Part shown: positions 1 through 51,565 of the stretch, one piece after another
Position numbering within the stretch: position 1 is the first letter of the stretch
Layout: every line of letters starts with the position of its first letter
Assembly: GCF_014635705.1 (NCBI RefSeq)
Contig: NZ_BMDI01000005.1
Coordinates: forward strand, 1-51,565
Direction of reading: 5' to 3'
From: Oxalicibacterium faecigallinarum
GTDB lineage: Bacteria > Pseudomonadota > Gammaproteobacteria > Burkholderiales > Burkholderiaceae_D
DNA: 51,565 nucleotides
Translations under genes and position numbers: made by a program
Notes under the pieces: model-generated
What the model saw: only the letters and a program-made list of their open reading frames with translations
Told to the model about the DNA's origin: nothing
The model's database searches: none

Positions 1-59
1 CTGAACCCCGAAGAAACACAAGCCCGGAACCCGCGAAAAATCAGGCTTTTTTCTCTCGC

Positions 60-94
60 AAACTATTGACGGTCAATAGTTTGACGGGTAGAAT
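60..94 (+). promoter_or_regulatory. Sigma-70 promoter overlapped by a perfect inverted repeat (operator)
   Basis: The -35 box TTGACG is at 66-71 and the -10 box TAGAAT at 89-94, with a 17-bp spacer. A perfect inverted repeat with 11-base arms (AAACTATTGAC at 60-70, GTCAATAGTTT at 72-82) and one central G covers the -35 box, as expected of a repressor site. It drives the gene starting at 204. The core CTATTGAC recurs at the -35 position of other promoter regions (38107-38114, 40893-40900), which suggests a shared regulator. The KorA-like protein encoded at 38148 is one candidate (inference). Confidence 0.75.
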
Positions 95-203
95 ATAGGC
101 ATTGCTTCAGTGATGAGGCGATGCCCCGGCAGGGGTGACGGTGAGCAGACCAGACCCCAGCCGCTTAGACCATCTTCAACCCTTCCGCATAAGGAAAACG
201 ACC

Positions 204-2180
204 ATGCAAACGCTGACCGCCACCTACTCCCCCGAAGACAACAAGCTGCGCCTTTATCCGTCCTCCCGACTGGATAGCGCGACTTATGAGCGCGTGAAGG
301 CGGCCGGGTTCAAGTGGGCACCCCGTCAAGAGCTTTTCGTGGCCCCCATGTGGACGCCGGCCCGCGAAGACCTGCTGATGGAGCTGTGCGGCGAGATTGG
401 CGACGAGGACACCGGCCTAGTCGAGCGCGCCGAGGAACGCGCCGACCGTTTCGAGGACTACAGCGACAAGCGCGCCCATGACGCCAGCGCCGCGCGCAAC
501 GCCGTGCAGGCCATCGGCCAGCGGTTCGAGTTCGGGCAACCCATCCTTGTGGGCCATCACAGCGAACGCAAGGCCCGCAAAGACGCCGAGCGCATGGAAA
601 ACGGGATGCGCCGCGCCGTGCAGATGTGGGAAACCTCCGAATACTGGAAGCAGCGCGCAGCCGGTGCCCTGCGTCATGCGAAATACAAGGAGCTGCCCGC
701 CGTCCGTCATCGCCGCATCAAAGGGCTGGAGGCCGACAAGCGCAAGCAGGAGCGCAGCAAGCAAGAGGCCGAAATGTGGCTGAAGCTGTGGCTTGAATGC
801 GAGGCCGAGCAAGACGCCGAGCTGCAAAAGGCCGTCGCCCTGCGCATCGCTGGCATGTGCTGGCTGCACCTGCCGCGCAAGGAAGGCGACCGCGAAGACT
901 GGAGCCACACCCCGACCGCTTACGACGCCTTGAACGGCTCGCATCCGAACCTCTACGCGCCGCGCACCCTAGCCGAAGTGATCGAGGCGGCCAAGAAAAC
1001 CTACCCGGCGACGATTGCCCATTGTGACCGCTGGATTGCCCACTTTGAAAACCGGATTGCCTACGAACGCGCCATGCTGGACGAGCAAGGCGGCCTGAAG
1101 GCTGAAGGCTTCGACATCCAGCCGGGCGGCCGCGTCCTGGTCGATGGTGAATGGCTGGTGGTGATGCGCGTCAACAAGAAGGGCGGCCAGATCAACAGCG
1201 TGACCACGAATGCCCGTTATGTGCGCGTGCGCGGCATCGAGGAAATCAAGGACTACCGCGCGCCGACCGAGGAAGACGCCGCCAAGGTCAAGAAGGCCGC
1301 CAAGCTGCCGCCGCTGGTGAATTTCCCCGGTGAAGGCTTCATCGAAATGACCGCCGAGGAATACAAGCGCAAGCCCACCGATTACAAGGGCACCCGCACC
1401 GCGCAAGCCACGGCCGAGCATGGCGCATACCGCTACCGCACCGCCTTTTTGGCCAATAGTGGCTATCGGATCGTGCAGGTTTACATCACCGACGCCAAGC
1501 GCGTGGACAAGCCTGCACCCGAGGCCGCCGAGCCGGTGAAATTCGAGCGCGAACCCGTGGCCCCGGCCCCGGTGGCGACCGAGCAGGCCCCAGCCAGCGC
1601 CGAGAGCACCGACAAGCGCGCGGCGATGGCCGAGGACTTCCAAGCCATGCGCGACCAGCTCAAGGCCGGCGTGCAGGTTGTGAGCGCCCCGCAGCTTTTC
1701 CCGACCCCGGCCGACTTGGCCGCCCGCATGGTGGAGCTGGCCGACATCGAGCCGGGAATGCGCGTGCTGGAGCCGAGCGCCGGCACCGGCCGCATTCTGG
1801 AGCAGTTGCCCGAGGGCTGCGAAGTGGTGGCCGTGGAGATTAACGCGGCCTTGGGTGGCCGCCTCGATGCAGACCGCCGCGCCGTGGTGATCGGTGACTT
1901 CCTGCAATGCACGCCCGAAACCTTGTGGGGATCGTTCGACCGGATTCTGATGAATCCGCCCTTTGCCAACGCAGACGACATCAAGCACATCCGCCACGCG
2001 CTGCGCTTCCTGAAGCCTGGCGGCAAGCTGGTGGCGATCTGCGCCAACGGCCCCCGCCAGAATGCCCAGCTTCGCCCGCTGGTGGAGCAGCACGGCGGCG
2101 AATGGGAGAACCTGCCGCCCGATACCTTCGCGGAATCCGGCACCGCCGTTAATACCGCCCTTTTCACCCTGACCGCCTAA
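204..2180 (+). CDS. DUF3560-like protein fused to an N6-adenine-type methyltransferase domain
   Basis: 658 aa from the ATG at 204, chosen because AAGGA lies 8 bases upstream; an in-frame upstream extension to 135 has no such site. The N-terminal half (about residues 1-400) is charged and resembles the DUF3560 plasmid family: an N-terminal 'KAAGFKWAP' segment, then a long helical region. The C-terminal ~170 residues form a Rossmann methyltransferase with a SAM-binding LEPSAGTGRIL motif and the catalytic NPPF motif typical of N6-adenine or glutamine methylases. Such proteins are common in plasmid leading regions and may protect incoming DNA from restriction. That role is inferred, and target sequence and activity cannot be read from the sequence. 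It is driven by the promoter/operator at 60-94. Confidence 0.8.
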   Translation: MQTLTATYSPEDNKLRLYPSSRLDSATYERVKAAGFKWAPRQELFVAPMWTPAREDLLMELCGEIGDEDTGLVERAEERADRFEDYSDKRAHDASAARNAVQAIGQRFEFGQPILVGHHSERKARKDAERMENGMRRAVQMWETSEYWKQRAAGALRHAKYKELPAVRHRRIKGLEADKRKQERSKQEAEMWLKLWLECEAEQDAELQKAVALRIAGMCWLHLPRKEGDREDWSHTPTAYDALNGSHPNLYAPRTLAEVIEAAKKTYPATIAHCDRWIAHFENRIAYERAMLDEQGGLKAEGFDIQPGGRVLVDGEWLVVMRVNKKGGQINSVTTNARYVRVRGIEEIKDYRAPTEEDAAKVKKAAKLPPLVNFPGEGFIEMTAEEYKRKPTDYKGTRTAQATAEHGAYRYRTAFLANSGYRIVQVYITDAKRVDKPAPEAAEPVKFEREPVAPAPVATEQAPASAESTDKRAAMAEDFQAMRDQLKAGVQVVSAPQLFPTPADLAARMVELADIEPGMRVLEPSAGTGRILEQLPEGCEVVAVEINAALGGRLDADRRAVVIGDFLQCTPETLWGSFDRILMNPPFANADDIKHIRHALRFLKPGGKLVAICANGPRQNAQLRPLVEQHGGEWENLPPDTFAESGTAVNTALFTLTA

Positions 2181-2195
2181 CCCACCAACGCACGC

Positions 2196-2214
2196 GCCCC
2201 GGCTTCGCCGGGGC
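2196..2214 (+). terminator. GC-rich intergenic hairpin (attenuator-like)
   Basis: Arms GCCCCGGC and GCCGGGGC enclose a 3-base loop between two co-directional genes. No T-run follows, so it is more likely an mRNA stability or attenuation element than a full terminator. Confidence 0.4.
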
Positions 2215-2233
2215 CGCTCAAGGAGTACGAGCC

Positions 2234-2701
2234 ATGCAACCGAAATTTATGCCTTGGGTTGACCTGCTGCCGGAAGTGGGCGACCCGATCCGCAACGAGC
2301 GCAACAAGCTGGCCGCCAAGCTGGCCAGCGCCGAGGAACTGGAAAAACAAGCCGCCGCGCTGCGCGCGGGAGTCCGTGAGGGCCGCGCGGCCCTGCTGGA
2401 TCGAATCATGAAGCAATGGACGCTGCACGACATCGAGCAGGCCGCGACCGCTGCCGCCGACCGTGGCCAGCCGTTCCCGCCCGGCTTCGTGAAAGACGGC
2501 GAGCTGCGCGAGGCGCTGCGCGCCCTCGATGGTGCCCCGTCCCCGCTGGAGGTGTTGCAAGCCTTCCACGCTGGCCGCGTGATCCGGCAACACAACCTTT
2601 TCAGCACCGCGACCGAGGACGAACAGCGCGACACGCTGCACCGGGTTTTCGACTGGTGGAATTACGGCGCTGTCCCGCTGCTGACCCGCTTGGAAGGCTA
2701 G
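2234..2701 (+). CDS. Hypothetical protein (155 aa)
   Basis: Good start: AAGGAG lies 9 bases before the ATG. A soluble, helical, Ala/Glu/Arg-rich protein without signal peptide or membrane segment; residues about 15-60 (ERNKLAAKLASAEELEKQ) look like a coiled coil. I recognise no enzyme motif. It lies between the methyltransferase fusion and another small unknown, with a 13-base gap to the next gene, so it is probably part of the same leading-region operon. Function unknown. Confidence 0.6.
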   Translation: MQPKFMPWVDLLPEVGDPIRNERNKLAAKLASAEELEKQAAALRAGVREGRAALLDRIMKQWTLHDIEQAATAAADRGQPFPPGFVKDGELREALRALDGAPSPLEVLQAFHAGRVIRQHNLFSTATEDEQRDTLHRVFDWWNYGAVPLLTRLEG

Positions 2702-2714
2702 GGGAGGGCGGCCG

Positions 2715-3164
2715 ATGTCTATACAGGAGCAGGCCGCCGCACTGGTGGCCGCCGTCGATCCGGCCGCTGTCGCGGCCGTGATCGCGGAATTCCCCGAGGC
2801 CGAGAAGGTGGGCATCCGCACCAACTGGCAAAGCCTCGATCCCCATCTAGGGCACCGCGTCCCGAAGGCCCCGGCCGACCGGGCCGAGTACCTGGCCCGG
2901 AAAATCGAGCAGTACGAGGCCGAGCTACAGCGCGACATCGCCACATATACGCGCTACCGCGAGCAGGGCCTAGCGGCCCTGTCCGCTTACGACGTGTGCA
3001 TTTCCAGCGGTAACAACCCGCTGGGCGCGCTGCGCACGGCGCTGCGCCTGAAGGACGCCCACATTTCCTATGACCTGTCCATTCTGGTCAAGCTGACGCT
3101 TGAGCTGGAGGACGTGAAAACCGAGCTGGCCGAGGCGGAACCCCCGCAACTGGCCCTTTTCTGA
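2715..3164 (+). CDS. Hypothetical protein (149 aa)
   Basis: Starts 13 bases after the previous stop, with GGGGAGGG upstream of the ATG. A soluble, mostly helical acidic protein ending in hydrophobic LALF. That terminus resembles sliding-clamp-binding peptides (QLxLF): the last residues read PPQLALF, so an interaction with DNA polymerase beta clamp is possible but unproven. No catalytic motif recognised. Confidence 0.55.
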   Translation: MSIQEQAAALVAAVDPAAVAAVIAEFPEAEKVGIRTNWQSLDPHLGHRVPKAPADRAEYLARKIEQYEAELQRDIATYTRYREQGLAALSAYDVCISSGNNPLGALRTALRLKDAHISYDLSILVKLTLELEDVKTELAEAEPPQLALF

Positions 3165-3207
3165 AACGCGCGGCCGCCCGGTGCCGGCCGCAACTGGAGC
3201 ACCTACT

Positions 3208-3426
3208 ATGCCCCGCGCCCATGTCCCAACCATTGACGAAGTTTTAGCTGATCCCGCCGCCTCCCACTGGATGAAAGACGCGCTGCGCTCCGCGCTGGCC
3301 CGTGACCCGGTGGACGTGGCCAACGATGCCGCCTTCCTGTGCGCCCTGCTGGACAAGCGGGCCGATGCTGCTATGGAGGCGGGCAGGGCGGCCGTGGCCG
3401 CGACCGCTCCCCAGGTGGAGCGGTAG
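3208..3426 (+). CDS. Small hypothetical protein (72 aa)
   Basis: ATG at 3208 with GGAG 8 bases upstream; the reading frame extends upstream to a GTG without a ribosome binding site. An Ala/Asp-rich helical protein, probably the last gene of the 204-3426 operon, because two strong GC hairpins follow its stop. Function unknown. Confidence 0.5.
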   Translation: MPRAHVPTIDEVLADPAASHWMKDALRSALARDPVDVANDAAFLCALLDKRADAAMEAGRAAVAATAPQVER

Positions 3427-3436
3427 GCCGGCGACA

Positions 3437-3478
3437 AGCCCGGCTGCGCCGGGCTGGAAGGGCAGGGCTTCGCCCTGC
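3437..3478 (+). terminator. Two tandem GC-rich hairpins after the leading-region operon
   Basis: AGCCCGGC/GCCGGGCT (3437-3455) and GCAGGGC/GCCCTGC (3462-3478) each enclose a 3-base loop directly downstream of the 72-aa gene. There is no T-run, so termination would not be a classical intrinsic one. The remainder of 3479-3615 shows nothing that I can assign. Confidence 0.4.
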
Positions 3479-3615
3479 TGGCTGGGCCGGCAAGCCTGCG
3501 CGCTGCGCGCGCCGTCCTGCCGGCGTCCTTCCTTGTGTCGCTGCTGCTGGCTGGCTGGATCTTCTCCTTCCCCCTGTTCCGCTCCCTCCGTGGCTTGCCC
3601 TGGCCCCTGAAAACC

Positions 3616-3745
3616 TGCTGGGCGAATCGTCCCGCTTCGCGGGCCGACCGGGCTGCTCCAGGTTCGCGCATTCGCGCTCATCCCCTTCGGGGACTGCTGC
3701 GCAGCCTTGCACATCCCTTTCGCTTGCGCCCTCCGGGCGCTGGCC
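3616..3745. repeat. Dispersed repeat A, copy 1
   Basis: About 130 bp, repeated in the same orientation at 7069-7203 with only a few differences. Each copy has short internal hairpins (for example CCCGCTTCGCGGG and CCCCTTCGGGG). Most differences sit in loops: the second copy reads CCCGCTTTGCGGG. It contains no convincing gene. It may be a structural or recombination element of the plasmid. Confidence 0.8.
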
Positions 3746-3762
3746 TGACGGCCTGAAGTGAG

Positions 3763-3778
3763 CTTTCGCGCGCGAAAG
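3763..3778. repeat. Dispersed palindrome site 1 (CTTTCGCGCGCGAAAG)
   Basis: Exact match to CTTTCGCNNGCGAAAG, extended to a perfect 20-bp palindrome (3761-3780). Intergenic, upstream of radC. Confidence 0.95.
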
Positions 3779-3819
3779 CTGGACAACTGCACAAAGGCGT
3801 CCGTGGTGTGCAGAGGGTG

Positions 3820-3958
3820 GGGATTGCCTGTCACTTCCAAGGGTATCAGTTCGTTCTCGCCGTCAAGGGCTGCGCGCCCTGAAGGGCGCTTGCGGCCGCT
3901 GGCCGTTTCACCCTTGACCGCTGCGCTGCGAACCGATCCAGAGGAAGTAGGCAATCCC
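3820..3958. other. Nested inverted-repeat element upstream of radC
   Basis: The outer stem is GGGATTGCCT plus ACTTCC (3820-3829, 3833-3838) with the complement at 3943-3958, interrupted only by a 3-base bulge. Inside, GTTCG (3849-3853) pairs with CGAAC (3929-3933), GTCAAGGG (3862-3869) with CCCTTGAC (3911-3918), and GCGCCCT (3874-3880) with AGGGCGC (3883-3889). The whole can fold into one long branched structure. A second short repeat (AGGAAGT 3942-3948, ACTTCCT 3963-3969) would place part of it next to the radC ribosome binding site. Role unknown: single-strand origin, RNA leader or protein-bound cruciform. Confidence 0.65.
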
Positions 3959-3981
3959 GCCCACTTCCTGGAGTCCATGAC

Positions 3982-4476
3982 ATGACCGCTTCGCACATCG
4001 ACCTTTTCACTATTGACGACAACGGCCAGTTTCAACTGGCCAGCGCCGGCCAAGTCATCGAGGCCGCCTTGGCCATCCTTGACGAAAAGGTGATGCGCAA
4101 CGGCCTGATTTCAGCGCCGGCTGACGCCAGCGCCTTCTTCTCGCTGCGCCTCGGGAACCTGGAGCATGAGGTGTTCGCGGCCATCTTCCTGGACGCACAG
4201 AACCGCGTCATCGAGTACATCGAGCTGTTCCGGGGCACGCTGACGCAGACCAGCGTGTACCCGCGCGAGGTGGTGAAGACCTCGCTGCGCCTGAACGCTG
4301 CCGCCGTCATTTTCGCGCACAACCACCCGTCCGGGGTGCCCGAGCCGTCGCGCGCCGATGAGAACCTGACCAGAGTGCTGAAGGACGCGCTCGCCCTGGT
4401 GGACGTGCGCGTGCTGGATCACGTCGTCGTCGCGGGTGGCGCGTCCGTGTCCTTCGCTCAACGCGGCTTGCTGTAG
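3982..4476 (+). CDS. radC: RadC-family JAB-domain protein
   Basis: 164 aa, essentially the JAB/MPN metal-binding domain alone, so shorter than chromosomal RadC (~220 aa), which carries an N-terminal HhH region. The metal-site signature HNHPSG is at about residues 113-118, followed by the conserved SRADENLTRVLKDALALVDVRVLDHVVV stretch. The family is common on plasmids and genomic islands; despite the name, a DNA-repair role is not established. The ATG at 3982 follows CTGGAG. The gene is preceded by a complex structured element and followed by an intrinsic terminator, so it is probably monocistronic. Confidence 0.92.
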   Translation: MTASHIDLFTIDDNGQFQLASAGQVIEAALAILDEKVMRNGLISAPADASAFFSLRLGNLEHEVFAAIFLDAQNRVIEYIELFRGTLTQTSVYPREVVKTSLRLNAAAVIFAHNHPSGVPEPSRADENLTRVLKDALALVDVRVLDHVVVAGGASVSFAQRGLL

Positions 4477-4501
4477 CCGCTGCTGGCCGGGTGAAAAACC
4501 C

Positions 4502-4529
4502 GGCAAACGCCCCTTCGGGGCGTTTTGCC
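4502..4529 (+). terminator. Rho-independent terminator after radC
   Basis: GCAAACGCCCC-TTCG-GGGCGTTTTGC forms a strong stem with a stable tetraloop and a TTTT tract within the 3' arm. It closes the radC transcript. Confidence 0.8.
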
Positions 4530-4648
4530 CGGTAGTTTTAACGACCGTTTTTCCTGCCGGAAAAAGCGGCATTAAAACGTACCTTTTAATTACCATTGAA
4601 TCCGGTAAAATTCGCCCTTTCTGGACAAATAACTACCGTGAGGCCCTT

Positions 4649-4978
4649 ATGAGCGAGCATCGCCCGATCTACGGCGCGAATACAGCCGTTTTGAGCGACT
4701 TTCCCGAGCCGGTGAGGGCAACCCTTCACCTGATCGAAAAAAACCCGTCTAACGAGGCCGCGCTGATCCTGCTCCAGTGCGCCGCTTCCGCCGCGCACCC
4801 GGACTACCTTTTCAGTCTGGCCATGCTCAGTGCTCTCCCCATCGAGTACAAGGAGGCCGCCCTGGAGCTGATCGAGCACAGCCTGACCAGCGGTTTCACC
4901 GTGGACGAGCAAAGCGCACTGCTGCGCTTTGTTGAGCCATTCATGGCCACCGCGCTGCGCGCTCCGCGCGGCCGCTGA
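4649..4978 (+). CDS. Hypothetical protein (109 aa)
   Basis: ATG at 4649, preceded by an AT-richer stretch (4540-4640) that may contain the promoter (TAAAAT at 4606-4611 as a possible -10). A soluble helical protein with alternating Leu/Ala helices and no signal peptide. No recognised family. It is followed after 14 bases by another small gene, which suggests a short operon 4649-6193. Confidence 0.6.
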   Translation: MSEHRPIYGANTAVLSDFPEPVRATLHLIEKNPSNEAALILLQCAASAAHPDYLFSLAMLSALPIEYKEAALELIEHSLTSGFTVDEQSALLRFVEPFMATALRAPRGR

Positions 4979-4992
4979 CGCGCCGGCCCATC

Positions 4993-5319
4993 ATGGCGCT
5001 CGACATCTTCGCGCTGCTGACTTCGGACGGCGATCACGCCCAGGCCGACCACATGTTCACCGGCAAAGCCGGCGACATGCTGGCCGTGGCCGACGTGCTC
5101 GATGCCGTGCATTGTGCGAATCGCCGGCTGCGCGCCGTGCCGGCGCTGGCCCGTCGATTCCGCGATGGCGCTACCTATCCCATTCCCTGCGTGCGACTGA
5201 CCAAAGCCGAGTGCCGCGTCCTGGTGGACGCGATCACCGACTTTGGCCAATCCATGCCCAAGACCACCAAAGCCCGCAAACTCGCTGACCTGCTGGCCAG
5301 CTCCGTTTGCGTCTACTGA
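4993..5319 (+). CDS. Hypothetical protein (108 aa)
   Basis: A small soluble protein with a basic middle (RRLRAVPALARRFRDG). It has no recognisable catalytic motif. It lies 14 bases after the previous gene and 12 bases before a small membrane protein, so it is probably cotranscribed with both. The ribosome binding site is weak, so the start is tentative. Confidence 0.55.
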   Translation: MALDIFALLTSDGDHAQADHMFTGKAGDMLAVADVLDAVHCANRRLRAVPALARRFRDGATYPIPCVRLTKAECRVLVDAITDFGQSMPKTTKARKLADLLASSVCVY

Positions 5320-5331
5320 TCGGAGCCTTTC

Positions 5332-5568
5332 ATGGATGACAAAACCGCCGACCGAGTGATGTCCGCATCCCTCGACTATTTCAGCCGCAGCACCTTCTTT
5401 GCCCTCCTGGTGCTTGTCGCCGGCTGGGGCCTTGGCTGGCTGCTGGGCTTCGCTCTCGCTCGCAGCATCCAATCCAAGACCGGCGCGGCGATCTGCCGCC
5501 GCCTGTGCCCGATTGTGGGCGTGCTGGCCGCCTTCCCGCTCGCCTACAAGCTCATGTTCTCCGCGTGA
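5332..5568 (+). CDS. Small membrane protein (78 aa)
   Basis: Two probable transmembrane helices: about residues 22-43 (FFALLVLVAGWGLGWLLGFALA) and 58-75. Good ribosome binding site (GGAG 8 bases before the ATG). The gene ends 7 bases before the GTG start of the serine recombinase. Function unknown. Confidence 0.6.
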   Translation: MDDKTADRVMSASLDYFSRSTFFALLVLVAGWGLGWLLGFALARSIQSKTGAAICRRLCPIVGVLAAFPLAYKLMFSA

Positions 5569-5575
5569 ATCTGCC

Positions 5576-6193
5576 GTGCCTCGTTACTTCGCTTACTTGC
5601 GAGTCTCCCGCGACTCGCAAGACGTGGCGAACCAGCGGCTTGGCCTGCTGGATTTCGCCAACTCGCGCGGCTACGCCCCGCTCGTTGTCGTTGAAGAAAC
5701 GGCAAGTCGCACCGTTCCCTGGCGGGAACGCGCTCTAGGCTCGCTCCTGCTGGAGCAGAGCCAGCGCGGCGACCTGATTCTGACCTCAGAATTCACCCGC
5801 CTGGGTGGATCGCCCGGCCAAGTCTTTTCGATTCTGGAGACTGCCGCCGAGCGCGGCGTCACCATCATCATCACGAAGAACGGCACCGTCATGGACGGTA
5901 GCCTGAATGCCCAAATTCAGGCCGCCGCTTTCGCTATGGCGTCCATGATCGAGGTGGAATTCACCCGCGCGCGCACCCGTGAAGGCTTGCAGCGTGCTCG
6001 CCTTGAGGGCCGCATCGGCGGCCGGCGCAAAGGCAGCACCGGCCGCCTCAAGCTCGACCCTCAACGCGACAAAGTAGGGGAGCTGCACGCCCTTGGTTTG
6101 ACGACGCCGAAGCTCGCCAAATACTTCGGCGTCACCGAGAAAACCATGCGCAAGTTCCTTGCGCGGCACTTCCCCAAAAAAGCACCGGATTGA
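5576..6193 (+). CDS. Small serine recombinase (resolvase/invertase family)
   Basis: 205 aa from a GTG at 5576, chosen because the catalytic domain then begins correctly (RYFAYLRVSRDSQD). The nucleophile is Ser11 in YLRVS. The conserved Arg-rich E-helix region follows (ASMIEVEFTRARTREGLQRAR), and a C-terminal helix-turn-helix (LTTPKLAKYFGVTEKTMRKFLARH) binds DNA. This is the size of Tn3 resolvases and DNA invertases. On plasmids such enzymes usually resolve multimers. The adjacent 6194-6830 region is a natural place for its crossover site, but I could not identify one with confidence. Confidence 0.88.
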   Translation: MPRYFAYLRVSRDSQDVANQRLGLLDFANSRGYAPLVVVEETASRTVPWRERALGSLLLEQSQRGDLILTSEFTRLGGSPGQVFSILETAAERGVTIIITKNGTVMDGSLNAQIQAAAFAMASMIEVEFTRARTREGLQRARLEGRIGGRRKGSTGRLKLDPQRDKVGELHALGLTTPKLAKYFGVTEKTMRKFLARHFPKKAPD

Positions 6194-6830
6194 CACCGCC
6201 GGCCCTTCGGCCCGGCCGTGCCAATCCGGTTTCCCCGGCTTCGCTTCTTCCCGGCCTCTCGTTCCCGCTTCGCAGGAACTCGGGCCGTAAATCGCTCCGC
6301 TTGCCTTGGCTCGATGGTGGCCAGCCTTCGGCCGACCACCATCCTTGCCCTATTGCCGCCATCGCCGGCTTTTGCCGCTTCGCTGCAACCGGCGCCGGCC
6401 GCGAAATGCGCGGCCTGGCTTCCGGCTGCCGATAGCCTCTCCGCTACCGCTTCTAGGCTCTCCGCTGCTAGCCCCGTAGGCCGCCACCCTCGCAAACTTG
6501 CTTCGTGTCGCCGGGCCGTCGCGGTTCCCGCTGCCGCCATTCGGCGGCCGTCCCGGCCCGTCCGCTTTGCGGCCGGTAATGCGCAACTTTCGCACGCGAA
6601 AGTCGGGGAGGCGCTGGGCGGCTTCCCTTGCTTTGCTGCGGTTCGCCTTGCGCCTACTCCCCGCTTTCCGGCCTGCTGTTTCGTTCCGCGCTTGTGCCGC
6701 GTCACGCAGGGCCGGAAAGTGCGAAAGGCGAAGACGACTTCCTTCGTTCGCCGCCTTCGCCTTTCCTTGTCACGCAACCGCGCCCCTTCCGTGGCGTCTG
6801 TCGGTTGCCCTCAATTTCTGAATGGCTCCG
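6194..6830. other. Gene-free GC-rich region with hairpins (637 bp)
   Basis: I can support no gene here. It holds an inverted repeat GATGGTGG/CCACCATC (6313-6320 with 6336-6343), one dispersed palindrome (6587-6602) and a stem GAAAGGCGAAG/CTTCGCCTTTC (6723-6733 with 6755-6765). It could contain the recombination site of the adjacent serine recombinase or part of an origin (inference). Confidence 0.5.
6587..6602. repeat. Dispersed palindrome site 2 (CTTTCGCACGCGAAAG)
   Basis: Exact arms with AC in the two-base spacer. It lies in the non-coding region after the serine recombinase. Confidence 0.95.
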
Positions 6831-7052
6831 CTACAGCGTACCCCATTCCCGTTCGTGATCGTCTGTTGAAATGCGCTCCAGGATGCGGCCGCATCCTTCC
6901 GCGTCGTTGTCGTAAAACCCCACGTCGATGCCGTAGGGGTTAGTTAGCCAGATTTCAGCACCGTCCGCATTGATCGCCCAGCCGTCGATTTCCGCGCGGC
7001 CGTGTGTTTTCAGGTGCTGGTGCAGCTCCTGGCTTCCGATGTTTGGCTGCAT
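6831..7052 (-). CDS. Small hypothetical protein (73 aa)
   Basis: The ATG at 7052 is preferred: the frame continues upstream into repeat A, and AAAGG lies upstream of this ATG. The protein is acidic and soluble, with a DGWAINADGAEIWLTNPYGIDVGFYDNDAEG core resembling small plasmid proteins of unknown function. It is isolated on the minus strand between two non-coding stretches. No function can be assigned. Confidence 0.6.
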   Translation of the reverse strand: MQPNIGSQELHQHLKTHGRAEIDGWAINADGAEIWLTNPYGIDVGFYDNDAEGCGRILERISTDDHEREWGTL

Positions 7053-7068
7053 CTTCTTCACCATCCTT

Positions 7069-7203
7069 TGCTGGGCGAATCGTCCCGCTTTGCGGGCCGA
7101 CCGGGCTGCTCCAGGTTCGCGCATTCGCGCTCATCCCCGCTTTGCGGGGACTGCTGCGCAGCCTTGCACATCCCTTTCGCTTGCGCCCTCCGGGCGCTAG
7201 GCC
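7069..7203. repeat. Dispersed repeat A, copy 2
   Basis: Direct repeat of 3616-3745 (about 90 % identical by eye). It lies immediately upstream of the small minus-strand gene that ends at 6831. The gap 7053-7644 consists of this repeat plus structured elements B1 and B2; I see no gene in it. Confidence 0.8.
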
Positions 7204-7221
7204 GTGCGCCTATCAACCGCC

Positions 7222-7368
7222 GCGTTTCCCACAAGCTCAACAGGCCCTCGCGCTGATCCGCTTTCCCACAAGAGGTTTCTTGTGGAAAAGCGGGCGCGAC
7301 CGTTGCCTCTTGCGATATTGAGGTATCGCGGGCAACGGCTACGGAGCCTGTTGATTTGTGGAAAACGC
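7222..7368. repeat. Structured element B1 (outer stem enclosing two hairpins)
   Basis: The outer stem pairs 7222-7245 with 7346-7368 (core AACAGGC/GCCTGTT and GCGTTT/AAACGC). Hairpin 1: CGCTTTCCCACAAGA (7259-7273) with TCTTGTGGAAAAGCG (7278-7292). Hairpin 2: CCGTTGCC (7300-7307) with GGCAACGG (7331-7338), enclosing GCGATA/TATCGC. The motif TTTCCCACAAG or its complement occurs four times. It is paralogous to B2 at 7497-7644. Confidence 0.85.
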
Positions 7369-7496
7369 TCATCCGCTGCCTGCACCGTCCCGCCGCTGGA
7401 TGCGTCAAAACCCAACCCCACCCATTTCGTCTCCCCGTGAGGGGAGCCGACCAAAGGCGCGCCTCTGGACTCGGGGCCGTCTCTCCTACAAACGCC

Positions 7497-7644
7497 GCGT
7501 TTCCCACAAGCTCCACAGGCCCTCGCGCTTTTCCGGTTTCCCACAAGAAGTCTCTTGTGGAAAACCGGGCGCGACCCTCTCCCTTTGGGATATTTGGGTA
7601 TCCCCGGTCGAGGGCACCGGGGCCTGTGGATTTGTGGAAAACGC
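7497..7644. repeat. Structured element B2 (covarying paralogue of B1)
   Basis: Same architecture 275 bp downstream. Outer stem 7497-7520 with 7621-7644 (CCACAGGC/GCCTGTGG); hairpin 1 CCGGTTTCCCACAAGA (7533-7548) with TCTTGTGGAAAACCGG (7553-7568); hairpin 2 CCCTC/GAGGG enclosing GGGATA/TATCCC (7587-7592, 7599-7604). Relative to B1, paired positions change together. It ends exactly at the stop codon of the minus-strand gene 7645-7965, so it may also act as that gene's 3' structure. Confidence 0.85.
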
Positions 7645-7965
7645 TCACTGGCTGGCCTCGGCCGTCGCTGCACCATCCGGCGCAGTTTGAACAGGCTTCG
7701 CCGGCTCTGCCGGCTTCGCTGCATCAACGATCAGAAGCGCCTTGATCTTTGGCATCGCTTCGCGCCAAAGATCAGATGGAACCGCATCAAGCCGTTCCGT
7801 CTTGATGAGTTCCATCACGGCCTTCTGGTTCCTCTCGCGCTCCTTGCGCTGCTGCTCCCGCTGTCGTTCCTCCAGCTTCCGCAGCTTTTCGCGCTGGGCT
7901 GCGATTTCTTCATCCAGCGTCTTGGCCTTGCGGCCTGACTTCGGATTCGTCGTTTCACTACTCAT
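7645..7965 (-). CDS. Probable mobilisation accessory protein (TraD/MobC-like, 106 aa)
   Basis: A small, highly charged protein. Residues about 15-60 form a strong coiled coil (LDEEIAAQREKLRKLEERQREQQRKERERNQ), then a short globular stretch (AVMELIKTERLDAVPSDLWREAMPKIKALL) resembles small accessory mobilisation proteins of the IncP/Agrobacterium TraD type. The tail is Ala/Pro-rich. It is divergent from the relaxosome operon across the probable oriT, which fits an accessory role. The assignment rests on general resemblance and position, not on a diagnostic motif. Confidence 0.5.
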   Translation of the reverse strand: MSSETTNPKSGRKAKTLDEEIAAQREKLRKLEERQREQQRKERERNQKAVMELIKTERLDAVPSDLWREAMPKIKALLIVDAAKPAEPAKPVQTAPDGAATAEASQ

Positions 7966-8277
7966 GGCTCTTACCTCGCAATGTGGGTTCTAGTGGAAAA
8001 CCTGCCTGATCTGGCGGGACGTGCTGCGTCCCTGATCGGCTGCATTTTACCAAATGCCCGGTTTTCTTCCACTAGGGCCTGGGAGAGAGAACGGCACCGT
8101 TCTTCCAGCTCGCAGGGCAAGCCCCGCGCCCCGGAAGAACGGTCACACACCACGCAACATAGTTGGCGGTGCTAAAAGCCGCGCTGTGGCGCGCCTTTTA
8201 GCGTGGCGACACCGAAAAGACAACGCGGCGACACCGAAAATGCTATAATGGTCTAAACCCTTATGGAGTAAAGGAAA
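7966..8277. other. Candidate oriT / divergent control region
   Basis: 312 bp between divergent mobilisation genes. It contains element C (7990-8075): outer stem CTAGTGGAAAACC with GGTTTTC(TT)CCACTAG, enclosing GGGACG/CGTCCC and GCATTT/AAATGC hairpins. Then come an 11-bp inverted repeat ACCGTTCTTCC/GGAAGAACGGT (8096-8106, 8133-8143), a 14-bp imperfect hairpin (8171-8184, 8189-8202) and a direct repeat GGCGACACCGAAAA (8205-8218, 8227-8240). Position next to relaxosome genes and density of repeats are typical of oriT. I could not recognise a known MOBF nic sequence, so the call is inferred. Confidence 0.55.
8205..8249 (+). promoter_or_regulatory. Promoter of the relaxosome operon with direct-repeat operators
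   Basis: A consensus -10 TATAAT at 8244-8249 is preceded by two copies of GGCGACACCGAAAA, 22 bp apart, which cover the weak -35 region. Spacing of two helical turns suits a ribbon-helix-helix protein, so the first gene of the operon may repress its own promoter (inference). Confidence 0.65.
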
Positions 8278-8655
8278 ATGCCGAGAGCGAAAGGAACAGG
8301 GAAAGGCCCCACCGAGCGGTTCAACATCCGGCTCGATGAGGACACGGCGGGGTTCTACCGAACCAAGGCCAACGAGCACGGAATCAGCATTTCCGAGTTT
8401 TTGCGCCAAACGCTGGTGCAGGGCGTGATCGCGGAAAACGTGCAAGACATCGAGCAGCGCCTGCGCCGCCTTCTCGATGAAATCCGCACTGGCGGGCAAG
8501 GTGGCGGCAAGGTCGAGATTCCCGACGAGTTACTGCTTTCGGTCTTCACCGCCGAGAACATGCTGGCCGCGATTGTTGAGGCCAAGGATGTGCAGCAGTT
8601 GTACGAAGCGCAGAACAAGGCGAAGGCCAAGCTCAAGCGACTGAAAGGAGGCTGA
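8278..8655 (+). CDS. Ribbon-helix-helix relaxosome protein (TrwA-like)
   Basis: 125 aa. The N-terminal segment TERFNIRLDEDTAGFYRTKANEHGISISEFLRQTLV is a ribbon-helix-helix fold (beta-strand FNIRLDE, then two helices), followed by a longer helical C-terminal region that may tetramerise. The order RHH gene, coupling protein, relaxase is that of trwA-trwB-trwC of R388. It therefore probably binds oriT, helps the relaxase nick and represses its own promoter. AAAGGA upstream supports the start, and one base separates its stop from the next ATG. Confidence 0.75.
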   Translation: MPRAKGTGKGPTERFNIRLDEDTAGFYRTKANEHGISISEFLRQTLVQGVIAENVQDIEQRLRRLLDEIRTGGQGGGKVEIPDELLLSVFTAENMLAAIVEAKDVQQLYEAQNKAKAKLKRLKGG

Positions 8656-8656
8656 A

Positions 8657-10654
8657 ATGGCAAAGCGTGAGGAAAAGGGGAGTGCGGGCAGCTTCTCCCG
8701 TGGGGCCGAGTTGTGGATGCACCAAGCCCGGCTGTTCGTGGTGGCGATCTGGACGGTCGTGCTGATTTCCATCCTGGCCGGCTTGGGCGTGACTACCGCC
8801 TACTTCTGGAATGCGACGACGGCAGACGAAAAGTACGCGCTGGAGCGGAACGTCCTGGCGCACACGCGGGATGCGCTCTACATGACGGCCGGAAAGATGG
8901 AACTGAACGTCAACGGCGAACTGCGCAAGATGGAAGTGTCGGAGGTAGCCTTGCTGACCGACGACATGGCCGAGGACGCTTGGCGAAAGCTGCGCAACGG
9001 TGGCATGTTCGGCTTGCTGACTTCCATCGGTGTGGTGTTTCTGATCTCTTTGTACTGGTGGGGCTACGGCCGCGAACGTATGCAGGACAATCAACTACGC
9101 GGGGCCAAGCTAGTGGAAGGAAAAGAGCTTGCGCGCCTGATCCGGCACCGCGACGAGGCAAGCCCTTATGAGATTGCTGGCGTACCCATGCGCGTGAAGT
9201 CGGAGACGCTGCATACGCTGTTTGCAGGTGCGCAGGGTACGGGTAAGTCACAGCAGTTTTTCGCACTCATGAAGCAGGTGCGGGCGCGTGGAAAGCGGAT
9301 GATCGTGTATGACCCGACCGGCGAGTTCACCCAAGCGTTCTACCGTGAAGGCAAAGACATCCTGATGAACCCGCTGGACTCCAGAAGCCCGAACTGGAAC
9401 ATCTGGAACGAAATCGCCAAGGACTACCACTTCGACAACATGGCGAACGGCCTGATTCCCGATCCGGCCGAGTCTGATCCATTTTGGGCACTTGCTGGCC
9501 GGATGGTGCTCAAGGACGTAATCGCAGTATTGGGACGCGAGGGCCGCCGCACGAACCGCGACCTCTACAACGCTATCGCCAAGAGCAACCTGGACGCCAT
9601 GCACGCATTGTTGCAGGGAACGGCAGGGGCAACCTATGTTGACCCAACGACCGAGCGCACGGGGATGTCGCTCAAGATGACGGTTCAGAACCAGCTCGAA
9701 GCCTTCCGGTTTTTGCCAGATGAGGGCGAATCGTTCTCCATACGCAAGTGGGTACATGAAGAAGGCGATTCATGGATGTTCATCACCGCACGGGAAGCGA
9801 TGCGCGAGGCATTGAAGCCTGTTTTGTCGTTGTGGATCGACACGGCAATCAAGGCCGTGCTCGACCTGGAGCCTATCCACCGAGAACGGCTTTGGTTTTG
9901 TATTGACGAGCTGCCGACGCTCCAGAAACTGGACATCCTGAAGCTGGCTCTGACGAATACCAGAAAGTACGGTTTGTGTATGGTGCTGGGCGTGCAGGAC
10001 TTCAGCCAGCTCTACGAAATCTACGGGCACGATCTGGCCAAGACGATCATTTCCGGGTGCCAAACGAAGCTGCTGCTGCGTGTGACGGATGGTGCTGCGG
10101 CGAAGCTGTTGGCCGAATTGATGGGGCAGGCCGAGGTGGATGAAAAGGATGAAACCTTGAGCTACGGCCTCAGTTCGCAACGTGACGGCGTGAGCGTTAT
10201 GGCGCGCCGACAGATGCGCGACCTTGTGCTGACATCGGAGATTTTGACGTTGCCCGACATGACCGGCTATCTGCTGGTTCCGGGTGACTATCCCATTGCC
10301 CGTGTCAAGTACGGCTACGTCCCGACCGAGAAACAGGCCAACGGATTCATCGAGCGCGACGGCTTTGCGATCAGCTTCAAGCCGACTACGGCGGCCGCCG
10401 CGCCGGCACCCGCACAGGCGACCGCAGAAGTTCATCAGCAGCCCGCGCCGGAGCAAGGCGACATGCTGGATGATGATGATATGGACGCGCCGGCTACGGT
10501 GGAGGTAATGCGCAACGAAAACGGCGATGTGATCGACAAGGCGACCGGCGAAATCATCAAGCCAGCCGAGAAGGTTTCGCGCGCGAAAGACGATACAGAT
10601 GCGAATTCAGCGAGCCAAGGCAAGAAGCCCAACCCGCTGGCGGATGCGCTATAG
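8657..10654 (+). CDS. traD: Type IV coupling protein (TraD/TrwB family)
   Basis: 665 aa. Two N-terminal membrane helices (about residues 20-48 and 112-135) anchor a cytoplasmic hexameric ATPase. Walker A is GAQGTGKS (about residues 193-200), and Walker B is LWFCIDELPTL near residue 415. A C-terminal ~100-residue acidic/Pro-rich tail probably contacts the relaxosome. Coupling proteins bring the relaxase-DNA complex to the T4SS channel. The gene starts one base after the RHH gene and carries dispersed palindrome site 3 near its 3' end. Confidence 0.95.
   Translation: MAKREEKGSAGSFSRGAELWMHQARLFVVAIWTVVLISILAGLGVTTAYFWNATTADEKYALERNVLAHTRDALYMTAGKMELNVNGELRKMEVSEVALLTDDMAEDAWRKLRNGGMFGLLTSIGVVFLISLYWWGYGRERMQDNQLRGAKLVEGKELARLIRHRDEASPYEIAGVPMRVKSETLHTLFAGAQGTGKSQQFFALMKQVRARGKRMIVYDPTGEFTQAFYREGKDILMNPLDSRSPNWNIWNEIAKDYHFDNMANGLIPDPAESDPFWALAGRMVLKDVIAVLGREGRRTNRDLYNAIAKSNLDAMHALLQGTAGATYVDPTTERTGMSLKMTVQNQLEAFRFLPDEGESFSIRKWVHEEGDSWMFITAREAMREALKPVLSLWIDTAIKAVLDLEPIHRERLWFCIDELPTLQKLDILKLALTNTRKYGLCMVLGVQDFSQLYEIYGHDLAKTIISGCQTKLLLRVTDGAAAKLLAELMGQAEVDEKDETLSYGLSSQRDGVSVMARRQMRDLVLTSEILTLPDMTGYLLVPGDYPIARVKYGYVPTEKQANGFIERDGFAISFKPTTAAAAPAPAQATAEVHQQPAPEQGDMLDDDDMDAPATVEVMRNENGDVIDKATGEIIKPAEKVSRAKDDTDANSASQGKKPNPLADAL
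10574..10589. repeat. Dispersed palindrome site 3 (one mismatch)
   Basis: GTTTCGCGCGCGAAAG, with one outer base differing from consensus. It is inside the 3' end of traD. Confidence 0.85.
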
Positions 10655-10665
10655 GAGGATACCCA

Positions 10666-11121
10666 ATGAAGACTCAGAGACGGGCATTTCTACATTCCGT
10701 CGCGGCCGCCTGCTTGGCGGCTTTTTGCGTTTCCGTGCAGGCTGAACCGGACTTGCTGCAACCTGATGAAGCCTTCCGTGTGTTGGCTCGCCGGGTGGAT
10801 GCGCGGGTGGTGGAGCTGGAGTACATCATCGCGCCGGGCTATCACCTGTACCGCGACCGTTTCAGCTTCAAAACGGACAACCCGGCCGTTACGGTGGCAG
10901 GCGTTGAGCTGCCGCCACCGCTTGAAAAGTTCGACAAGGCGATGGGCCAGAACATGCGCTACTACACCGAGCGGGTGGCCGTGCGCGTGCGCTTGGCTGG
11001 GGCCAATCAGACCGTCAAGCTGGTGGCCACGGCGCAGGGCTGTGCGGCCATTGTGGGGGTGTGTTATGCACCGATCACCAAGGCTTTCAGCGTGCCGGCA
11101 ATGGGAGGAAAACAGGGATGA
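10666..11121 (+). CDS. Stand-alone DsbD N-terminal (alpha) domain-like protein
   Basis: 151 aa with a signal peptide (residues 1-26, cleaved after VQA). The mature part matches the periplasmic alpha domain of DsbD: PDEAF near the N-terminus, GYHLYRDRFSF, and a QGCAAIVGVCYAP redox motif. In DsbD this domain passes electrons to DsbC. The transmembrane and thioredoxin (gamma) domains are absent, so it would need a partner or act as a carrier. The cysteines are six residues apart, against five in E. coli DsbD as I recall it. It is placed between coupling protein and relaxase and overlaps the relaxase start by four bases (ATGA). Confidence 0.8.
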   Translation: MKTQRRAFLHSVAAACLAAFCVSVQAEPDLLQPDEAFRVLARRVDARVVELEYIIAPGYHLYRDRFSFKTDNPAVTVAGVELPPPLEKFDKAMGQNMRYYTERVAVRVRLAGANQTVKLVATAQGCAAIVGVCYAPITKAFSVPAMGGKQG

Positions 11122-14003
11122 TTAGCATGAACAACGTAGGCAGCGCCGGGCAGGCACTGCACTACTTTTCCGCTGATAACTACTACACCCAGGACGAGGG
11201 ATTGGAGCATTCCGAGTGGTTCGGCAAGGGGGCCGAGCACCTTGGGCTTTCAGGCAAGATCGACCGTCAAGCCTTCTTCGAGGTGTTGAACGGGAAGGTG
11301 GAAGGCCAGGAACTGGGCAAGTGGGTCAAGAACGAGGAAACCGGCGAGAAGGAACGCGAGCACCGGCCGGGCACCGACATGACGTTTTCCGCGCCCAAGA
11401 GCGTTTCGCTCATGGCCGAGGTGTACGGCAAGCGGGATGTGCGGGAAGCGCATGAGGCAGCAGTCAAAAAGGCACTCAGCCACATAGAAACAGAGCTGGC
11501 CAGGACGCGCCAAACCGTGGACGGGAAGACCGAGGCGGTGCAGACCGGCAACGTGACCGTGGCCATGTTCCGACACAACACAAGCCGCGACCTCGACCCG
11601 CAGACGCATACGCACGCCGTCATCATGAACGCCACCAAGCGGGAGGATGGGCAGTGGCGCTCCCTGACCAATGAGGAAATCTACAACGCGCAGCGCGTCA
11701 TCGGGGCCATCTACACGTCCGAGCTGGCCGACCGGCTCCAGGCGCTGGGCTACGACATTCGCCGCACCGACGAGAAGGGCAACTTCGAGATTGCCGGCAT
11801 CACCCGCGAACAGATCGAGCACTTCAGCCAGCGCCGGGCCGAAATCGAGGCGGCGCTGAAAGCCAAGGGCGTGGACATCGACGACGCCAGCGCGCAGCAG
11901 AAGGAGGACGCCACGCTGAAGACCAGGGCGCGCAAAGTGGACGTGGATCACGAAGCCCTGATCGGGAGCTGGAAGGAGCGGGCCAAAGAAATCGGGATCG
12001 ACTTCGACGCCATCCAGGCGAAGGCCGACGCGCAGCGCGCGCAGGGCGGCGTGATCCGGGCCGACAAGCTCACCGGCCGGGAAGCGATGTCCTTTGCGGC
12101 TGCGCACCTGATCGAGCGCGAGGCCGTGGTATCAAAGAACGACCTCATGGCGGCGGCCATCGAGCACGGGGCAGGGCGCGTTTCAGCATCGGAAGTGAAG
12201 CGCGCCTTCGACAAGCTGGAGAAGGACGGCGATCTGGTGGCCTTGCCTGACGGCAACTACACGACCAAGAAGATGCTGGGCAGCGAAATGTGGGCGCTCG
12301 ACCAAGTGCGCGCACAGAAGGGCCAGACGCCGAAGATGATGGAGCCGGAAGCGGTGGCAGCGCGGATCGCGCAGGCCGAGGGCAGGCAGGGCTTCAAATA
12401 CAGTGAAGGCCAGAAAGAGGCCATCAGCAAGGTACTGACCACTGAAGATCGTTACGTGGCGGTGCAGGGCCTTGCCGGGACGGGTAAAACCACCATGCTC
12501 AAAGGCGTGCGCGAAATGGCGCAGGAGCAGGGCTACACGGTGCGCGGTATGGCTCCGACCGGCGCGGCCAGCAAGGTGCTGGCCAGGGAGACAGGTATTG
12601 CTACCGATACCGTCTCGATGTTCCAGATCAAGGAGCGGCAGCTACAGAAGGACATCGAGTTTGCCAAGCAGTACGCACCCGACTTCCAGCGCAAGGCGGA
12701 AGTCTGGATCGTGGATGAATCGTCCTTCCTGTCGCAGCGTCAGAAGGCCCAGCTCGACCACATGGCCGAAAAGGCCGGGGCCAAGGTGGTGTACCTGGGC
12801 GACACGCTCCAGTTGCAGGGCGTGGAGGCCGGCAAGCCCTTCGAGCTGGCCCAGCGGGACGGCATGGAAACCGCCTACATGACCGAAATCAACCGCCAGA
12901 AGACCGCCGACCTGAAGCAAGCCGTGGACATCATCACCGGCCGCGACAACCTTGGGGAAGGTCAGCGGCTCACCCAAGTGGAGCTGGCCAACAACGCACG
13001 GGCCTTCGAGTACATGGACAAGGCGGGAATGATCCGGGAAATCCCCGAGAAGTCCGAGGACGACAAGGGCCGCCTGGTGGCGGCCGTGGTGCAGGACATC
13101 TTGAAGCTCGACAAGGCCGAGCGGGAGCGCACCATCGTCATTACCGCCTATAACGAAGACAGGCGGGCCATCAATGCCGGCGTGCGCGAGGGACTGAAGG
13201 AACAGGGAGAGCTGTCGCGCTCCGAGGACACGCGGGAAATCTACACCTCGAAGGGCTGGACGCGCGCCATGCAGAAGGAGGCGCAATACTACAAGGCTGG
13301 CGACGTGGTGCGCTTCGGGCGGGACTACCAGCAGATCGACGCCAAGAAGGGTGAATACATGCGCGTTTCGGCCGTGGATGCACCCAACGGCACCGTGGTG
13401 CTCCAGAAGGAAGACGGCTCTGTGATCGCGTGGCAGCCGAAGAAGCACAACAAGATCGAGGTGTACGACCGCGACACCCGCGAGCTGGCCAAGGGCGACC
13501 TGATCCGTATCACCCGCAACGAAGGCGAGTTCAAAAACGGCGAGGTGGCGCGCGTCACGGCCGTGGCTGGGGACAAAGTGACGCTGGAGCTGAAGCAGGG
13601 TAAAGACGTGTCACTGCACCAAGTGGATCTGTCGCGCAACAAGCATTGGGATCATGCCTACGCGCAGACGGTTCACGCCTCGCAGGGTGCGACTCAGCAC
13701 CGGGCCATCTTCCACATCCGCGCGCCTCAGACCGAGAGCGAGAAGAAGCAGGAGCGGGCGCTGGAGAACATGGCCAAGGTCTTCGGTGATCGGAGCTTCT
13801 ATGTCGGGGCCACGCGCGCCTCGCATGAGCTGCGCATCTATACCAACGACAAGGCGGTGGCGGCCAAGGCGGTGGCGGCCAAGCAGGACAAGACCAGCGC
13901 CGTGGAAACGCTCCGGCAGCACGAACGGGCCACGGCAATCACCGCCGACAACGTGGGGGAACGCCCGGTGTCGCCGCAGCGAAACGGTGACGTGCAAAGG
14001 TAA
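11118..14003 (+). CDS. traI: MOBF relaxase-helicase (TraI/TrwC family)
   Basis: 961 aa from ATG 11118 (GGGAGGAAA upstream, overlapping the previous stop). The N-terminal relaxase domain has tyrosines in YFSADNYYTQD, as in TrwC-type enzymes, and the metal-binding three-His motif within HNTSRDLDPQTHTHAVIMN. A RecD-like 5'-3' helicase follows, with Walker A GLAGTGKTT (about residues 454-462), Walker B WIVDESSF, and late motifs in VHASQGATQ and FYVGATRA. It nicks oriT, becomes covalently attached to the DNA and unwinds the transferred strand. Length matches TrwC rather than the longer F TraI. Confidence 0.96.
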   Translation: MISMNNVGSAGQALHYFSADNYYTQDEGLEHSEWFGKGAEHLGLSGKIDRQAFFEVLNGKVEGQELGKWVKNEETGEKEREHRPGTDMTFSAPKSVSLMAEVYGKRDVREAHEAAVKKALSHIETELARTRQTVDGKTEAVQTGNVTVAMFRHNTSRDLDPQTHTHAVIMNATKREDGQWRSLTNEEIYNAQRVIGAIYTSELADRLQALGYDIRRTDEKGNFEIAGITREQIEHFSQRRAEIEAALKAKGVDIDDASAQQKEDATLKTRARKVDVDHEALIGSWKERAKEIGIDFDAIQAKADAQRAQGGVIRADKLTGREAMSFAAAHLIEREAVVSKNDLMAAAIEHGAGRVSASEVKRAFDKLEKDGDLVALPDGNYTTKKMLGSEMWALDQVRAQKGQTPKMMEPEAVAARIAQAEGRQGFKYSEGQKEAISKVLTTEDRYVAVQGLAGTGKTTMLKGVREMAQEQGYTVRGMAPTGAASKVLARETGIATDTVSMFQIKERQLQKDIEFAKQYAPDFQRKAEVWIVDESSFLSQRQKAQLDHMAEKAGAKVVYLGDTLQLQGVEAGKPFELAQRDGMETAYMTEINRQKTADLKQAVDIITGRDNLGEGQRLTQVELANNARAFEYMDKAGMIREIPEKSEDDKGRLVAAVVQDILKLDKAERERTIVITAYNEDRRAINAGVREGLKEQGELSRSEDTREIYTSKGWTRAMQKEAQYYKAGDVVRFGRDYQQIDAKKGEYMRVSAVDAPNGTVVLQKEDGSVIAWQPKKHNKIEVYDRDTRELAKGDLIRITRNEGEFKNGEVARVTAVAGDKVTLELKQGKDVSLHQVDLSRNKHWDHAYAQTVHASQGATQHRAIFHIRAPQTESEKKQERALENMAKVFGDRSFYVGATRASHELRIYTNDKAVAAKAVAAKQDKTSAVETLRQHERATAITADNVGERPVSPQRNGDVQR

Positions 14004-14044
14004 TCCCGATAAAATGTCAACTTGCGCGCGCTGGTCTTGACCGA

Positions 14045-14060
14045 CTTTCGCGCGCGAAAG
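14045..14060. repeat. Dispersed palindrome site 4 (CTTTCGCGCGCGAAAG)
   Basis: Exact copy, 18 bp with flanks A/T, in the gap between traI and the next gene. Confidence 0.95.
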
Positions 14061-14144
14061 TTGGCGGCTGGTTCCGCTTTTCGCCAGTAGGCAAGTCGGC
14101 TTAGACTTGTGTGATGAACCTTTGACTATGCAAAAGAACAAGCC

Positions 14145-14357
14145 ATGACCGACCCAAAGGACGCCGAGATGTCGGCCGATGGGCAGGGAACGAAACGCCG
14201 TAGAACTCGCAATTATGGCGACCGCCGAACGGTATCCCTGCGGATGGACCCCGAGCTGCACGAGCGCATGATGGACTTGTGCGACGATCTGAAAATCCCC
14301 GCCAACACTTATATTTCGGGACTCATCGAAAGCGACTTGAAGAAACGGAAAAAGTGA
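14145..14357 (+). CDS. Small ribbon-helix-helix-like protein (70 aa)
   Basis: A basic N-terminus (KRRRTRNYGD), then RRTVSLRMDPELHERMMDLCDDLKIPANTYISGLIESDL: a strand VSLRMD followed by two helices, the layout of ribbon-helix-helix repressors. It lies between the relaxase and the sensory genes, 90 bases before the next start, and could regulate either. The promoter may lie in 14062-14140 (TAGACT at 14102 as a possible -10). Confidence 0.6.
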   Translation: MTDPKDAEMSADGQGTKRRRTRNYGDRRTVSLRMDPELHERMMDLCDDLKIPANTYISGLIESDLKKRKK

Positions 14358-14447
14358 CCGCGCCATAGTCGCCTCGCCCTGTTTGCCGGGGTGCCGGGAA
14401 CCCGAATATCATGTGAGGTTCTTCGGTGGATTCAGGGAGAGGTGCGC

Positions 14448-15302
14448 GTGTCTATTATTTCAACGATCAACTGGAAACGCTTGGCTTCGGTTTTTGTGCC
14501 GGGCGTACTGATCGCAGCCATCAGCATTTATGTGCTGGGCTTTCGTGCCCCGCCTTCCCCTGATCTTAGGGTTCTGCCCGGTAAAGCACTGGCCGCCTAC
14601 GACGAGTTCTACCCGATCCGCGCCGATGACACCGGGGCGCTGTACCTGGATCGGGAATTGTTCGTGAAGGCGGTCAACTACCTCTCTCAGCATCCCTCGC
14701 CGCGCGCCGTCGCGGATTTGATCTACCTGGGCAACTCCAACAACGTCACCCTGTTGCTGGACGGGCCGACCAAGGCCAAGTACCTCATGCTGACCCAGCA
14801 GCCCGACTATGCGGCGCTGTCAGAGGTGGATCGGGAGAAGGATCGCATCTTCCAGTCCTATGCGGACATCGTGAACGGCATTGGCCAGACCTTCGCGGGC
14901 ACGCCGGTAGAAATCGTCTTGCACGACACGCGCAACCCACTGCGCTCGATTGTGGCCGTGCAGAACCCCATTTCAGGCCGCAGGCTGGGTGACACGAATA
15001 CCAACTTCGGTATCCAGCTCATCAAGAACTACAGCTATGGCGAAGGGCAGGGCCAAGGGCGTGGCGCTTCGTTCGTGAGCTACGACATCAGCCTGAAAGA
15101 CGGTCGGGCAGTGAAGTCAACCACGATCCCGATCTTTCATGACGTGTACGGCTTGATCGGGTTTATTTGCATCAATATCGACATATCCAAAATGGACAAG
15201 AAGCACCCGGAATATGTCGATCATTTTGTAGATGCGTTCAAGGCGACCATCGCCAATGACGCTATCAGTGAAATGATCCAGAACAGCAAACGCAAGAACT
15301 GA
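14448..15302 (+). CDS. Membrane protein with YheO-like PAS sensor domain
   Basis: 284 aa from GTG 14448, preceded by AGGGAGAGG. One N-terminal transmembrane helix (about residues 14-31) is followed by a ~90-residue region of unknown fold. The C-terminal part resembles the YheO-like PAS domain (PF08348 type): VEIVLHDTRNPLRSIVAV, then GRRLGDTNTNFG, then YDISLKDGRAVKSTTIPIF and IGFICINIDIS. In that family the domain is usually cytoplasmic and joined to a DNA-binding region; here it is membrane-anchored and has no DNA-binding domain. Topology is uncertain. It is probably the signal-input part of the adjacent two-component system. Confidence 0.72.
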   Translation: MSIISTINWKRLASVFVPGVLIAAISIYVLGFRAPPSPDLRVLPGKALAAYDEFYPIRADDTGALYLDRELFVKAVNYLSQHPSPRAVADLIYLGNSNNVTLLLDGPTKAKYLMLTQQPDYAALSEVDREKDRIFQSYADIVNGIGQTFAGTPVEIVLHDTRNPLRSIVAVQNPISGRRLGDTNTNFGIQLIKNYSYGEGQGQGRGASFVSYDISLKDGRAVKSTTIPIFHDVYGLIGFICINIDISKMDKKHPEYVDHFVDAFKATIANDAISEMIQNSKRKN

Positions 15303-15334
15303 TTTTTTCAACCCTCTCTATAAAGGAAATGACT

Positions 15335-15610
15335 ATGGACGCTGGAGCCATTCAAGAGCACTTGGAACTGCTGCAATTCGATCTGGCGCGGCCGCTGCTG
15401 GTAATGAAGGCCCCAAAGGGGATTCTCGGTTGCGGGTATATCAATGTCGAAACCTGCAACAAAACCGGCGAGGTTTGCGCAATCGTGACCGGGGTGAATA
15501 CCTTTGACGACATGCGCAAGGCCAAGGTGGTGGCCACCTCGAACAAAGCGGTTGAGCTGGGTATCCAGGTGGGCGAGTCTGGCCAAGACGCACTGAACAA
15601 GATGCGGTGA
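15335..15610 (+). CDS. DUF1805 (YunC-like) protein
   Basis: 91 aa from ATG 15335, with AAGGA seven bases upstream; an ATG at 15329 is possible but too close to that site. The stretch ILGCGYINVETCNKTGEVCAIVTGVNTFDDMRKAKVV is close to the DUF1805/YunC family, whose function is unknown. The family is mostly known from chromosomes, so its presence between a PAS protein and a histidine kinase on a conjugative element is unusual. It might bind a ligand or modulate the kinase (inference). Confidence 0.75.
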   Translation: MDAGAIQEHLELLQFDLARPLLVMKAPKGILGCGYINVETCNKTGEVCAIVTGVNTFDDMRKAKVVATSNKAVELGIQVGESGQDALNKMR

Positions 15611-15651
15611 TTTAGACCGTGCCGCCTGGAGAGTGGAGCGAGGGCATCCAA

Positions 15652-16587
15652 GTGGAAGTCATCTTCTATACGAGCTGCGCTTTCTTGCTGACCGTCTTTT
15701 TGGTCAGCATGGTGCTGGCTGTGCGCGGCAACCAGGCGGCCAAGTATTTCCTTTGGGTATGGGCGGCGCTGATGATCCTGGCGCTGCCGCTCATGAACCG
15801 GGCCAACATGATTTCGCACATCGCCGCTGGCCTGATGCTTGTGTTTTTTCTCTACGTGCTCTACATCACCGTCCGCTACGGGATGGAGCGCGTGGACGTT
15901 TCTCACGAAGAAACCCGCCGTGTCCTGGCTGAATCGAACCGGCGCATTGACGAGGAACGGCGCACCCTCGCACGCCGTCTGCACGACGAGGTGAATCCCC
16001 AGCTCCTGCTCACGCGCAACGTGCTGAAGCAGCTTGAGCCGCTGGTGGCTGGGAATACGCGGGCGGCCGAGCTGTTGGGCAACGCCTCGGGGATGCTCAA
16101 CGACGCCTACGCCGAAATGCGGGACATCATCAAGAACACGCGGATCGAGGTTATCGACTCCATCGGCTTCACGGCCGCCCTGGAGTCGCTGGTGGCCCAC
16201 TACACGAATATTTCCGAGAAACCGGCCATCACGCTGGAGCACAACCTACCGAAGCGGCCGGCGCTGCCAGAGACATCCGCAGTCAGTGCCTACAAGATCA
16301 TCCGGGAAGCGATTTTCAACGCCATCAAACACTCCAAAGCCGACCAAGTTCACGTCAGCATCCACCACAACAAGGCGATGGATACTTACAAGGTCGAAAT
16401 CACAGACGACGGCGTAGGCATGAAAGCTACCGCCCGGAATGGAGAGCACGCCGGAATCGGGTTGATCGACATGCGTGAGCGGGTGAGGGTGCTTGGCGGT
16501 GCGCTGAAAATACAGGCGGCCGATCCTACCAACCAGAAGCGGCCGGGAACGAAACTCAGCTTTTCGTTTTCAGGGCAGTTGTCGTAA
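15652..16587 (+). CDS. NarX-type sensor histidine kinase (HisKA_3)
   Basis: 311 aa from GTG 15652 (GGAGCGAGGG upstream); an upstream GTG at 15619 is the alternative. Three or so membrane helices in residues 1-75 have almost no periplasmic loop. They are followed by a short linker and the H-box LARRLHDEVNPQ with His111 as phosphoacceptor. The ATPase domain has the N-box REAIFNAIKHSKA and G-boxes DDGVGM and GIGLIDMRERV. The sensor seems to lie in the membrane, or input may come from the neighbouring PAS protein. Its 3' end overlaps the response regulator gene tail to tail by 32 bp. Confidence 0.9.
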   Translation: MEVIFYTSCAFLLTVFLVSMVLAVRGNQAAKYFLWVWAALMILALPLMNRANMISHIAAGLMLVFFLYVLYITVRYGMERVDVSHEETRRVLAESNRRIDEERRTLARRLHDEVNPQLLLTRNVLKQLEPLVAGNTRAAELLGNASGMLNDAYAEMRDIIKNTRIEVIDSIGFTAALESLVAHYTNISEKPAITLEHNLPKRPALPETSAVSAYKIIREAIFNAIKHSKADQVHVSIHHNKAMDTYKVEITDDGVGMKATARNGEHAGIGLIDMRERVRVLGGALKIQAADPTNQKRPGTKLSFSFSGQLS

Positions 16588-17266
16588 TGCCGTGACGGAT
16601 CGCCAGCTTGGTGATGTCCGCTTGGCTTTCAACGCCTAGCTTGGCTTTTACGCCCTTCATCAAGTGGCCGATGGTCTTGGTGGACAAGTCCATTGCGGTG
16701 GCAATTTCGGTCATGGATGCGCCATCGGCTGCAAGACTGAAGGCCCGCATTTCGTTCTCATCCAGCAGCCGGTTCGGGTTCCGATCCTTGACGGCCGACC
16801 ATGCGAGTAGGCGGGCAATCTCCGGGGAAAAGTATTCCTTGCCCTGGGCTACCGTGTTGATCGCCTCGTTGAGCACTTCCGTGCTTTCATCCTTGCGCAC
16901 AAAGGCCAGCACGCCGAGCTTGTAGGAACGCTCGATGATGTATTGATCGTCAAACTGGCTAAAGACGATGATTTTGGCCGAGGGATCGCGGGCCAGCAGT
17001 TCCTCACACACGTCCAGCCCGTTCTCGCCACAGCCTTTACTGTCAAAGCGCACGTCGATCACCAGGACATCCGGCTTGACCTCTAGGAAGCGGTCGATCA
17101 GCCCGTCCAGGCTGTAGGCCACCTCTACTACGTCGATCCCGTAGTCCTTCAATACATCGCGGAAACCGGCCACCAGCAGCCGGTGATCGTCCGCAAGAAA
17201 TACTTTTATTCCCAAAACGTCACCTATTGGTTTGGGATCGTGTTGATCCCGAAGTTCGTTGGCCAT
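16556..17266 (-). CDS. NarL/FixJ-type response regulator
   Basis: 236 aa if started at ATG 17266. A TTG at 17215, preceded by AGGTGA, would give 219 aa beginning with the usual GIKVFLADDHRLLVAG, and I think it at least as likely. The receiver domain has the acidic DD pair and phospho-acceptor Asp in VLVIDVRF. The C-terminal LuxR-type helix-turn-helix reads FSLAADGASMTEIATAMDLSTKTIGHLMKGVKAKLGV. It is convergent with its kinase instead of in an operon with it. A minus-strand -10 TATAAT (complement of 17431-17436) is a likely promoter. Candidate targets are the T4SS promoter or the small-RNA promoter upstream. Confidence 0.9.
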   Translation of the reverse strand: MANELRDQHDPKPIGDVLGIKVFLADDHRLLVAGFRDVLKDYGIDVVEVAYSLDGLIDRFLEVKPDVLVIDVRFDSKGCGENGLDVCEELLARDPSAKIIVFSQFDDQYIIERSYKLGVLAFVRKDESTEVLNEAINTVAQGKEYFSPEIARLLAWSAVKDRNPNRLLDENEMRAFSLAADGASMTEIATAMDLSTKTIGHLMKGVKAKLGVESQADITKLAIRHGITTTALKTKS

Positions 17267-17503
17267 GCAGGCAGGCGCTGCCGTGCTTGGCGGATTTAGC
17301 GGCCATGCAGATCAGCGGTGGGTGCAACACCCTCGCCGGCGAGGCAATAACCGAATTTTGACAGAAAAGCCGCATTCGATATACCGCGCCCGGCTGATCT
17401 AGCCATGATCTGCACCGTTCGGGGGACAGCATTATACGTGCCATCTAACCCAATGCTTCCGCCGACAGGAAGTTATTTTTCTCCTACATGGTATCATTTG
17501 GCC

Positions 17504-17636
17504 CCTTGCCGTGGGCATTTCATGCCTTTGGCAAGCGGGATTCGGCGGGTAAAGCGGGGCTGTCGGATGGGTGCCGCAAGACCACATCCCAAGATGACAA
17601 ACCTAGGCTAGATGCCTTGTCGCTCTAGGTTTTTTC
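17504..17636 (+). ncRNA. Candidate small RNA upstream of the T4SS operon
   Basis: An extended -10 (TGGTATCAT, 17489-17497) precedes ~130 nt that can fold into a hairpin CTTGCC-gtg-GGCAT-ttc-ATGCC-ttt-GGCAAG (17505-17535) and a second stem GGATGGGT/ACCACATCC. It ends in an intrinsic terminator with a T-run. No open reading frame with a ribosome binding site fits. The -35 is weak, so the start is uncertain. If real, it is a ~133-nt RNA with an unknown target. Confidence 0.5.
17600..17636 (+). terminator. Rho-independent terminator
   Basis: AACCTAG (17600-17606) pairs with CTAGGTT (17625-17631) and is followed by a run of T (17630-17635). It insulates the T4SS promoter from upstream transcription. 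Confidence 0.75.
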
Positions 17637-17644
17637 TGTTATCG

Positions 17645-17679
17645 TGCTTTCACCGTGAAAGCAAGTTGACTGCTACAAT
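17645..17679 (+). promoter_or_regulatory. T4SS operon promoter with palindromic operator
   Basis: A perfect palindrome TGCTTTCACCGTGAAAGCA (17645-17663; one central C) lies just upstream of a -10-like TACAAT (17674-17679), where the -35 should be. The same palindrome, two bases longer, occurs at 40947-40967. The arrangement predicts repression of the transfer operon by one regulator acting at both sites. Confidence 0.75.
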
Positions 17680-17700
17680 AACGCAATGGGAAACGCCTCT

Positions 17701-18201
17701 ATGTACTTCTCTGCACGCGCACTGATCGCGGCGGCATCGCTGATGCTGCCGCTTGCTGCTTCTGCAACGTGCTGGGATGAGGCTGGGCGCGGCTACGGGA
17801 TCGACCCCCTGCTGTTGAAGGCGATTGCCTGGAAGGAATCGCGCGGGTGGACGGGGGCAGTCGGCCCGAAGCTGAAAGACGGCAACCGCGCGCTGGGCCT
17901 CATGCAGATCAACACGATCCACCTGCCGAACCTCGCTCGCTTCGGCATCCGCCGTGAACACCTGTTCGACGCTTGCACCTCGCAGAAGGTGGGGGCCTGG
18001 GTTCTGGCCGACTGCATCCAGCGTTTCGGCGCTACCTGGAAGTCCGTGGGCTGCTACTACGCCGGCCCGGCATCAACCAATGTGAGCGCCCAGGTCGAGT
18101 ACGTCCGCGACGTGCAGCGGTTCTACGAGGGCTACCGCAGACAGCAAGCCCACCAAATTTCAACTTCACCGGCCCAAGTGGCCAGTTTCCAAGGGGATTG
18201 A
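17701..18201 (+). CDS. T4SS lytic transglycosylase (VirB1/TrbN-like)
   Basis: 166 aa from ATG 17701, which gives a compact signal peptide (cleavage after ASA); an ATG at 17686 would lie right at the predicted transcription start. The SLT fold has catalytic Glu in WKESRGW and the GLMQIN motif, with four further cysteines probably forming disulfides. It locally opens peptidoglycan for assembly of the secretion channel. First gene of the T4SS operon. Confidence 0.9.
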   Translation: MYFSARALIAAASLMLPLAASATCWDEAGRGYGIDPLLLKAIAWKESRGWTGAVGPKLKDGNRALGLMQINTIHLPNLARFGIRREHLFDACTSQKVGAWVLADCIQRFGATWKSVGCYYAGPASTNVSAQVEYVRDVQRFYEGYRRQQAHQISTSPAQVASFQGD

Positions 18202-18202
18202 T

Positions 18203-18586
18203 ATGGCGTTGCCAGCCAAACCGTTTCGCATTTCTATCGTCTTTGCGCTGGCTGCTGCTGGCGTCACTGCTGCCAATGCGCAGTCACTGAACCAGCCAAA
18301 CCCCCTGGATCGTCTCTCCGACGTGGTGCAGTTCGGCGTCCCCCGCGACACCAAGTTTGTGTTCTGCGACGGGGAAGACTGCCCGGAACGCTCCATCAAG
18401 CACCTGTACGTCCCGCCTCCGCCGCCGCCTCCTGTTCAAGAGCCGGTCATGCCTGCGCCTCAATCCATCCAGCCGCCCGAAGAACTTTCGCACGCGAAAG
18501 TTCCGGCCAAGAAAAAGCCACTGAAGAAGAAGCGGAAGAAGCCCGCGATTCAGTACGAATGCAAGCCTGTCACCAAACCGAAGTGA
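18203..18586 (+). CDS. Exported proline-rich protein with CxxxxCP motif (127 aa)
   Basis: Signal peptide (residues about 1-27, after ANA), then FVFCDGEDCPERSIKHL, a run of seven prolines, a lysine-rich stretch and a C-terminal Cys. The cysteine motif preceding a hydrophilic linker recalls the DYFVPCNPCAAPTPKT region of the OmpA-like protein at 47228. Perhaps it bridges envelope layers near the transglycosylase. It contains dispersed palindrome site 5 in the Lys/Pro region. Function unknown. Confidence 0.6.
   Translation: MALPAKPFRISIVFALAAAGVTAANAQSLNQPNPLDRLSDVVQFGVPRDTKFVFCDGEDCPERSIKHLYVPPPPPPPVQEPVMPAPQSIQPPEELSHAKVPAKKKPLKKKRKKPAIQYECKPVTKPK
18485..18500. repeat. Dispersed palindrome site 5 (CTTTCGCACGCGAAAG)
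   Basis: Exact arms, AC spacer, inside the coding region of the exported proline-rich protein. Confidence 0.95.
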
Positions 18587-18680
18587 TGGGCTTTCCGTCT
18601 TTGCGCATCCCCCTGGCGCAAGGCCCCACACGGGGAAATTCAGGGGTTCCAACCAACTTTCTACGTAGGAGTTTTTGAAG

Positions 18681-19013
18681 ATGAACGCAGCAATTCAAGC
18701 AGTCGATGTTCGCAAGGAAGCGGGCCAGTGGTTCAAGGCCCTGATGCTCGCCGGCCTGATCCTGGGTCTGATGATGCTGGCTTCCGGCGCATACGCCAGT
18801 GACGGCACGGAGTTCGACGCCGCCGTAACCAAGTGGGACGGCTGGGTGAAGGGCAACCTGGGCAAGCTGGCCGCCCTGATCGCCATCGGCGTGGGTTCCG
18901 TCGTCGCCGCCGTCAAGAAGGACTGGAGCTGGTTCTTCGGCGCGGTGGTGCTGTCGATGGGTATCGGCGTGATCGTCGGCATCGTCAACGCCAGTTTCAC
19001 GGCCGTCATCTAA
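18681..19013 (+). CDS. traA: F-type pilin precursor (TraA)
   Basis: 110 aa. The long leader ends at SGAYAS (cleavage after AYA, about residue 36), as in F-type propilins. The mature ~74-residue protein has two hydrophobic helices (GKLAALIAIGVGSVVAAV and WFFGAVVLSMGIGVIVGIV) separated by a short basic turn (KKDW), which is the F-pilin fold. AGGAG lies upstream. It is followed directly by traL, traE, traK and traB, the canonical order. Confidence 0.88.
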   Translation: MNAAIQAVDVRKEAGQWFKALMLAGLILGLMMLASGAYASDGTEFDAAVTKWDGWVKGNLGKLAALIAIGVGSVVAAVKKDWSWFFGAVVLSMGIGVIVGIVNASFTAVI

Positions 19014-19028
19014 GCGCAGGAGGTGGCC

Positions 19029-19322
19029 ATGTCCGAAAAAACGGATCTCTCTCACTACATCCCGCGCCGACTGGACGACGGAGCCAAGTTCCTCTTTTGG
19101 GAAATGGACGTTGCCATGATCGGCCTCATGGGCGTGTTGGTTGGCATTGGCTCCGGCTTCCCGGTGATTGGGCTGTTCCTTGGTATTGGAGCTGCCTTTT
19201 TCTACGGGAAGCTGAAGGCTGGGAAGCATCCGGGCATGGCCACCCACCTCCTGTACTGGTTCACCGGGTTTCCCGAGCCGAAAGAACTGCCGGGTAGCCA
19301 CATTCGAGAACTCAATGGATAA
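19029..19322 (+). CDS. traL: T4SS protein TraL (pilus assembly)
   Basis: 97 aa. Short cytoplasmic N-terminus with YIPRRLDD, typical of TraL, then two close membrane helices (about residues 30-65). It corresponds to VirB3 and joins the inner-membrane assembly platform with TraC. AGGAGG lies at the right distance from the ATG. Confidence 0.92.
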   Translation: MSEKTDLSHYIPRRLDDGAKFLFWEMDVAMIGLMGVLVGIGSGFPVIGLFLGIGAAFFYGKLKAGKHPGMATHLLYWFTGFPEPKELPGSHIRELNG

Positions 19323-19337
19323 GGGGCTACACGAGCA

Positions 19338-19931
19338 ATGGCACCAGATAAAGCAAACAACGAGCGGGACGCGCTGAAAACGCAAGTCCGCTTTCACCGC
19401 GCGATGAACGCGGGCCTGCTGGGCACCCTGTTTTTCGGGGTGCTGCTGCTGGGCTTCGTAGTCGTGCGCGACACAACCAAGATCGTGCCGCCTGAAGTTA
19501 AGCGGCCCTACGAGATTGGATCGAACTACGCCAATAAGGACTACCTGCTGGATATGGCTGGTTATGTCCTGGGCACGGTGTTGACCGTCACGCCGGAGAC
19601 GGTTGATTACAACAACAAGGTGATTCTCAAGATGGCCGACCCGGACGGCTACGCCGGGTTGAAGACCGCGCTGGATGCGGCCGCAATGCGGCTCAAACAG
19701 GAGCGAGTCACCACCATTTGGGTTCCTCGCAAAGAGGAAGTCAGCGAGCAGGACAAGCGCGTGAAGGTCAGCGGAAAACTCAAGACCTTTATTGCCGACA
19801 AGCTCACTTCCGAACGCGAGAAGGACTATCTCGTTGAATTCACCATCACTACCTCGGGGCGTCTCTATGTTTCCAAGATCGAAGAAATCGTTAAGCGCGA
19901 TCCTTCTGCTAACAAGCCTGCTGGCAACTGA
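19338..19931 (+). CDS. traE: T4SS protein TraE
   Basis: 197 aa, VirB5-position F-type protein. One N-terminal membrane anchor (about residues 27-46) is followed by a periplasmic domain with the family pattern YANKDYLLDMAGYVLGTVLTVTPETVDY. It is needed for pilus assembly. Its last 65 bases overlap the start of traK in another frame. Confidence 0.93.
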   Translation: MAPDKANNERDALKTQVRFHRAMNAGLLGTLFFGVLLLGFVVVRDTTKIVPPEVKRPYEIGSNYANKDYLLDMAGYVLGTVLTVTPETVDYNNKVILKMADPDGYAGLKTALDAAAMRLKQERVTTIWVPRKEEVSEQDKRVKVSGKLKTFIADKLTSEREKDYLVEFTITTSGRLYVSKIEEIVKRDPSANKPAGN

Positions 19932-20604
19932 AGCAGGCGCAACGCAAGTCGTTGAGAACGCTGACCGGGGCCACGTTCAAGTCAATATCTCGGTCAACGA
20001 AACCAACCGTCTCGCAATCGACGGGCGCCGCATTGCCAATGTGGTGCCCAGCGTGAAGGGCGTGCTGGCAGGCCAGAAGGACGAGGCCCTGGGGGCTTAC
20101 TACTTCACGCTGGCCAGCGAGTCGCCCAACCAGGGCACGGTCACAGTTTTCGTGTCCGACGAGAAGGGCGTCACCTACAAGCTGATCCTCGTTCCGCGTC
20201 CGGTGGCCGGCGAGGAAATCATCATCCGGCCGCCGAGCGAGAAGGCCACGCCTTCGAGCCGCGCAGCCGCTGATGGCCGCACCGTCTCCTACCAGCGCCG
20301 CATCAAGGACTTGATGCTGGTGATGGCCGACGACGAGCTGAAGGACAGCGTTGAAACCATCCCGGTGAACAAGGAAGTGCCTTTATGGAAAGAGGGGCGC
20401 TTGATCCTGGTGGCCAAGTACATGGATGGCGAAGTGGTGGGCGAGAAATACCGCCTGACCAATGTTTCCCCCTCCGAAATGCTGCTGGTCGAGCAGGAGC
20501 TTTACCGCCGTGGCGTGCGCGCCATTGCCGTGGAGCACCACACGCTGATGCAGGGCGACGGGACGGACATCTACATCGTTCGGGAGCGCAAAGACAATGA
20601 GTGA
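19867..20604 (+). CDS. traK: T4SS secretin-like protein TraK
   Basis: 245 aa. The ATG at 19867 starts inside traE and gives a proper signal peptide (MFPRSKKSLSAILLLTSLLA, cleavage after AGA). TraK is the VirB9 counterpart in the outer-membrane core with TraB and TraV. The conserved N-terminal beta domain reads VSVNETNRLAIDGRRIANV. It overlaps traB by eight bases, so translation is coupled from traE through traB. Confidence 0.93.
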   Translation: MFPRSKKSLSAILLLTSLLATEAGATQVVENADRGHVQVNISVNETNRLAIDGRRIANVVPSVKGVLAGQKDEALGAYYFTLASESPNQGTVTVFVSDEKGVTYKLILVPRPVAGEEIIIRPPSEKATPSSRAAADGRTVSYQRRIKDLMLVMADDELKDSVETIPVNKEVPLWKEGRLILVAKYMDGEVVGEKYRLTNVSPSEMLLVEQELYRRGVRAIAVEHHTLMQGDGTDIYIVRERKDNE

Positions 20605-21946
20605 ACCGAACGCACAAACCAAGAAACGCCAGATGATGCTCATCGGCGGGGCCGTGACCGGCATTCTCGGTCTGGCCGGGGCCGGCATGTTCCTGTTCGA
20701 CAGCGGCCCAGCGCAGCACCGCGAAAAGCCCAAAACCGTAAGCATCACCGCACCGGGAACGGTAGATGACAAGGATGCGTGGCGCGCACAGCAGGCGGCC
20801 AAGGAGAAGTCCAACGAAGCCCTGATCGGGGAGGTTAAGACCCAGCTCAAGGCGCAGGAGGAACAGAACAAGAAGCTCGCGCAGGCGCTGGAGGAACTGA
20901 AGGCCAACAAGGCCGCTGCCGGTTCCGCTGGCACCACCACGGCTGCGAAGCCGGATGCTTCCGTTCTGGACAAGCCTTTGCCCATTGGCAATGGCACCGG
21001 GCCGGGCCAGCGTGTTCTCCAGTCACCGAACGGCAAGGCCGGGGCCACCGCCCTGAATCAGCCGCTCAATCAGGTGGATGTGCCGGCGCGGCGCGAGGTG
21101 GAAATCATCACCTTCAACAACGCCGAGGGCAAGGGCGCAGCGGGTGCGGCCGTTGGCGGCGCTGGTGGCATCACCGAGGTGCTGGGCTTCCCAACCGACG
21201 AGAAAGCCAAGAAGTACGGCACCACCTCCGGCGGTGCAGACGGCAAGAAGCAGACCATCGAGTTCCTGCCGGCTGGCTCCTTTGTGCGCGTGGCCATGCT
21301 CAACGGCGTGGATGCACCGACAGGCGGGCAAGCCCAATCGAACCCGCTGCCGGTGGCCTTCCATGTGCTCGATGTCGCCAATTTGGCCAACAAGCACAAG
21401 CTGGACATCAAGGATTGCCGCATCGTTGCCGCCACCTGGGGCGACCTGTCCTCCGAACGGATGATGGGCCGTACCGAGACGCTGGCCTGCGTCATCAACG
21501 GCGAGGCCGTTGAAATGGCGATCAAGGGCCAAGTGATCGGGGAAGACGGCAAGGCGGGCGTGCGGGGGCGTCTCGTCACCAAGCAGGGCCAGTTGCTCGC
21601 CAATGCCCTGTTTGCCGGCGCGCTCAGTGGTATCGGCAAAGCCTTCCAGTCCTCCGCAACCATCACCAGCACGGGCGGCGGCGGCATCACGCAAACCATC
21701 GACCCGGACAAGATCGGGCAAGCCGCTATCGGTGGGGGGGTAGGCAGCGCGGGCCAGCAGCTCGCTCAGTACTACCTCAAGGCGGCGGACAAGCTGTACC
21801 CCGTCATCGAAACCGATGGCGGCCGTACCGTCGAAATCCTCATCACCAAGGGCGCTGTTTATTCCGGCAAGGCGCTCGCCAAGGACGATTACCGGGGCCT
21901 CCTGAAGCGCACCGGCACCAACTCCAGGAGATACGAAGATGATTAA
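20597..21946 (+). CDS. traB: T4SS scaffold protein TraB
   Basis: 449 aa, VirB10 family. One membrane helix (about residues 15-36), then a coiled coil (about 60-105, KTQLKAQEEQNKKLAQALEEL) and a proline-containing linker. The C-terminal beta-barrel domain (FVRVAMLNGVDAPTGG onwards, with TETLACVINGEAVEMAIKG) spans from the inner to the outer membrane and forms the channel core. Overlaps at both ends. Confidence 0.95.
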   Translation: MSEPNAQTKKRQMMLIGGAVTGILGLAGAGMFLFDSGPAQHREKPKTVSITAPGTVDDKDAWRAQQAAKEKSNEALIGEVKTQLKAQEEQNKKLAQALEELKANKAAAGSAGTTTAAKPDASVLDKPLPIGNGTGPGQRVLQSPNGKAGATALNQPLNQVDVPARREVEIITFNNAEGKGAAGAAVGGAGGITEVLGFPTDEKAKKYGTTSGGADGKKQTIEFLPAGSFVRVAMLNGVDAPTGGQAQSNPLPVAFHVLDVANLANKHKLDIKDCRIVAATWGDLSSERMMGRTETLACVINGEAVEMAIKGQVIGEDGKAGVRGRLVTKQGQLLANALFAGALSGIGKAFQSSATITSTGGGGITQTIDPDKIGQAAIGGGVGSAGQQLAQYYLKAADKLYPVIETDGGRTVEILITKGAVYSGKALAKDDYRGLLKRTGTNSRRYEDD

Positions 21947-22688
21947 ACGAGTGTTGACCCTCGCGCTGGCTGCTGCGCTGGCTGTTCCCGCATTTGCCCA
22001 GGATGAAGCACCCGCTTCCGTGGTCGAGAAGTTCAAGACCATGTACCCGAAGACGACCTTCAAAGAGATTCGCAAGTCGCAAGTCTCCGGGCTGTATGAG
22101 GTGGTGATGGGCGAGAACATCGCCTACACCGACGAGTCGGGCCGCTACTTCATTTTCGGGCACCTGTTCGACATGCAGCAGCAAGTCGATCTGACTGCCC
22201 AGCGCAAACTCGATAGCAAGAAAACCGAGTTCCCGGCGCAGCAACTTGGCCAAGCAATCAAGACGGTCAAGGGCGACGGCAGCCGCATCCTGGCTGTGTT
22301 CAGCGACCCGGACTGCCCCTACTGCAAGCAGTTGGAGGGCGAGCTGGCCCGCCTGGACAACGTGACCATCTACACCTTCCTGTACCCGCTCGAATCGCTG
22401 CACCCGGAAGCCAAGACCAAGGCTGTCAGCGTGTGGTGCGCGCCGAACAAGGCCAAAGCCTGGAGCGAGCTGATGCTGGCCGGCAAGAAGCCCAAGCTGG
22501 TGGCCTGCAACAACCCCGTCAACGACAACTTGGTGCTGGGTTCCAAGCTGGGCGTCGTGGGCACTCCGACCCTGATTGCCGCCGATGGCCGCGTCCTGCC
22601 TGGCTCCGCACCGGCCGAGAAGATCGACCAATGGCTGAACGCCGGCAAGCCTGCCGCGCCGGCCGCCACGCAGGAGGCAACCCAATGA
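21939..22688 (+). CDS. dsbC: Plasmid DsbC-type disulfide isomerase
   Basis: 249 aa. Signal peptide (cleavage after AFA), N-terminal dimerisation domain (YPKTTFKEIRKSQVSGLYEVVMGENIAYTDE), then a thioredoxin fold with active-site CPYC in FSDPDCPYCKQLEGEL and cis-Pro in GTPTLI. It isomerises disulfides in cysteine-rich transfer proteins (TraU, TraN, TraH, TraV). Its expected reductant is a DsbD alpha domain, and one is encoded at 10666. Confidence 0.92.
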   Translation: MIKRVLTLALAAALAVPAFAQDEAPASVVEKFKTMYPKTTFKEIRKSQVSGLYEVVMGENIAYTDESGRYFIFGHLFDMQQQVDLTAQRKLDSKKTEFPAQQLGQAIKTVKGDGSRILAVFSDPDCPYCKQLEGELARLDNVTIYTFLYPLESLHPEAKTKAVSVWCAPNKAKAWSELMLAGKKPKLVACNNPVNDNLVLGSKLGVVGTPTLIAADGRVLPGSAPAEKIDQWLNAGKPAAPAATQEATQ

Positions 22689-22834
22689 AGCGCACGGCCT
22701 TGATGTTTGGTGCCGGCGCGCTGGCCCTGGCCCTGACGGGCTGCGGTTCGCTGGCTGGCCGCGACTGCGGCGCTTGCTGCAAGGGAGTCGGTTTCAGCGG
22801 CAGTGCCGCGCACGCATGGGAGGGAAGCAAATGA
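22685..22834 (+). CDS. Small cysteine-rich lipoprotein (49 aa)
   Basis: The ATG overlaps the DsbC stop, and its own stop overlaps the traV start (ATGA both times). Lipobox LTGC at residues 17-20; the mature part has CGACC. No family recognised. Tight coupling on both sides and placement beside TraV suggest a lipoprotein subunit of the outer-membrane complex. Confidence 0.7.
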   Translation: MKRTALMFGAGALALALTGCGSLAGRDCGACCKGVGFSGSAAHAWEGSK

Positions 22835-23481
22835 AGGCACTGGCCTTGACCTTTGGCATCGGGGCCGTGGTGGCCCTATCCGGTTGCAGCAGCATGTCCG
22901 GCTTTGATGCGAAATCCGAATTCGCGTGCAAGGCCCCGGACGGCATCTTGTGCGAGTCGATGAGCGGCATCTACGCCAATGCCCAGGCGAAGAACCTGCC
23001 GGGCCAGCGCGTGAATGCGCGCGGCGAGGCTCCGGTGGAACTTTCGCAGGCGAAAGCCGGCAGCAACGTGATGACCAAGCCCATCTACTCGGGCACGCCG
23101 ATCCGCAGCGCCCCGCGCCTGCTTCGGGTCTGGTTCGCGCCGTGGGAAGACACCGATGGCGATCTGCATGACCAGTCCTACGTGTACCTGCCGGTCGATT
23201 CCGGCCGCTGGCTGATCGAGCACAACCGCCGCCGCATCCAGGACAACTACCGGCCGGTGCGCGCCCCGTCGAATGTGACGGCCCAGGCTGCGCAGCCGCA
23301 AGCGGCCGGCGCTGGCCAGCAACGGCAAAGCCCTGGCGTGCTGGGGCAGCAGCCGACGCCTCCCGCTGACAACGGGATGGAGTCTATCGGCGTCCGTCAA
23401 GACCGCATGAGCAACGAGCAAGCCACCGAGCTGCTGAACGGAATCATGCGCCCCGGCAACGTCATCCCGGACAGCGAATAA
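22831..23481 (+). CDS. traV: T4SS outer-membrane lipoprotein TraV
   Basis: 216 aa. Signal peptide with lipobox VVALSGC (Cys18), then the family motif SMSGFDAKSEFACKAPDGILCESMSGIYANA. VirB7 counterpart that tethers TraK/TraB to the outer membrane. A central LRVWFAPWEDTDGDLHDQSYVYLPVD is characteristic of TraV. It contains dispersed palindrome site 6. Confidence 0.94.
   Translation: MKALALTFGIGAVVALSGCSSMSGFDAKSEFACKAPDGILCESMSGIYANAQAKNLPGQRVNARGEAPVELSQAKAGSNVMTKPIYSGTPIRSAPRLLRVWFAPWEDTDGDLHDQSYVYLPVDSGRWLIEHNRRRIQDNYRPVRAPSNVTAQAAQPQAAGAGQQRQSPGVLGQQPTPPADNGMESIGVRQDRMSNEQATELLNGIMRPGNVIPDSE
23041..23056. repeat. Dispersed palindrome site 6 (CTTTCGCAGGCGAAAG)
   Basis: Exact arms, AG spacer, within traV (encodes LSQAKA). 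Confidence 0.95.
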
Positions 23482-23518
23482 ACAACGCTGGCCGGGCGGC
23501 CAACATGGAGAACATTCA

Positions 23519-26143
23519 ATGCAAGACAGCATGATGGACAAGCTAAAGGGTGCTGCCGCCCGGTTTTGGGACGAAACCGTGCTGGGTAACACCTCGGATG
23601 TCGGGAGCCAACCGGCCCCTGTGGCGGCCGCCAACGAGGTGACGAGCCTCTACGGTCTTCACAGCATCCTCAAGTACGACCAATACGACCCCGACACGGG
23701 CCTTTTCTACAACGACAACTCGGTGGCCTTCTGCTTTGAAGTCATCGCCCAAACGGGCGCGGACGACGACATGGCAAGCCGCCTCAATACGCTCTTTACC
23801 CCGGTGCCGCCGCACTACGGGATTCAGTGGTGCCTGTTCGGTAGCCCGGTGCTGGATGACCAGTTTCAGGCGTACATGGATCAACGCCATATCGCGGTGG
23901 ACAACGGCAAGACGACCCCGTTCTTCCAGGAGCTGGCCAAGCGCCGCGTGGAGTACATCTACAAGGCCAAGGGCAAGCCGCTTTGGCCCAATGACAACTA
24001 CGTGGTGAAGAACATCCGGCTGTTGTTCTCCATCACAAAAGCCGGCTCTTTCCGTGACGCCAAGCTGGTGGAGGAAATGTACGAGCTGCGCGAGACAGTG
24101 CGCGCCTCACTGCGCACGGCAAGCCTGCCGTCCTTCCCCCTCGATGCTGACGGGCTGATTAGCTTCCTGTGGCCGATCCTCAACCCCGAAAGCATGTTCA
24201 GCAAGGAGCCGTTCCCCGACCTGCGCTACGACGACGGGAAATCCATCAAGAACCAAGTCACCGCCTTTGGCCAGCATGTGCGCGTGAAGGCCAACGAGCT
24301 GCTGTTTGGCCTGCCGCCCGAGAAGCAGGGCGACGAAGACAAGCGCATTGCCGTGCGTGGCTTCGGCGTGCTTCAGTACCCGCAGAAGAAAGAGCTGTGG
24401 GAGATGGCCAACATCATCGGTTCGTTTTTCGATGACGGCCTTCAATACCCGTGCCCGTTCCTGGTGTGCGGTGGCGTCTTCACGCTTGACCCCAACGTGG
24501 TGGACGGCAAGGCTCAGATCAAGGCCGCGCGCACCAAGCAAAACGCCAAGTCCAAGATGGCCGAATTCCAGCCCGAGCTTCAGGCCCAGGCGAACGATTG
24601 GGACATCGTGCTGCACCAGCTCAACAACGGCGGCAGCATGTGCGAGCTGTACCACACGTTGCTGCTGTTCGCGCCCAAGCGAGTCATCAATCGGGCCAGC
24701 CAAGTGGCCCTGAACGTGTGGCGCAGCGAACGCTTCACGATCTGCCCGCTGCAACTGCTGCAACTGACGGCCCTGTATTCCAGCCTGCCGATGACGCTCA
24801 CCGAGACGGTGCGCGACGACTTGCAGAAGCTGCGCCTCATCACTTCCAAGACCACGGTGAACGCCGTGGACATGGCTCCGGTGATTGGCGAATGGAAGGG
24901 CGCAGGCGACCCGGTGATGATGTTCTTCGGCCGCCGTGGCACGCCTACTTTCCTCGACTTCTACAGCAACCAGCAGGGCAACTACAACGTGTTCGTGGCG
25001 GGTGTGTCCGGTTCGGGCAAGTCCGTGACCATGAACGAAGTCGTTTCGGCCTATCGCGGCATCGGTGCGCGGGTGTGGGTGATCGACGTGGGCCGCAGCT
25101 ATCAGAACCTGATCCGGCTCCAAAAGGGCACCTTCCTCGAATTCACGCCGAGCACCAAGCTGTGCATCAACCCGTTCACATGGGTGGGCACTGACGACGA
25201 GCTGGATTTCAAGGCCGAAATGCGGATGCTCAAGCCGATGATCGGCCGCATGGCGTCACCCAATGCGCCACTGACGGAATTCCAGTACGCGCTGATCGGG
25301 GAGGCGATTACCGCTGTCTGGCAGGACTACGGCCAGGACACCAACCCGACCCGCATCCGCGACTATCTGTTGAGCAACATCAAGAACGAGTCGGGCAGCA
25401 CCGAGCGCGTGGCCTACGAGCTGGCCAAGCAGCTCGCGCCGTTCACCAAGGATGGCGTCTATGGCGACTTCTTCAATGGCCGCGCCAACATCAGCCTGGA
25501 TGCTGACATGGTGGGTCTGGAGCTGGAAGAACTGAAGAACGCGCCCGAGCTGCGCCGCGTGGTGCTGTTCGTGCTGACCTCGCGCATTGCCCACGACATG
25601 TACCTGACGCGCGACCGCAAGAAGCTGTGTCTGGTCGATGAGGCGTGGCAGCTCCTGGGGGCTGACAAGGAAACCGCCGAGTTCATCGAGGAAGGCTACC
25701 GCCGCGCCCGGAAGTACAACGGAATTTTCTGCGTGGGTACGCAGGGCATCGAGGACGCTTACAAGAACGATGCGGCCCAGGCGGCCTACAACAACGCCGA
25801 CTGGAAGATTCTGCTGCGCCAAGACCGCAAGAACCTGGAAAAGCTGATCGAGGACGGCATGGTGAATTTCTCGCCGGCCGTGAAGCGGATGCTGCTGTCG
25901 TTGCGTACCGAGCGCGGCCGCTTCAGCGAAATGCTCATTTCCTCGCCTAACGGCGATTCTGTGGTGCGTCACATCCCCGATCCGTTCTCCCTGCTGATGG
26001 CTTCGACCAACGCGCAGGACTTCAACGAATGCAACGCGCTGCTGGAGCAGGGTCATTCCACGATGGAAGCCCTGGAAATCATGCTGGCCCGCCGTACCCC
26101 TCAAGAACAACTGTCCCCGCGCCGGAGGAAAGATGACTACTGA
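23519..26143 (+). CDS. traC: T4SS ATPase TraC (VirB4 family)
   Basis: 874 aa. The N-terminal TraC domain (about residues 30-280) is followed by the ATPase with Walker A GVSGSGKS (about residues 497-504) and Walker B LCLVDEAWQLLG (about 704). It powers pilus assembly from the cytoplasmic face. GGAGAA lies 9 bases before the ATG; the 37-base gap before it is the largest within this part of the operon. The end overlaps trbI by 11 bases. Confidence 0.96.
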   Translation: MQDSMMDKLKGAAARFWDETVLGNTSDVGSQPAPVAAANEVTSLYGLHSILKYDQYDPDTGLFYNDNSVAFCFEVIAQTGADDDMASRLNTLFTPVPPHYGIQWCLFGSPVLDDQFQAYMDQRHIAVDNGKTTPFFQELAKRRVEYIYKAKGKPLWPNDNYVVKNIRLLFSITKAGSFRDAKLVEEMYELRETVRASLRTASLPSFPLDADGLISFLWPILNPESMFSKEPFPDLRYDDGKSIKNQVTAFGQHVRVKANELLFGLPPEKQGDEDKRIAVRGFGVLQYPQKKELWEMANIIGSFFDDGLQYPCPFLVCGGVFTLDPNVVDGKAQIKAARTKQNAKSKMAEFQPELQAQANDWDIVLHQLNNGGSMCELYHTLLLFAPKRVINRASQVALNVWRSERFTICPLQLLQLTALYSSLPMTLTETVRDDLQKLRLITSKTTVNAVDMAPVIGEWKGAGDPVMMFFGRRGTPTFLDFYSNQQGNYNVFVAGVSGSGKSVTMNEVVSAYRGIGARVWVIDVGRSYQNLIRLQKGTFLEFTPSTKLCINPFTWVGTDDELDFKAEMRMLKPMIGRMASPNAPLTEFQYALIGEAITAVWQDYGQDTNPTRIRDYLLSNIKNESGSTERVAYELAKQLAPFTKDGVYGDFFNGRANISLDADMVGLELEELKNAPELRRVVLFVLTSRIAHDMYLTRDRKKLCLVDEAWQLLGADKETAEFIEEGYRRARKYNGIFCVGTQGIEDAYKNDAAQAAYNNADWKILLRQDRKNLEKLIEDGMVNFSPAVKRMLLSLRTERGRFSEMLISSPNGDSVVRHIPDPFSLLMASTNAQDFNECNALLEQGHSTMEALEIMLARRTPQEQLSPRRRKDDY

Positions 26144-26561
26144 ACCGACCACCAACCCAACCCCCGAGACGCCAGCGCCGACCGAGGCCGCAGCGCCGGC
26201 CGCCGACCGGATGCGTTACGTGATCCCGGCCGTGCTGTCCACCTTGCTCACTCTGGTGGCGCTCGCGCCAGTGGCCTACGTCATCAACCGCAACATGCCG
26301 GCGCGCGTGGCGACCGTGGATTTGCAGGTGCTGGTGGAGGAAGACCAGAAGCGCACCCTGGACGTGATCGGCAAGGGCGGCGACGTGACGGACGAGCAGC
26401 GCGCCGTGGCGCAGAAGCTGACCATCGACTTTGCCAAGAAGCTGTCCGCGACCGTGGATGCGCTGGGGCAAGAGTGCAACTGCGTGATCGTCAACAAGGC
26501 GGCGCTGCTGGGCGGCGTGACCATCGACTACACGGATCAAGTCCGGGCGAGGATGAAGTGA
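26133..26561 (+). CDS. trbI: T4SS protein TrbI (F type)
   Basis: 142 aa. Pro/Thr-rich cytoplasmic N-terminus, one membrane helix (about residues 29-50), then a periplasmic helical domain beginning ARVATVDLQVLVEEDQKR. F TrbI influences pilus retraction. It overlaps its neighbours at both ends (11 bp and 1 bp). Confidence 0.85.
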   Translation: MTTEPTTNPTPETPAPTEAAAPAADRMRYVIPAVLSTLLTLVALAPVAYVINRNMPARVATVDLQVLVEEDQKRTLDVIGKGGDVTDEQRAVAQKLTIDFAKKLSATVDALGQECNCVIVNKAALLGGVTIDYTDQVRARMK

Positions 26562-27037
26562 TGAAGGCGAAGCGCATCTACTGGACGGTTTGCGCGGGTG
26601 TGTTCGCCGTGGGTGCGCTGGCCGCCGCCACTACCCCTTGGCTGGATTACACCTTCAACCTGACCAACAGCCTGCCCGGCACCCTCTACGTGATCCACAA
26701 GGGTGGGGAGGTGAAGAAGGGCGAGCTGATCGCCTACCGCTGGCATGGCGGGGCGACCTATCCCGCTGGCACCACCTTCATCAAGCGCGTGGCCGGTGTG
26801 GCTGGCGACACGGTTAAACGGGCCGGCAGCGCGTTTTGGGTGAATGACCAATACATCGGCACCGCCAAGCCCTTCTCGAAGGCTGGCGTGCCTCTCCAGC
26901 CCGCGCAGGATGGGGTTATCGGGGCAGGGGAGTATTTCGTTTCGACGCCCAACCCGAACAGCCTGGACTCGCGCTATGCGCTGACCGGCAACGTGAAGCA
27001 GGCCGAAGTCATCGGGAGGGCCTATGAAATTTTCTAA
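26561..27037 (+). CDS. S26-family signal peptidase (TraF/TrhF-type)
   Basis: 158 aa. One N-terminal anchor, then the catalytic Ser in NSLPGTLY and Lys in TFIKRVAGVAGD, the LepB/TraF serine-lysine dyad; a DSRY box follows near the C-terminus. Classical F lacks this enzyme in its operon, whereas R27-like and other F-type systems have it. It may process the pilin or another exported subunit. Start overlaps the trbI stop (TGATG). Confidence 0.9.
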   Translation: MKAKRIYWTVCAGVFAVGALAAATTPWLDYTFNLTNSLPGTLYVIHKGGEVKKGELIAYRWHGGATYPAGTTFIKRVAGVAGDTVKRAGSAFWVNDQYIGTAKPFSKAGVPLQPAQDGVIGAGEYFVSTPNPNSLDSRYALTGNVKQAEVIGRAYEIF

Positions 27038-27662
27038 GCTGATCGCAGCCCTGTTGATCGCCTCGATCCTGCCCACCGCGAACGCGGCGAGCTTGGGCAG
27101 CATCGGGCCGACCTACCCGATTGGGGAGGAAAGCGCGCTCGACATGATTATGAAGAAGCTGCGCGAAAAGGAGCGCAGCGGCGAGCTGAAGCGGTTGCAG
27201 GAAGAAGCCATCCGCCGCTCGATGGGCAGCATCAAGAACATGAAGCCGGTGGATGGCATCACCACCGTGCGCGCCCGCGCACAGCGTTTCATCGACCCCA
27301 CCGTGACCTACACCAAGCCGGTAACGACCGACGACGGCCGCATCGTGGTGCCGGCCGGCACGAAGATCAACCCGCTGGACATGACCGGACTGACGAAGAC
27401 GCTGGTGTTCTTCGACGGCCGCGACCCCGAGCAGCGCGAAGCAGTGGGGCGCTTGGTGGCCAAGGGCGGCCAGCTCAAGGTGAAGCCGATTCTCGTTGCT
27501 GGGTCTTGGCTCGACCTCACAAAAGCCTGGAAGACCCAAGTTTTCTACGACCAGAAGGGCACCCTTTCCAAGCGGTTCGGCATCACGGCCGTGCCGGCTG
27601 TGATTCGTCAGCAGGGAAAGATGCTTGTGCTCGATGAGATTCCCGCGAAGGAGCTGCAATGA
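27024..27662 (+). CDS. traW: T4SS protein TraW
   Basis: 212 aa. Signal peptide (cleavage after ANA), then GSIGPTYPIGEESALDMI, a highly conserved TraW start, and RAQRFIDPTVTYTKPV. Periplasmic and works with TrbC and TraU in pilus assembly. It overlaps the peptidase gene by 14 bp and traU by 4 bp. Confidence 0.94.
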   Translation: MKFSKLIAALLIASILPTANAASLGSIGPTYPIGEESALDMIMKKLREKERSGELKRLQEEAIRRSMGSIKNMKPVDGITTVRARAQRFIDPTVTYTKPVTTDDGRIVVPAGTKINPLDMTGLTKTLVFFDGRDPEQREAVGRLVAKGGQLKVKPILVAGSWLDLTKAWKTQVFYDQKGTLSKRFGITAVPAVIRQQGKMLVLDEIPAKELQ

Positions 27663-28660
27663 AACGCTGGCTTGTAATGGCTTTCATGGTGCTCGCGGCG
27701 ACTTTCGCGCGCGAAAGTATGGCCGGCGTGTGCCAGGGCAAGTTTGCCAACCCCATCACCGATATTTGCTGGAGCTGCCTGTTTCCGCTGACGCTAGGCG
27801 GCACGCCGATCATGACGATGGGCCAGGAGGATACCGGCAACCCTGACGGCTTCCTCTGCACCTGCACCAACCCCCTGCGCATCGGCATCAAGACCGGCTT
27901 TTGGGAGCCGGCGCGGCGCGTGGATGTGACCCGCACCCCGTACTGCTTTGTCTCGCTTGGCGGCATCAAGCTCGATCCCGGTATCCGCGCCCCGGAAGGC
28001 GAGATCCGTTTGCAGCAAGACAACACCAAGCAGTCCAACTATCAGGTTCATTGGTACGCCGATCCGATCCTGTATTGGCTGGAGGTGATCCTGGACAACC
28101 CGTGTCTGGAAACGGGTTCCTTTGACGTGGCCTACATCACCGAAGTCGATCCGACTTGGAACGACGACGAGCTGACCATGTTGCTGAACCCGGAAACCTT
28201 CCTGTTCGGCAACCCCATTGCTCAAGCCGCGTGTGCCGGCGACTGCGTGTTGTCATCGGCCGGCTTTGGCAGTAACGCGCTTTTCTGGTGCGCCGGCTGC
28301 CAGGGTTCGATCTACCCCTTCAACGGCCATGTGCAGGCCCACGTCTCGCACGTTCAAGCCAGCTCGCTGCTGGTGCAGCGCATGACGGCCAAGCTGCACC
28401 GCGAATTCCTGATGTGGGGCACCTCGGGCGCTGACGGCTTGTGTGGCATCTATCCCGAGCCGGTGATGGACAAGACCCAATACAAGTACCAGATGCTCTA
28501 CCCGATCCCGCAGACGGAAAAGATCAACGGGCGCTGCTGCCAACCCTATGGCCGCACGACCGCCATTTGGGGAGCTGGCAAGAGCTACCCGTATGCCGGC
28601 GAAGACTTCGCCTACATGATTTTCCGAAAGAAAAACTGCTGCCTGGGAGTGGGATTCTGA
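27659..28660 (+). CDS. traU: T4SS protein TraU
   Basis: 333 aa. Signal peptide ending ARESMAG, then the TraU signature CQGKFANPITDICWSCLFPLTLGG. Rich in cysteines (about 20), hence the need for DsbC. TraU acts in DNA transfer and mating-pair stabilisation. Dispersed palindrome site 7 encodes the end of the signal peptide. Confidence 0.95.
   Translation: MKRWLVMAFMVLAATFARESMAGVCQGKFANPITDICWSCLFPLTLGGTPIMTMGQEDTGNPDGFLCTCTNPLRIGIKTGFWEPARRVDVTRTPYCFVSLGGIKLDPGIRAPEGEIRLQQDNTKQSNYQVHWYADPILYWLEVILDNPCLETGSFDVAYITEVDPTWNDDELTMLLNPETFLFGNPIAQAACAGDCVLSSAGFGSNALFWCAGCQGSIYPFNGHVQAHVSHVQASSLLVQRMTAKLHREFLMWGTSGADGLCGIYPEPVMDKTQYKYQMLYPIPQTEKINGRCCQPYGRTTAIWGAGKSYPYAGEDFAYMIFRKKNCCLGVGF
27702..27717. 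repeat. Dispersed palindrome site 7 (CTTTCGCGCGCGAAAG)
   Basis: Exact copy inside the traU signal-peptide codons (encodes TFARES). Confidence 0.95.
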
Positions 28661-29436
28661 TGAACAAGAAAACTGTCATCGGGCTGATGCTGCTGGCCGC
28701 TTTCGCCCGCGAAAGCGTGGCGCAGAGCACGCCGTCCGCATCCCAGCTCGACCAAGAACGCCAACGCATCGAGCTTGAACGCAAGCAGATGTTCGATCCG
28801 AACAACCCCGCCTCGAAGGCTAAGAAGGGCGCTATGCCCAACTCGGCCGACATCGACCGGGAAATGCGCCGCGTGGATCGTGAGCGCAAGCAGATGTTCG
28901 ACCCGAACAATCCCGCGACCAAGAACGCCGCCAACGTATTCCCCAACGTGCCGACGCCGGAGCGCGCCGGGATCGACATCGAGGCGCTGGCCAAGCAATA
29001 CGAGCAAAAGGCCCAGGCCCGCAAGATGGATGACCTGATGATTTTCGCCAGCTTCACGATGCCGGCCGAATCGCTCAAGCGGATCGTCAGCCAAGCCAAC
29101 CGGGTGGGGGCTTCCGTGGTGCTGCGCGGTTTCAAGAACAACTCGCTGAAGGATACGGCGCTGGCCATCAAGGAGCTGGGAGAACAGGGCGGCAACGTCC
29201 TGGTGAACCCCAACGCCTTCACCAAGTACAAGGTCAAGGCCGTTCCCACGATGGTGCTGGCCAAGGCCGCAACCATCGACCAAGTGGACAACGAGGGCTG
29301 CGCCCTCCCTGACAACTTTGTGGCGGTGGCCGGTGACGTTTCGCTGGACTACGCGCTGGACGAGATTGTGCGCCGCGCTCCGCAATTTGAACCCGTGGCG
29401 TCTCGCTACCTTCGCCAGATCAGGGGGAACCAATGA
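28660..29436 (+). CDS. trbC: T4SS protein TrbC (F type)
   Basis: 258 aa. Signal peptide ending FARESVAQ. Two tandem copies of a charged segment (ERKQMFDPNNPA at about residues 40-51 and 72-83) precede the conserved domain MIFASFTMPAESLKRIVSQANRVGASVVLRGF. It interacts with TraW and TraU in the periplasm. The repeat makes the N-terminal region longer than I would expect. Start overlaps the traU stop by one base. Confidence 0.92.
   Translation: MNKKTVIGLMLLAAFARESVAQSTPSASQLDQERQRIELERKQMFDPNNPASKAKKGAMPNSADIDREMRRVDRERKQMFDPNNPATKNAANVFPNVPTPERAGIDIEALAKQYEQKAQARKMDDLMIFASFTMPAESLKRIVSQANRVGASVVLRGFKNNSLKDTALAIKELGEQGGNVLVNPNAFTKYKVKAVPTMVLAKAATIDQVDNEGCALPDNFVAVAGDVSLDYALDEIVRRAPQFEPVASRYLRQIRGNQ
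28700..28715. repeat. Dispersed palindrome site 8 (CTTTCGCCCGCGAAAG)
   Basis: Exact arms, CC spacer, inside the trbC signal-peptide codons (encodes AFARES). Confidence 0.95.
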
Positions 29437-30584
29437 AGCGCGTCCTTTCCATCGCCGCGATGCTGGCCGCTGTGGGTGTAGCCAGCGCACAAACCATCAC
29501 GACGCCGGCCGATGCCTTCAACGCCGGCAAGGACTTCGCCAACACGGGCAAGGGTGTGGCGGGGGGCAAGATCAATGGCGCAACTGGCTCCAACGTGCTG
29601 CCGTACTACAGCACCACGGCACCGGAGACGGCCAACTTCCAGGAAGGGCGCAACCTCATCGGCGGGGCTGGCACGAACAAGCAGATTCAGTGCGAGACGT
29701 ACAAGGCCCCAAATGCCTTCCAGCAGCAGGAATGCGACGCGGTGAACTTCATGAGCAAGAACCCGACGCAGCGGCCGAAGTTCACCATCGACAAGCAGAC
29801 CGACCCGATCCTGACCGGCTCCAAGGGCGTCATCAACAACCCCGGCAGCATCCCCGGCGCTTCGACGCAGCAATGCCGCGTGGAGCGCGTGAAGAACCCG
29901 GCGACCTACATCACCGAGACTTGCACGGAAACGCAGACGCTCGAAAACCTGTCCTGCAAGCGCGTGCTCAAGGTGGCGTGCGATCCCGAACGCGACGGCT
30001 GCGACCAAGGGGGCATCGTCCCGAATAGCTGGGCCGGCGACATGGCCACCAGCTTCACCCCGGACGGGGCCGGCAACTACATCCTCCAGTTCGGCACCAT
30101 CGCGGACAACTATTGGGGGGGGTACGGTGCGGTTTACGACCGCAACCTGACTTTCGACATCCGCGACGTGGGCCTGATTACTCGCTTCGCCCTGACCCGT
30201 GCAGCTTATGACGACTGGTTGATGGTGAAAGTCAATGGGACCACTGTGTATGTCGGCCCGCGCGGCGGGGATCGGCTTGATGTTGTTCAGCAATGCGCTT
30301 GGACAGATTGGGAAACCGGGCAGTGCGCCTACTACAGCAATGTTGTTCAGTATTGCGCGACATGCTTTAGCGGCCCGGAGCTTTCAACAAGCTGGAACTT
30401 CGGCTTGAACATCGACGTGAAGCCCTACCTCAAGAACGGTTCCAACACGATCTTTATGCGGACAGTTGTTGCGGGCGGCGGGGAGGGGGCTATCCAACTT
30501 ACGACGCGCCAACTGTGCCCGCGCAACTGCTATGACCAATGGGACAACAGCCAGTGCGCTCCCCTGGAACAGAGGGCTCAATGA
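29433..30584 (+). CDS. traN: TraN-like N-terminal protein (split TraN, part 1)
   Basis: 383 aa with its own signal peptide (cleavage after ASA). It has the TraN-type start (DAFNAGKDFANTGKG), a cysteine-containing middle (STQQCRVERVKNPATYITETCTETQTLENLSCKRVLKVAC) and a beta-rich segment (NLTFDIRDVGLITRFALTRAAYDDWLMVKVNG) that may be the recipient-contact domain. In F these features belong to one 602-aa protein with the cysteine-rich region that is here encoded by the next gene. GC drops slightly in 30080-30480, which may mark an exchanged adhesin segment. Confidence 0.8.
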   Translation: MKRVLSIAAMLAAVGVASAQTITTPADAFNAGKDFANTGKGVAGGKINGATGSNVLPYYSTTAPETANFQEGRNLIGGAGTNKQIQCETYKAPNAFQQQECDAVNFMSKNPTQRPKFTIDKQTDPILTGSKGVINNPGSIPGASTQQCRVERVKNPATYITETCTETQTLENLSCKRVLKVACDPERDGCDQGGIVPNSWAGDMATSFTPDGAGNYILQFGTIADNYWGGYGAVYDRNLTFDIRDVGLITRFALTRAAYDDWLMVKVNGTTVYVGPRGGDRLDVVQQCAWTDWETGQCAYYSNVVQYCATCFSGPELSTSWNFGLNIDVKPYLKNGSNTIFMRTVVAGGGEGAIQLTTRQLCPRNCYDQWDNSQCAPLEQRAQ

Positions 30585-31822
30585 TGAAAAAGATTCTTGC
30601 CGCATTGGCCTTTGTCGCCAGCTTCAGCGCCTTCGCTGCGCCTGACTGCCAGAAGACGGGCACGGTTTGCACCGCGCCCAATCAGACGCGCAACGTATCG
30701 GGTATGTCCGTCTTCCGTGAGTGCTGGGAGTACCAGGACACCTATCAATGCCGCAGCCAGAACATGGTCAACGACTGCCAGCCGCTGCGAGACAAGGGGT
30801 GCTCGCAGATCGGATCGTCATGCGTGGAGCGCGACGATTCCGGCACCTGCGTGATGTACGAGCAGAAATACAACTGCCCGGACAAGCCTGAAACCTACAC
30901 CGAGAAAACGGTGTGCGATCAAAGCGCCTTCTGCCAGAACGGCGGGGCAGGGTGCTTTGATACCAGCGCACCACCCGACAAGGACTTTGGCCAAGCGGCC
31001 GTGATGATGGAGGCCGCCCGCGAGGCCGGCGTGTACGGCATCGACCCGAACAAGGTGGAAATCTTCAAGGGCTACATGGAGGAATGCAGCATCAAGGTCT
31101 TGGGCGGCACCACGCTCAAGAGCTGCTGCAAGTCAGCCGGTGGCGGCGCTGCCTTCAGCAATTACGCGCTTCTCGGCGCGGGGATGAAGGCGGCGGGCGA
31201 AGCGGGCCGCGAATCCATCGTGCTGGGTTCAAAGTACATGTACGACTCGCTCTATGGCCAGCTCGATAGCTCGTTGATCGACAAGGGCCTTGGGGCGATG
31301 AATAGCTGGGCATCCGGCTTGGGTGATGGCGTCTTCAATCCGCAATTCGGGTTCTACGGCTTCACCTTCGAGTTCACCTTTGCTAACGGCTTCCAGTTCG
31401 TCGGTTTCGACCCGTACAGCTTCGCCCTGTCCGTGGCAATCATGCTGGTGCAGGAATGGTTGAGCTGCGATTCCGCCGAGCAGGTCATGGCCATGAAGCG
31501 CGGCCAAAACCTGTGCGTCCACATCGAGACGTATTGCAGCAAGAAGGTGCTCAAGGTCTGCGTGGAGAAGAAAGAACGCCACTGCTGCTTTAACTCCAAG
31601 CTGGCCAAGATCATCAATCGCCAAGGCCGCGCGCAACTCGGGATGCCGATGAATAGCTGCGGCGGCTTCAACCAGGCGCAGCTCCAAGCCCTCGATTTCT
31701 CCCGGATTGATCTGTCCGAGTTCATCGCGGACATCGTGCCCAAGGATGTGCCGGCATCGACCATGAGCAACCGGGTGCAGCAAACCGTCAACCAAAAAGT
31801 TCAGAGCTACTACGACCAATGA
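30581..31822 (+). CDS. traN: TraN-like C-terminal protein (split TraN, part 2)
   Basis: 413 aa with a second, complete signal peptide (MMKKILAALAFVASFSAFA), so it is a separately exported protein rather than a frameshift fragment. It carries the conserved Cys-rich TraN region (CQKTGTVCTAPNQTRNV, then VFRECWEYQDTYQC) and the C-terminal CCFNSKLAKIINRQGRAQL block. The start overlaps the previous stop (ATGATGA). Mating-pair stabilisation in the outer membrane probably needs both parts. Confidence 0.82.
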   Translation: MMKKILAALAFVASFSAFAAPDCQKTGTVCTAPNQTRNVSGMSVFRECWEYQDTYQCRSQNMVNDCQPLRDKGCSQIGSSCVERDDSGTCVMYEQKYNCPDKPETYTEKTVCDQSAFCQNGGAGCFDTSAPPDKDFGQAAVMMEAAREAGVYGIDPNKVEIFKGYMEECSIKVLGGTTLKSCCKSAGGGAAFSNYALLGAGMKAAGEAGRESIVLGSKYMYDSLYGQLDSSLIDKGLGAMNSWASGLGDGVFNPQFGFYGFTFEFTFANGFQFVGFDPYSFALSVAIMLVQEWLSCDSAEQVMAMKRGQNLCVHIETYCSKKVLKVCVEKKERHCCFNSKLAKIINRQGRAQLGMPMNSCGGFNQAQLQALDFSRIDLSEFIADIVPKDVPASTMSNRVQQTVNQKVQSYYDQ

Positions 31823-32181
31823 AAACTCTCTCTATTGCCCTCATTTTGCTGGCCTGCTCGACTTTCGCGCGCGAAAGCCTCGCCGGGCCGACCGTCTATA
31901 CCCGGCAACACGACGTGCTGGCCACTGCCATCCGCAACGGCAGCTCCAGCGGCGTCATGGAGGGGGAGGTGGCCGAGCACTTCACTCGCCAATTCCGCTC
32001 GACCGGGCCGCTGTTGGTGACTGCCAAGGTCATCAAGTCTTTCAGTCGCGCCGACTGCAAGCGCCTTGAAATGGTGTTCACCAAGAAGGATGTGGATACC
32101 CCGCAAGGGCGCACCGACGCGATCCTGAAGACCCAGCTCAACTACTGCCTCGACGGCACCCCGCCAATTTCCGTGGAGTAA
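31819..32181 (+). CDS. Small exported protein (120 aa)
   Basis: Signal peptide ending STFARESLAG; a mature ~97-residue protein with two cysteines (ADCKRL, LNYCLDG). No family recognised. It lies between traN and traF with four-base overlap upstream, and is probably a periplasmic helper of the T4SS. It contains dispersed palindrome site 9. Confidence 0.65.
   Translation: MKTLSIALILLACSTFARESLAGPTVYTRQHDVLATAIRNGSSSGVMEGEVAEHFTRQFRSTGPLLVTAKVIKSFSRADCKRLEMVFTKKDVDTPQGRTDAILKTQLNYCLDGTPPISVE
31862..31877. repeat. Dispersed palindrome site 9 (CTTTCGCGCGCGAAAG)
   Basis: Exact copy in the signal-peptide codons of the 120-aa exported protein (encodes TFARES). Confidence 0.95.
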
Positions 32182-32185
32182 GCCA

Positions 32186-32998
32186 ATGATGAAGCGAAGC
32201 CTTCTCCTGCTGGCCCTGCTGTCTGGGTACGCCAATGCGCAATCGCTGGATTACCCCTCTGTTTGGCAGTGCGATGCGAACAAGCCCAACTGGTACTGCG
32301 ACATGGAAGACGCCAAGCCGCAGCCTGTGCAGCCGACGCCGGCGCCGGCCCGGCCTCAGACTGGCCGCAAGGCTGACCAGCCCAAGCGCATCGAGCTGAA
32401 GGACATCAAGACCGCCGAGCAACTGCGACAAGAACTGAAGCGCCGGGAAGACGTGGCGGTGATGAACCCCACCGACCAGAACATGAAGGACTACCTGGAG
32501 CTTTGGCAGATGACGCAGGACAAGGGAGCTGTCTTCGCTGACAACTGGCGGCGCGTGGTTTGGCAAAACCCGAGCCTCGACTACGCGCAAAAGCGGCCGG
32601 TCAATAACTCCGCGATCAAGATTTACGACGAGGGCCGCATTCAGAACGAGGAACAGCAACTGAAGATGCTGGCCAAGGAACACGGGCTGATCTTCTTCTT
32701 CCGTAGCGACTGCCCGTACTGCCATGCAATGGCCCCGACGCTGAAGATGCTTTCCGACAAGTACGGCATCGAGGTGCTGCCGGTATCCGTCGATGGCATG
32801 GGCCTGCCCGAGTTCCCGAACCCCCGCGACGGCCGCGCGCAAGCTGCGGCTTGGGGGATTGAGCGCGTGCCAGCACTGTTCATCGGCTCGAAGCAGACCG
32901 GCGACCGCGCACCCGTGGGCTTCGGAATGATGGCCCTGACCGAAATCGTCAATCGAATTTTTGTCCTCACCGGCACCAAGCCCGGCGATAACTTCTAA
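32186..32998 (+). CDS. traF: T4SS protein TraF (thioredoxin-like, F type)
   Basis: 270 aa. Signal peptide ending ANA, then the TraF pattern YPSVWQCDANKPNWYCDMED. A helical linker follows, then a thioredoxin fold with intact CPYC in FFFRSDCPYCHAM and cis-Pro in ERVPALFIG. It probably assists folding of TraN/TraH/TraU together with DsbC. Confidence 0.94.
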   Translation: MMKRSLLLLALLSGYANAQSLDYPSVWQCDANKPNWYCDMEDAKPQPVQPTPAPARPQTGRKADQPKRIELKDIKTAEQLRQELKRREDVAVMNPTDQNMKDYLELWQMTQDKGAVFADNWRRVVWQNPSLDYAQKRPVNNSAIKIYDEGRIQNEEQQLKMLAKEHGLIFFFRSDCPYCHAMAPTLKMLSDKYGIEVLPVSVDGMGLPEFPNPRDGRAQAAAWGIERVPALFIGSKQTGDRAPVGFGMMALTEIVNRIFVLTGTKPGDNF

Positions 32999-33008
32999 GG
33001 AGCTGCCC

Positions 33009-34415
33009 ATGCTACTGAAAAAAGTAACGGCGCTGGTGACGGCATTTGCTTTCACCACCTCTACCTACGCCATGAACATGCAGGAGCTTTTCGACTCCGT
33101 GAATGCTCAAGGCAACGTCAGCAACCCGGCCGTGCTGCAAGGCCAGACGATGAACCTCTACACCGGGGGCAGTCTGTTCATGCGGATGCCCAAGCGCACC
33201 TACCAACTGGCCACGGTGACGCCGCCGAGCTGGAACGCTGGGTGCGGAGGCATTGACCTGTTTGCAGGCGGCTTCTCGTTCATCAACAAAGAGCAGTTCG
33301 TGGCCATGCTGCGCAACATCGGCTCGAATGCCCTGGGCTACGGCTTCAAGCTGGCCATCCAGAACCTGTGCCCGACCTGCGACAACGTGATGCAGGCCCT
33401 GCAAGCCACGGCCCAAGCGGCTAACCGTCTGAACATGGATTCGTGCGAGGCGGCCAAGGGGATCGTCAATGCGGCCGTGCCCGACACCTGGACACGCGGC
33501 AAGCAGAACGCGGCCAAGAACTTCGGTGTGGACACCAATATTTTCGAGAACATCACCGACGCTTGGACGAACGTGATGAACAGCGAAAGCCGGGCCAACC
33601 AAACGGTGAACTCGGTGGCCAACGCGAGGCCCGAGGCGAAAGACCAGCTCCCGACCGGCAACGTGGTTTGGAAGGCGCTCAAGAAGCTCGATGGCATCAC
33701 CGACGAGCAACGCATGATCCTGATGTCGATGATCGGCAGCATGATCTTCCCGACCGGCGACACACCGCAACTGCCAATCCCGCTGCTGCGCAAGGAAATC
33801 ACGGTGGAGGCCCTGGTGGGTGCGCGTACCACCTCCGACACCATCACGGTGCCGATCTGGCGTTGCGACACCACCAGCGCGGACGGCTGCTTGAGTCCGA
33901 CCGAGGACGAAGTGACCACCAAGAGCTTCAAGACGATGGTGCGGGAGAAGATGGAAAAAATCTCCGACAAGATCGCCAACCGTTCGGCACATGACGACAT
34001 GGCGGCCACCATCGGCTTCCTGAACGCCACCGATCTGCCCATCTACAAGATGCTGGCCGTGACGACGACCCTCAACAACACCTCGATGGCCGACGCGCTG
34101 ATTGGCCGCTACCAAGAGCTGATCGCCGCCAAATACGCCGAGGTTTACATCCAGCGTGCCGTCACCGACCTGCGCGGCGCAATGGCGAAGTTCTCCGCCG
34201 CTGCCGACGCTACCCAGGCCGCCGAGCTGGGCAAGATGAAGCCCGAGCTGGAGGAAATTTCGCGCGCAGCAAAGCAGGTGCTGGCCACTGCCTACTCGCA
34301 GACCATCAGCACCTACAACATCGCCCAGGAGGTGCAGTACATGGAGCGTGCGCTCAATGCCAACCTGTCGCAGACGCTGCGTAACTCGCTCGCCTTCGGC
34401 AAGAGCCTGCGCTAA
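33009..34415 (+). CDS. traH: T4SS protein TraH
   Basis: 468 aa from ATG 33009 (AAGGAG upstream). Signal peptide ending TYA, then YTGGSLFMRMPKRTYQLATVTPPSWNAGCGGIDLFAGGFSFI, the hallmark of TraH. A C-terminal coiled coil (about 400-455). Outer-membrane-associated partner of TraF and TraW in pilus assembly. Confidence 0.95.
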   Translation: MLLKKVTALVTAFAFTTSTYAMNMQELFDSVNAQGNVSNPAVLQGQTMNLYTGGSLFMRMPKRTYQLATVTPPSWNAGCGGIDLFAGGFSFINKEQFVAMLRNIGSNALGYGFKLAIQNLCPTCDNVMQALQATAQAANRLNMDSCEAAKGIVNAAVPDTWTRGKQNAAKNFGVDTNIFENITDAWTNVMNSESRANQTVNSVANARPEAKDQLPTGNVVWKALKKLDGITDEQRMILMSMIGSMIFPTGDTPQLPIPLLRKEITVEALVGARTTSDTITVPIWRCDTTSADGCLSPTEDEVTTKSFKTMVREKMEKISDKIANRSAHDDMAATIGFLNATDLPIYKMLAVTTTLNNTSMADALIGRYQELIAAKYAEVYIQRAVTDLRGAMAKFSAAADATQAAELGKMKPELEEISRAAKQVLATAYSQTISTYNIAQEVQYMERALNANLSQTLRNSLAFGKSLR

Positions 34416-34426
34416 GGGAGGATGCC

Positions 34427-37400
34427 GTGGACATCGAAATTCAAACCTACTGGAACGTAGAAACGCTCTACTACGTCTTCAACGCCGTCGCCTCGATGAT
34501 GGCCGGCGCTGGCTTCGCTGGCTTGCTGAAGCTGGTTTTCCTGTTCGCCATTGCAATCGGCATGTTCGGCTACATGAACAAGCAGCTCGAAATGGCGAAG
34601 TGGTTTATCCACGCCTTGGCTTTCGTGACGGTGCTGAATCTGCCGATCGCGCGCGTTGCCTTGACCGACAAGACCGGGCTGGAGCCGCCTCGCGTGGTCG
34701 ATAACGTCCCCTTTGCCCTGGCCGTCACTGCGCAAACGACAAATCTGGTGTTCGGCGCACTGACCAACACCTATGAAACTGTCTTCGGTGTGCCCGAAGA
34801 CTTGGGCCTGCAAAAAGGGGATGTGGGCTTCGGCCACCGCATCCTGAAGCAAGTCAATAACGCGACGATCCGCGACCCCAGCTTGCGCTCCGACCTGATG
34901 CAGTTCATCAAGGAATGCACGCTGTACGACGTGAAAGACGGTGAAATTACCCCGCAGCAGATTGTGGGCGGCACCGATACCTGGAACGTGATTTTCAACA
35001 ACACGAGTCCGGCCCGCTTCGTCACCTACAACACCCTGACGAATGCGCCGACCACCGATACCTGCACCAATGTTGCGGCCATCCTGAAGGAGAAGGTCAA
35101 CGACGCCGTAACGGCTGGCCAAGCCTTCTACGGCAAGCAGGCTTTCACTCGGGCAAGCAGTGATGCCATCGCTACCAGCATGTTCGTTTCGACGGTGGGC
35201 ACGTCCTACGACTGGATTCTGAACAACTCCAGCAACGCCTCCGACGCGATGAAGCAGGCGATGTTCAACAACATCTGGAAGGAGGCCGGCACCGAGCTGC
35301 CGGCGCTGCTGAACGATCCTGCGCGGGTGGCCGAGGTTAATGCCCTGGCCGGCGCTGCCCAGGCGGCACGGCAAGCTGACGGCTCCAACAGCACGTTGAG
35401 CCTGCTGGCCCAAGAGACGCTGCCCCACATGCGCAACTGGATCGAGGCAATCATCTACGGCCTATTCCCGGTTGTTGTGGTTCTGATGGTTGTCAGCTCG
35501 ACCGAGGGTGCAAAGAAGATCATCGCGGGCTACATGATGTCGCTGGCCTGGATCGGCCTGTGGCCAATCTTGTTCGCCGTCATCAACCACCTGTCGCTCA
35601 TGCACTTGCGCTACAAGGCGCGCGCGCTGGAGCTGGCGGCCGGTGTGCCGTTCCAGCTCACCGATGCTTTCGACGCCACGCTGACCAACGAGCAGGCGGC
35701 CATCGGCTACATGGTTGTCCTAGTGCCATTCATCGCCGGGGCCATCATCAAGCTGGGGCAGGGCGGTTTCATGGGTGTTGCCGACCGGATGATGACCGGC
35801 TTTGCCTCTGCCGGCGCAGCGGTGGGCGCAAGCAATGCCAGCGGCAATGTCAGCATGGGCCAAGCTGGACTTGATACCGCATCGGTCAACACGACCTCGA
35901 TGAACAAGTACGACAGCAACATCGGCCTGCAAGGCGGCGGGGCAACCATCGGCCGAGGCAATGGCTCGACGGCCACAATGGCCGCGAACGGCGCGGTTGC
36001 CTTGCAGCAGCTTCAAAACCGGATGCTGACGCAGATGAACATGGATCACCGACTGGAAGCCGGCCGCAACCAGGAAGCGCATCGTACCGACATCACTTCG
36101 ACCGGGGATCAACTGGCGCGCCGGCACGGCGACAGCTCAAGCCTCACGGACGTGAAGGGGCACGATACAACCCGTGGCCAATACCAGAACACGGGCGTGG
36201 TGGCGGCTCGCGGGAGCGAGGGCGGGTATGGTGGCCAACACTCCACTGGCCAGAACTTGGATCGCAACTTCCGTGAGGGTTCGCACTTCCGCACGGCGGC
36301 CGGTGCCAATGACCAGCTCCACATGAATTTGGGTGTTGGCCGTGGGAACCCCAACGGCGGCGGTGCTCCTGGTGCGGGTGGCGCGGGTGGCGCGCCTGAT
36401 CCGCGCGAGGAAAAGCGTATTGCTGACGCCATGAAGCAGGGCGGCGCGAACCAGCAACAGATCGACCAGGCGCTGAAGAACTACCGTGGCGGCAAGGGCG
36501 GTGCCCAGCCTTCGGGCAGCCTCATCAACGCGGGCCTGGGCTACAACGGCGCGAAGACCTACACCGCCGAGCACGGCCGGGATCGGGGCGTGGATACGGT
36601 TCATGGCAACCAGGAGGCCGCGCGCACCGAGCGCACGTTTGCTGAACGCGGCTCCCGCACCGAGCAGGCCGGGACGGGCAATCAATCGGCCCAAAACGAC
36701 CGCCACGGCCGCGATGCCGCCCTTACGAACGTGGATGAGGTTTCCCGCGTGCGTGATGTCTCTGATCGTCGTGAATTCGGTACTGGCGACCGCGCCAACC
36801 GTAGCGACAGCAACAGCTTCACGACTCACAAGGATCTGATGGCCGATCCGTATCTGTTCGAGAAGGTGGCAGCGCGCAATGGCATGACCGCCATGCGTTT
36901 CGCCAACCAATCCGAAGACCGGATCATGGACATGGTGCAGGACTACGTGAGCGAGAAGGGCATGGTTCAACAAGCCACCACCATGCCGCAGCAGACTTTC
37001 GCAGGCGAAAAACTGCCGACCACGAAGGGCGAGCTGGAGAGGCAATCCGCCAAGGATCGCGCCGGCATCCCGCAGGACATCCAGGGCGTCCACAAGAAGA
37101 AGGTGGGACAGACCGGCTACGGCGGAACCGCTCCGCTCAAGGTCGATACCTCTGCGCCTCCGATCATTGCGGAATCCAGAGGGGACGTACAGGGCCAGCT
37201 CGACCCGAAGAACAAGGGCAGCATCCCGGCGCGTGCCGGGGCCTTGGACGAGAACGTGAATGCCTGGGCCAGCCCGGACAAGGCTGTTGGCGCTGGGCGG
37301 GCCAACCCCGCAGCCGTCAACGAGGACAACATGATCCGCGACGGCAAGGACACCGTTCAGAAGGCTTGGGACAAGCTGACTGGCGGCGACGGTACGGCAG

Positions 37401-37474
37401 ACGGCGAAAAGCTGAACGACAACATGAAGCGGGAAACAGCCGCCTCGGTTCAGATCAACAACGGCAGCAAGTAA
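34427..37474 (+). CDS. traG: T4SS protein TraG (pilus assembly, mating-pair stabilisation)
   Basis: 1015 aa from GTG 34427 with AGGGAGG upstream. The N-terminal ~480 residues contain several membrane helices (about 20-45, 55-75, 355-390, 420-445) and are needed for pilus assembly. The long hydrophilic C-terminal half is periplasmic and rich in Gly, Asn and charged residues, including a Gly-rich stretch near 640-660. In F this part mediates mating-pair stabilisation and is the target of entry exclusion. Last gene of the operon. Confidence 0.95.
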   Translation: MDIEIQTYWNVETLYYVFNAVASMMAGAGFAGLLKLVFLFAIAIGMFGYMNKQLEMAKWFIHALAFVTVLNLPIARVALTDKTGLEPPRVVDNVPFALAVTAQTTNLVFGALTNTYETVFGVPEDLGLQKGDVGFGHRILKQVNNATIRDPSLRSDLMQFIKECTLYDVKDGEITPQQIVGGTDTWNVIFNNTSPARFVTYNTLTNAPTTDTCTNVAAILKEKVNDAVTAGQAFYGKQAFTRASSDAIATSMFVSTVGTSYDWILNNSSNASDAMKQAMFNNIWKEAGTELPALLNDPARVAEVNALAGAAQAARQADGSNSTLSLLAQETLPHMRNWIEAIIYGLFPVVVVLMVVSSTEGAKKIIAGYMMSLAWIGLWPILFAVINHLSLMHLRYKARALELAAGVPFQLTDAFDATLTNEQAAIGYMVVLVPFIAGAIIKLGQGGFMGVADRMMTGFASAGAAVGASNASGNVSMGQAGLDTASVNTTSMNKYDSNIGLQGGGATIGRGNGSTATMAANGAVALQQLQNRMLTQMNMDHRLEAGRNQEAHRTDITSTGDQLARRHGDSSSLTDVKGHDTTRGQYQNTGVVAARGSEGGYGGQHSTGQNLDRNFREGSHFRTAAGANDQLHMNLGVGRGNPNGGGAPGAGGAGGAPDPREEKRIADAMKQGGANQQQIDQALKNYRGGKGGAQPSGSLINAGLGYNGAKTYTAEHGRDRGVDTVHGNQEAARTERTFAERGSRTEQAGTGNQSAQNDRHGRDAALTNVDEVSRVRDVSDRREFGTGDRANRSDSNSFTTHKDLMADPYLFEKVAARNGMTAMRFANQSEDRIMDMVQDYVSEKGMVQQATTMPQQTFAGEKLPTTKGELERQSAKDRAGIPQDIQGVHKKKVGQTGYGGTAPLKVDTSAPPIIAESRGDVQGQLDPKNKGSIPARAGALDENVNAWASPDKAVGAGRANPAAVNEDNMIRDGKDTVQKAWDKLTGGDGTADGEKLNDNMKRETAASVQINNGSK
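36996..37011. repeat. Dispersed palindrome site 10 (one mismatch)
   Basis: CTTTCGCAGGCGAAAA, last base off consensus, within the traG C-terminal region (encodes TFAGEK). Confidence 0.85.
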
Positions 37475-37477
37475 AGG

Positions 37478-37500
37478 GAAAGGGGGCTTTGCCCCCTTTC
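37478..37500. terminator. Bidirectional terminator hairpin between traG and convergent genes
   Basis: GAAAGGGGGC-ttt-GCCCCCTTTC, a perfect 10-bp stem just after the traG stop and touching the stop of the minus-strand gene. It is suited to stop transcription from both sides. Confidence 0.75.
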
Positions 37501-37810
37501 AAGAATTGCCGCCCGTGTAGTTATCGCCCCAGGGTAAATGATGAACAACACAAGACTTGCCGGTAAATGGATTAACGCCTGCTGCGCTATTTGGCGCGCC
37601 AGTGCCGGGCCATTTCGACATTCCCTTGAATCCATCGCTTAACCACCATGCAAGCCAGAATGGAATCCAGAAAATCAATCCGCCGCCGAGCATTGGAATG
37701 TAGTCGGCAAGGAAATTACCACCGGATGCCGAAAGTGCGGCAGCGGCCGGCAATGGAAGCCAGAGCATCCAGCGCCTTCGAGAGAACAGCATTTTTGTCA
37801 GTCGCATCAT
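37499..37810 (-). CDS. Small membrane protein (103 aa), possible entry-exclusion partner
   Basis: Basic N-terminus, then two hydrophobic stretches (about residues 14-30 and 40-58, LGGGLIFWIPFWLAWWLSDGF), with a polar tail. Start overlaps the stop of the upstream minus-strand gene. A pair of small exported or membrane proteins directly beyond traG, transcribed on their own, occupies the place of traS/traT in F. An exclusion role is inferred from position alone. Confidence 0.6.
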   Translation of the reverse strand: MMRLTKMLFSRRRWMLWLPLPAAAALSASGGNFLADYIPMLGGGLIFWIPFWLAWWLSDGFKGMSKWPGTGAPNSAAGVNPFTGKSCVVHHLPWGDNYTGGNS

Positions 37811-38064
37811 TATTGTTCCTCAATAACCAGCATCACGTAGGTGGCCGTGTTTTTGTCGTCTTGCATATGCACGACACGGAAGCCTTTTTCGTAAATCTGC
37901 TTGATCGTCACCTTGCCGATGTGTTCGCACTGCAACACCGAGTCGCCACCACGGAAGGGGCCGATGCAGACACCGCCACGCTTCGAGGCGGCTGCTTGGG
38001 CGCTGGCGTTCGTCATGCCGGCAAGTGCTGCCACGATGAAAGCAGCGTAAAGCATTTTTTTCAT
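37810..38064 (-). CDS. Small periplasmic protein (84 aa)
   Basis: AAGGAGAG lies before the ATG. Signal peptide (about residues 1-24, after SAQA), then a ~60-residue domain with two cysteines (GGVCIGPFRGGDSVLQCEHIG) and beta-rich KGFRVVHMQDDKNTATYVMLVIEE. There is no lipobox, so it is unlike classical Eex lipoproteins. Candidate periplasmic exclusion or immunity factor with the gene downstream (inference). Confidence 0.6.
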   Translation of the reverse strand: MKKMLYAAFIVAALAGMTNASAQAAASKRGGVCIGPFRGGDSVLQCEHIGKVTIKQIYEKGFRVVHMQDDKNTATYVMLVIEEQ

Positions 38065-38147
38065 TACAACTCTCCTTCCAATTTGGATAGAATTTGCGCA
38101 TCTTGTCTATTGACAAAATACGCCCAAAACCCTTACGGTGCAAGGGG
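38065..38147. promoter_or_regulatory. Divergent promoter region with short palindrome
   Basis: Between the minus-strand exclusion-like pair and the KorA-like gene. TTGTC-tatt-GACAA (38103-38116) contains CTATTGAC, also present in the operator at 60-82, and includes a TTGACA -35 for the plus strand. Probably an autoregulatory site of the KorA-like protein. Confidence 0.6.
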
Positions 38148-38477
38148 ATGAGTCAGATATTCAAGACTGTTTCCGCAGCGTGTGGCCATGTGTCGCGTGC
38201 TGTCTTCGTGAAAGCAGCGCGGCGGCTGGGTCTTTCGTCCGAATCTTACCGCATCGCTGATGAAGTGTTCCTCAAAGGCTACCGGCAGGCAACCGTCGCG
38301 CGCCACGTCGGCGTCTCGCGTCAACGGGTGCATTCAGTGTGCCGGGAGCTGCTGGAAGAAATCAACAACCAACTTTCCCCTGAAAGGGCAACCGATGAAA
38401 AAACTTCTCCTGATTCTCATTACCACGGCCACCTTGGGCGGATGTGCTTCGCAACAGCCTCTCAGCATGAGAAATGA
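38148..38477 (+). CDS. TrfB/KorA-like transcriptional regulator
   Basis: 109 aa from ATG 38148 (AAGGGG upstream). Residues about 14-80 (FVKAARRLGLSSESYRIADEVFLKGYRQATVARHVGVSRQRVHSVCRELLEEI) resemble the KorA/TrfB DNA-binding domain of IncP plasmids, with helix-turn-helix QATVARHVGVSRQRVHSVC. KorA-type proteins repress several plasmid operons from one palindrome. Its likely targets here are the CTATTGAC-type operators or the TGCTTTCAC palindromes. The last 27 codons overlap the next gene in another frame. Confidence 0.8.
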   Translation: MSQIFKTVSAACGHVSRAVFVKAARRLGLSSESYRIADEVFLKGYRQATVARHVGVSRQRVHSVCRELLEEINNQLSPERATDEKTSPDSHYHGHLGRMCFATASQHEK

Positions 38478-38556
38478 CTGGCGCGCTGGCACCGATCAAA
38501 CGCCGTATCGCTCGATCCCAACAGCTTTAATCTGTGACGACTGCAATTTGCAATGA
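38395..38556 (+). CDS. Small lipoprotein (53 aa)
   Basis: ATG 38395, GAAAGGG upstream. Signal peptide with lipobox LGGC (Cys17), mature part only ~37 residues ending CDDCNLQ. It starts inside the regulator gene (83-bp overlap) and ends four bases into the M48 gene. Size and lipobox recall entry-exclusion or lysis-type lipoproteins, but I cannot assign it. Confidence 0.65.
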   Translation: MKKLLLILITTATLGGCASQQPLSMRNDWRAGTDQTPYRSIPTALICDDCNLQ

Positions 38557-39278
38557 TCCCGTCTCACTGGTTCAGACGGATCATTCTGATCGTCTTCATC
38601 ATGGAGGTTGCTGGCGGCATTTTGTGGGTAACTGGCAGGTTATCCACGAATCCGGCCGCCAAGCCAATGACTCAGGCTCTCGGTAGCCTGATATTCCTGT
38701 TCGGCTTTTATGCCAGCGCGCCATTATCGGCGCGCTTCCTTGCTCCGCGACCGTCGCGGGATGCTGCGCTTCAAGAGCGTTTGGCAAGGATAGTGGCAAC
38801 CGTCCCTGATAGTCGCCCCGTCTTCCTGTATGACCATGCCGACAAGGAAGCCAACACTGTGGGGCTGCTGCCGAGTCATTCGCGCATCTACGTGACAACC
38901 GGCCTGCTGGCCAGCATGAGCGACGAGGGTATGCGGGGCGTGATCGCCCATGAAAACGCCCATGTTCATGAGCGCCACATCTTCGCCACGTTCACCTATG
39001 CCTGCTGCTTTGCTGTGAGCAGCCACCTCCTGGACAACAACAACTTTTTCTTTGCCGCCTTCCTCCTGTTCCTGGGGATTCGCCGGTATTGCGAGTACCG
39101 GGCGGATGCCGGCGCTGCGCAGTCCGTAGGGCACGGAACGATGTTGACGGCGCTGCGCGAGCTGGCCGTGTTGTACCCCTCGAAATCCTGGGTTCGCTGG
39201 TTCTCGTTCGCCAATGCCTACCCGACCTTGGCCATGCGGATGCGGGCCGTGGAAACCGGGCGCAAGGCCCTTCTGTGA
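38553..39278 (+). CDS. M48-family membrane metallopeptidase (HtpX/TrbP-like)
   Basis: 241 aa. Two N-terminal membrane helices, then the catalytic zinc motif HENAH in GVIAHENAHVHERH, a further hydrophobic segment, and the downstream glutamate in CEYRADAGAA. Length and layout fit HtpX-like proteases that degrade membrane proteins. A plasmid copy may process transfer proteins or relieve envelope stress during conjugation (inference). Confidence 0.85.
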   Translation: MIPSHWFRRIILIVFIMEVAGGILWVTGRLSTNPAAKPMTQALGSLIFLFGFYASAPLSARFLAPRPSRDAALQERLARIVATVPDSRPVFLYDHADKEANTVGLLPSHSRIYVTTGLLASMSDEGMRGVIAHENAHVHERHIFATFTYACCFAVSSHLLDNNNFFFAAFLLFLGIRRYCEYRADAGAAQSVGHGTMLTALRELAVLYPSKSWVRWFSFANAYPTLAMRMRAVETGRKALL

Positions 39279-39279
39279 G

Positions 39280-39546
39280 ATGAGCATGGATGCCTTCTAC
39301 CTGCAATGGATCGGCTGCGCGTTTGGGGTGCTGGGGGCCTTGATGCTGGCCCTCAATAACCGCTTGTCCGGCTGGGGCTTCGTGTCTTTCCTGGCCTCGA
39401 ATGTCTGCTGGATCGGCTTCGGCGTCATGACCGACGCGCCGGGCCTGATCTTCATGCAAGTGGCTTTCACTGCCACCAGCCTGCTAGGCATTTATCGCTG
39501 GATGCTGGCCAAGCCCGACTTTCGCGCGCGAAAGCAGGAGGGGTGA
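39280..39546 (+). CDS. Small membrane protein (88 aa)
   Basis: Three hydrophobic helices (about residues 7-28, 32-50, 54-72), then a basic tail KPDFRARKQEG encoded partly by dispersed palindrome site 11. No assigned function. It starts one base after the protease stop and overlaps the next gene by one base. Confidence 0.6.
   Translation: MSMDAFYLQWIGCAFGVLGALMLALNNRLSGWGFVSFLASNVCWIGFGVMTDAPGLIFMQVAFTATSLLGIYRWMLAKPDFRARKQEG
39519..39534. repeat. Dispersed palindrome site 11 (CTTTCGCGCGCGAAAG)
   Basis: Exact copy at the 3' end of the 88-aa membrane protein gene. Confidence 0.95.
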
Positions 39547-39965
39547 TGAGGCGGGCCAAAAAGTACCACACGATCACCGACATCGTAGGCACGGTTTACT
39601 GCGAGCAAAAGGTGGTTTTCGACCGTGAGCGTGGGGATGCCCGGCCGCTGGAGGTTCGGGCGAAGGCCGCTGCCGGCACCTTCGAGCACCTACGGTTTCA
39701 GGTCGAAGGGCAGACGCGCGCAGCGATTGATCGGCGCTGTTTCATTGCCACCGCGATCTACGGGCCTGACGCGGCCGAGACGAATTTCCTGCGCGCTTGG
39801 CGTGATCGGGTGCTGATGCCGGCAATGGCAGGGCGCTTGTTCGTCCGAGCCTACTACGCCGTCTCACCTAGCTTGGTGGCCCTGCTGTGCAGGAGCCGGT
39901 GCGCGGCCACGGCTGTGCGCGCCGGGCTGAACGCCCTGCTTCGCTTGATGGGGATGCCGCGATGA
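39546..39965 (+). CDS. Cas4 N-terminal-like segment joined to a CFIATA-box domain
   Basis: 139 aa. Residues about 5-60 (HTITDIVGTVYCEQKVVFDRERG, then AAAGTFEHLRFQVEG) resemble the N-terminus of Cas4-type nucleases, including the single Cys that there binds an Fe-S cluster. From about residue 62 a CFIATAIYGPDAAETNFLRAWRD box and a hydrophobic helix pair follow, a small domain seen in many exported or membrane proteins. It has no nuclease core of its own; that core is in the next gene, which overlaps by four bases. Probably a two-subunit enzyme (inference). Confidence 0.6.
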   Translation: MRRAKKYHTITDIVGTVYCEQKVVFDRERGDARPLEVRAKAAAGTFEHLRFQVEGQTRAAIDRRCFIATAIYGPDAAETNFLRAWRDRVLMPAMAGRLFVRAYYAVSPSLVALLCRSRCAATAVRAGLNALLRLMGMPR

Positions 39966-40486
39966 GTAACTTGGCCAGCTACATCCTATTCGCCCTTGCC
40001 CTGGTGCTGGCCGGCTGGACATTCATGGTCTGGCGCGGGTTCACTCAGAACTGGCTCCCTCCCGAGCTTGCGGCCGGCAAGGTGGCTCAAGTGGAACGCA
40101 ACCTGTTCATCAATGCGCCGTTCCCCGTCGTGGGCCGGCCCGATCAGGTGTATCGGCTTCCTGATGGACTGCATGTTCCCCTCGAAAACAAGAACCGCGA
40201 TGCCCACCGCGTCTATGAGACGGACATTGCGCAGCTCTCTTTGCAAGCGTGGCTGCTTCGCCTGAACGGACTCGAAACCGCGCCCTTTGGCTTCGTGGCC
40301 ATCAACAACCGAAAAACCCGTGAGCGCCGCGCCATGCGCGTGGAGTTGCGCGACGACGCCTATTGCGAGCAGTTGGTGGCCCGGTACATCGACATCACCG
40401 AGCGCAGGGCCAAAGCGCGCAAAAGCCGGGGCCGCAAATGCAACACATGCGGCCATCGTTCCGAATGCTTTTCTCTTAACCCTTAA
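39962..40486 (+). CDS. Membrane-anchored Cas4-like PD-(D/E)XK nuclease
   Basis: 174 aa. One N-terminal membrane helix (about residues 6-25). The nuclease core has GRPDQVYRLPDGLHVPLENKNR (Asp and ExK of the PD-(D/E)XK site) and QLSLQAWLLR (the RecB-type Q motif). The C-terminal CNTCGHRSEC matches the three-Cys Fe-S motif of Cas4. There is no CRISPR array or other cas gene in the window, so a role in DNA entry, transfer or recombination is more likely than adaptation. Confidence 0.72.
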   Translation: MSNLASYILFALALVLAGWTFMVWRGFTQNWLPPELAAGKVAQVERNLFINAPFPVVGRPDQVYRLPDGLHVPLENKNRDAHRVYETDIAQLSLQAWLLRLNGLETAPFGFVAINNRKTRERRAMRVELRDDAYCEQLVARYIDITERRAKARKSRGRKCNTCGHRSECFSLNP

Positions 40487-40509
40487 CCAACAACATGGAG
40501 ATTCCACCA

Positions 40510-40878
40510 ATGACTACCCCTGACCGCGAACTGCGCCTGATGGAAACTTTTGTCGGCCTTCTCAGCGACCATCAAAAGGACTTCGAGGGCTTCGTGCGCG
40601 ACGTGGAGAACGTCCGCTACTGCCATACCCCCATCGACGGCCAGCAAATCAATCGTTGCGAGTACGCGCTGCGCAACATGGAGATTCGCCTGCTGACCAT
40701 CCACAACTGCATCCAGGCGGGGCGGTTCGACGCTGAAACGCTCGATGCGTTGGTTCAGACCAAACATACCTGGGCCAGCATGAAGAACCGGGTGGATAGC
40801 TACCTGGGCGAAATCCACCAGATCATCAGCCAGACATCCGCCGCGCTGCGGCCGGTGCGTGAGAGCTTGGTGGCGTGA
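40510..40878 (+). CDS. Hypothetical helical protein (122 aa)
   Basis: ATG 40510 with GGAG 10 bases upstream. All-helical soluble protein, few cysteines, no signal peptide. No family recognised. It closes the 38148-40878 gene cluster. Confidence 0.55.
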   Translation: MTTPDRELRLMETFVGLLSDHQKDFEGFVRDVENVRYCHTPIDGQQINRCEYALRNMEIRLLTIHNCIQAGRFDAETLDALVQTKHTWASMKNRVDSYLGEIHQIISQTSAALRPVRESLVA

Positions 40879-40946
40879 TCGCCCTCCCCTTCCTATTGAC
40901 GTTATCGCGCTAAACGCCTAGTGCCAGTAGGATTTTTTTGATAAAC

Positions 40947-40967
40947 TTGCTTTCACCGTGAAAGCAA
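40947..40967. promoter_or_regulatory. Palindromic operator, second copy
   Basis: The 19-bp palindrome TGCTTTCACCGTGAAAGCA of the T4SS promoter recurs here with one more matching base on each side, 37 bases before the next ATG. CTATTGAC, possibly a -35, lies at 40893-40900. Predicted promoter/operator of the toxin-antitoxin region. Confidence 0.75.
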
Positions 40968-41003
40968 ATAAACGGCATCTGAATACTGGCACTGGACACC
41001 CGC

Positions 41004-41249
41004 ATGGACAACTTACCGATGGATGCGCTGCTGACGCAGATATGGCAAATGGTTTCTCCCTACGTGGGCGGGGCCTGGGCCGCACTGCAACGCATCTTCG
41101 CTGAAACCCCTACTCCGCTGTTGATCGGCATTGTCGTTGGCTTGTTGCTCGCGCGTGTGCTGCGCGGCGTGCTGATCGTGGCGGGGTTGGCGGCAGTGGT
41201 GTTTGTTGCCGTGCGGGTGTTCGGCATTGCTGTGCCCGGCTTGGGCTGA
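41004..41249 (+). CDS. Small membrane protein (81 aa)
   Basis: Two hydrophobic helices (about residues 36-55 and 58-77). First gene after the operator, followed by the antitoxin gene after 12 bases. Function unknown; it could be involved in delivering or insulating the toxins. Confidence 0.6.
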   Translation: MDNLPMDALLTQIWQMVSPYVGGAWAALQRIFAETPTPLLIGIVVGLLLARVLRGVLIVAGLAAVVFVAVRVFGIAVPGLG

Positions 41250-41261
41250 CTGGAGGCGAAC

Positions 41262-41489
41262 ATGGAAGACAAGAACCCGTATGAACTCGATACCGGCCCC
41301 GTGGCTGCGCCCCATCCGGCCGACGTGCGCCGTGCGCAGTTTGCTCAAGCCAATGCTTCCCTGTCCCTGGAGGGAATGCCGGTGGACGCCGCCGACCTCG
41401 CCATTCAGGAGGCCGTCATCGCCGGCACCCTGACCCCTGACGAGGCGGTGGCCAAGTATCTGGAGCGCGCACGCGGGGCTAGGCAATGA
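41262..41489 (+). CDS. VbhA-like antitoxin
   Basis: 75 aa. It contains the Fic-inhibitory helix motif S-x-x-x-E-G in NASLSLEGMPV, followed by a VbhA-type C-terminal helical segment (AIQEAVIAGTLTPDEAVAKYLERA). In VbhA the Glu of this motif blocks ATP binding in the Fic active site. The gene overlaps the fic start by four bases, so the pair is translationally coupled. Confidence 0.88.
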   Translation: MEDKNPYELDTGPVAAPHPADVRRAQFAQANASLSLEGMPVDAADLAIQEAVIAGTLTPDEAVAKYLERARGARQ

Positions 41490-42574
41490 GCGAGCAAGAG
41501 GACTACACCTACCCCGGCACACACGTTCTCAAGAACAAGGCCGACATCCGCGACCTCGCGGCGCTTCAACGCTTCGAGCGCGGCGCAACGGCCGTTCGCA
41601 TTCAGGAGCTGCGCGAAAACCCGGTACGGGGCGAGTACGACTTGGCCCACCTTCAGGCGATCCACAAGCAGGTTTTTCGGGATGTGTACGAGTGGGCCGG
41701 CGAAGTGCGCAAGGTGGATATTGCAAAGGGGCCTGCCGGCGACCGAACCCTGTTCACCTTCAAGGAAGACATCCCGCAGAAGGCGCAGGAAATCCAATCC
41801 GCGATCAAGGAAGTCAACTATCTGCGCGGGATGGACAAGGAGCAGTTCAGCGGGAAGATGGCCGAGGTCTATGCCGGCGTGAACGAAATGCACCCCTTCC
41901 GCGAAGGGAACGGCCGCACGACGCGCGAATTCATCGGGCAGCTCGCCAAGGATGCGGGCTATCAGCTCGATTACTCCAAGGTCGATAAGCAGACGTGGAA
42001 CGAGGCCGCCAAGGAGTCCGCGCGCGGCAACCTGGAGCCAGCGCGCGAAGTTTTCTACGAAATCACGACCGTGGAGCGGGCGGTGGCCTTCGACAAACTG
42101 GCCACGCGCGAAGCTCTGGCCAAGCATCCCGAGCTGGATGGTGCCTACAAGATGCTGCACGACGCCCACCGGGCCGGGCAGGACGCCGCTTACCTGCGGG
42201 CAGAAATTTCCAAGGAGCTGCACAGCGGCCGGCTAGTGGGCGATGGCGTGACGCTGGACGAGTCCAAGCGAGTCATCGACCACGCCGCAGCCTATCGCGG
42301 GCTGATGGTGCGGGACGCCGAACGGCTTGGCGGGCAGTTCAAGGGCGAAGTGGTGGCGGTTTCGTCGCACCACGCGATGCTCCAAGTGGGCGACATGATC
42401 GCCGTGCGCTACGAACGCGCCAATCTGGATCGTGACCTTGCCGTGGGCGAGCGCGTGGCGATCCAGTACGACAAGGCGCGCAGCCAAGTCTATGAGCAGG
42501 GCAAGGAGCCGGCGCGGGATCGTGGCGGCAAGGACATGCAGATGGAGCGCGAGCGCGTGCCGACGCCGCGCTGA
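41486..42574 (+). CDS. fic: Fic-domain toxin (VbhT-like) with C-terminal KfrB-like domain
   Basis: 362 aa. The Fic core has the active-site loop HPFREGNGRTTR (residues 136-147), giving an AMP-transferase with the catalytic His. The N-terminal flap is VYEWAGEVRKVDI. From about residue 200 a ~145-residue C-terminal domain (TREALAKHPELDGAYK to QVYEQGKEPARD) is shared with the zeta toxin at 43360. Its end looks like KfrB. In Bartonella VbhT the C-terminal domain is a T4SS secretion signal; a similar role here is a hypothesis. Confidence 0.9.
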   Translation: MSEQEDYTYPGTHVLKNKADIRDLAALQRFERGATAVRIQELRENPVRGEYDLAHLQAIHKQVFRDVYEWAGEVRKVDIAKGPAGDRTLFTFKEDIPQKAQEIQSAIKEVNYLRGMDKEQFSGKMAEVYAGVNEMHPFREGNGRTTREFIGQLAKDAGYQLDYSKVDKQTWNEAAKESARGNLEPAREVFYEITTVERAVAFDKLATREALAKHPELDGAYKMLHDAHRAGQDAAYLRAEISKELHSGRLVGDGVTLDESKRVIDHAAAYRGLMVRDAERLGGQFKGEVVAVSSHHAMLQVGDMIAVRYERANLDRDLAVGERVAIQYDKARSQVYEQGKEPARDRGGKDMQMERERVPTPR

Positions 42575-42590
42575 CTTTCGCGCGCGAAAG
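42575..42590. repeat. Dispersed palindrome site 12 (CTTTCGCGCGCGAAAG)
   Basis: Exact copy directly after the fic stop codon, between fic and the following membrane protein gene. Confidence 0.95.
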
Positions 42591-42606
42591 ACCGACGGAG
42601 AAGAAC

Positions 42607-43068
42607 ATGAATCGAGAAACGCTTGAGCTGCTGGTTTTTGTGGGGATGTGCTTTGCCGCGTCCTACCTGTTGATGCGCGAGTTTCGTGCCTACCTGGATG
42701 CCGTCTTCAGCCGTTCCCCCGGCGAGCCGTGGGCCGATGTCTGGAAACGCGCCCATGCCGAGCACGACCTGAACCGTAAGGCCCAGCTCGAAATGTTCGG
42801 CTCCAAGTGGGCGACCGTAGGGGGCCGCTTGCTTGTGGTGGGGCTTGTCATCGCTGGGGTGTGGTTTCTGGCTTTCGTCCCCGTTGCGGCCGTGCTGCTG
42901 GCCGTCTATCTGGCTTGGGGGTTGTACGCCACCCGCAGCCTTGGGTTGACGGCCAACGACGTGTATGCACGCCTGCTGAAGCGCGACCGCATCACCTACC
43001 GCCTGCTGCACGCGGCCCTGTGGCCGCTCCATGCAACTCAAGCCAAGAACCAATCCGGTAATCAGTGA
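42607..43068 (+). CDS. Membrane protein between the two toxin modules (153 aa)
   Basis: Helix at about residues 7-24, a soluble loop, then two close helices (about 77-105). AGAAG upstream. No recognised family. It lies within the toxin cluster, so an accessory or immunity role is possible. Confidence 0.6.
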   Translation: MNRETLELLVFVGMCFAASYLLMREFRAYLDAVFSRSPGEPWADVWKRAHAEHDLNRKAQLEMFGSKWATVGGRLLVVGLVIAGVWFLAFVPVAAVLLAVYLAWGLYATRSLGLTANDVYARLLKRDRITYRLLHAALWPLHATQAKNQSGNQ

Positions 43069-43081
43069 GGAATCCACGACC

Positions 43082-43342
43082 ATGACCAATCAACTTTTCA
43101 GCCGTGCCGGCGTCCGCTACGAGGTGGCGCTGGATGTCCTGGGGGCCATCATCGCCCACCACTCCGAAGCCATTGCCGCCGAACGCGAAAAGGCTACCCC
43201 TGACGAGGCCGTGATTGCGGCCGCTCAGAAAGCGAAGGACGAGCTGCGCACGATCCGCGAAGACCTCGATCCGAATGCTGACGAGGCCATCGAGCGCGTC
43301 ATCACTCAGTACGGCCAACAGGCCCGCGACCTTTACCAATAA
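43082..43342 (+). CDS. Probable antitoxin of the zeta-type toxin (86 aa)
   Basis: A small, all-helical acidic protein directly upstream of the zeta toxin (17-base gap). Size and helical content fit an epsilon-like three-helix antitoxin, though I see no sequence signature. Called from genetic position. Confidence 0.6.
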   Translation: MTNQLFSRAGVRYEVALDVLGAIIAHHSEAIAAEREKATPDEAVIAAAQKAKDELRTIREDLDPNADEAIERVITQYGQQARDLYQ

Positions 43343-43359
43343 GGCAGGAGGGCAGACAA

Positions 43360-45042
43360 ATGGCTGGGGAGGTTTCCAAGTACGCAATGGAGAGCGCCTA
43401 CAAGGATGTAGAGCGCGATGCACTGGCAAGAACGACGGCGCAGGAGAATCCGAAGGCGATCCTGTTGGGCGGCCAACCAGGATCGGGCAAATCGGCGCTG
43501 GCCGCCGAAGCGATCCGCGAGCTGCGCGCCAACGGCGGCGCTGTGGTGATCGACGCCGACCGGATGCGCGAGGAAAACCCGCGCTACAAGCAGCTTTCGC
43601 GCGAAGACCCCCAGCACGCCGCCGACCGAACGCAGAAAGAGGCCGGCGAATGGGCTACCCGCCTCACGTTGGCCGCCGTGGAGAACCGCCGCAATCTGGT
43701 GGTGGACGGCACGATGCGCAGCCCGGAGAACATCCGGGACTTGACCACTCGCCTGAAGGAACAGGGTTACGAGGTGGAGGCCCGAGTGTTGGCCGTCAAC
43801 CCGGAAACCTCAGTGACCCGCGCACGGCTGCGCTTCGAGGAACAGGTGGCCGAGCGCGGCACCGGGCGATTCGTCAACAAGGAACAGCACGACAACGCCT
43901 ACAACGGCATGGTGGAGTCAGTGCGCGCCTTGGAGCGCGACAAGCTCACCGACTCGGTGCGCGTCTATGACGCCAATCAACGGCAAATCTACGAGAACAG
44001 CCAAGAGCGCGGAGAGTGGAAGCGGCGAGCAGCAGCGGTTGAGGTGTTGGAGCAGGAACGCGGGCGCGCTTGGACGCACGCCGAGCGGCGCGATTACGTG
44101 TCCGCCCTGGACGACATCAATACGCTGGCCAAGCAGCGGGAGGGTGTGCGCGACAACGTGACCTACACCGTGGGCACCGTGGCCAAGAACGATGCGAAGG
44201 ACTACAGCAACGTCAATGAAGCCGCCAGGGCCTTCCGGGATGCCAAGGCTGAAGACCAGCCCTATGTGATCCGCACCGAGCGCCTTCCCAATGGCCGGGA
44301 GTCGGCCTCGACGCCGGGGCAGACCACGTACACCGAGAAAGATGGTGTGCGGGAGTATGGCAAGTACATTGGGGGCAACGACGAGGCCCTAAAGCGGGCC
44401 TACGCTGATGCCTTGCGGCCGGAACAGGAGCGCACCGCGCGGCCGGTGCTGGCCGACCGTGACGAGCTGGCGGCCAAGCTCGAAGCGGCTCGAAACGACT
44501 TGGCCCGCTTCGAGCAGACCCCAGCCTATCAGCGCGCCCAGGCATTCGACCAGCTCACCAAGCGCGAGGCGCTGGAGCGCCACCCGGACCTGGACGGGGC
44601 CTACAAGCAGCTTCACGACATCAAGCAGAGCTGGACACCTCAGACCAGTCAAGGCCAGCGGGAAACCAGCTACTTCAATGCGCGTGCCGAGCTGTCCGAG
44701 CAGCTTCACCGGGGCCGCGTCCCGGAGGGCAGTGTCACCGTGGATGAGTCGCGGCGCGTGATCGACATGGCCGCCAGTCACCGGGGCTTGGTGGTGCGGG
44801 ATGCGCAAGAACTCAAGCAGGACGTGAAGGGCGAAGTGGTGGCCACCTCATCGCATCACGCCCTGGTGAAGATGTCCGACATGGTGGCTGTGCGCTACGA
44901 GAAGGACGGACTAGATCGGGATGTCCGTGTGGGCGAGAAAGTGACGATCCAGCACGGCAACGAAAAGAGTCAGGTGTACGAGCAGGGCAAGGAGCCGGCG
45001 CGGGAGAACGCGCGGGACGTGGGCCGGGACATGGGCCGGTAA
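43360..45042 (+). CDS. Zeta toxin with long C-terminal extension
   Basis: 560 aa. The N-terminal ~230 residues are a zeta kinase: Walker A GGQPGSGKS (about residues 36-44), DADRMREENPRY, and a nucleotide/UNAG-binding VVDGTMRSPENI. Family members phosphorylate UDP-N-acetylglucosamine and block cell-wall synthesis. A central ~160-residue region includes RTERLPNGRES. The last ~150 residues (KREALERHPDLDGAYK to QVYEQGKEPAREN) are closely similar to the Fic C-terminus. Twice the length of a minimal zeta toxin. Confidence 0.88.
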   Translation: MAGEVSKYAMESAYKDVERDALARTTAQENPKAILLGGQPGSGKSALAAEAIRELRANGGAVVIDADRMREENPRYKQLSREDPQHAADRTQKEAGEWATRLTLAAVENRRNLVVDGTMRSPENIRDLTTRLKEQGYEVEARVLAVNPETSVTRARLRFEEQVAERGTGRFVNKEQHDNAYNGMVESVRALERDKLTDSVRVYDANQRQIYENSQERGEWKRRAAAVEVLEQERGRAWTHAERRDYVSALDDINTLAKQREGVRDNVTYTVGTVAKNDAKDYSNVNEAARAFRDAKAEDQPYVIRTERLPNGRESASTPGQTTYTEKDGVREYGKYIGGNDEALKRAYADALRPEQERTARPVLADRDELAAKLEAARNDLARFEQTPAYQRAQAFDQLTKREALERHPDLDGAYKQLHDIKQSWTPQTSQGQRETSYFNARAELSEQLHRGRVPEGSVTVDESRRVIDMAASHRGLVVRDAQELKQDVKGEVVATSSHHALVKMSDMVAVRYEKDGLDRDVRVGEKVTIQHGNEKSQVYEQGKEPARENARDVGRDMGR

Positions 45043-45057
45043 GAAAGGGAGAAAAAC

Positions 45058-46269
45058 ATGGCGATCTACCAGATTGGCGGGCAATCCATTCATTCCGACG
45101 ACCCAGGCTTGCCCGAGCTGCTGGCCCGCATCTACAGCTCGCGGGAGCGGCCGTTGTGCCTGTGTCGCACCCCCGGCATTGAAATGTACGTGGCCAAAGT
45201 TGATGAAAAGTACCTCATCAAACGGATGCCCAATTCTGGTAGCGGCCACGCCCCGGCCTGCGATTCCTACGAGCCGCCGCCCGAGCTGTCCGGGCTTGGC
45301 CAAGTCATTGGCTCCGCGATCCAGGAGAACCCCGACGAAGGCACCACGGCGCTGAAGTTCGACTTCGCATTGTCCAAGGGCGCGAGCCGATCCGCGCCGG
45401 CACCGAGCGGCAAGGAGACGGATAGCGTCAAGACCGATGGCAACAAGCTGACCCTGCGCGGCACCCTGCATTACCTGTGGGAAGAAGCAGGTTTCAACCG
45501 CTGGGCACCGACGATGGCCGGCAAGCGCAGTTGGTACGTGATCCGCAAGTACCTGCTGCAAGCAGCCGAGGACAAGACGGCAAAAGGCGCGAGCTTGGCC
45601 GGAATGCTCTACATGCCCGAATCGTTCAACGCCGAGAAGAAGAACGAAATCACCCAGCGGCGACTCGCGCAGATGATGCGAATCGCCACACCCGAGAAGG
45701 GCACACGGCGCTTGATGCTTGTGGTGGGGGAAGTGAAGGAACTGGCTCAGTCACGCTACGGGCACAAGATCGTCCTCAAACACCTGCCCGATTGCCACTT
45801 CATGATGAACGACGACATCTACAAGCGGCTGCTCAAGAGGTTCGAGGTGGAGCTGGGCCTGTGGGATGCCTTGGAGGGCACCCACCTGATGATGATCGGC
45901 ACGTTCAGCATCGGCGCTACCGGCGTAGCCTCGCTGGAGGAAGTCGCGTTGATGTGCGTGACCGAGAACTGGATTCCCTTTGAAAGCACCTTCGAGAAGA
46001 TGGTGCTCGATGCGCTGACGCAGCAGAACCGGCGATTCATGAAAGGGATGCGGTACAACCTGCCTTCCACGCGGCCGCTGGCCTGCGCGGTGGCTTCGGA
46101 TACCGAGCCGGAGCCGACCGCCATGTACGTGGTTCCGCCTGGGGCCAGTGAAGACTATGCGGCCGCCGTCGATGAATTGATTGCGGAAAGCAAGCTCCCT
46201 TCATGGAAGTGGGTGGCTGGCGAGGCTCCTATGCCGGCGCTGCCCGAGCTGCCGGAGCACGGCCGATGA
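45058..46269 (+). CDS. DUF1173 protein
   Basis: 403 aa. N-terminal segment with clustered cysteines (LCLCRTPG, HAPACDSYEPPPE) that may bind metal, then GTLHYLWEEAGFNRWAPTMAGKRSWYVIRKYLLQAAED, typical of the DUF1173 family found on plasmids and conjugative elements. Function unknown. It overlaps the next gene by four bases (ATGA). Confidence 0.78.
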   Translation: MAIYQIGGQSIHSDDPGLPELLARIYSSRERPLCLCRTPGIEMYVAKVDEKYLIKRMPNSGSGHAPACDSYEPPPELSGLGQVIGSAIQENPDEGTTALKFDFALSKGASRSAPAPSGKETDSVKTDGNKLTLRGTLHYLWEEAGFNRWAPTMAGKRSWYVIRKYLLQAAEDKTAKGASLAGMLYMPESFNAEKKNEITQRRLAQMMRIATPEKGTRRLMLVVGEVKELAQSRYGHKIVLKHLPDCHFMMNDDIYKRLLKRFEVELGLWDALEGTHLMMIGTFSIGATGVASLEEVALMCVTENWIPFESTFEKMVLDALTQQNRRFMKGMRYNLPSTRPLACAVASDTEPEPTAMYVVPPGASEDYAAAVDELIAESKLPSWKWVAGEAPMPALPELPEHGR

Positions 46270-46790
46270 TGGGCGCCCTACTCCGCTTCGTCGGCATTCG
46301 CCCGACCGTCGCCCCGACTTTCGCGCGCGAAAGTCTGCCGGTGAATCCCCGCGCGCCACGCTGGGCGCTTCAGCGTGCGCCCCGTGGCCCCGTCCTGATG
46401 CTGGACATCGACGGGGTTCTGCACCCTGGCCAGTCTGGCACGCTGATTTACCTGCCCCTGCTGGAAACGTGGCTGCGAGCGCATCCCGATGTTGATGTGG
46501 TGATTTCATCCAACTGGCGCGAGACACACACGCTGGATGAGCTGCGCAACTTCTTCTCCATAGAGCTGCGCGAGCGCGTTATCGGCTGCACGCCCGTTTT
46601 GCCTGATTGCACCAGGCTGGACGAGATCCTTTGCGTTGTCCGCGAGTACGGCGTCACCCAATGGGCCGCCCTCGATGACCGCGTGCAGGAATTTCCAGAT
46701 ACACGCCGGCTGGTGGCCACCGAGTACCTGGACGGACTTACCGGGGAGTCGCTGCTTCAGCTCACCCGCGTGATGTGGGCAGCGCCGTGA
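46266..46790 (+). CDS. HAD-superfamily phosphatase-like protein
   Basis: 174 aa. HAD motif I LMLDIDGVLHP, motif II Ser in VVISSNWRETH, and motif IV acidic pair in WAALDDRVQEF. A small cap-less HAD of the plasmid type; substrate unknown. The N-terminal ~30 residues contain TFARES encoded by dispersed palindrome site 13. It overlaps both neighbours. Confidence 0.85.
   Translation: MMGALLRFVGIRPTVAPTFARESLPVNPRAPRWALQRAPRGPVLMLDIDGVLHPGQSGTLIYLPLLETWLRAHPDVDVVISSNWRETHTLDELRNFFSIELRERVIGCTPVLPDCTRLDEILCVVREYGVTQWAALDDRVQEFPDTRRLVATEYLDGLTGESLLQLTRVMWAAP
46318..46333. repeat. Dispersed palindrome site 13 (CTTTCGCGCGCGAAAG)
   Basis: Exact copy, extended to a perfect 20-bp palindrome (46316-46335), near the 5' end of the HAD gene. 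Confidence 0.95.
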
Positions 46791-46930
46791 AGGTGTGGAA
46801 CACCCTCCTTTGCCTGTTTGGCATCCATTCGCCGCTGTCCACGCCCATCTATTCGAGCTGGGACGGCACCCAAGTACATGAACGGCGCTGCGCCCGTTGC
46901 GGCAAGGTGCTGGGTCATATCCTCAACTGA
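46787..46930 (+). CDS. Very small CxxC protein (47 aa)
   Basis: GTG start at 46787 overlaps the HAD stop (GTGA). The protein has RRCARCGKVLGHI, a single CxxC knuckle (Cys35, Cys38), plus one N-terminal Cys. Coupled translation supports it being real; there is no own ribosome binding site beyond the coupling. Possible half zinc ribbon. Function unknown. Confidence 0.5.
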   Translation: MKVWNTLLCLFGIHSPLSTPIYSSWDGTQVHERRCARCGKVLGHILN

Positions 46931-46948
46931 CGACACACGGAGATTTCC

Positions 46949-47224
46949 ATGAACCGACAAGACCTGATCGACGCCATTGCTGAAGACACCGAAGCATCCA
47001 AGGCGGCCACCACGCGCTTTCTCGATAGCCTCATCACCATCGTGCAGAACGAGGTGGCCAAGGGTGGCGCGGTGAAGCTCACCGGCTTTGGCACTTTCGA
47101 TAAAGCAGCCGTCGCCGCGCGCACCGGGCGCAACCCGAAGACCGGCGCGCCGATCAAGATTCCCTCGACCCATAAGCCGAAATTCACGCCTGGGGCCACG
47201 TTCAAGGACTTGGTGAAGGATTGA
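46949..47224 (+). CDS. HU-family DNA-binding protein
   Basis: 91 aa. The typical HU/IHF fold: MNRQDLIDAIAEDTEASKAATTRFLDSLITIVQNEVAKGGAVKLTGFGTF, then the arm RTGRNPKTGAPIKIP and a short C-terminal helix. A nucleoid protein that bends DNA; a plasmid-encoded copy may reduce the fitness cost of carriage or assist recombination or transfer. CACGGAG lies upstream. Confidence 0.95.
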   Translation: MNRQDLIDAIAEDTEASKAATTRFLDSLITIVQNEVAKGGAVKLTGFGTFDKAAVAARTGRNPKTGAPIKIPSTHKPKFTPGATFKDLVKD

Positions 47225-47227
47225 ACC

Positions 47228-48283
47228 ATGAGCAAACATCCCGACTTGAACGGAACCGCGCTTGCGCTGCTGCGCGCGCTCGACCGTGGCGAAGTGCGGG
47301 GCATTCGGGTGCTTTCGGAACGCGCGGCGGGCCGCCCATTGGGCGGTGCTGCCGATCTGGACGTGATGCGCAAGTACCTGGGTGAAACCCGTCACCTTAT
47401 CGACCGCGGCTATCTGTCGCGCAAACCTGCCGGCACATCCATCCGACTGTCTCTGACGCGCAAGGGCCGGCGCGCGCTCCATCCTGGCACGCCGTTCTGG
47501 CCAGCGCCTGTGACTCTGGCGCTGGGGGCCTCGTTGCTGGCCGCTGGCGTAACGGGATGCGCGCCGATGCCTCCCGAGCAACCCCGTGCGCTCCTGATGG
47601 GCGCGCCTGTGCTCACCGGGCTGGCCCAAGTGCGCGATCCGCAAACCGGAACCGACTACTTTGTGCCGTGCAATCCGTGTGCGGCACCAACGCCCAAGAC
47701 TCCAATGCTGGGCAGCGCCGATGTTGCGCCCGAGGCGAATGGCAAGCCGGCCGCACGGCCGCAGCCTTCGATCTTGGCCAAGCTCGACGCCCACACTGTT
47801 GCTACGCTGGCCATGCCGGCCGAGGTGGATGCCATCCCGGCCGGCTCCGCCCAGCTCACCGACGACGTGCGCCCCGTGACGGTGGTTGCAGTCGGCCCGG
47901 CCACGGCCGCGCCAGTCGCTGTTACGGCCTCCCGTTCCTTGCGCTCGCTCCCGTTTTCCAGCTCCGTGGCAAATCTGAACGATGAGGCCAAGCATGGCTT
48001 GTCCGAGCTGCTGCCGCTGGCCATGACGGCCGAGCGCGTCTTGATCCGTGGCCGCACCGATTCGACAGGCACGGCGGCGGGCAACCGGGCTTTGGCCATT
48101 GCTCGCGCTGCAACCGTCCGGGCTGCGTTTGTCAGTGGTGGGGTTGACCCTCGAAAGCTGAAAGTCTCGTACTGCGTGACCTGTTTTGTAGCCTCCAACG
48201 ACACCGAGGCGGGGCGCAGTGCAAACCGGCGAGTAGAGGTTGAACTGGTGATGCCTGCGATGGCCGTGGCCGGCAGGAAGTGA
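47228..48283 (+). CDS. Winged-helix / transmembrane / OmpA-like fusion protein
   Basis: 351 aa. Residues about 7-85 look like a winged helix (LLRALDRGEVRGIRVLSERAAG, then LGETRHLIDRGYLSRKPAGTSIRLSLTRKGRRAL). A hydrophobic segment LALGASLLAAGVTGCAP (about 95-113) could be a membrane helix. A low-complexity linker with VPCNPCAAPTPKT follows, and the C-terminal OmpA-like peptidoglycan-binding domain has RGRTDSTGTAAGNRALAIARA and SANRRVEVEL. An internal lipobox-like TGC is present but lies too far in to be a signal peptide. Confidence 0.75.
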   Translation: MSKHPDLNGTALALLRALDRGEVRGIRVLSERAAGRPLGGAADLDVMRKYLGETRHLIDRGYLSRKPAGTSIRLSLTRKGRRALHPGTPFWPAPVTLALGASLLAAGVTGCAPMPPEQPRALLMGAPVLTGLAQVRDPQTGTDYFVPCNPCAAPTPKTPMLGSADVAPEANGKPAARPQPSILAKLDAHTVATLAMPAEVDAIPAGSAQLTDDVRPVTVVAVGPATAAPVAVTASRSLRSLPFSSSVANLNDEAKHGLSELLPLAMTAERVLIRGRTDSTGTAAGNRALAIARAATVRAAFVSGGVDPRKLKVSYCVTCFVASNDTEAGRSANRRVEVELVMPAMAVAGRK

Positions 48284-48292
48284 AAGCCGACC

Positions 48293-49111
48293 ATGAGCGC
48301 AGATGAACGGGATTGGTATCGAGAACGGGCCGCGAAAACCATGCGGGATCATTACTATGACCCGAAGGTGTTTCGCGGTTCGCGGGAGGTTCGTTCAGAA
48401 CAACCCCGTATCACCTTTTTGCAGTTCATCATCGCCAATTCGCTGCCCTACGCCCTTCTGATTGTCGCGGGAACGGTCTGGCAAATTGCACACGGGGCAA
48501 CTCCACACGACGCCCTCTTGATGGCCACTCAATGGCTCAAGGGTTTCGTGTTGAGCCATCCGGCCTTGTGTCTCCTGATGGTGGCCGGTGCGGCCTTCTA
48601 CATGACAAAGCCGCGCCTGGCCGGCATGGTTTATACCTGGCTCGGGATCGGGTTCCTGTGCTTTGTTGCCTTTGACTACTTCGGCAACAAGCGTGTCTCC
48701 ACGGCTGCGCCGCGAGCAAGCGAGCAGCCGCGCGTGGCCACCATGAGCGTGCCAAAGAATCAGCGCGGGCACTATGAGACGCCGGGCAGCATCAACGGCC
48801 AGCCTGTCACCTTCATTGTGGATACCGGCGCGGGCCTGACATCCGTTCCTGGCTCGCTGGCCAAGCCCTTGGGCATCACATCATGCGAGCCTCGCCAGTT
48901 CAGCACGGCGGCCGGCGAGGTCTTCGGGTGTGTCGCCACAGTAGCAGAAGTGGTTTTCGGTTCCTTCCGTGCCCACAACGTCCAAGTTGCCGTAATGCCC
49001 ACCATGAACGGCCCTGCATTGCTGGGCATGAACATCCTGGGGATGGTGCAGATCGAGCAGCGCGGATCGGCGCTGCTGTTCTCCACCACCCATTTCCGAG
49101 AAGACGATTGA
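48293..49111 (+). CDS. Membrane retropepsin-like aspartic protease
   Basis: 272 aa. Three membrane helices (about residues 38-62, 83-102, 107-127), then a clan AA protease domain with catalytic FIVDTGAGLTSVP, a flap-like region (FSTAAGEVFGC) and ALLGMNILGMVQIEQRG near the end. These single-domain enzymes dimerise. Substrate unknown. A soluble paralogue is encoded at 50285. Confidence 0.85.
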   Translation: MSADERDWYRERAAKTMRDHYYDPKVFRGSREVRSEQPRITFLQFIIANSLPYALLIVAGTVWQIAHGATPHDALLMATQWLKGFVLSHPALCLLMVAGAAFYMTKPRLAGMVYTWLGIGFLCFVAFDYFGNKRVSTAAPRASEQPRVATMSVPKNQRGHYETPGSINGQPVTFIVDTGAGLTSVPGSLAKPLGITSCEPRQFSTAAGEVFGCVATVAEVVFGSFRAHNVQVAVMPTMNGPALLGMNILGMVQIEQRGSALLFSTTHFREDD

Positions 49112-49137
49112 ACGTCAAGAACAACAAGGAGGAAAAC

Positions 49138-49890
49138 ATGCGTCACCTTCCGCTTTACCTGCTTCTGGCCGCTGCGGCCGGCTGCGCACTGCCGGCGCTG
49201 GCCAGTTCTGATGCGGTGCCAGTTGATGCACCGGCCGCTGTTGCGGCCGCTCCGGCCGCCGAGGTCAAGGTGGCCATCACCGGCCACATCGACTTGGCTG
49301 CTGATCGAGGGCGCAAGGTCTTCATCGAATTCCTGGCCAGTCCGAGGCTGACGGCCGCCGTGCGGGCCTCGCTGGCCTCCAGCGGCTTCGAGCTGGTGGA
49401 CAGCCGCGAGCAGGCCGACGTGGTGTACGAGCTGGATGGTGCCTTCCAGGCGCTGCGCCCCGCAACCCGGCGTACCGCCGAGGTTCGCGTGGGCGACTAT
49501 GCCGAGAACCCCGCGCCCTTGGCCACCAAGAGCGGCCGGGGCGGCTCCGTGATGCTGTCGCTGAACCCCCTGGCCATGCTGGTCGGCACGATTGCATCCA
49601 ATGTCGGGAATGCGACCGGCGCGCAGGACTCGGTGAACGCGGCCACGGCCGGTGACCCGGACGGCAAATGCCTGTCGCGCTGCGAGACGTGGCGCTACCG
49701 TCAGCGCAATGTCGTCAACATGACGCGCAAGGCAGGCACCACGGAACAGAAGTGCTCCGTCCTCGCCACAACCGAGGATGCCGAGCTGGTGCCGGCGCGA
49801 CTCATCCAGTCGTCCCTTGCGGGCTTGCAGGAGGCCGCTGGCTTGATTGTGGCCCTGGGCCTCTCCGCTGATCCTGCTTTGGCGAAATGA
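49138..49890 (+). CDS. Exported protein of unknown function (250 aa)
   Basis: ATG 49138 with AAGGAGG upstream. Signal peptide (to about residue 23, ALA; a lipobox-like AAGC lies at residues 13-16). Mature part: Ala/Val/Pro-rich linker, then VAITGHIDLAADRGRKVFIEFLASPRLTAAVRASLASSGFELVDSREQADVVYELDGAF, a pattern recalling outer-membrane assembly or TraT-like lipoproteins. I cannot name the family. It overlaps the DUF1294 gene by four bases. Confidence 0.65.
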   Translation: MRHLPLYLLLAAAAGCALPALASSDAVPVDAPAAVAAAPAAEVKVAITGHIDLAADRGRKVFIEFLASPRLTAAVRASLASSGFELVDSREQADVVYELDGAFQALRPATRRTAEVRVGDYAENPAPLATKSGRGGSVMLSLNPLAMLVGTIASNVGNATGAQDSVNAATAGDPDGKCLSRCETWRYRQRNVVNMTRKAGTTEQKCSVLATTEDAELVPARLIQSSLAGLQEAAGLIVALGLSADPALAK

Positions 49891-50288
49891 ACGCGCCGGG
49901 CCTGTCACTGGCGGATCGCTTTTGGATCGCCCATCGCTGGGCCGCTTTCGGGCTGGGTGCGGTGTTCCTTATGGGTGTGATTGTCGCCGGCATCGCCGGG
50001 CGTATCCGGCCGCACTACGCTTGGGCCTATGCGCTCATGAGCAACTTGGCCTTTCTGGCATACGGCCTCGACAAGTCGGCGGCCGTTGCCAACCGTTGGC
50101 GCTGGTCTGAAAAGGCTTTGCACTGGATCGAGCTGCTATGCGGCTGGCCCGGTGCATTGATTGGACAACATGCCTTCCGCCACAAGTCGCGGAAGGCTTC
50201 CTTTTTGTTTTTCACATGGCTGGCCAGCGCCGCGAACGCCGCTGTTTTCGCGCACTTGGCTGGCTTCTATCGTTGGAGTTGGCAATGA
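49887..50288 (+). CDS. DUF1294 membrane protein
   Basis: 133 aa, four hydrophobic segments. The stretch FLAYGLDKSAAVANRWRWSEKALHWIELLCGWPGALIGQHAFRHKSRKASF is diagnostic of DUF1294. Function unknown. Overlapping start and stop with both neighbours. Confidence 0.82.
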   Translation: MNAPGLSLADRFWIAHRWAAFGLGAVFLMGVIVAGIAGRIRPHYAWAYALMSNLAFLAYGLDKSAAVANRWRWSEKALHWIELLCGWPGALIGQHAFRHKSRKASFLFFTWLASAANAAVFAHLAGFYRWSWQ

Positions 50289-50812
50289 ACGCTACTCGCG
50301 CCCTTGTGGCCCTGATGGCCTGCTTTGCCCTTGGAGCCTCGCACGCGCAGCAGCGCGAATACATCATCTACGATGGCCAGAGCTACCCCGGCGACCAGCT
50401 CGACGTTGCGGCCGCCTCTCCCGTGATGGTCAAGCCGGCGCAGCGCCTGGGCAACGGGGACTACTCCATCCCGCGCGCTGCGGATGGTCACTACTACATC
50501 GCCGGGGCCGTCAACGGCTTTCCCGTGGTCTTCATGGTGGACACCGGAGCGCGATTCACGACGCTGCCGGTCAAGCTCGCCCGCAATGCTGGTATCCGCG
50601 CCGGCCGCGCAACATCCTTTGACACGGCCGCAGGCCGTGAACGTGGTGGCATCACTGCGGCCAACACGGTGATCGTCGGCCCCTTCGCTGTTGAGGGTGC
50701 GGCTATCGCAGTCCTGGAGCGCCTTTCAGCTCCGCTGCTGGGGATGGACGTGCTCAACCGCTTCCAGATCGCCTATTCGGGCGGCTTCATGATCTTGCGG
50801 GGCGGCCGATGA
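50285..50812 (+). CDS. Exported retropepsin-like aspartic protease
   Basis: 175 aa. Signal peptide (after SHA), then the catalytic motif VFMVDTGARFTTLP, SFDTAAGRERGG, and PLLGMDVLNRFQIAYSGG. Same family as the membrane enzyme at 48293, without the membrane helices, so probably periplasmic. Confidence 0.85.
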   Translation: MNATRALVALMACFALGASHAQQREYIIYDGQSYPGDQLDVAAASPVMVKPAQRLGNGDYSIPRAADGHYYIAGAVNGFPVVFMVDTGARFTTLPVKLARNAGIRAGRATSFDTAAGRERGGITAANTVIVGPFAVEGAAIAVLERLSAPLLGMDVLNRFQIAYSGGFMILRGGR

Positions 50813-51456
50813 CGCCGGTAGCGGCGCGCGCGTGGGTTCGGCTTCCTTCTGGCCGTCGCCTCGACCTCATCAATCCCGATCCCGGCGCGTGGCTCGACAG
50901 TGACCTTGCCTTGCGTTTGGCGAGGACGTACCGCTGGGGTGGGGAATCGTCATGGCCCCTGCCCCTCTCCGTGGCCCAGCATTCGCTCCTGGTGCTCGCT
51001 TTGCGCCGGCAGTGGAGCGACACCCCTTTGACGCCCTCTGACGCGCTCCTGGAGCTTCTACACGATGCCGAGGAAGGTTTCCTTGGGTTCGACTGTATTT
51101 CCCCCTTGAAAGACGTGCTGGGCCTTTCCTTTCGGGCTGTTTCGTCTCGCCTGATGGCTGCGGTTTCAGATCGGTATGAGCTGCGCACTTGGTCGCCGGC
51201 AGCGCACGCCGCCCACAAGCGGGCCGACTCGGTGGCGGCCGCTTCAGAGGCTGTGCATTGCATTGGCTGGCCAGCTCATGAAGTCCGCGATGTCCTGGGC
51301 ATCGTGCATCCTGTCCTCGATGTCGATCCACTGGCTGACATCTACGATTGCCGGCCGTGGGAGCCGTGGGCGGCTGACGTTGCGGCCGAGCGGTTCCTGG
51401 ACGCGCTGGAGTCGTTGCGTGCCGCTGTGCATGGGCAGATCGAGGCGCAAGCGTGA
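50809..51456 (+). CDS. HD-domain phosphohydrolase
   Basis: 215 aa. Metal-binding His in LSVAQHS, the HD pair in LLHDAEEGFLG, and Asp in HKRADSVAAASEA, the order of a YfbR-like HD hydrolase acting on nucleotides. N-terminal VRLPSGRRLDLINPDP is typical of the plasmid-borne members. It overlaps the protease stop by four bases and is the last recognisable gene in the window. Confidence 0.85.
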   Translation: MTPVAARAWVRLPSGRRLDLINPDPGAWLDSDLALRLARTYRWGGESSWPLPLSVAQHSLLVLALRRQWSDTPLTPSDALLELLHDAEEGFLGFDCISPLKDVLGLSFRAVSSRLMAAVSDRYELRTWSPAAHAAHKRADSVAAASEAVHCIGWPAHEVRDVLGIVHPVLDVDPLADIYDCRPWEPWAADVAAERFLDALESLRAAVHGQIEAQA

Positions 51457-51565
51457 CCCCTGGGCGTCTCCCCTGCGGGGCCGGGCTTTCGTGCTGCGCA
51501 TCGAGCCGCCTGTGGCGTCTCGCCCCTTCGGGCGTCAATCCCTGACGCCTCCGCGCCGTGCCGGC

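Follow-up and report, generated by a model that had tools for sequence, protein, structure and literature searches.

The 16-bp palindrome CTTTCGC-N2-GCGAAAG recurs 13 times across the window, the 51,565-nucleotide contig of Oxalicibacterium faecigallinarum analysed here, and is very probably an O_B/parS-type specific binding site for a KorB-like ParB protein that the same plasmid encodes on a partner contig, C7. The protein that docks there is most likely the one responsible for plasmid partition and gene silencing; it is related to KorB of the resistance plasmid RK2 and would recognise another sequence. The observations behind this reading are the sites and how well they are kept, the genes for ParB and KorA, the way site and ParB vary together, and a second palindrome found upstream of operons. 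The kind of system is already known from the KorA/KorB proteins of IncP plasmids; the listed titles and abstract openings of open-licence PMC articles contained nothing on this operator, on its system in these plasmids or on the even spacing of about 3.5 kb, which is weak evidence of absence.

Distribution of the palindrome in the window

The window holds eleven exact copies and two with a single mismatch, and a recount confirmed the coordinates and mismatch counts of the earlier note, with the mismatched copies at 10574 and 36996. Exact copies are found between genes before radC (3763..3778), 3' of the resolvase gene (6587..6602; the pYAZ2 annotation puts a hypothetical gene over the homologous site), 42 bp 3' of the mobF relaxase gene (14045..14060), in the gap immediately 3' of the Fic gene (42575..42590) and 49 bp 3' of the DUF1173 gene (46318..46333). 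One mismatched copy lies close to the 3' end of the coupling-protein gene (10574..10589) and the other within traG (36996..37011). Exact copies also lie within a hypothetical gene of the tra region (18485..18500), within traV (23041..23056) and at the end of a hypothetical gene, with the next start 12 nt on (39519..39534). Three more, a feature absent from the earlier note, each sit 40-43 nt past a start codon: in traU (27702..27717, 43 nt in), trbC (28700..28715, 40 nt in) and the hypothetical gene after traN (31862..31877, 43 nt in).

Copy number is far above the chance level, as had been proposed: shuffled versions of the window (n = 100) gave a mean of 0.37 matches at up to two mismatches, and at most 2. 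The observation that most copies are intragenic also stands, with 8 of 13 inside genes as judged from their pALIDE201 homologues, or 9 of 13 if the pYAZ2 hypothetical gene is counted. The eight intragenic sites occupy all three reading frames, which implies that the repeat operates at the level of DNA rather than peptide, and the flanks of the 13 copies are dissimilar to one another. A different palindrome, TGCTTTCACCGTGAAAGCA, lies directly before the lytic transglycosylase gene that opens the tra cluster (17645..17663), with a second exact copy at 40948..40966.

The host plasmid and a candidate binding protein

The window is contig C5, part of a MOBF/MPF_F conjugative plasmid with a TrwC-type relaxase, an F-type T4SS and, by profile search, an RPA-type RepA. 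The plasmid does not fit the IncP-1 set of MOBP relaxase, MPF_T and TrfA; R751 was typed as MOBP and MPF_T. Exact copies of the palindrome number 14 in the whole genome, 11 in C5 and 3 in C7, with none on other contigs; one-mismatch copies number 2 in C5, 1 in C7 and 1 elsewhere, so that C5 and C7 together hold 17 copies at up to one mismatch. The motif is thus not equally dense in the rest of the host, nor is it in 392 genomes of the family.

C7 carries adjacent genes for ParA, ParB and KorA. The 430-residue ParB matches ParB_N (6e-18) and the KorB domain (2.1e-5; 24.8 bits against a cut-off of 22.3), and contains the ParB-box motifs GERRYR and ENNDR; the KorB C-terminal (SH3-like) dimer domain is absent from its Pfam matches at E 1e-3. 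An AlphaFold model of a 96%-identical ParB, built from an eight-row alignment, was too poor for use (mean pLDDT 49.5). The KorA homologue is 39% identical to R751 KorA across 83 residues. One C7 site (4501) sits between parB and korA, and another (1863) between an O_A palindrome and the operon. This arrangement supports the comparison with dispersed KorB/ParB sites drawn in the earlier note, and the C7 ParB is a good candidate for the binder that the note expected to be encoded outside the window. A second TrfB/KorA-like gene lies in the window itself (38148..38477, forward strand; KORA domain 1.8e-7). Other DNA-acting proteins encoded in the plasmid family are HU, KfrA, a resolvase, a response regulator and a cytosine methyltransferase; a separate enzyme of the last kind occurs in Massilia H6.

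Conservation of the sites and covariation with ParB

Each of five close plasmids matches the palindrome arms at all 238 of 238 positions, and the plasmid comparison shows that the two-base spacer varies while the arms are conserved. In Denitratisoma, 202 of 210 arm positions are identical against 77% overall identity, and in B. savannae seven of eight sites are fully kept, compared with 2.4% of random masks (binomial P 4e-11). Synonymous third positions within sites were kept at 29/30 and 17/17, where the remainder of those genes gave 0.60 and 0.53, which places the arms well above the synonymous background. Neither of the two outcomes that the earlier note named as refuting its reading, equal density elsewhere or a lack of excess conservation, was thus seen.

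This C-type palindrome is present at 9-34 copies in 14 plasmids, down to ParB identities of 34-40% in Massilia. Thirteen named plasmids with ParBs 34-100% identical to that of C7 carry 13-34 copies, the large plasmids with ParB identity of at least 94% carry 17-23 distributed over the plasmid, and the 37-kb pIPM3H3 (ParB 96%) carries 9. A reversed-pattern control gave no match in any of 19 records. When 19 sequences were scanned for palindromes without bias, this palindrome, its six-base core or an extended form came top in 15, with at least 7 copies; the same scan applied to R751 returned its known O_B, TTTAGC-N-GCTAAA, with 10 exact copies (12 at up to one mismatch).

Herbaspirillum has mostly an A-type site, ATTTCGC-NN-GCGAAAT, and two draft genomes that first appeared to be exceptions, G257 and G291, have the A-type site on the ParB contig. 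The ParBs of these three form one clade (94/96 support), in a tree whose deep branching order is without resolution, and the occurrence of ATTTCGC in a separate clade may reflect a switch of specificity. The type of site cannot be read from ParB identity alone: Massilia ParBs at 34-40% go with the C-type, and those of G257 and G291 at 35-36% with the A-type.

Exact copies (1-4) were also present in 18 of the 392 family genomes, of which G291, G352 and G329 were looked into. G352 has a KorA and O_A but lacks an intact family ParB, and the motif-bearing stretch of G329 has no homologue of the plasmid proteins. A further genome, G159, has 11 exact copies; flanks were shared at all six loci checked, which identifies a repeated element. 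Mycetohabitans plasmids have kept the transfer genes and lack this type of ParB and KorA, and in them the palindrome is partly decayed: the motif is intact at 3 of 7 homologous places in HKI454 (4 exact copies in total), one of which has the consensus base where our copy is mismatched, and at 2 of 7 in B60.

A second palindrome at promoters

An O_A-type palindrome, CTATTGACGGTCAATAG, at 63..79 overlaps the -35 box of a promoter-like TTGACG-17-TAGAAT (66-94) before the DUF3560-kleA genes. The corresponding CTATTGAC-N-GTCAATAG sits upstream of operons in relatives and, from its position on the -35 box, is likely the KorA operator. In group A plasmids O_B copies lie at about -70, +108 and -500 bp relative to O_A; the nearest O_B is more than 1 kb away for 3 of 5 O_A sites in B. 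savannae, 1 of 6 in Massilia H6 and 2 of 8 in WG5. The earlier note placed most copies inside genes rather than at promoters; an addition to that view is that some copies are linked to promoters through the KorA-type palindrome. The O_B copies in the O_B-O_A module of the family are repeats of one sequence. The module gave no Rfam match at E up to 0.1, and its folding as single-stranded DNA, considered with Frpo-type promoters in mind, was not decisive (z -1.6 and -2.5 for the two strands).

Alternative explanations for the palindrome

Which protein binds the palindrome was considered by comparing (tblastn, E 1e-4) six C-type protein sets: our own, pIPM3H3, Denitratisoma, B. savannae and two Massilia. 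Common to all six were the coupling protein, a DUF3560 protein, one small protein, the protein upstream of ParA, ParA, ParB and KorA, among which ParB and KorA are the known sequence-specific DNA binders. As KorA co-occurs with ParB, site covariation by itself does not separate the two. The palindrome could then be an ordinary operator of KorA, a DNA-binding protein by family and present in all six sets, or of the second KorA in the window. We consider this unlikely: KorA has a better candidate site in the separate CTATTGAC-N-GTCAATAG on the -35 box, the expected place for a KorA operator; the CTTTCGC copies of the window are mostly intragenic, several of them within the long tra cluster; and neither of the site-keeping Massilia plasmids shows a match to the second KorA. 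That a host or plasmid nucleoid protein, recombinase, response regulator or methylase is responsible is more improbable still. Such proteins are all encoded in the plasmid family, as listed above, but HU, KfrA, the resolvase and Dcm have no tblastn match (E 1e-4) in either site-keeping Massilia plasmid, the response regulator has none in pIPM3H3, which has 9 sites, and the other contigs of the host have no exact copy.

The palindromic form, with several copies just past stop codons, would suit transcription terminators or attenuators, but the spacer is only two bases long, no run of five T occurs in the 15-base flanks, three sites lie 40-43 nt into transfer-cluster genes, and it is the arms that are conserved and the spacer that varies; we give this reading very little weight. 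An origin in base composition, a shared peptide or a mobile repeat is the least credible of all. The G159 element and the O_B-O_A module do consist of repeated sequence, but the shuffles, the reversed control, the use of three frames, the dissimilar flanks and the synonymous conservation speak against it for this plasmid. Site flanks, frames and gene positions were the grounds for dismissing the terminator and peptide-repeat readings.

Proposed mechanism and the spacing of sites

For the preferred reading, a site of the KorB-like ParB, we infer the following sequence of events. A ParB dimer would bind the palindrome through its helix-turn-helix domain, bind CTP, close as a clamp and slide off along the DNA, and the many loading sites would spread ParB around the plasmid, giving ParA its partition complex. 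Where an operon promoter carries CTATTGAC-N-GTCAATAG, the KorA-like protein would hold the clamp and so exclude RNA polymerase, keeping the partition, leading-region and other operons low.

The window sites are unusually even, about 3.5 kb apart with a CV of 0.31, a feature that the earlier note did not mention; by the same measure R751 O_B sites give 0.73. Even spacing was weak in pYAZ2 and pRK1-4 (P 0.02-0.03) and not significant in pDCB1, Pandoraea, pIPM3H3, both Massilia plasmids, Herbaspirillum or R751, and since the sites of close plasmids are shared by descent, their tests amount to a single observation. It is conceivable, if doubtful, that selection keeps roughly one site in every 3.5 kb, letting ParB clamps loaded within genes coat the entire plasmid and combining partitioning with silencing from inside transcription units. 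We offer equally tentatively the corollary of a plasmid-wide, chromatin-like system that includes the transfer cluster of about 20 kb, in place of a centromere with a few operators.

Comparison with known systems

The predicted KorA/KorB-type regulon comprises a binder, a loading site, a promoter site and two natural specificity classes, on environmental conjugative plasmids of Comamonas, Acidovorax, Alicycliphilus, Cupriavidus, Diaphorobacter and Pandoraea, with a 37-kb relative in Pseudomonas. The pair CTTTCGC and ATTTCGC would provide a test case for the evolution of ParB/KorB specificity, and the plasmid family a way to ask whether sliding clamps serve to coat an entire replicon; R751 is unsuited to this question, its O_B sites being unevenly spread.

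The comparison with IncP-1 draws on PMC11790492 and PMC2680271. The IncP-1 KorB/O_B system of RK2 and R751 likewise pairs a ParB-family protein, neighboured by ParA and KorA, with a palindrome of TTT-starting half-sites that is scattered in roughly twelve copies or more. IncP-1 O_A is likewise a second palindrome at promoters and near O_B, although here some O_A sites have no O_B within 1 kb; the group A layout matches the proximal and distal operator arrangements described for RK2 in PMC11790492. There are also differences. Our site is (C)TTTCGC-N2-GCGAAA(G) as against TTTAGC-S-GCTAAA, and a search of the window for the IncP operator TTTAGCSGCTAAA, allowing up to two mismatches, gave 0 matches; the sequence of CTATTGAC-N-GTCAATAG is unlike RK2 O_A; the gene order is ParA-ParB-KorA rather than KorA-ParA-ParB; the KorB C-terminal domain was not detected among the Pfam matches of our ParB at E 1e-3; and the replicon is MOBF/MPF_F with evenly placed sites, in contrast to R751.

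The parS sites of Burkholderiales secondary replicons (Bsr) and chromosomes are described in PMC5450999 as 16-bp palindromes with a central CG, bound by the helix-turn-helix of ParB. Our sites are likewise 16-bp palindromes, but their central two bases vary. Bsr and chromosomal parS sites are few and near the origin, whereas the large plasmids with ParB identity of at least 94% have 17-23 copies spread plasmid-wide.

Copies of the palindrome in the plasmid and the host genome

All thirteen copies of CTTTCGC-N2-GCGAAAG that an earlier note had placed between 3763 and 46333 are present in the window at those places, eleven exact and two with one mismatch, and its claim that they far exceed chance is borne out by 100 shuffled windows, which gave a mean of 0.37 matches with up to two mismatches and a maximum of 2. 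The genome (3.33 Mb, 10 contigs) holds fourteen exact copies, eleven on the window contig, C5, and three on the 12.6-kb contig C7. One-mismatch copies number two on C5, one on C7 and one elsewhere, and none of the 12 two-mismatch matches lies on C5 or C7; a reversed control pattern has 19 matches in this genome. The 16.5-kb contig C6 has no copy at up to two mismatches. At 27702, 28700 and 31862, in three different transfer-cluster genes, the site lies 40-43 nt past the start codon and encodes one shared peptide, FARES.

C5 and C7 each align to pYAZ2 from Comamonas testosteroni and pALIDE201 from Alicycliphilus denitrificans, both circular plasmids, with 98.4% and 95.9% identity across 64,129 aligned bases, and are therefore taken as one plasmid. 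PLSDB types both relatives as MOBF, MPF_F and rep_cluster_1864. The window carries the transfer half (coupling protein, TrwC-type relaxase, TrbI/TraB, TraC and TraG), and C7 the replication and stability genes, with RepA, KfrA, ParA (2378-3157 of stretch L005), a 430-residue ParB (L005:3170-4462; ParB_N 6e-18, KorB domain 2.1e-5) and a KorA/TrfB-like protein (L005:4541-4921; 8.1e-13). Two other ParB_N proteins are encoded in the genome, both on contig C1. A zeta-toxin-like protein with a C-terminal KfrB domain lies near the transfer region at 43387-45042.

Conservation and spacing of the sites

Each of five close plasmids has identical arms at all 17 aligned sites (238/238 positions). Of the 15 sites that align in Denitratisoma, 11 retain every arm base, against 8.3% of background masks (binomial P 1e-9); one of the remaining four, 28700, is clearly lost, and at the other three it is our own copy that is mismatched. 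Seven of the eight sites aligned in B. savannae are retained, against 2.4% of background masks (P 4e-11). The spacers match at 21/30 and 10/16 bases, respectively. Conservation goes beyond synonymous expectation, as the protein site envisaged in the earlier note would have it: at third positions of synonymous codons inside the arms, identity is 29/30 in Denitratisoma versus 0.60 elsewhere in the same genes, and 17/17 in B. savannae versus 0.53. Two Mycetohabitans plasmids have neither this ParB nor KorA and carry other ParB_N proteins. Each keeps our arm bases at 2 of 7 aligned sites; one further site in HKI454 is a perfect consensus where our copy is mismatched, and the remaining aligned sites are changed. 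Their synonymous third positions in arms are identical at 14/17 (P 0.01) and 13/19 (P 0.14).

In the window the mean of the twelve gaps is 3.5 kb and their coefficient of variation 0.31, an evenness reached by 2 of 20,000 random placements (1 of 20,000 by maximum gap). The coefficient is 0.31-0.34 in pAOVO01, CP094347, pACP3.3 and pACP4.4 (0/5,000 each), 0.34 in one Denitratisoma unit (0/20,000), 0.53 in B. savannae (P 0.0014) and 0.44 in pALIDE201 (P 0.0002), where an inserted efflux operon falls in the longest gap. Evenness is weak in pYAZ2 (P 0.03) and pRK1-4 (P 0.02), and spacing is not even in pDCB1, Pandoraea, pIPM3H3, Massilia, Herbaspirillum or R751. The tests showing evenness share ancestry and therefore count as one lineage.

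Site number across relatives and the candidate binder

At least one match with up to one mismatch occurs in 17 of 19 named plasmid records, and the reversed control pattern has none in any of the 19. Nine large plasmids with a ParB at least 94% identical to ours have 18-23 copies, and pIPM3H3 (37 kb, ParB 96%) has nine. Denitratisoma (83%) has 34, in a record that seems to span about 1.9 units, B. savannae (63%) 21, Massilia WG5 (40%) 13 and Massilia H6 (34%) 18; there are none in Herbaspirillum (31%) or Nitrogeniibacter (37% over less than half of the protein), two in B. multivorans (26%), and four and three in the Mycetohabitans plasmids, which have no homologous ParB. An unbiased palindrome scan of 19 sequences (our contigs plus 18 records, all but B. 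multivorans, with Denitratisoma covered to 80 kb) ranked this palindrome, its six-base core or an extended form first, with at least seven copies, in 15. It was also top-ranked in Mycetohabitans HKI454 (4 copies), and the positive control, R751, yielded its known O_B, TTTAGC-N-GCTAAA, in 10 exact copies. The Denitratisoma record (NZ_LR778302.1, stretches L031-L034) has a site period of ~66.8 kb within 124.8 kb, and its first 80 kb contain no second exact match to either of two 60-base probes; perhaps it holds two related units, as a cointegrate or mixed assembly.

Proteins of pALIDE201 were compared by tblastn with six sets bearing this C-type site (our own, pIPM3H3, Denitratisoma, B. savannae and two Massilia). 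The coupling protein, DUF3560 protein, one small protein, the protein upstream of ParA, ParA, ParB and KorA are matched in all six. Massilia gives no tblastn match to KfrA, RepA, HU, the resolvase or the second KorA; a response regulator and the relaxase are matched there but not in pIPM3H3. Among the seven common proteins only ParB and KorA belong to families known to bind specific sites, and a second palindrome is a candidate site that suits KorA better than the first does; ParB is thus most likely the binder of the first.

Among 392 genomes of the family, an exact copy occurs in 22 and a ParB of our type (E 1e-20) in five. At least ten exact copies are found in four: our own and two position-matched to the Massilia records, all with the ParB, and G159, without it, where six of the loci of its 11 copies were checked and proved to be one repeated element with the same flanks. 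Two ParB-bearing genomes differ in their sites. G257 has no C-type site, and its ParB contig (4.1 kb) carries AATTTCGCATGCGAAATT twice; G291 has four, all away from the ParB contig and in stretches lacking any homologue of the plasmid proteins, and its ParB contig, C38, has AATTTCGCATGCGAAATT twice plus one variant within 40 of 85 kb covered. Herbaspirillum has twelve copies of TTTCGC-NN-GCGAAA, nine with outer A/T in place of C/G. The ParBs of these three form a single clade (94/96) and the C-type ParBs two, our own (85/97) and Massilia (99/100), between which the tree gives no order; the G352 branch is long and its placement not reliable. Near the putative recognition helix, residues after a shared W-V/I-S/A-K-R differ between site types, and we infer that these differences would cause the switch in specificity.

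Eighteen genomes have one to four exact copies, of which G291, G352 and G329 were inspected. In G352 a related F-type transfer cluster comes with KorA and two O_A-type palindromes, but visual inspection shows no more than a remnant of this ParB; on contig C10 of this genome (L161, L162, L170) both palindromes are present and the remnant adjoins korA. The plasmid's proteins were not found in the 15-kb stretch of G329.

Second and third palindromes

With the first palindrome masked, the next in pALIDE201 is CTATTGAC-N-GTCAATAG, with five exact copies, upstream of the primase, ParA-ParB-KorA, SSB and DUF3560-kleA genes and one small gene. Three copies lie on C7 and one in the window (63-79), where it overlaps the -35 of a promoter-like site, TTGACG-17-TAGAAT (66-94). 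The first palindrome lies about -70, +108 or -500 bp from the second in group A plasmids, at -433 and -435 bp in B. savannae (2 of 5 copies), and, under a looser O_A pattern, at -402 to -407 bp in Massilia H6 (4 of 6 copies) and WG5 (4 of 8); for the other copies in these three the nearest is 73 to 2,702 bp away. The -500 and -404 bp spacings belong to copies of one module conserved across plasmids, so the common distance is inherited.

This conserved non-coding module, ~500 bp long and lying between the two palindromes, recurs ahead of the primase, SSB and DUF3560-kleA genes (pALIDE201 43500-44080, 63461-64040 and 66786-67370; 3480-4100, 23440-24110 and 26765-27400 of stretch L013) and is recognisable in the Massilia plasmids despite ParB identity of 34-40%. 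Possibly it acts as a leading-region (Frpo/ssi-like) single-strand promoter; folding is not decisive on this point. C5 and C7 both start inside such a module, 62 bp ahead of the second palindrome, which suggests that the assembly breaks at these repeats.

A third palindrome, TGCTTTCA-N3-TGAAAGCA, lies directly before the tra cluster (17645-17663) and before a second gene group (40948-40966), and two-mismatch copies at 38026 and 38198 flank the start (38148) of the second KorA-like gene, whose product may bind it.

Comparison with the IncP KorA/KorB system

Taken together, the sequence data identify the first palindrome as a probable KorB-type ParB loading site. Sites of this kind are already known; what would be new is the site sequence and the presence of such a system in this plasmid family, neither of which turned up in a search of open-licence papers, in itself a weak negative. 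The plasmid is not an IncP member, and its palindrome does not have the IncP O_B sequence. In RK2 a KorB clamp loads at O_B and slides up to 1.5 kb, and KorA holds the clamp at a promoter O_A (PMC11790492). The arrangement here, a probable loading site and an O_A-type palindrome, follows the same logic, and this system would act like the IncP KorA/KorB system.
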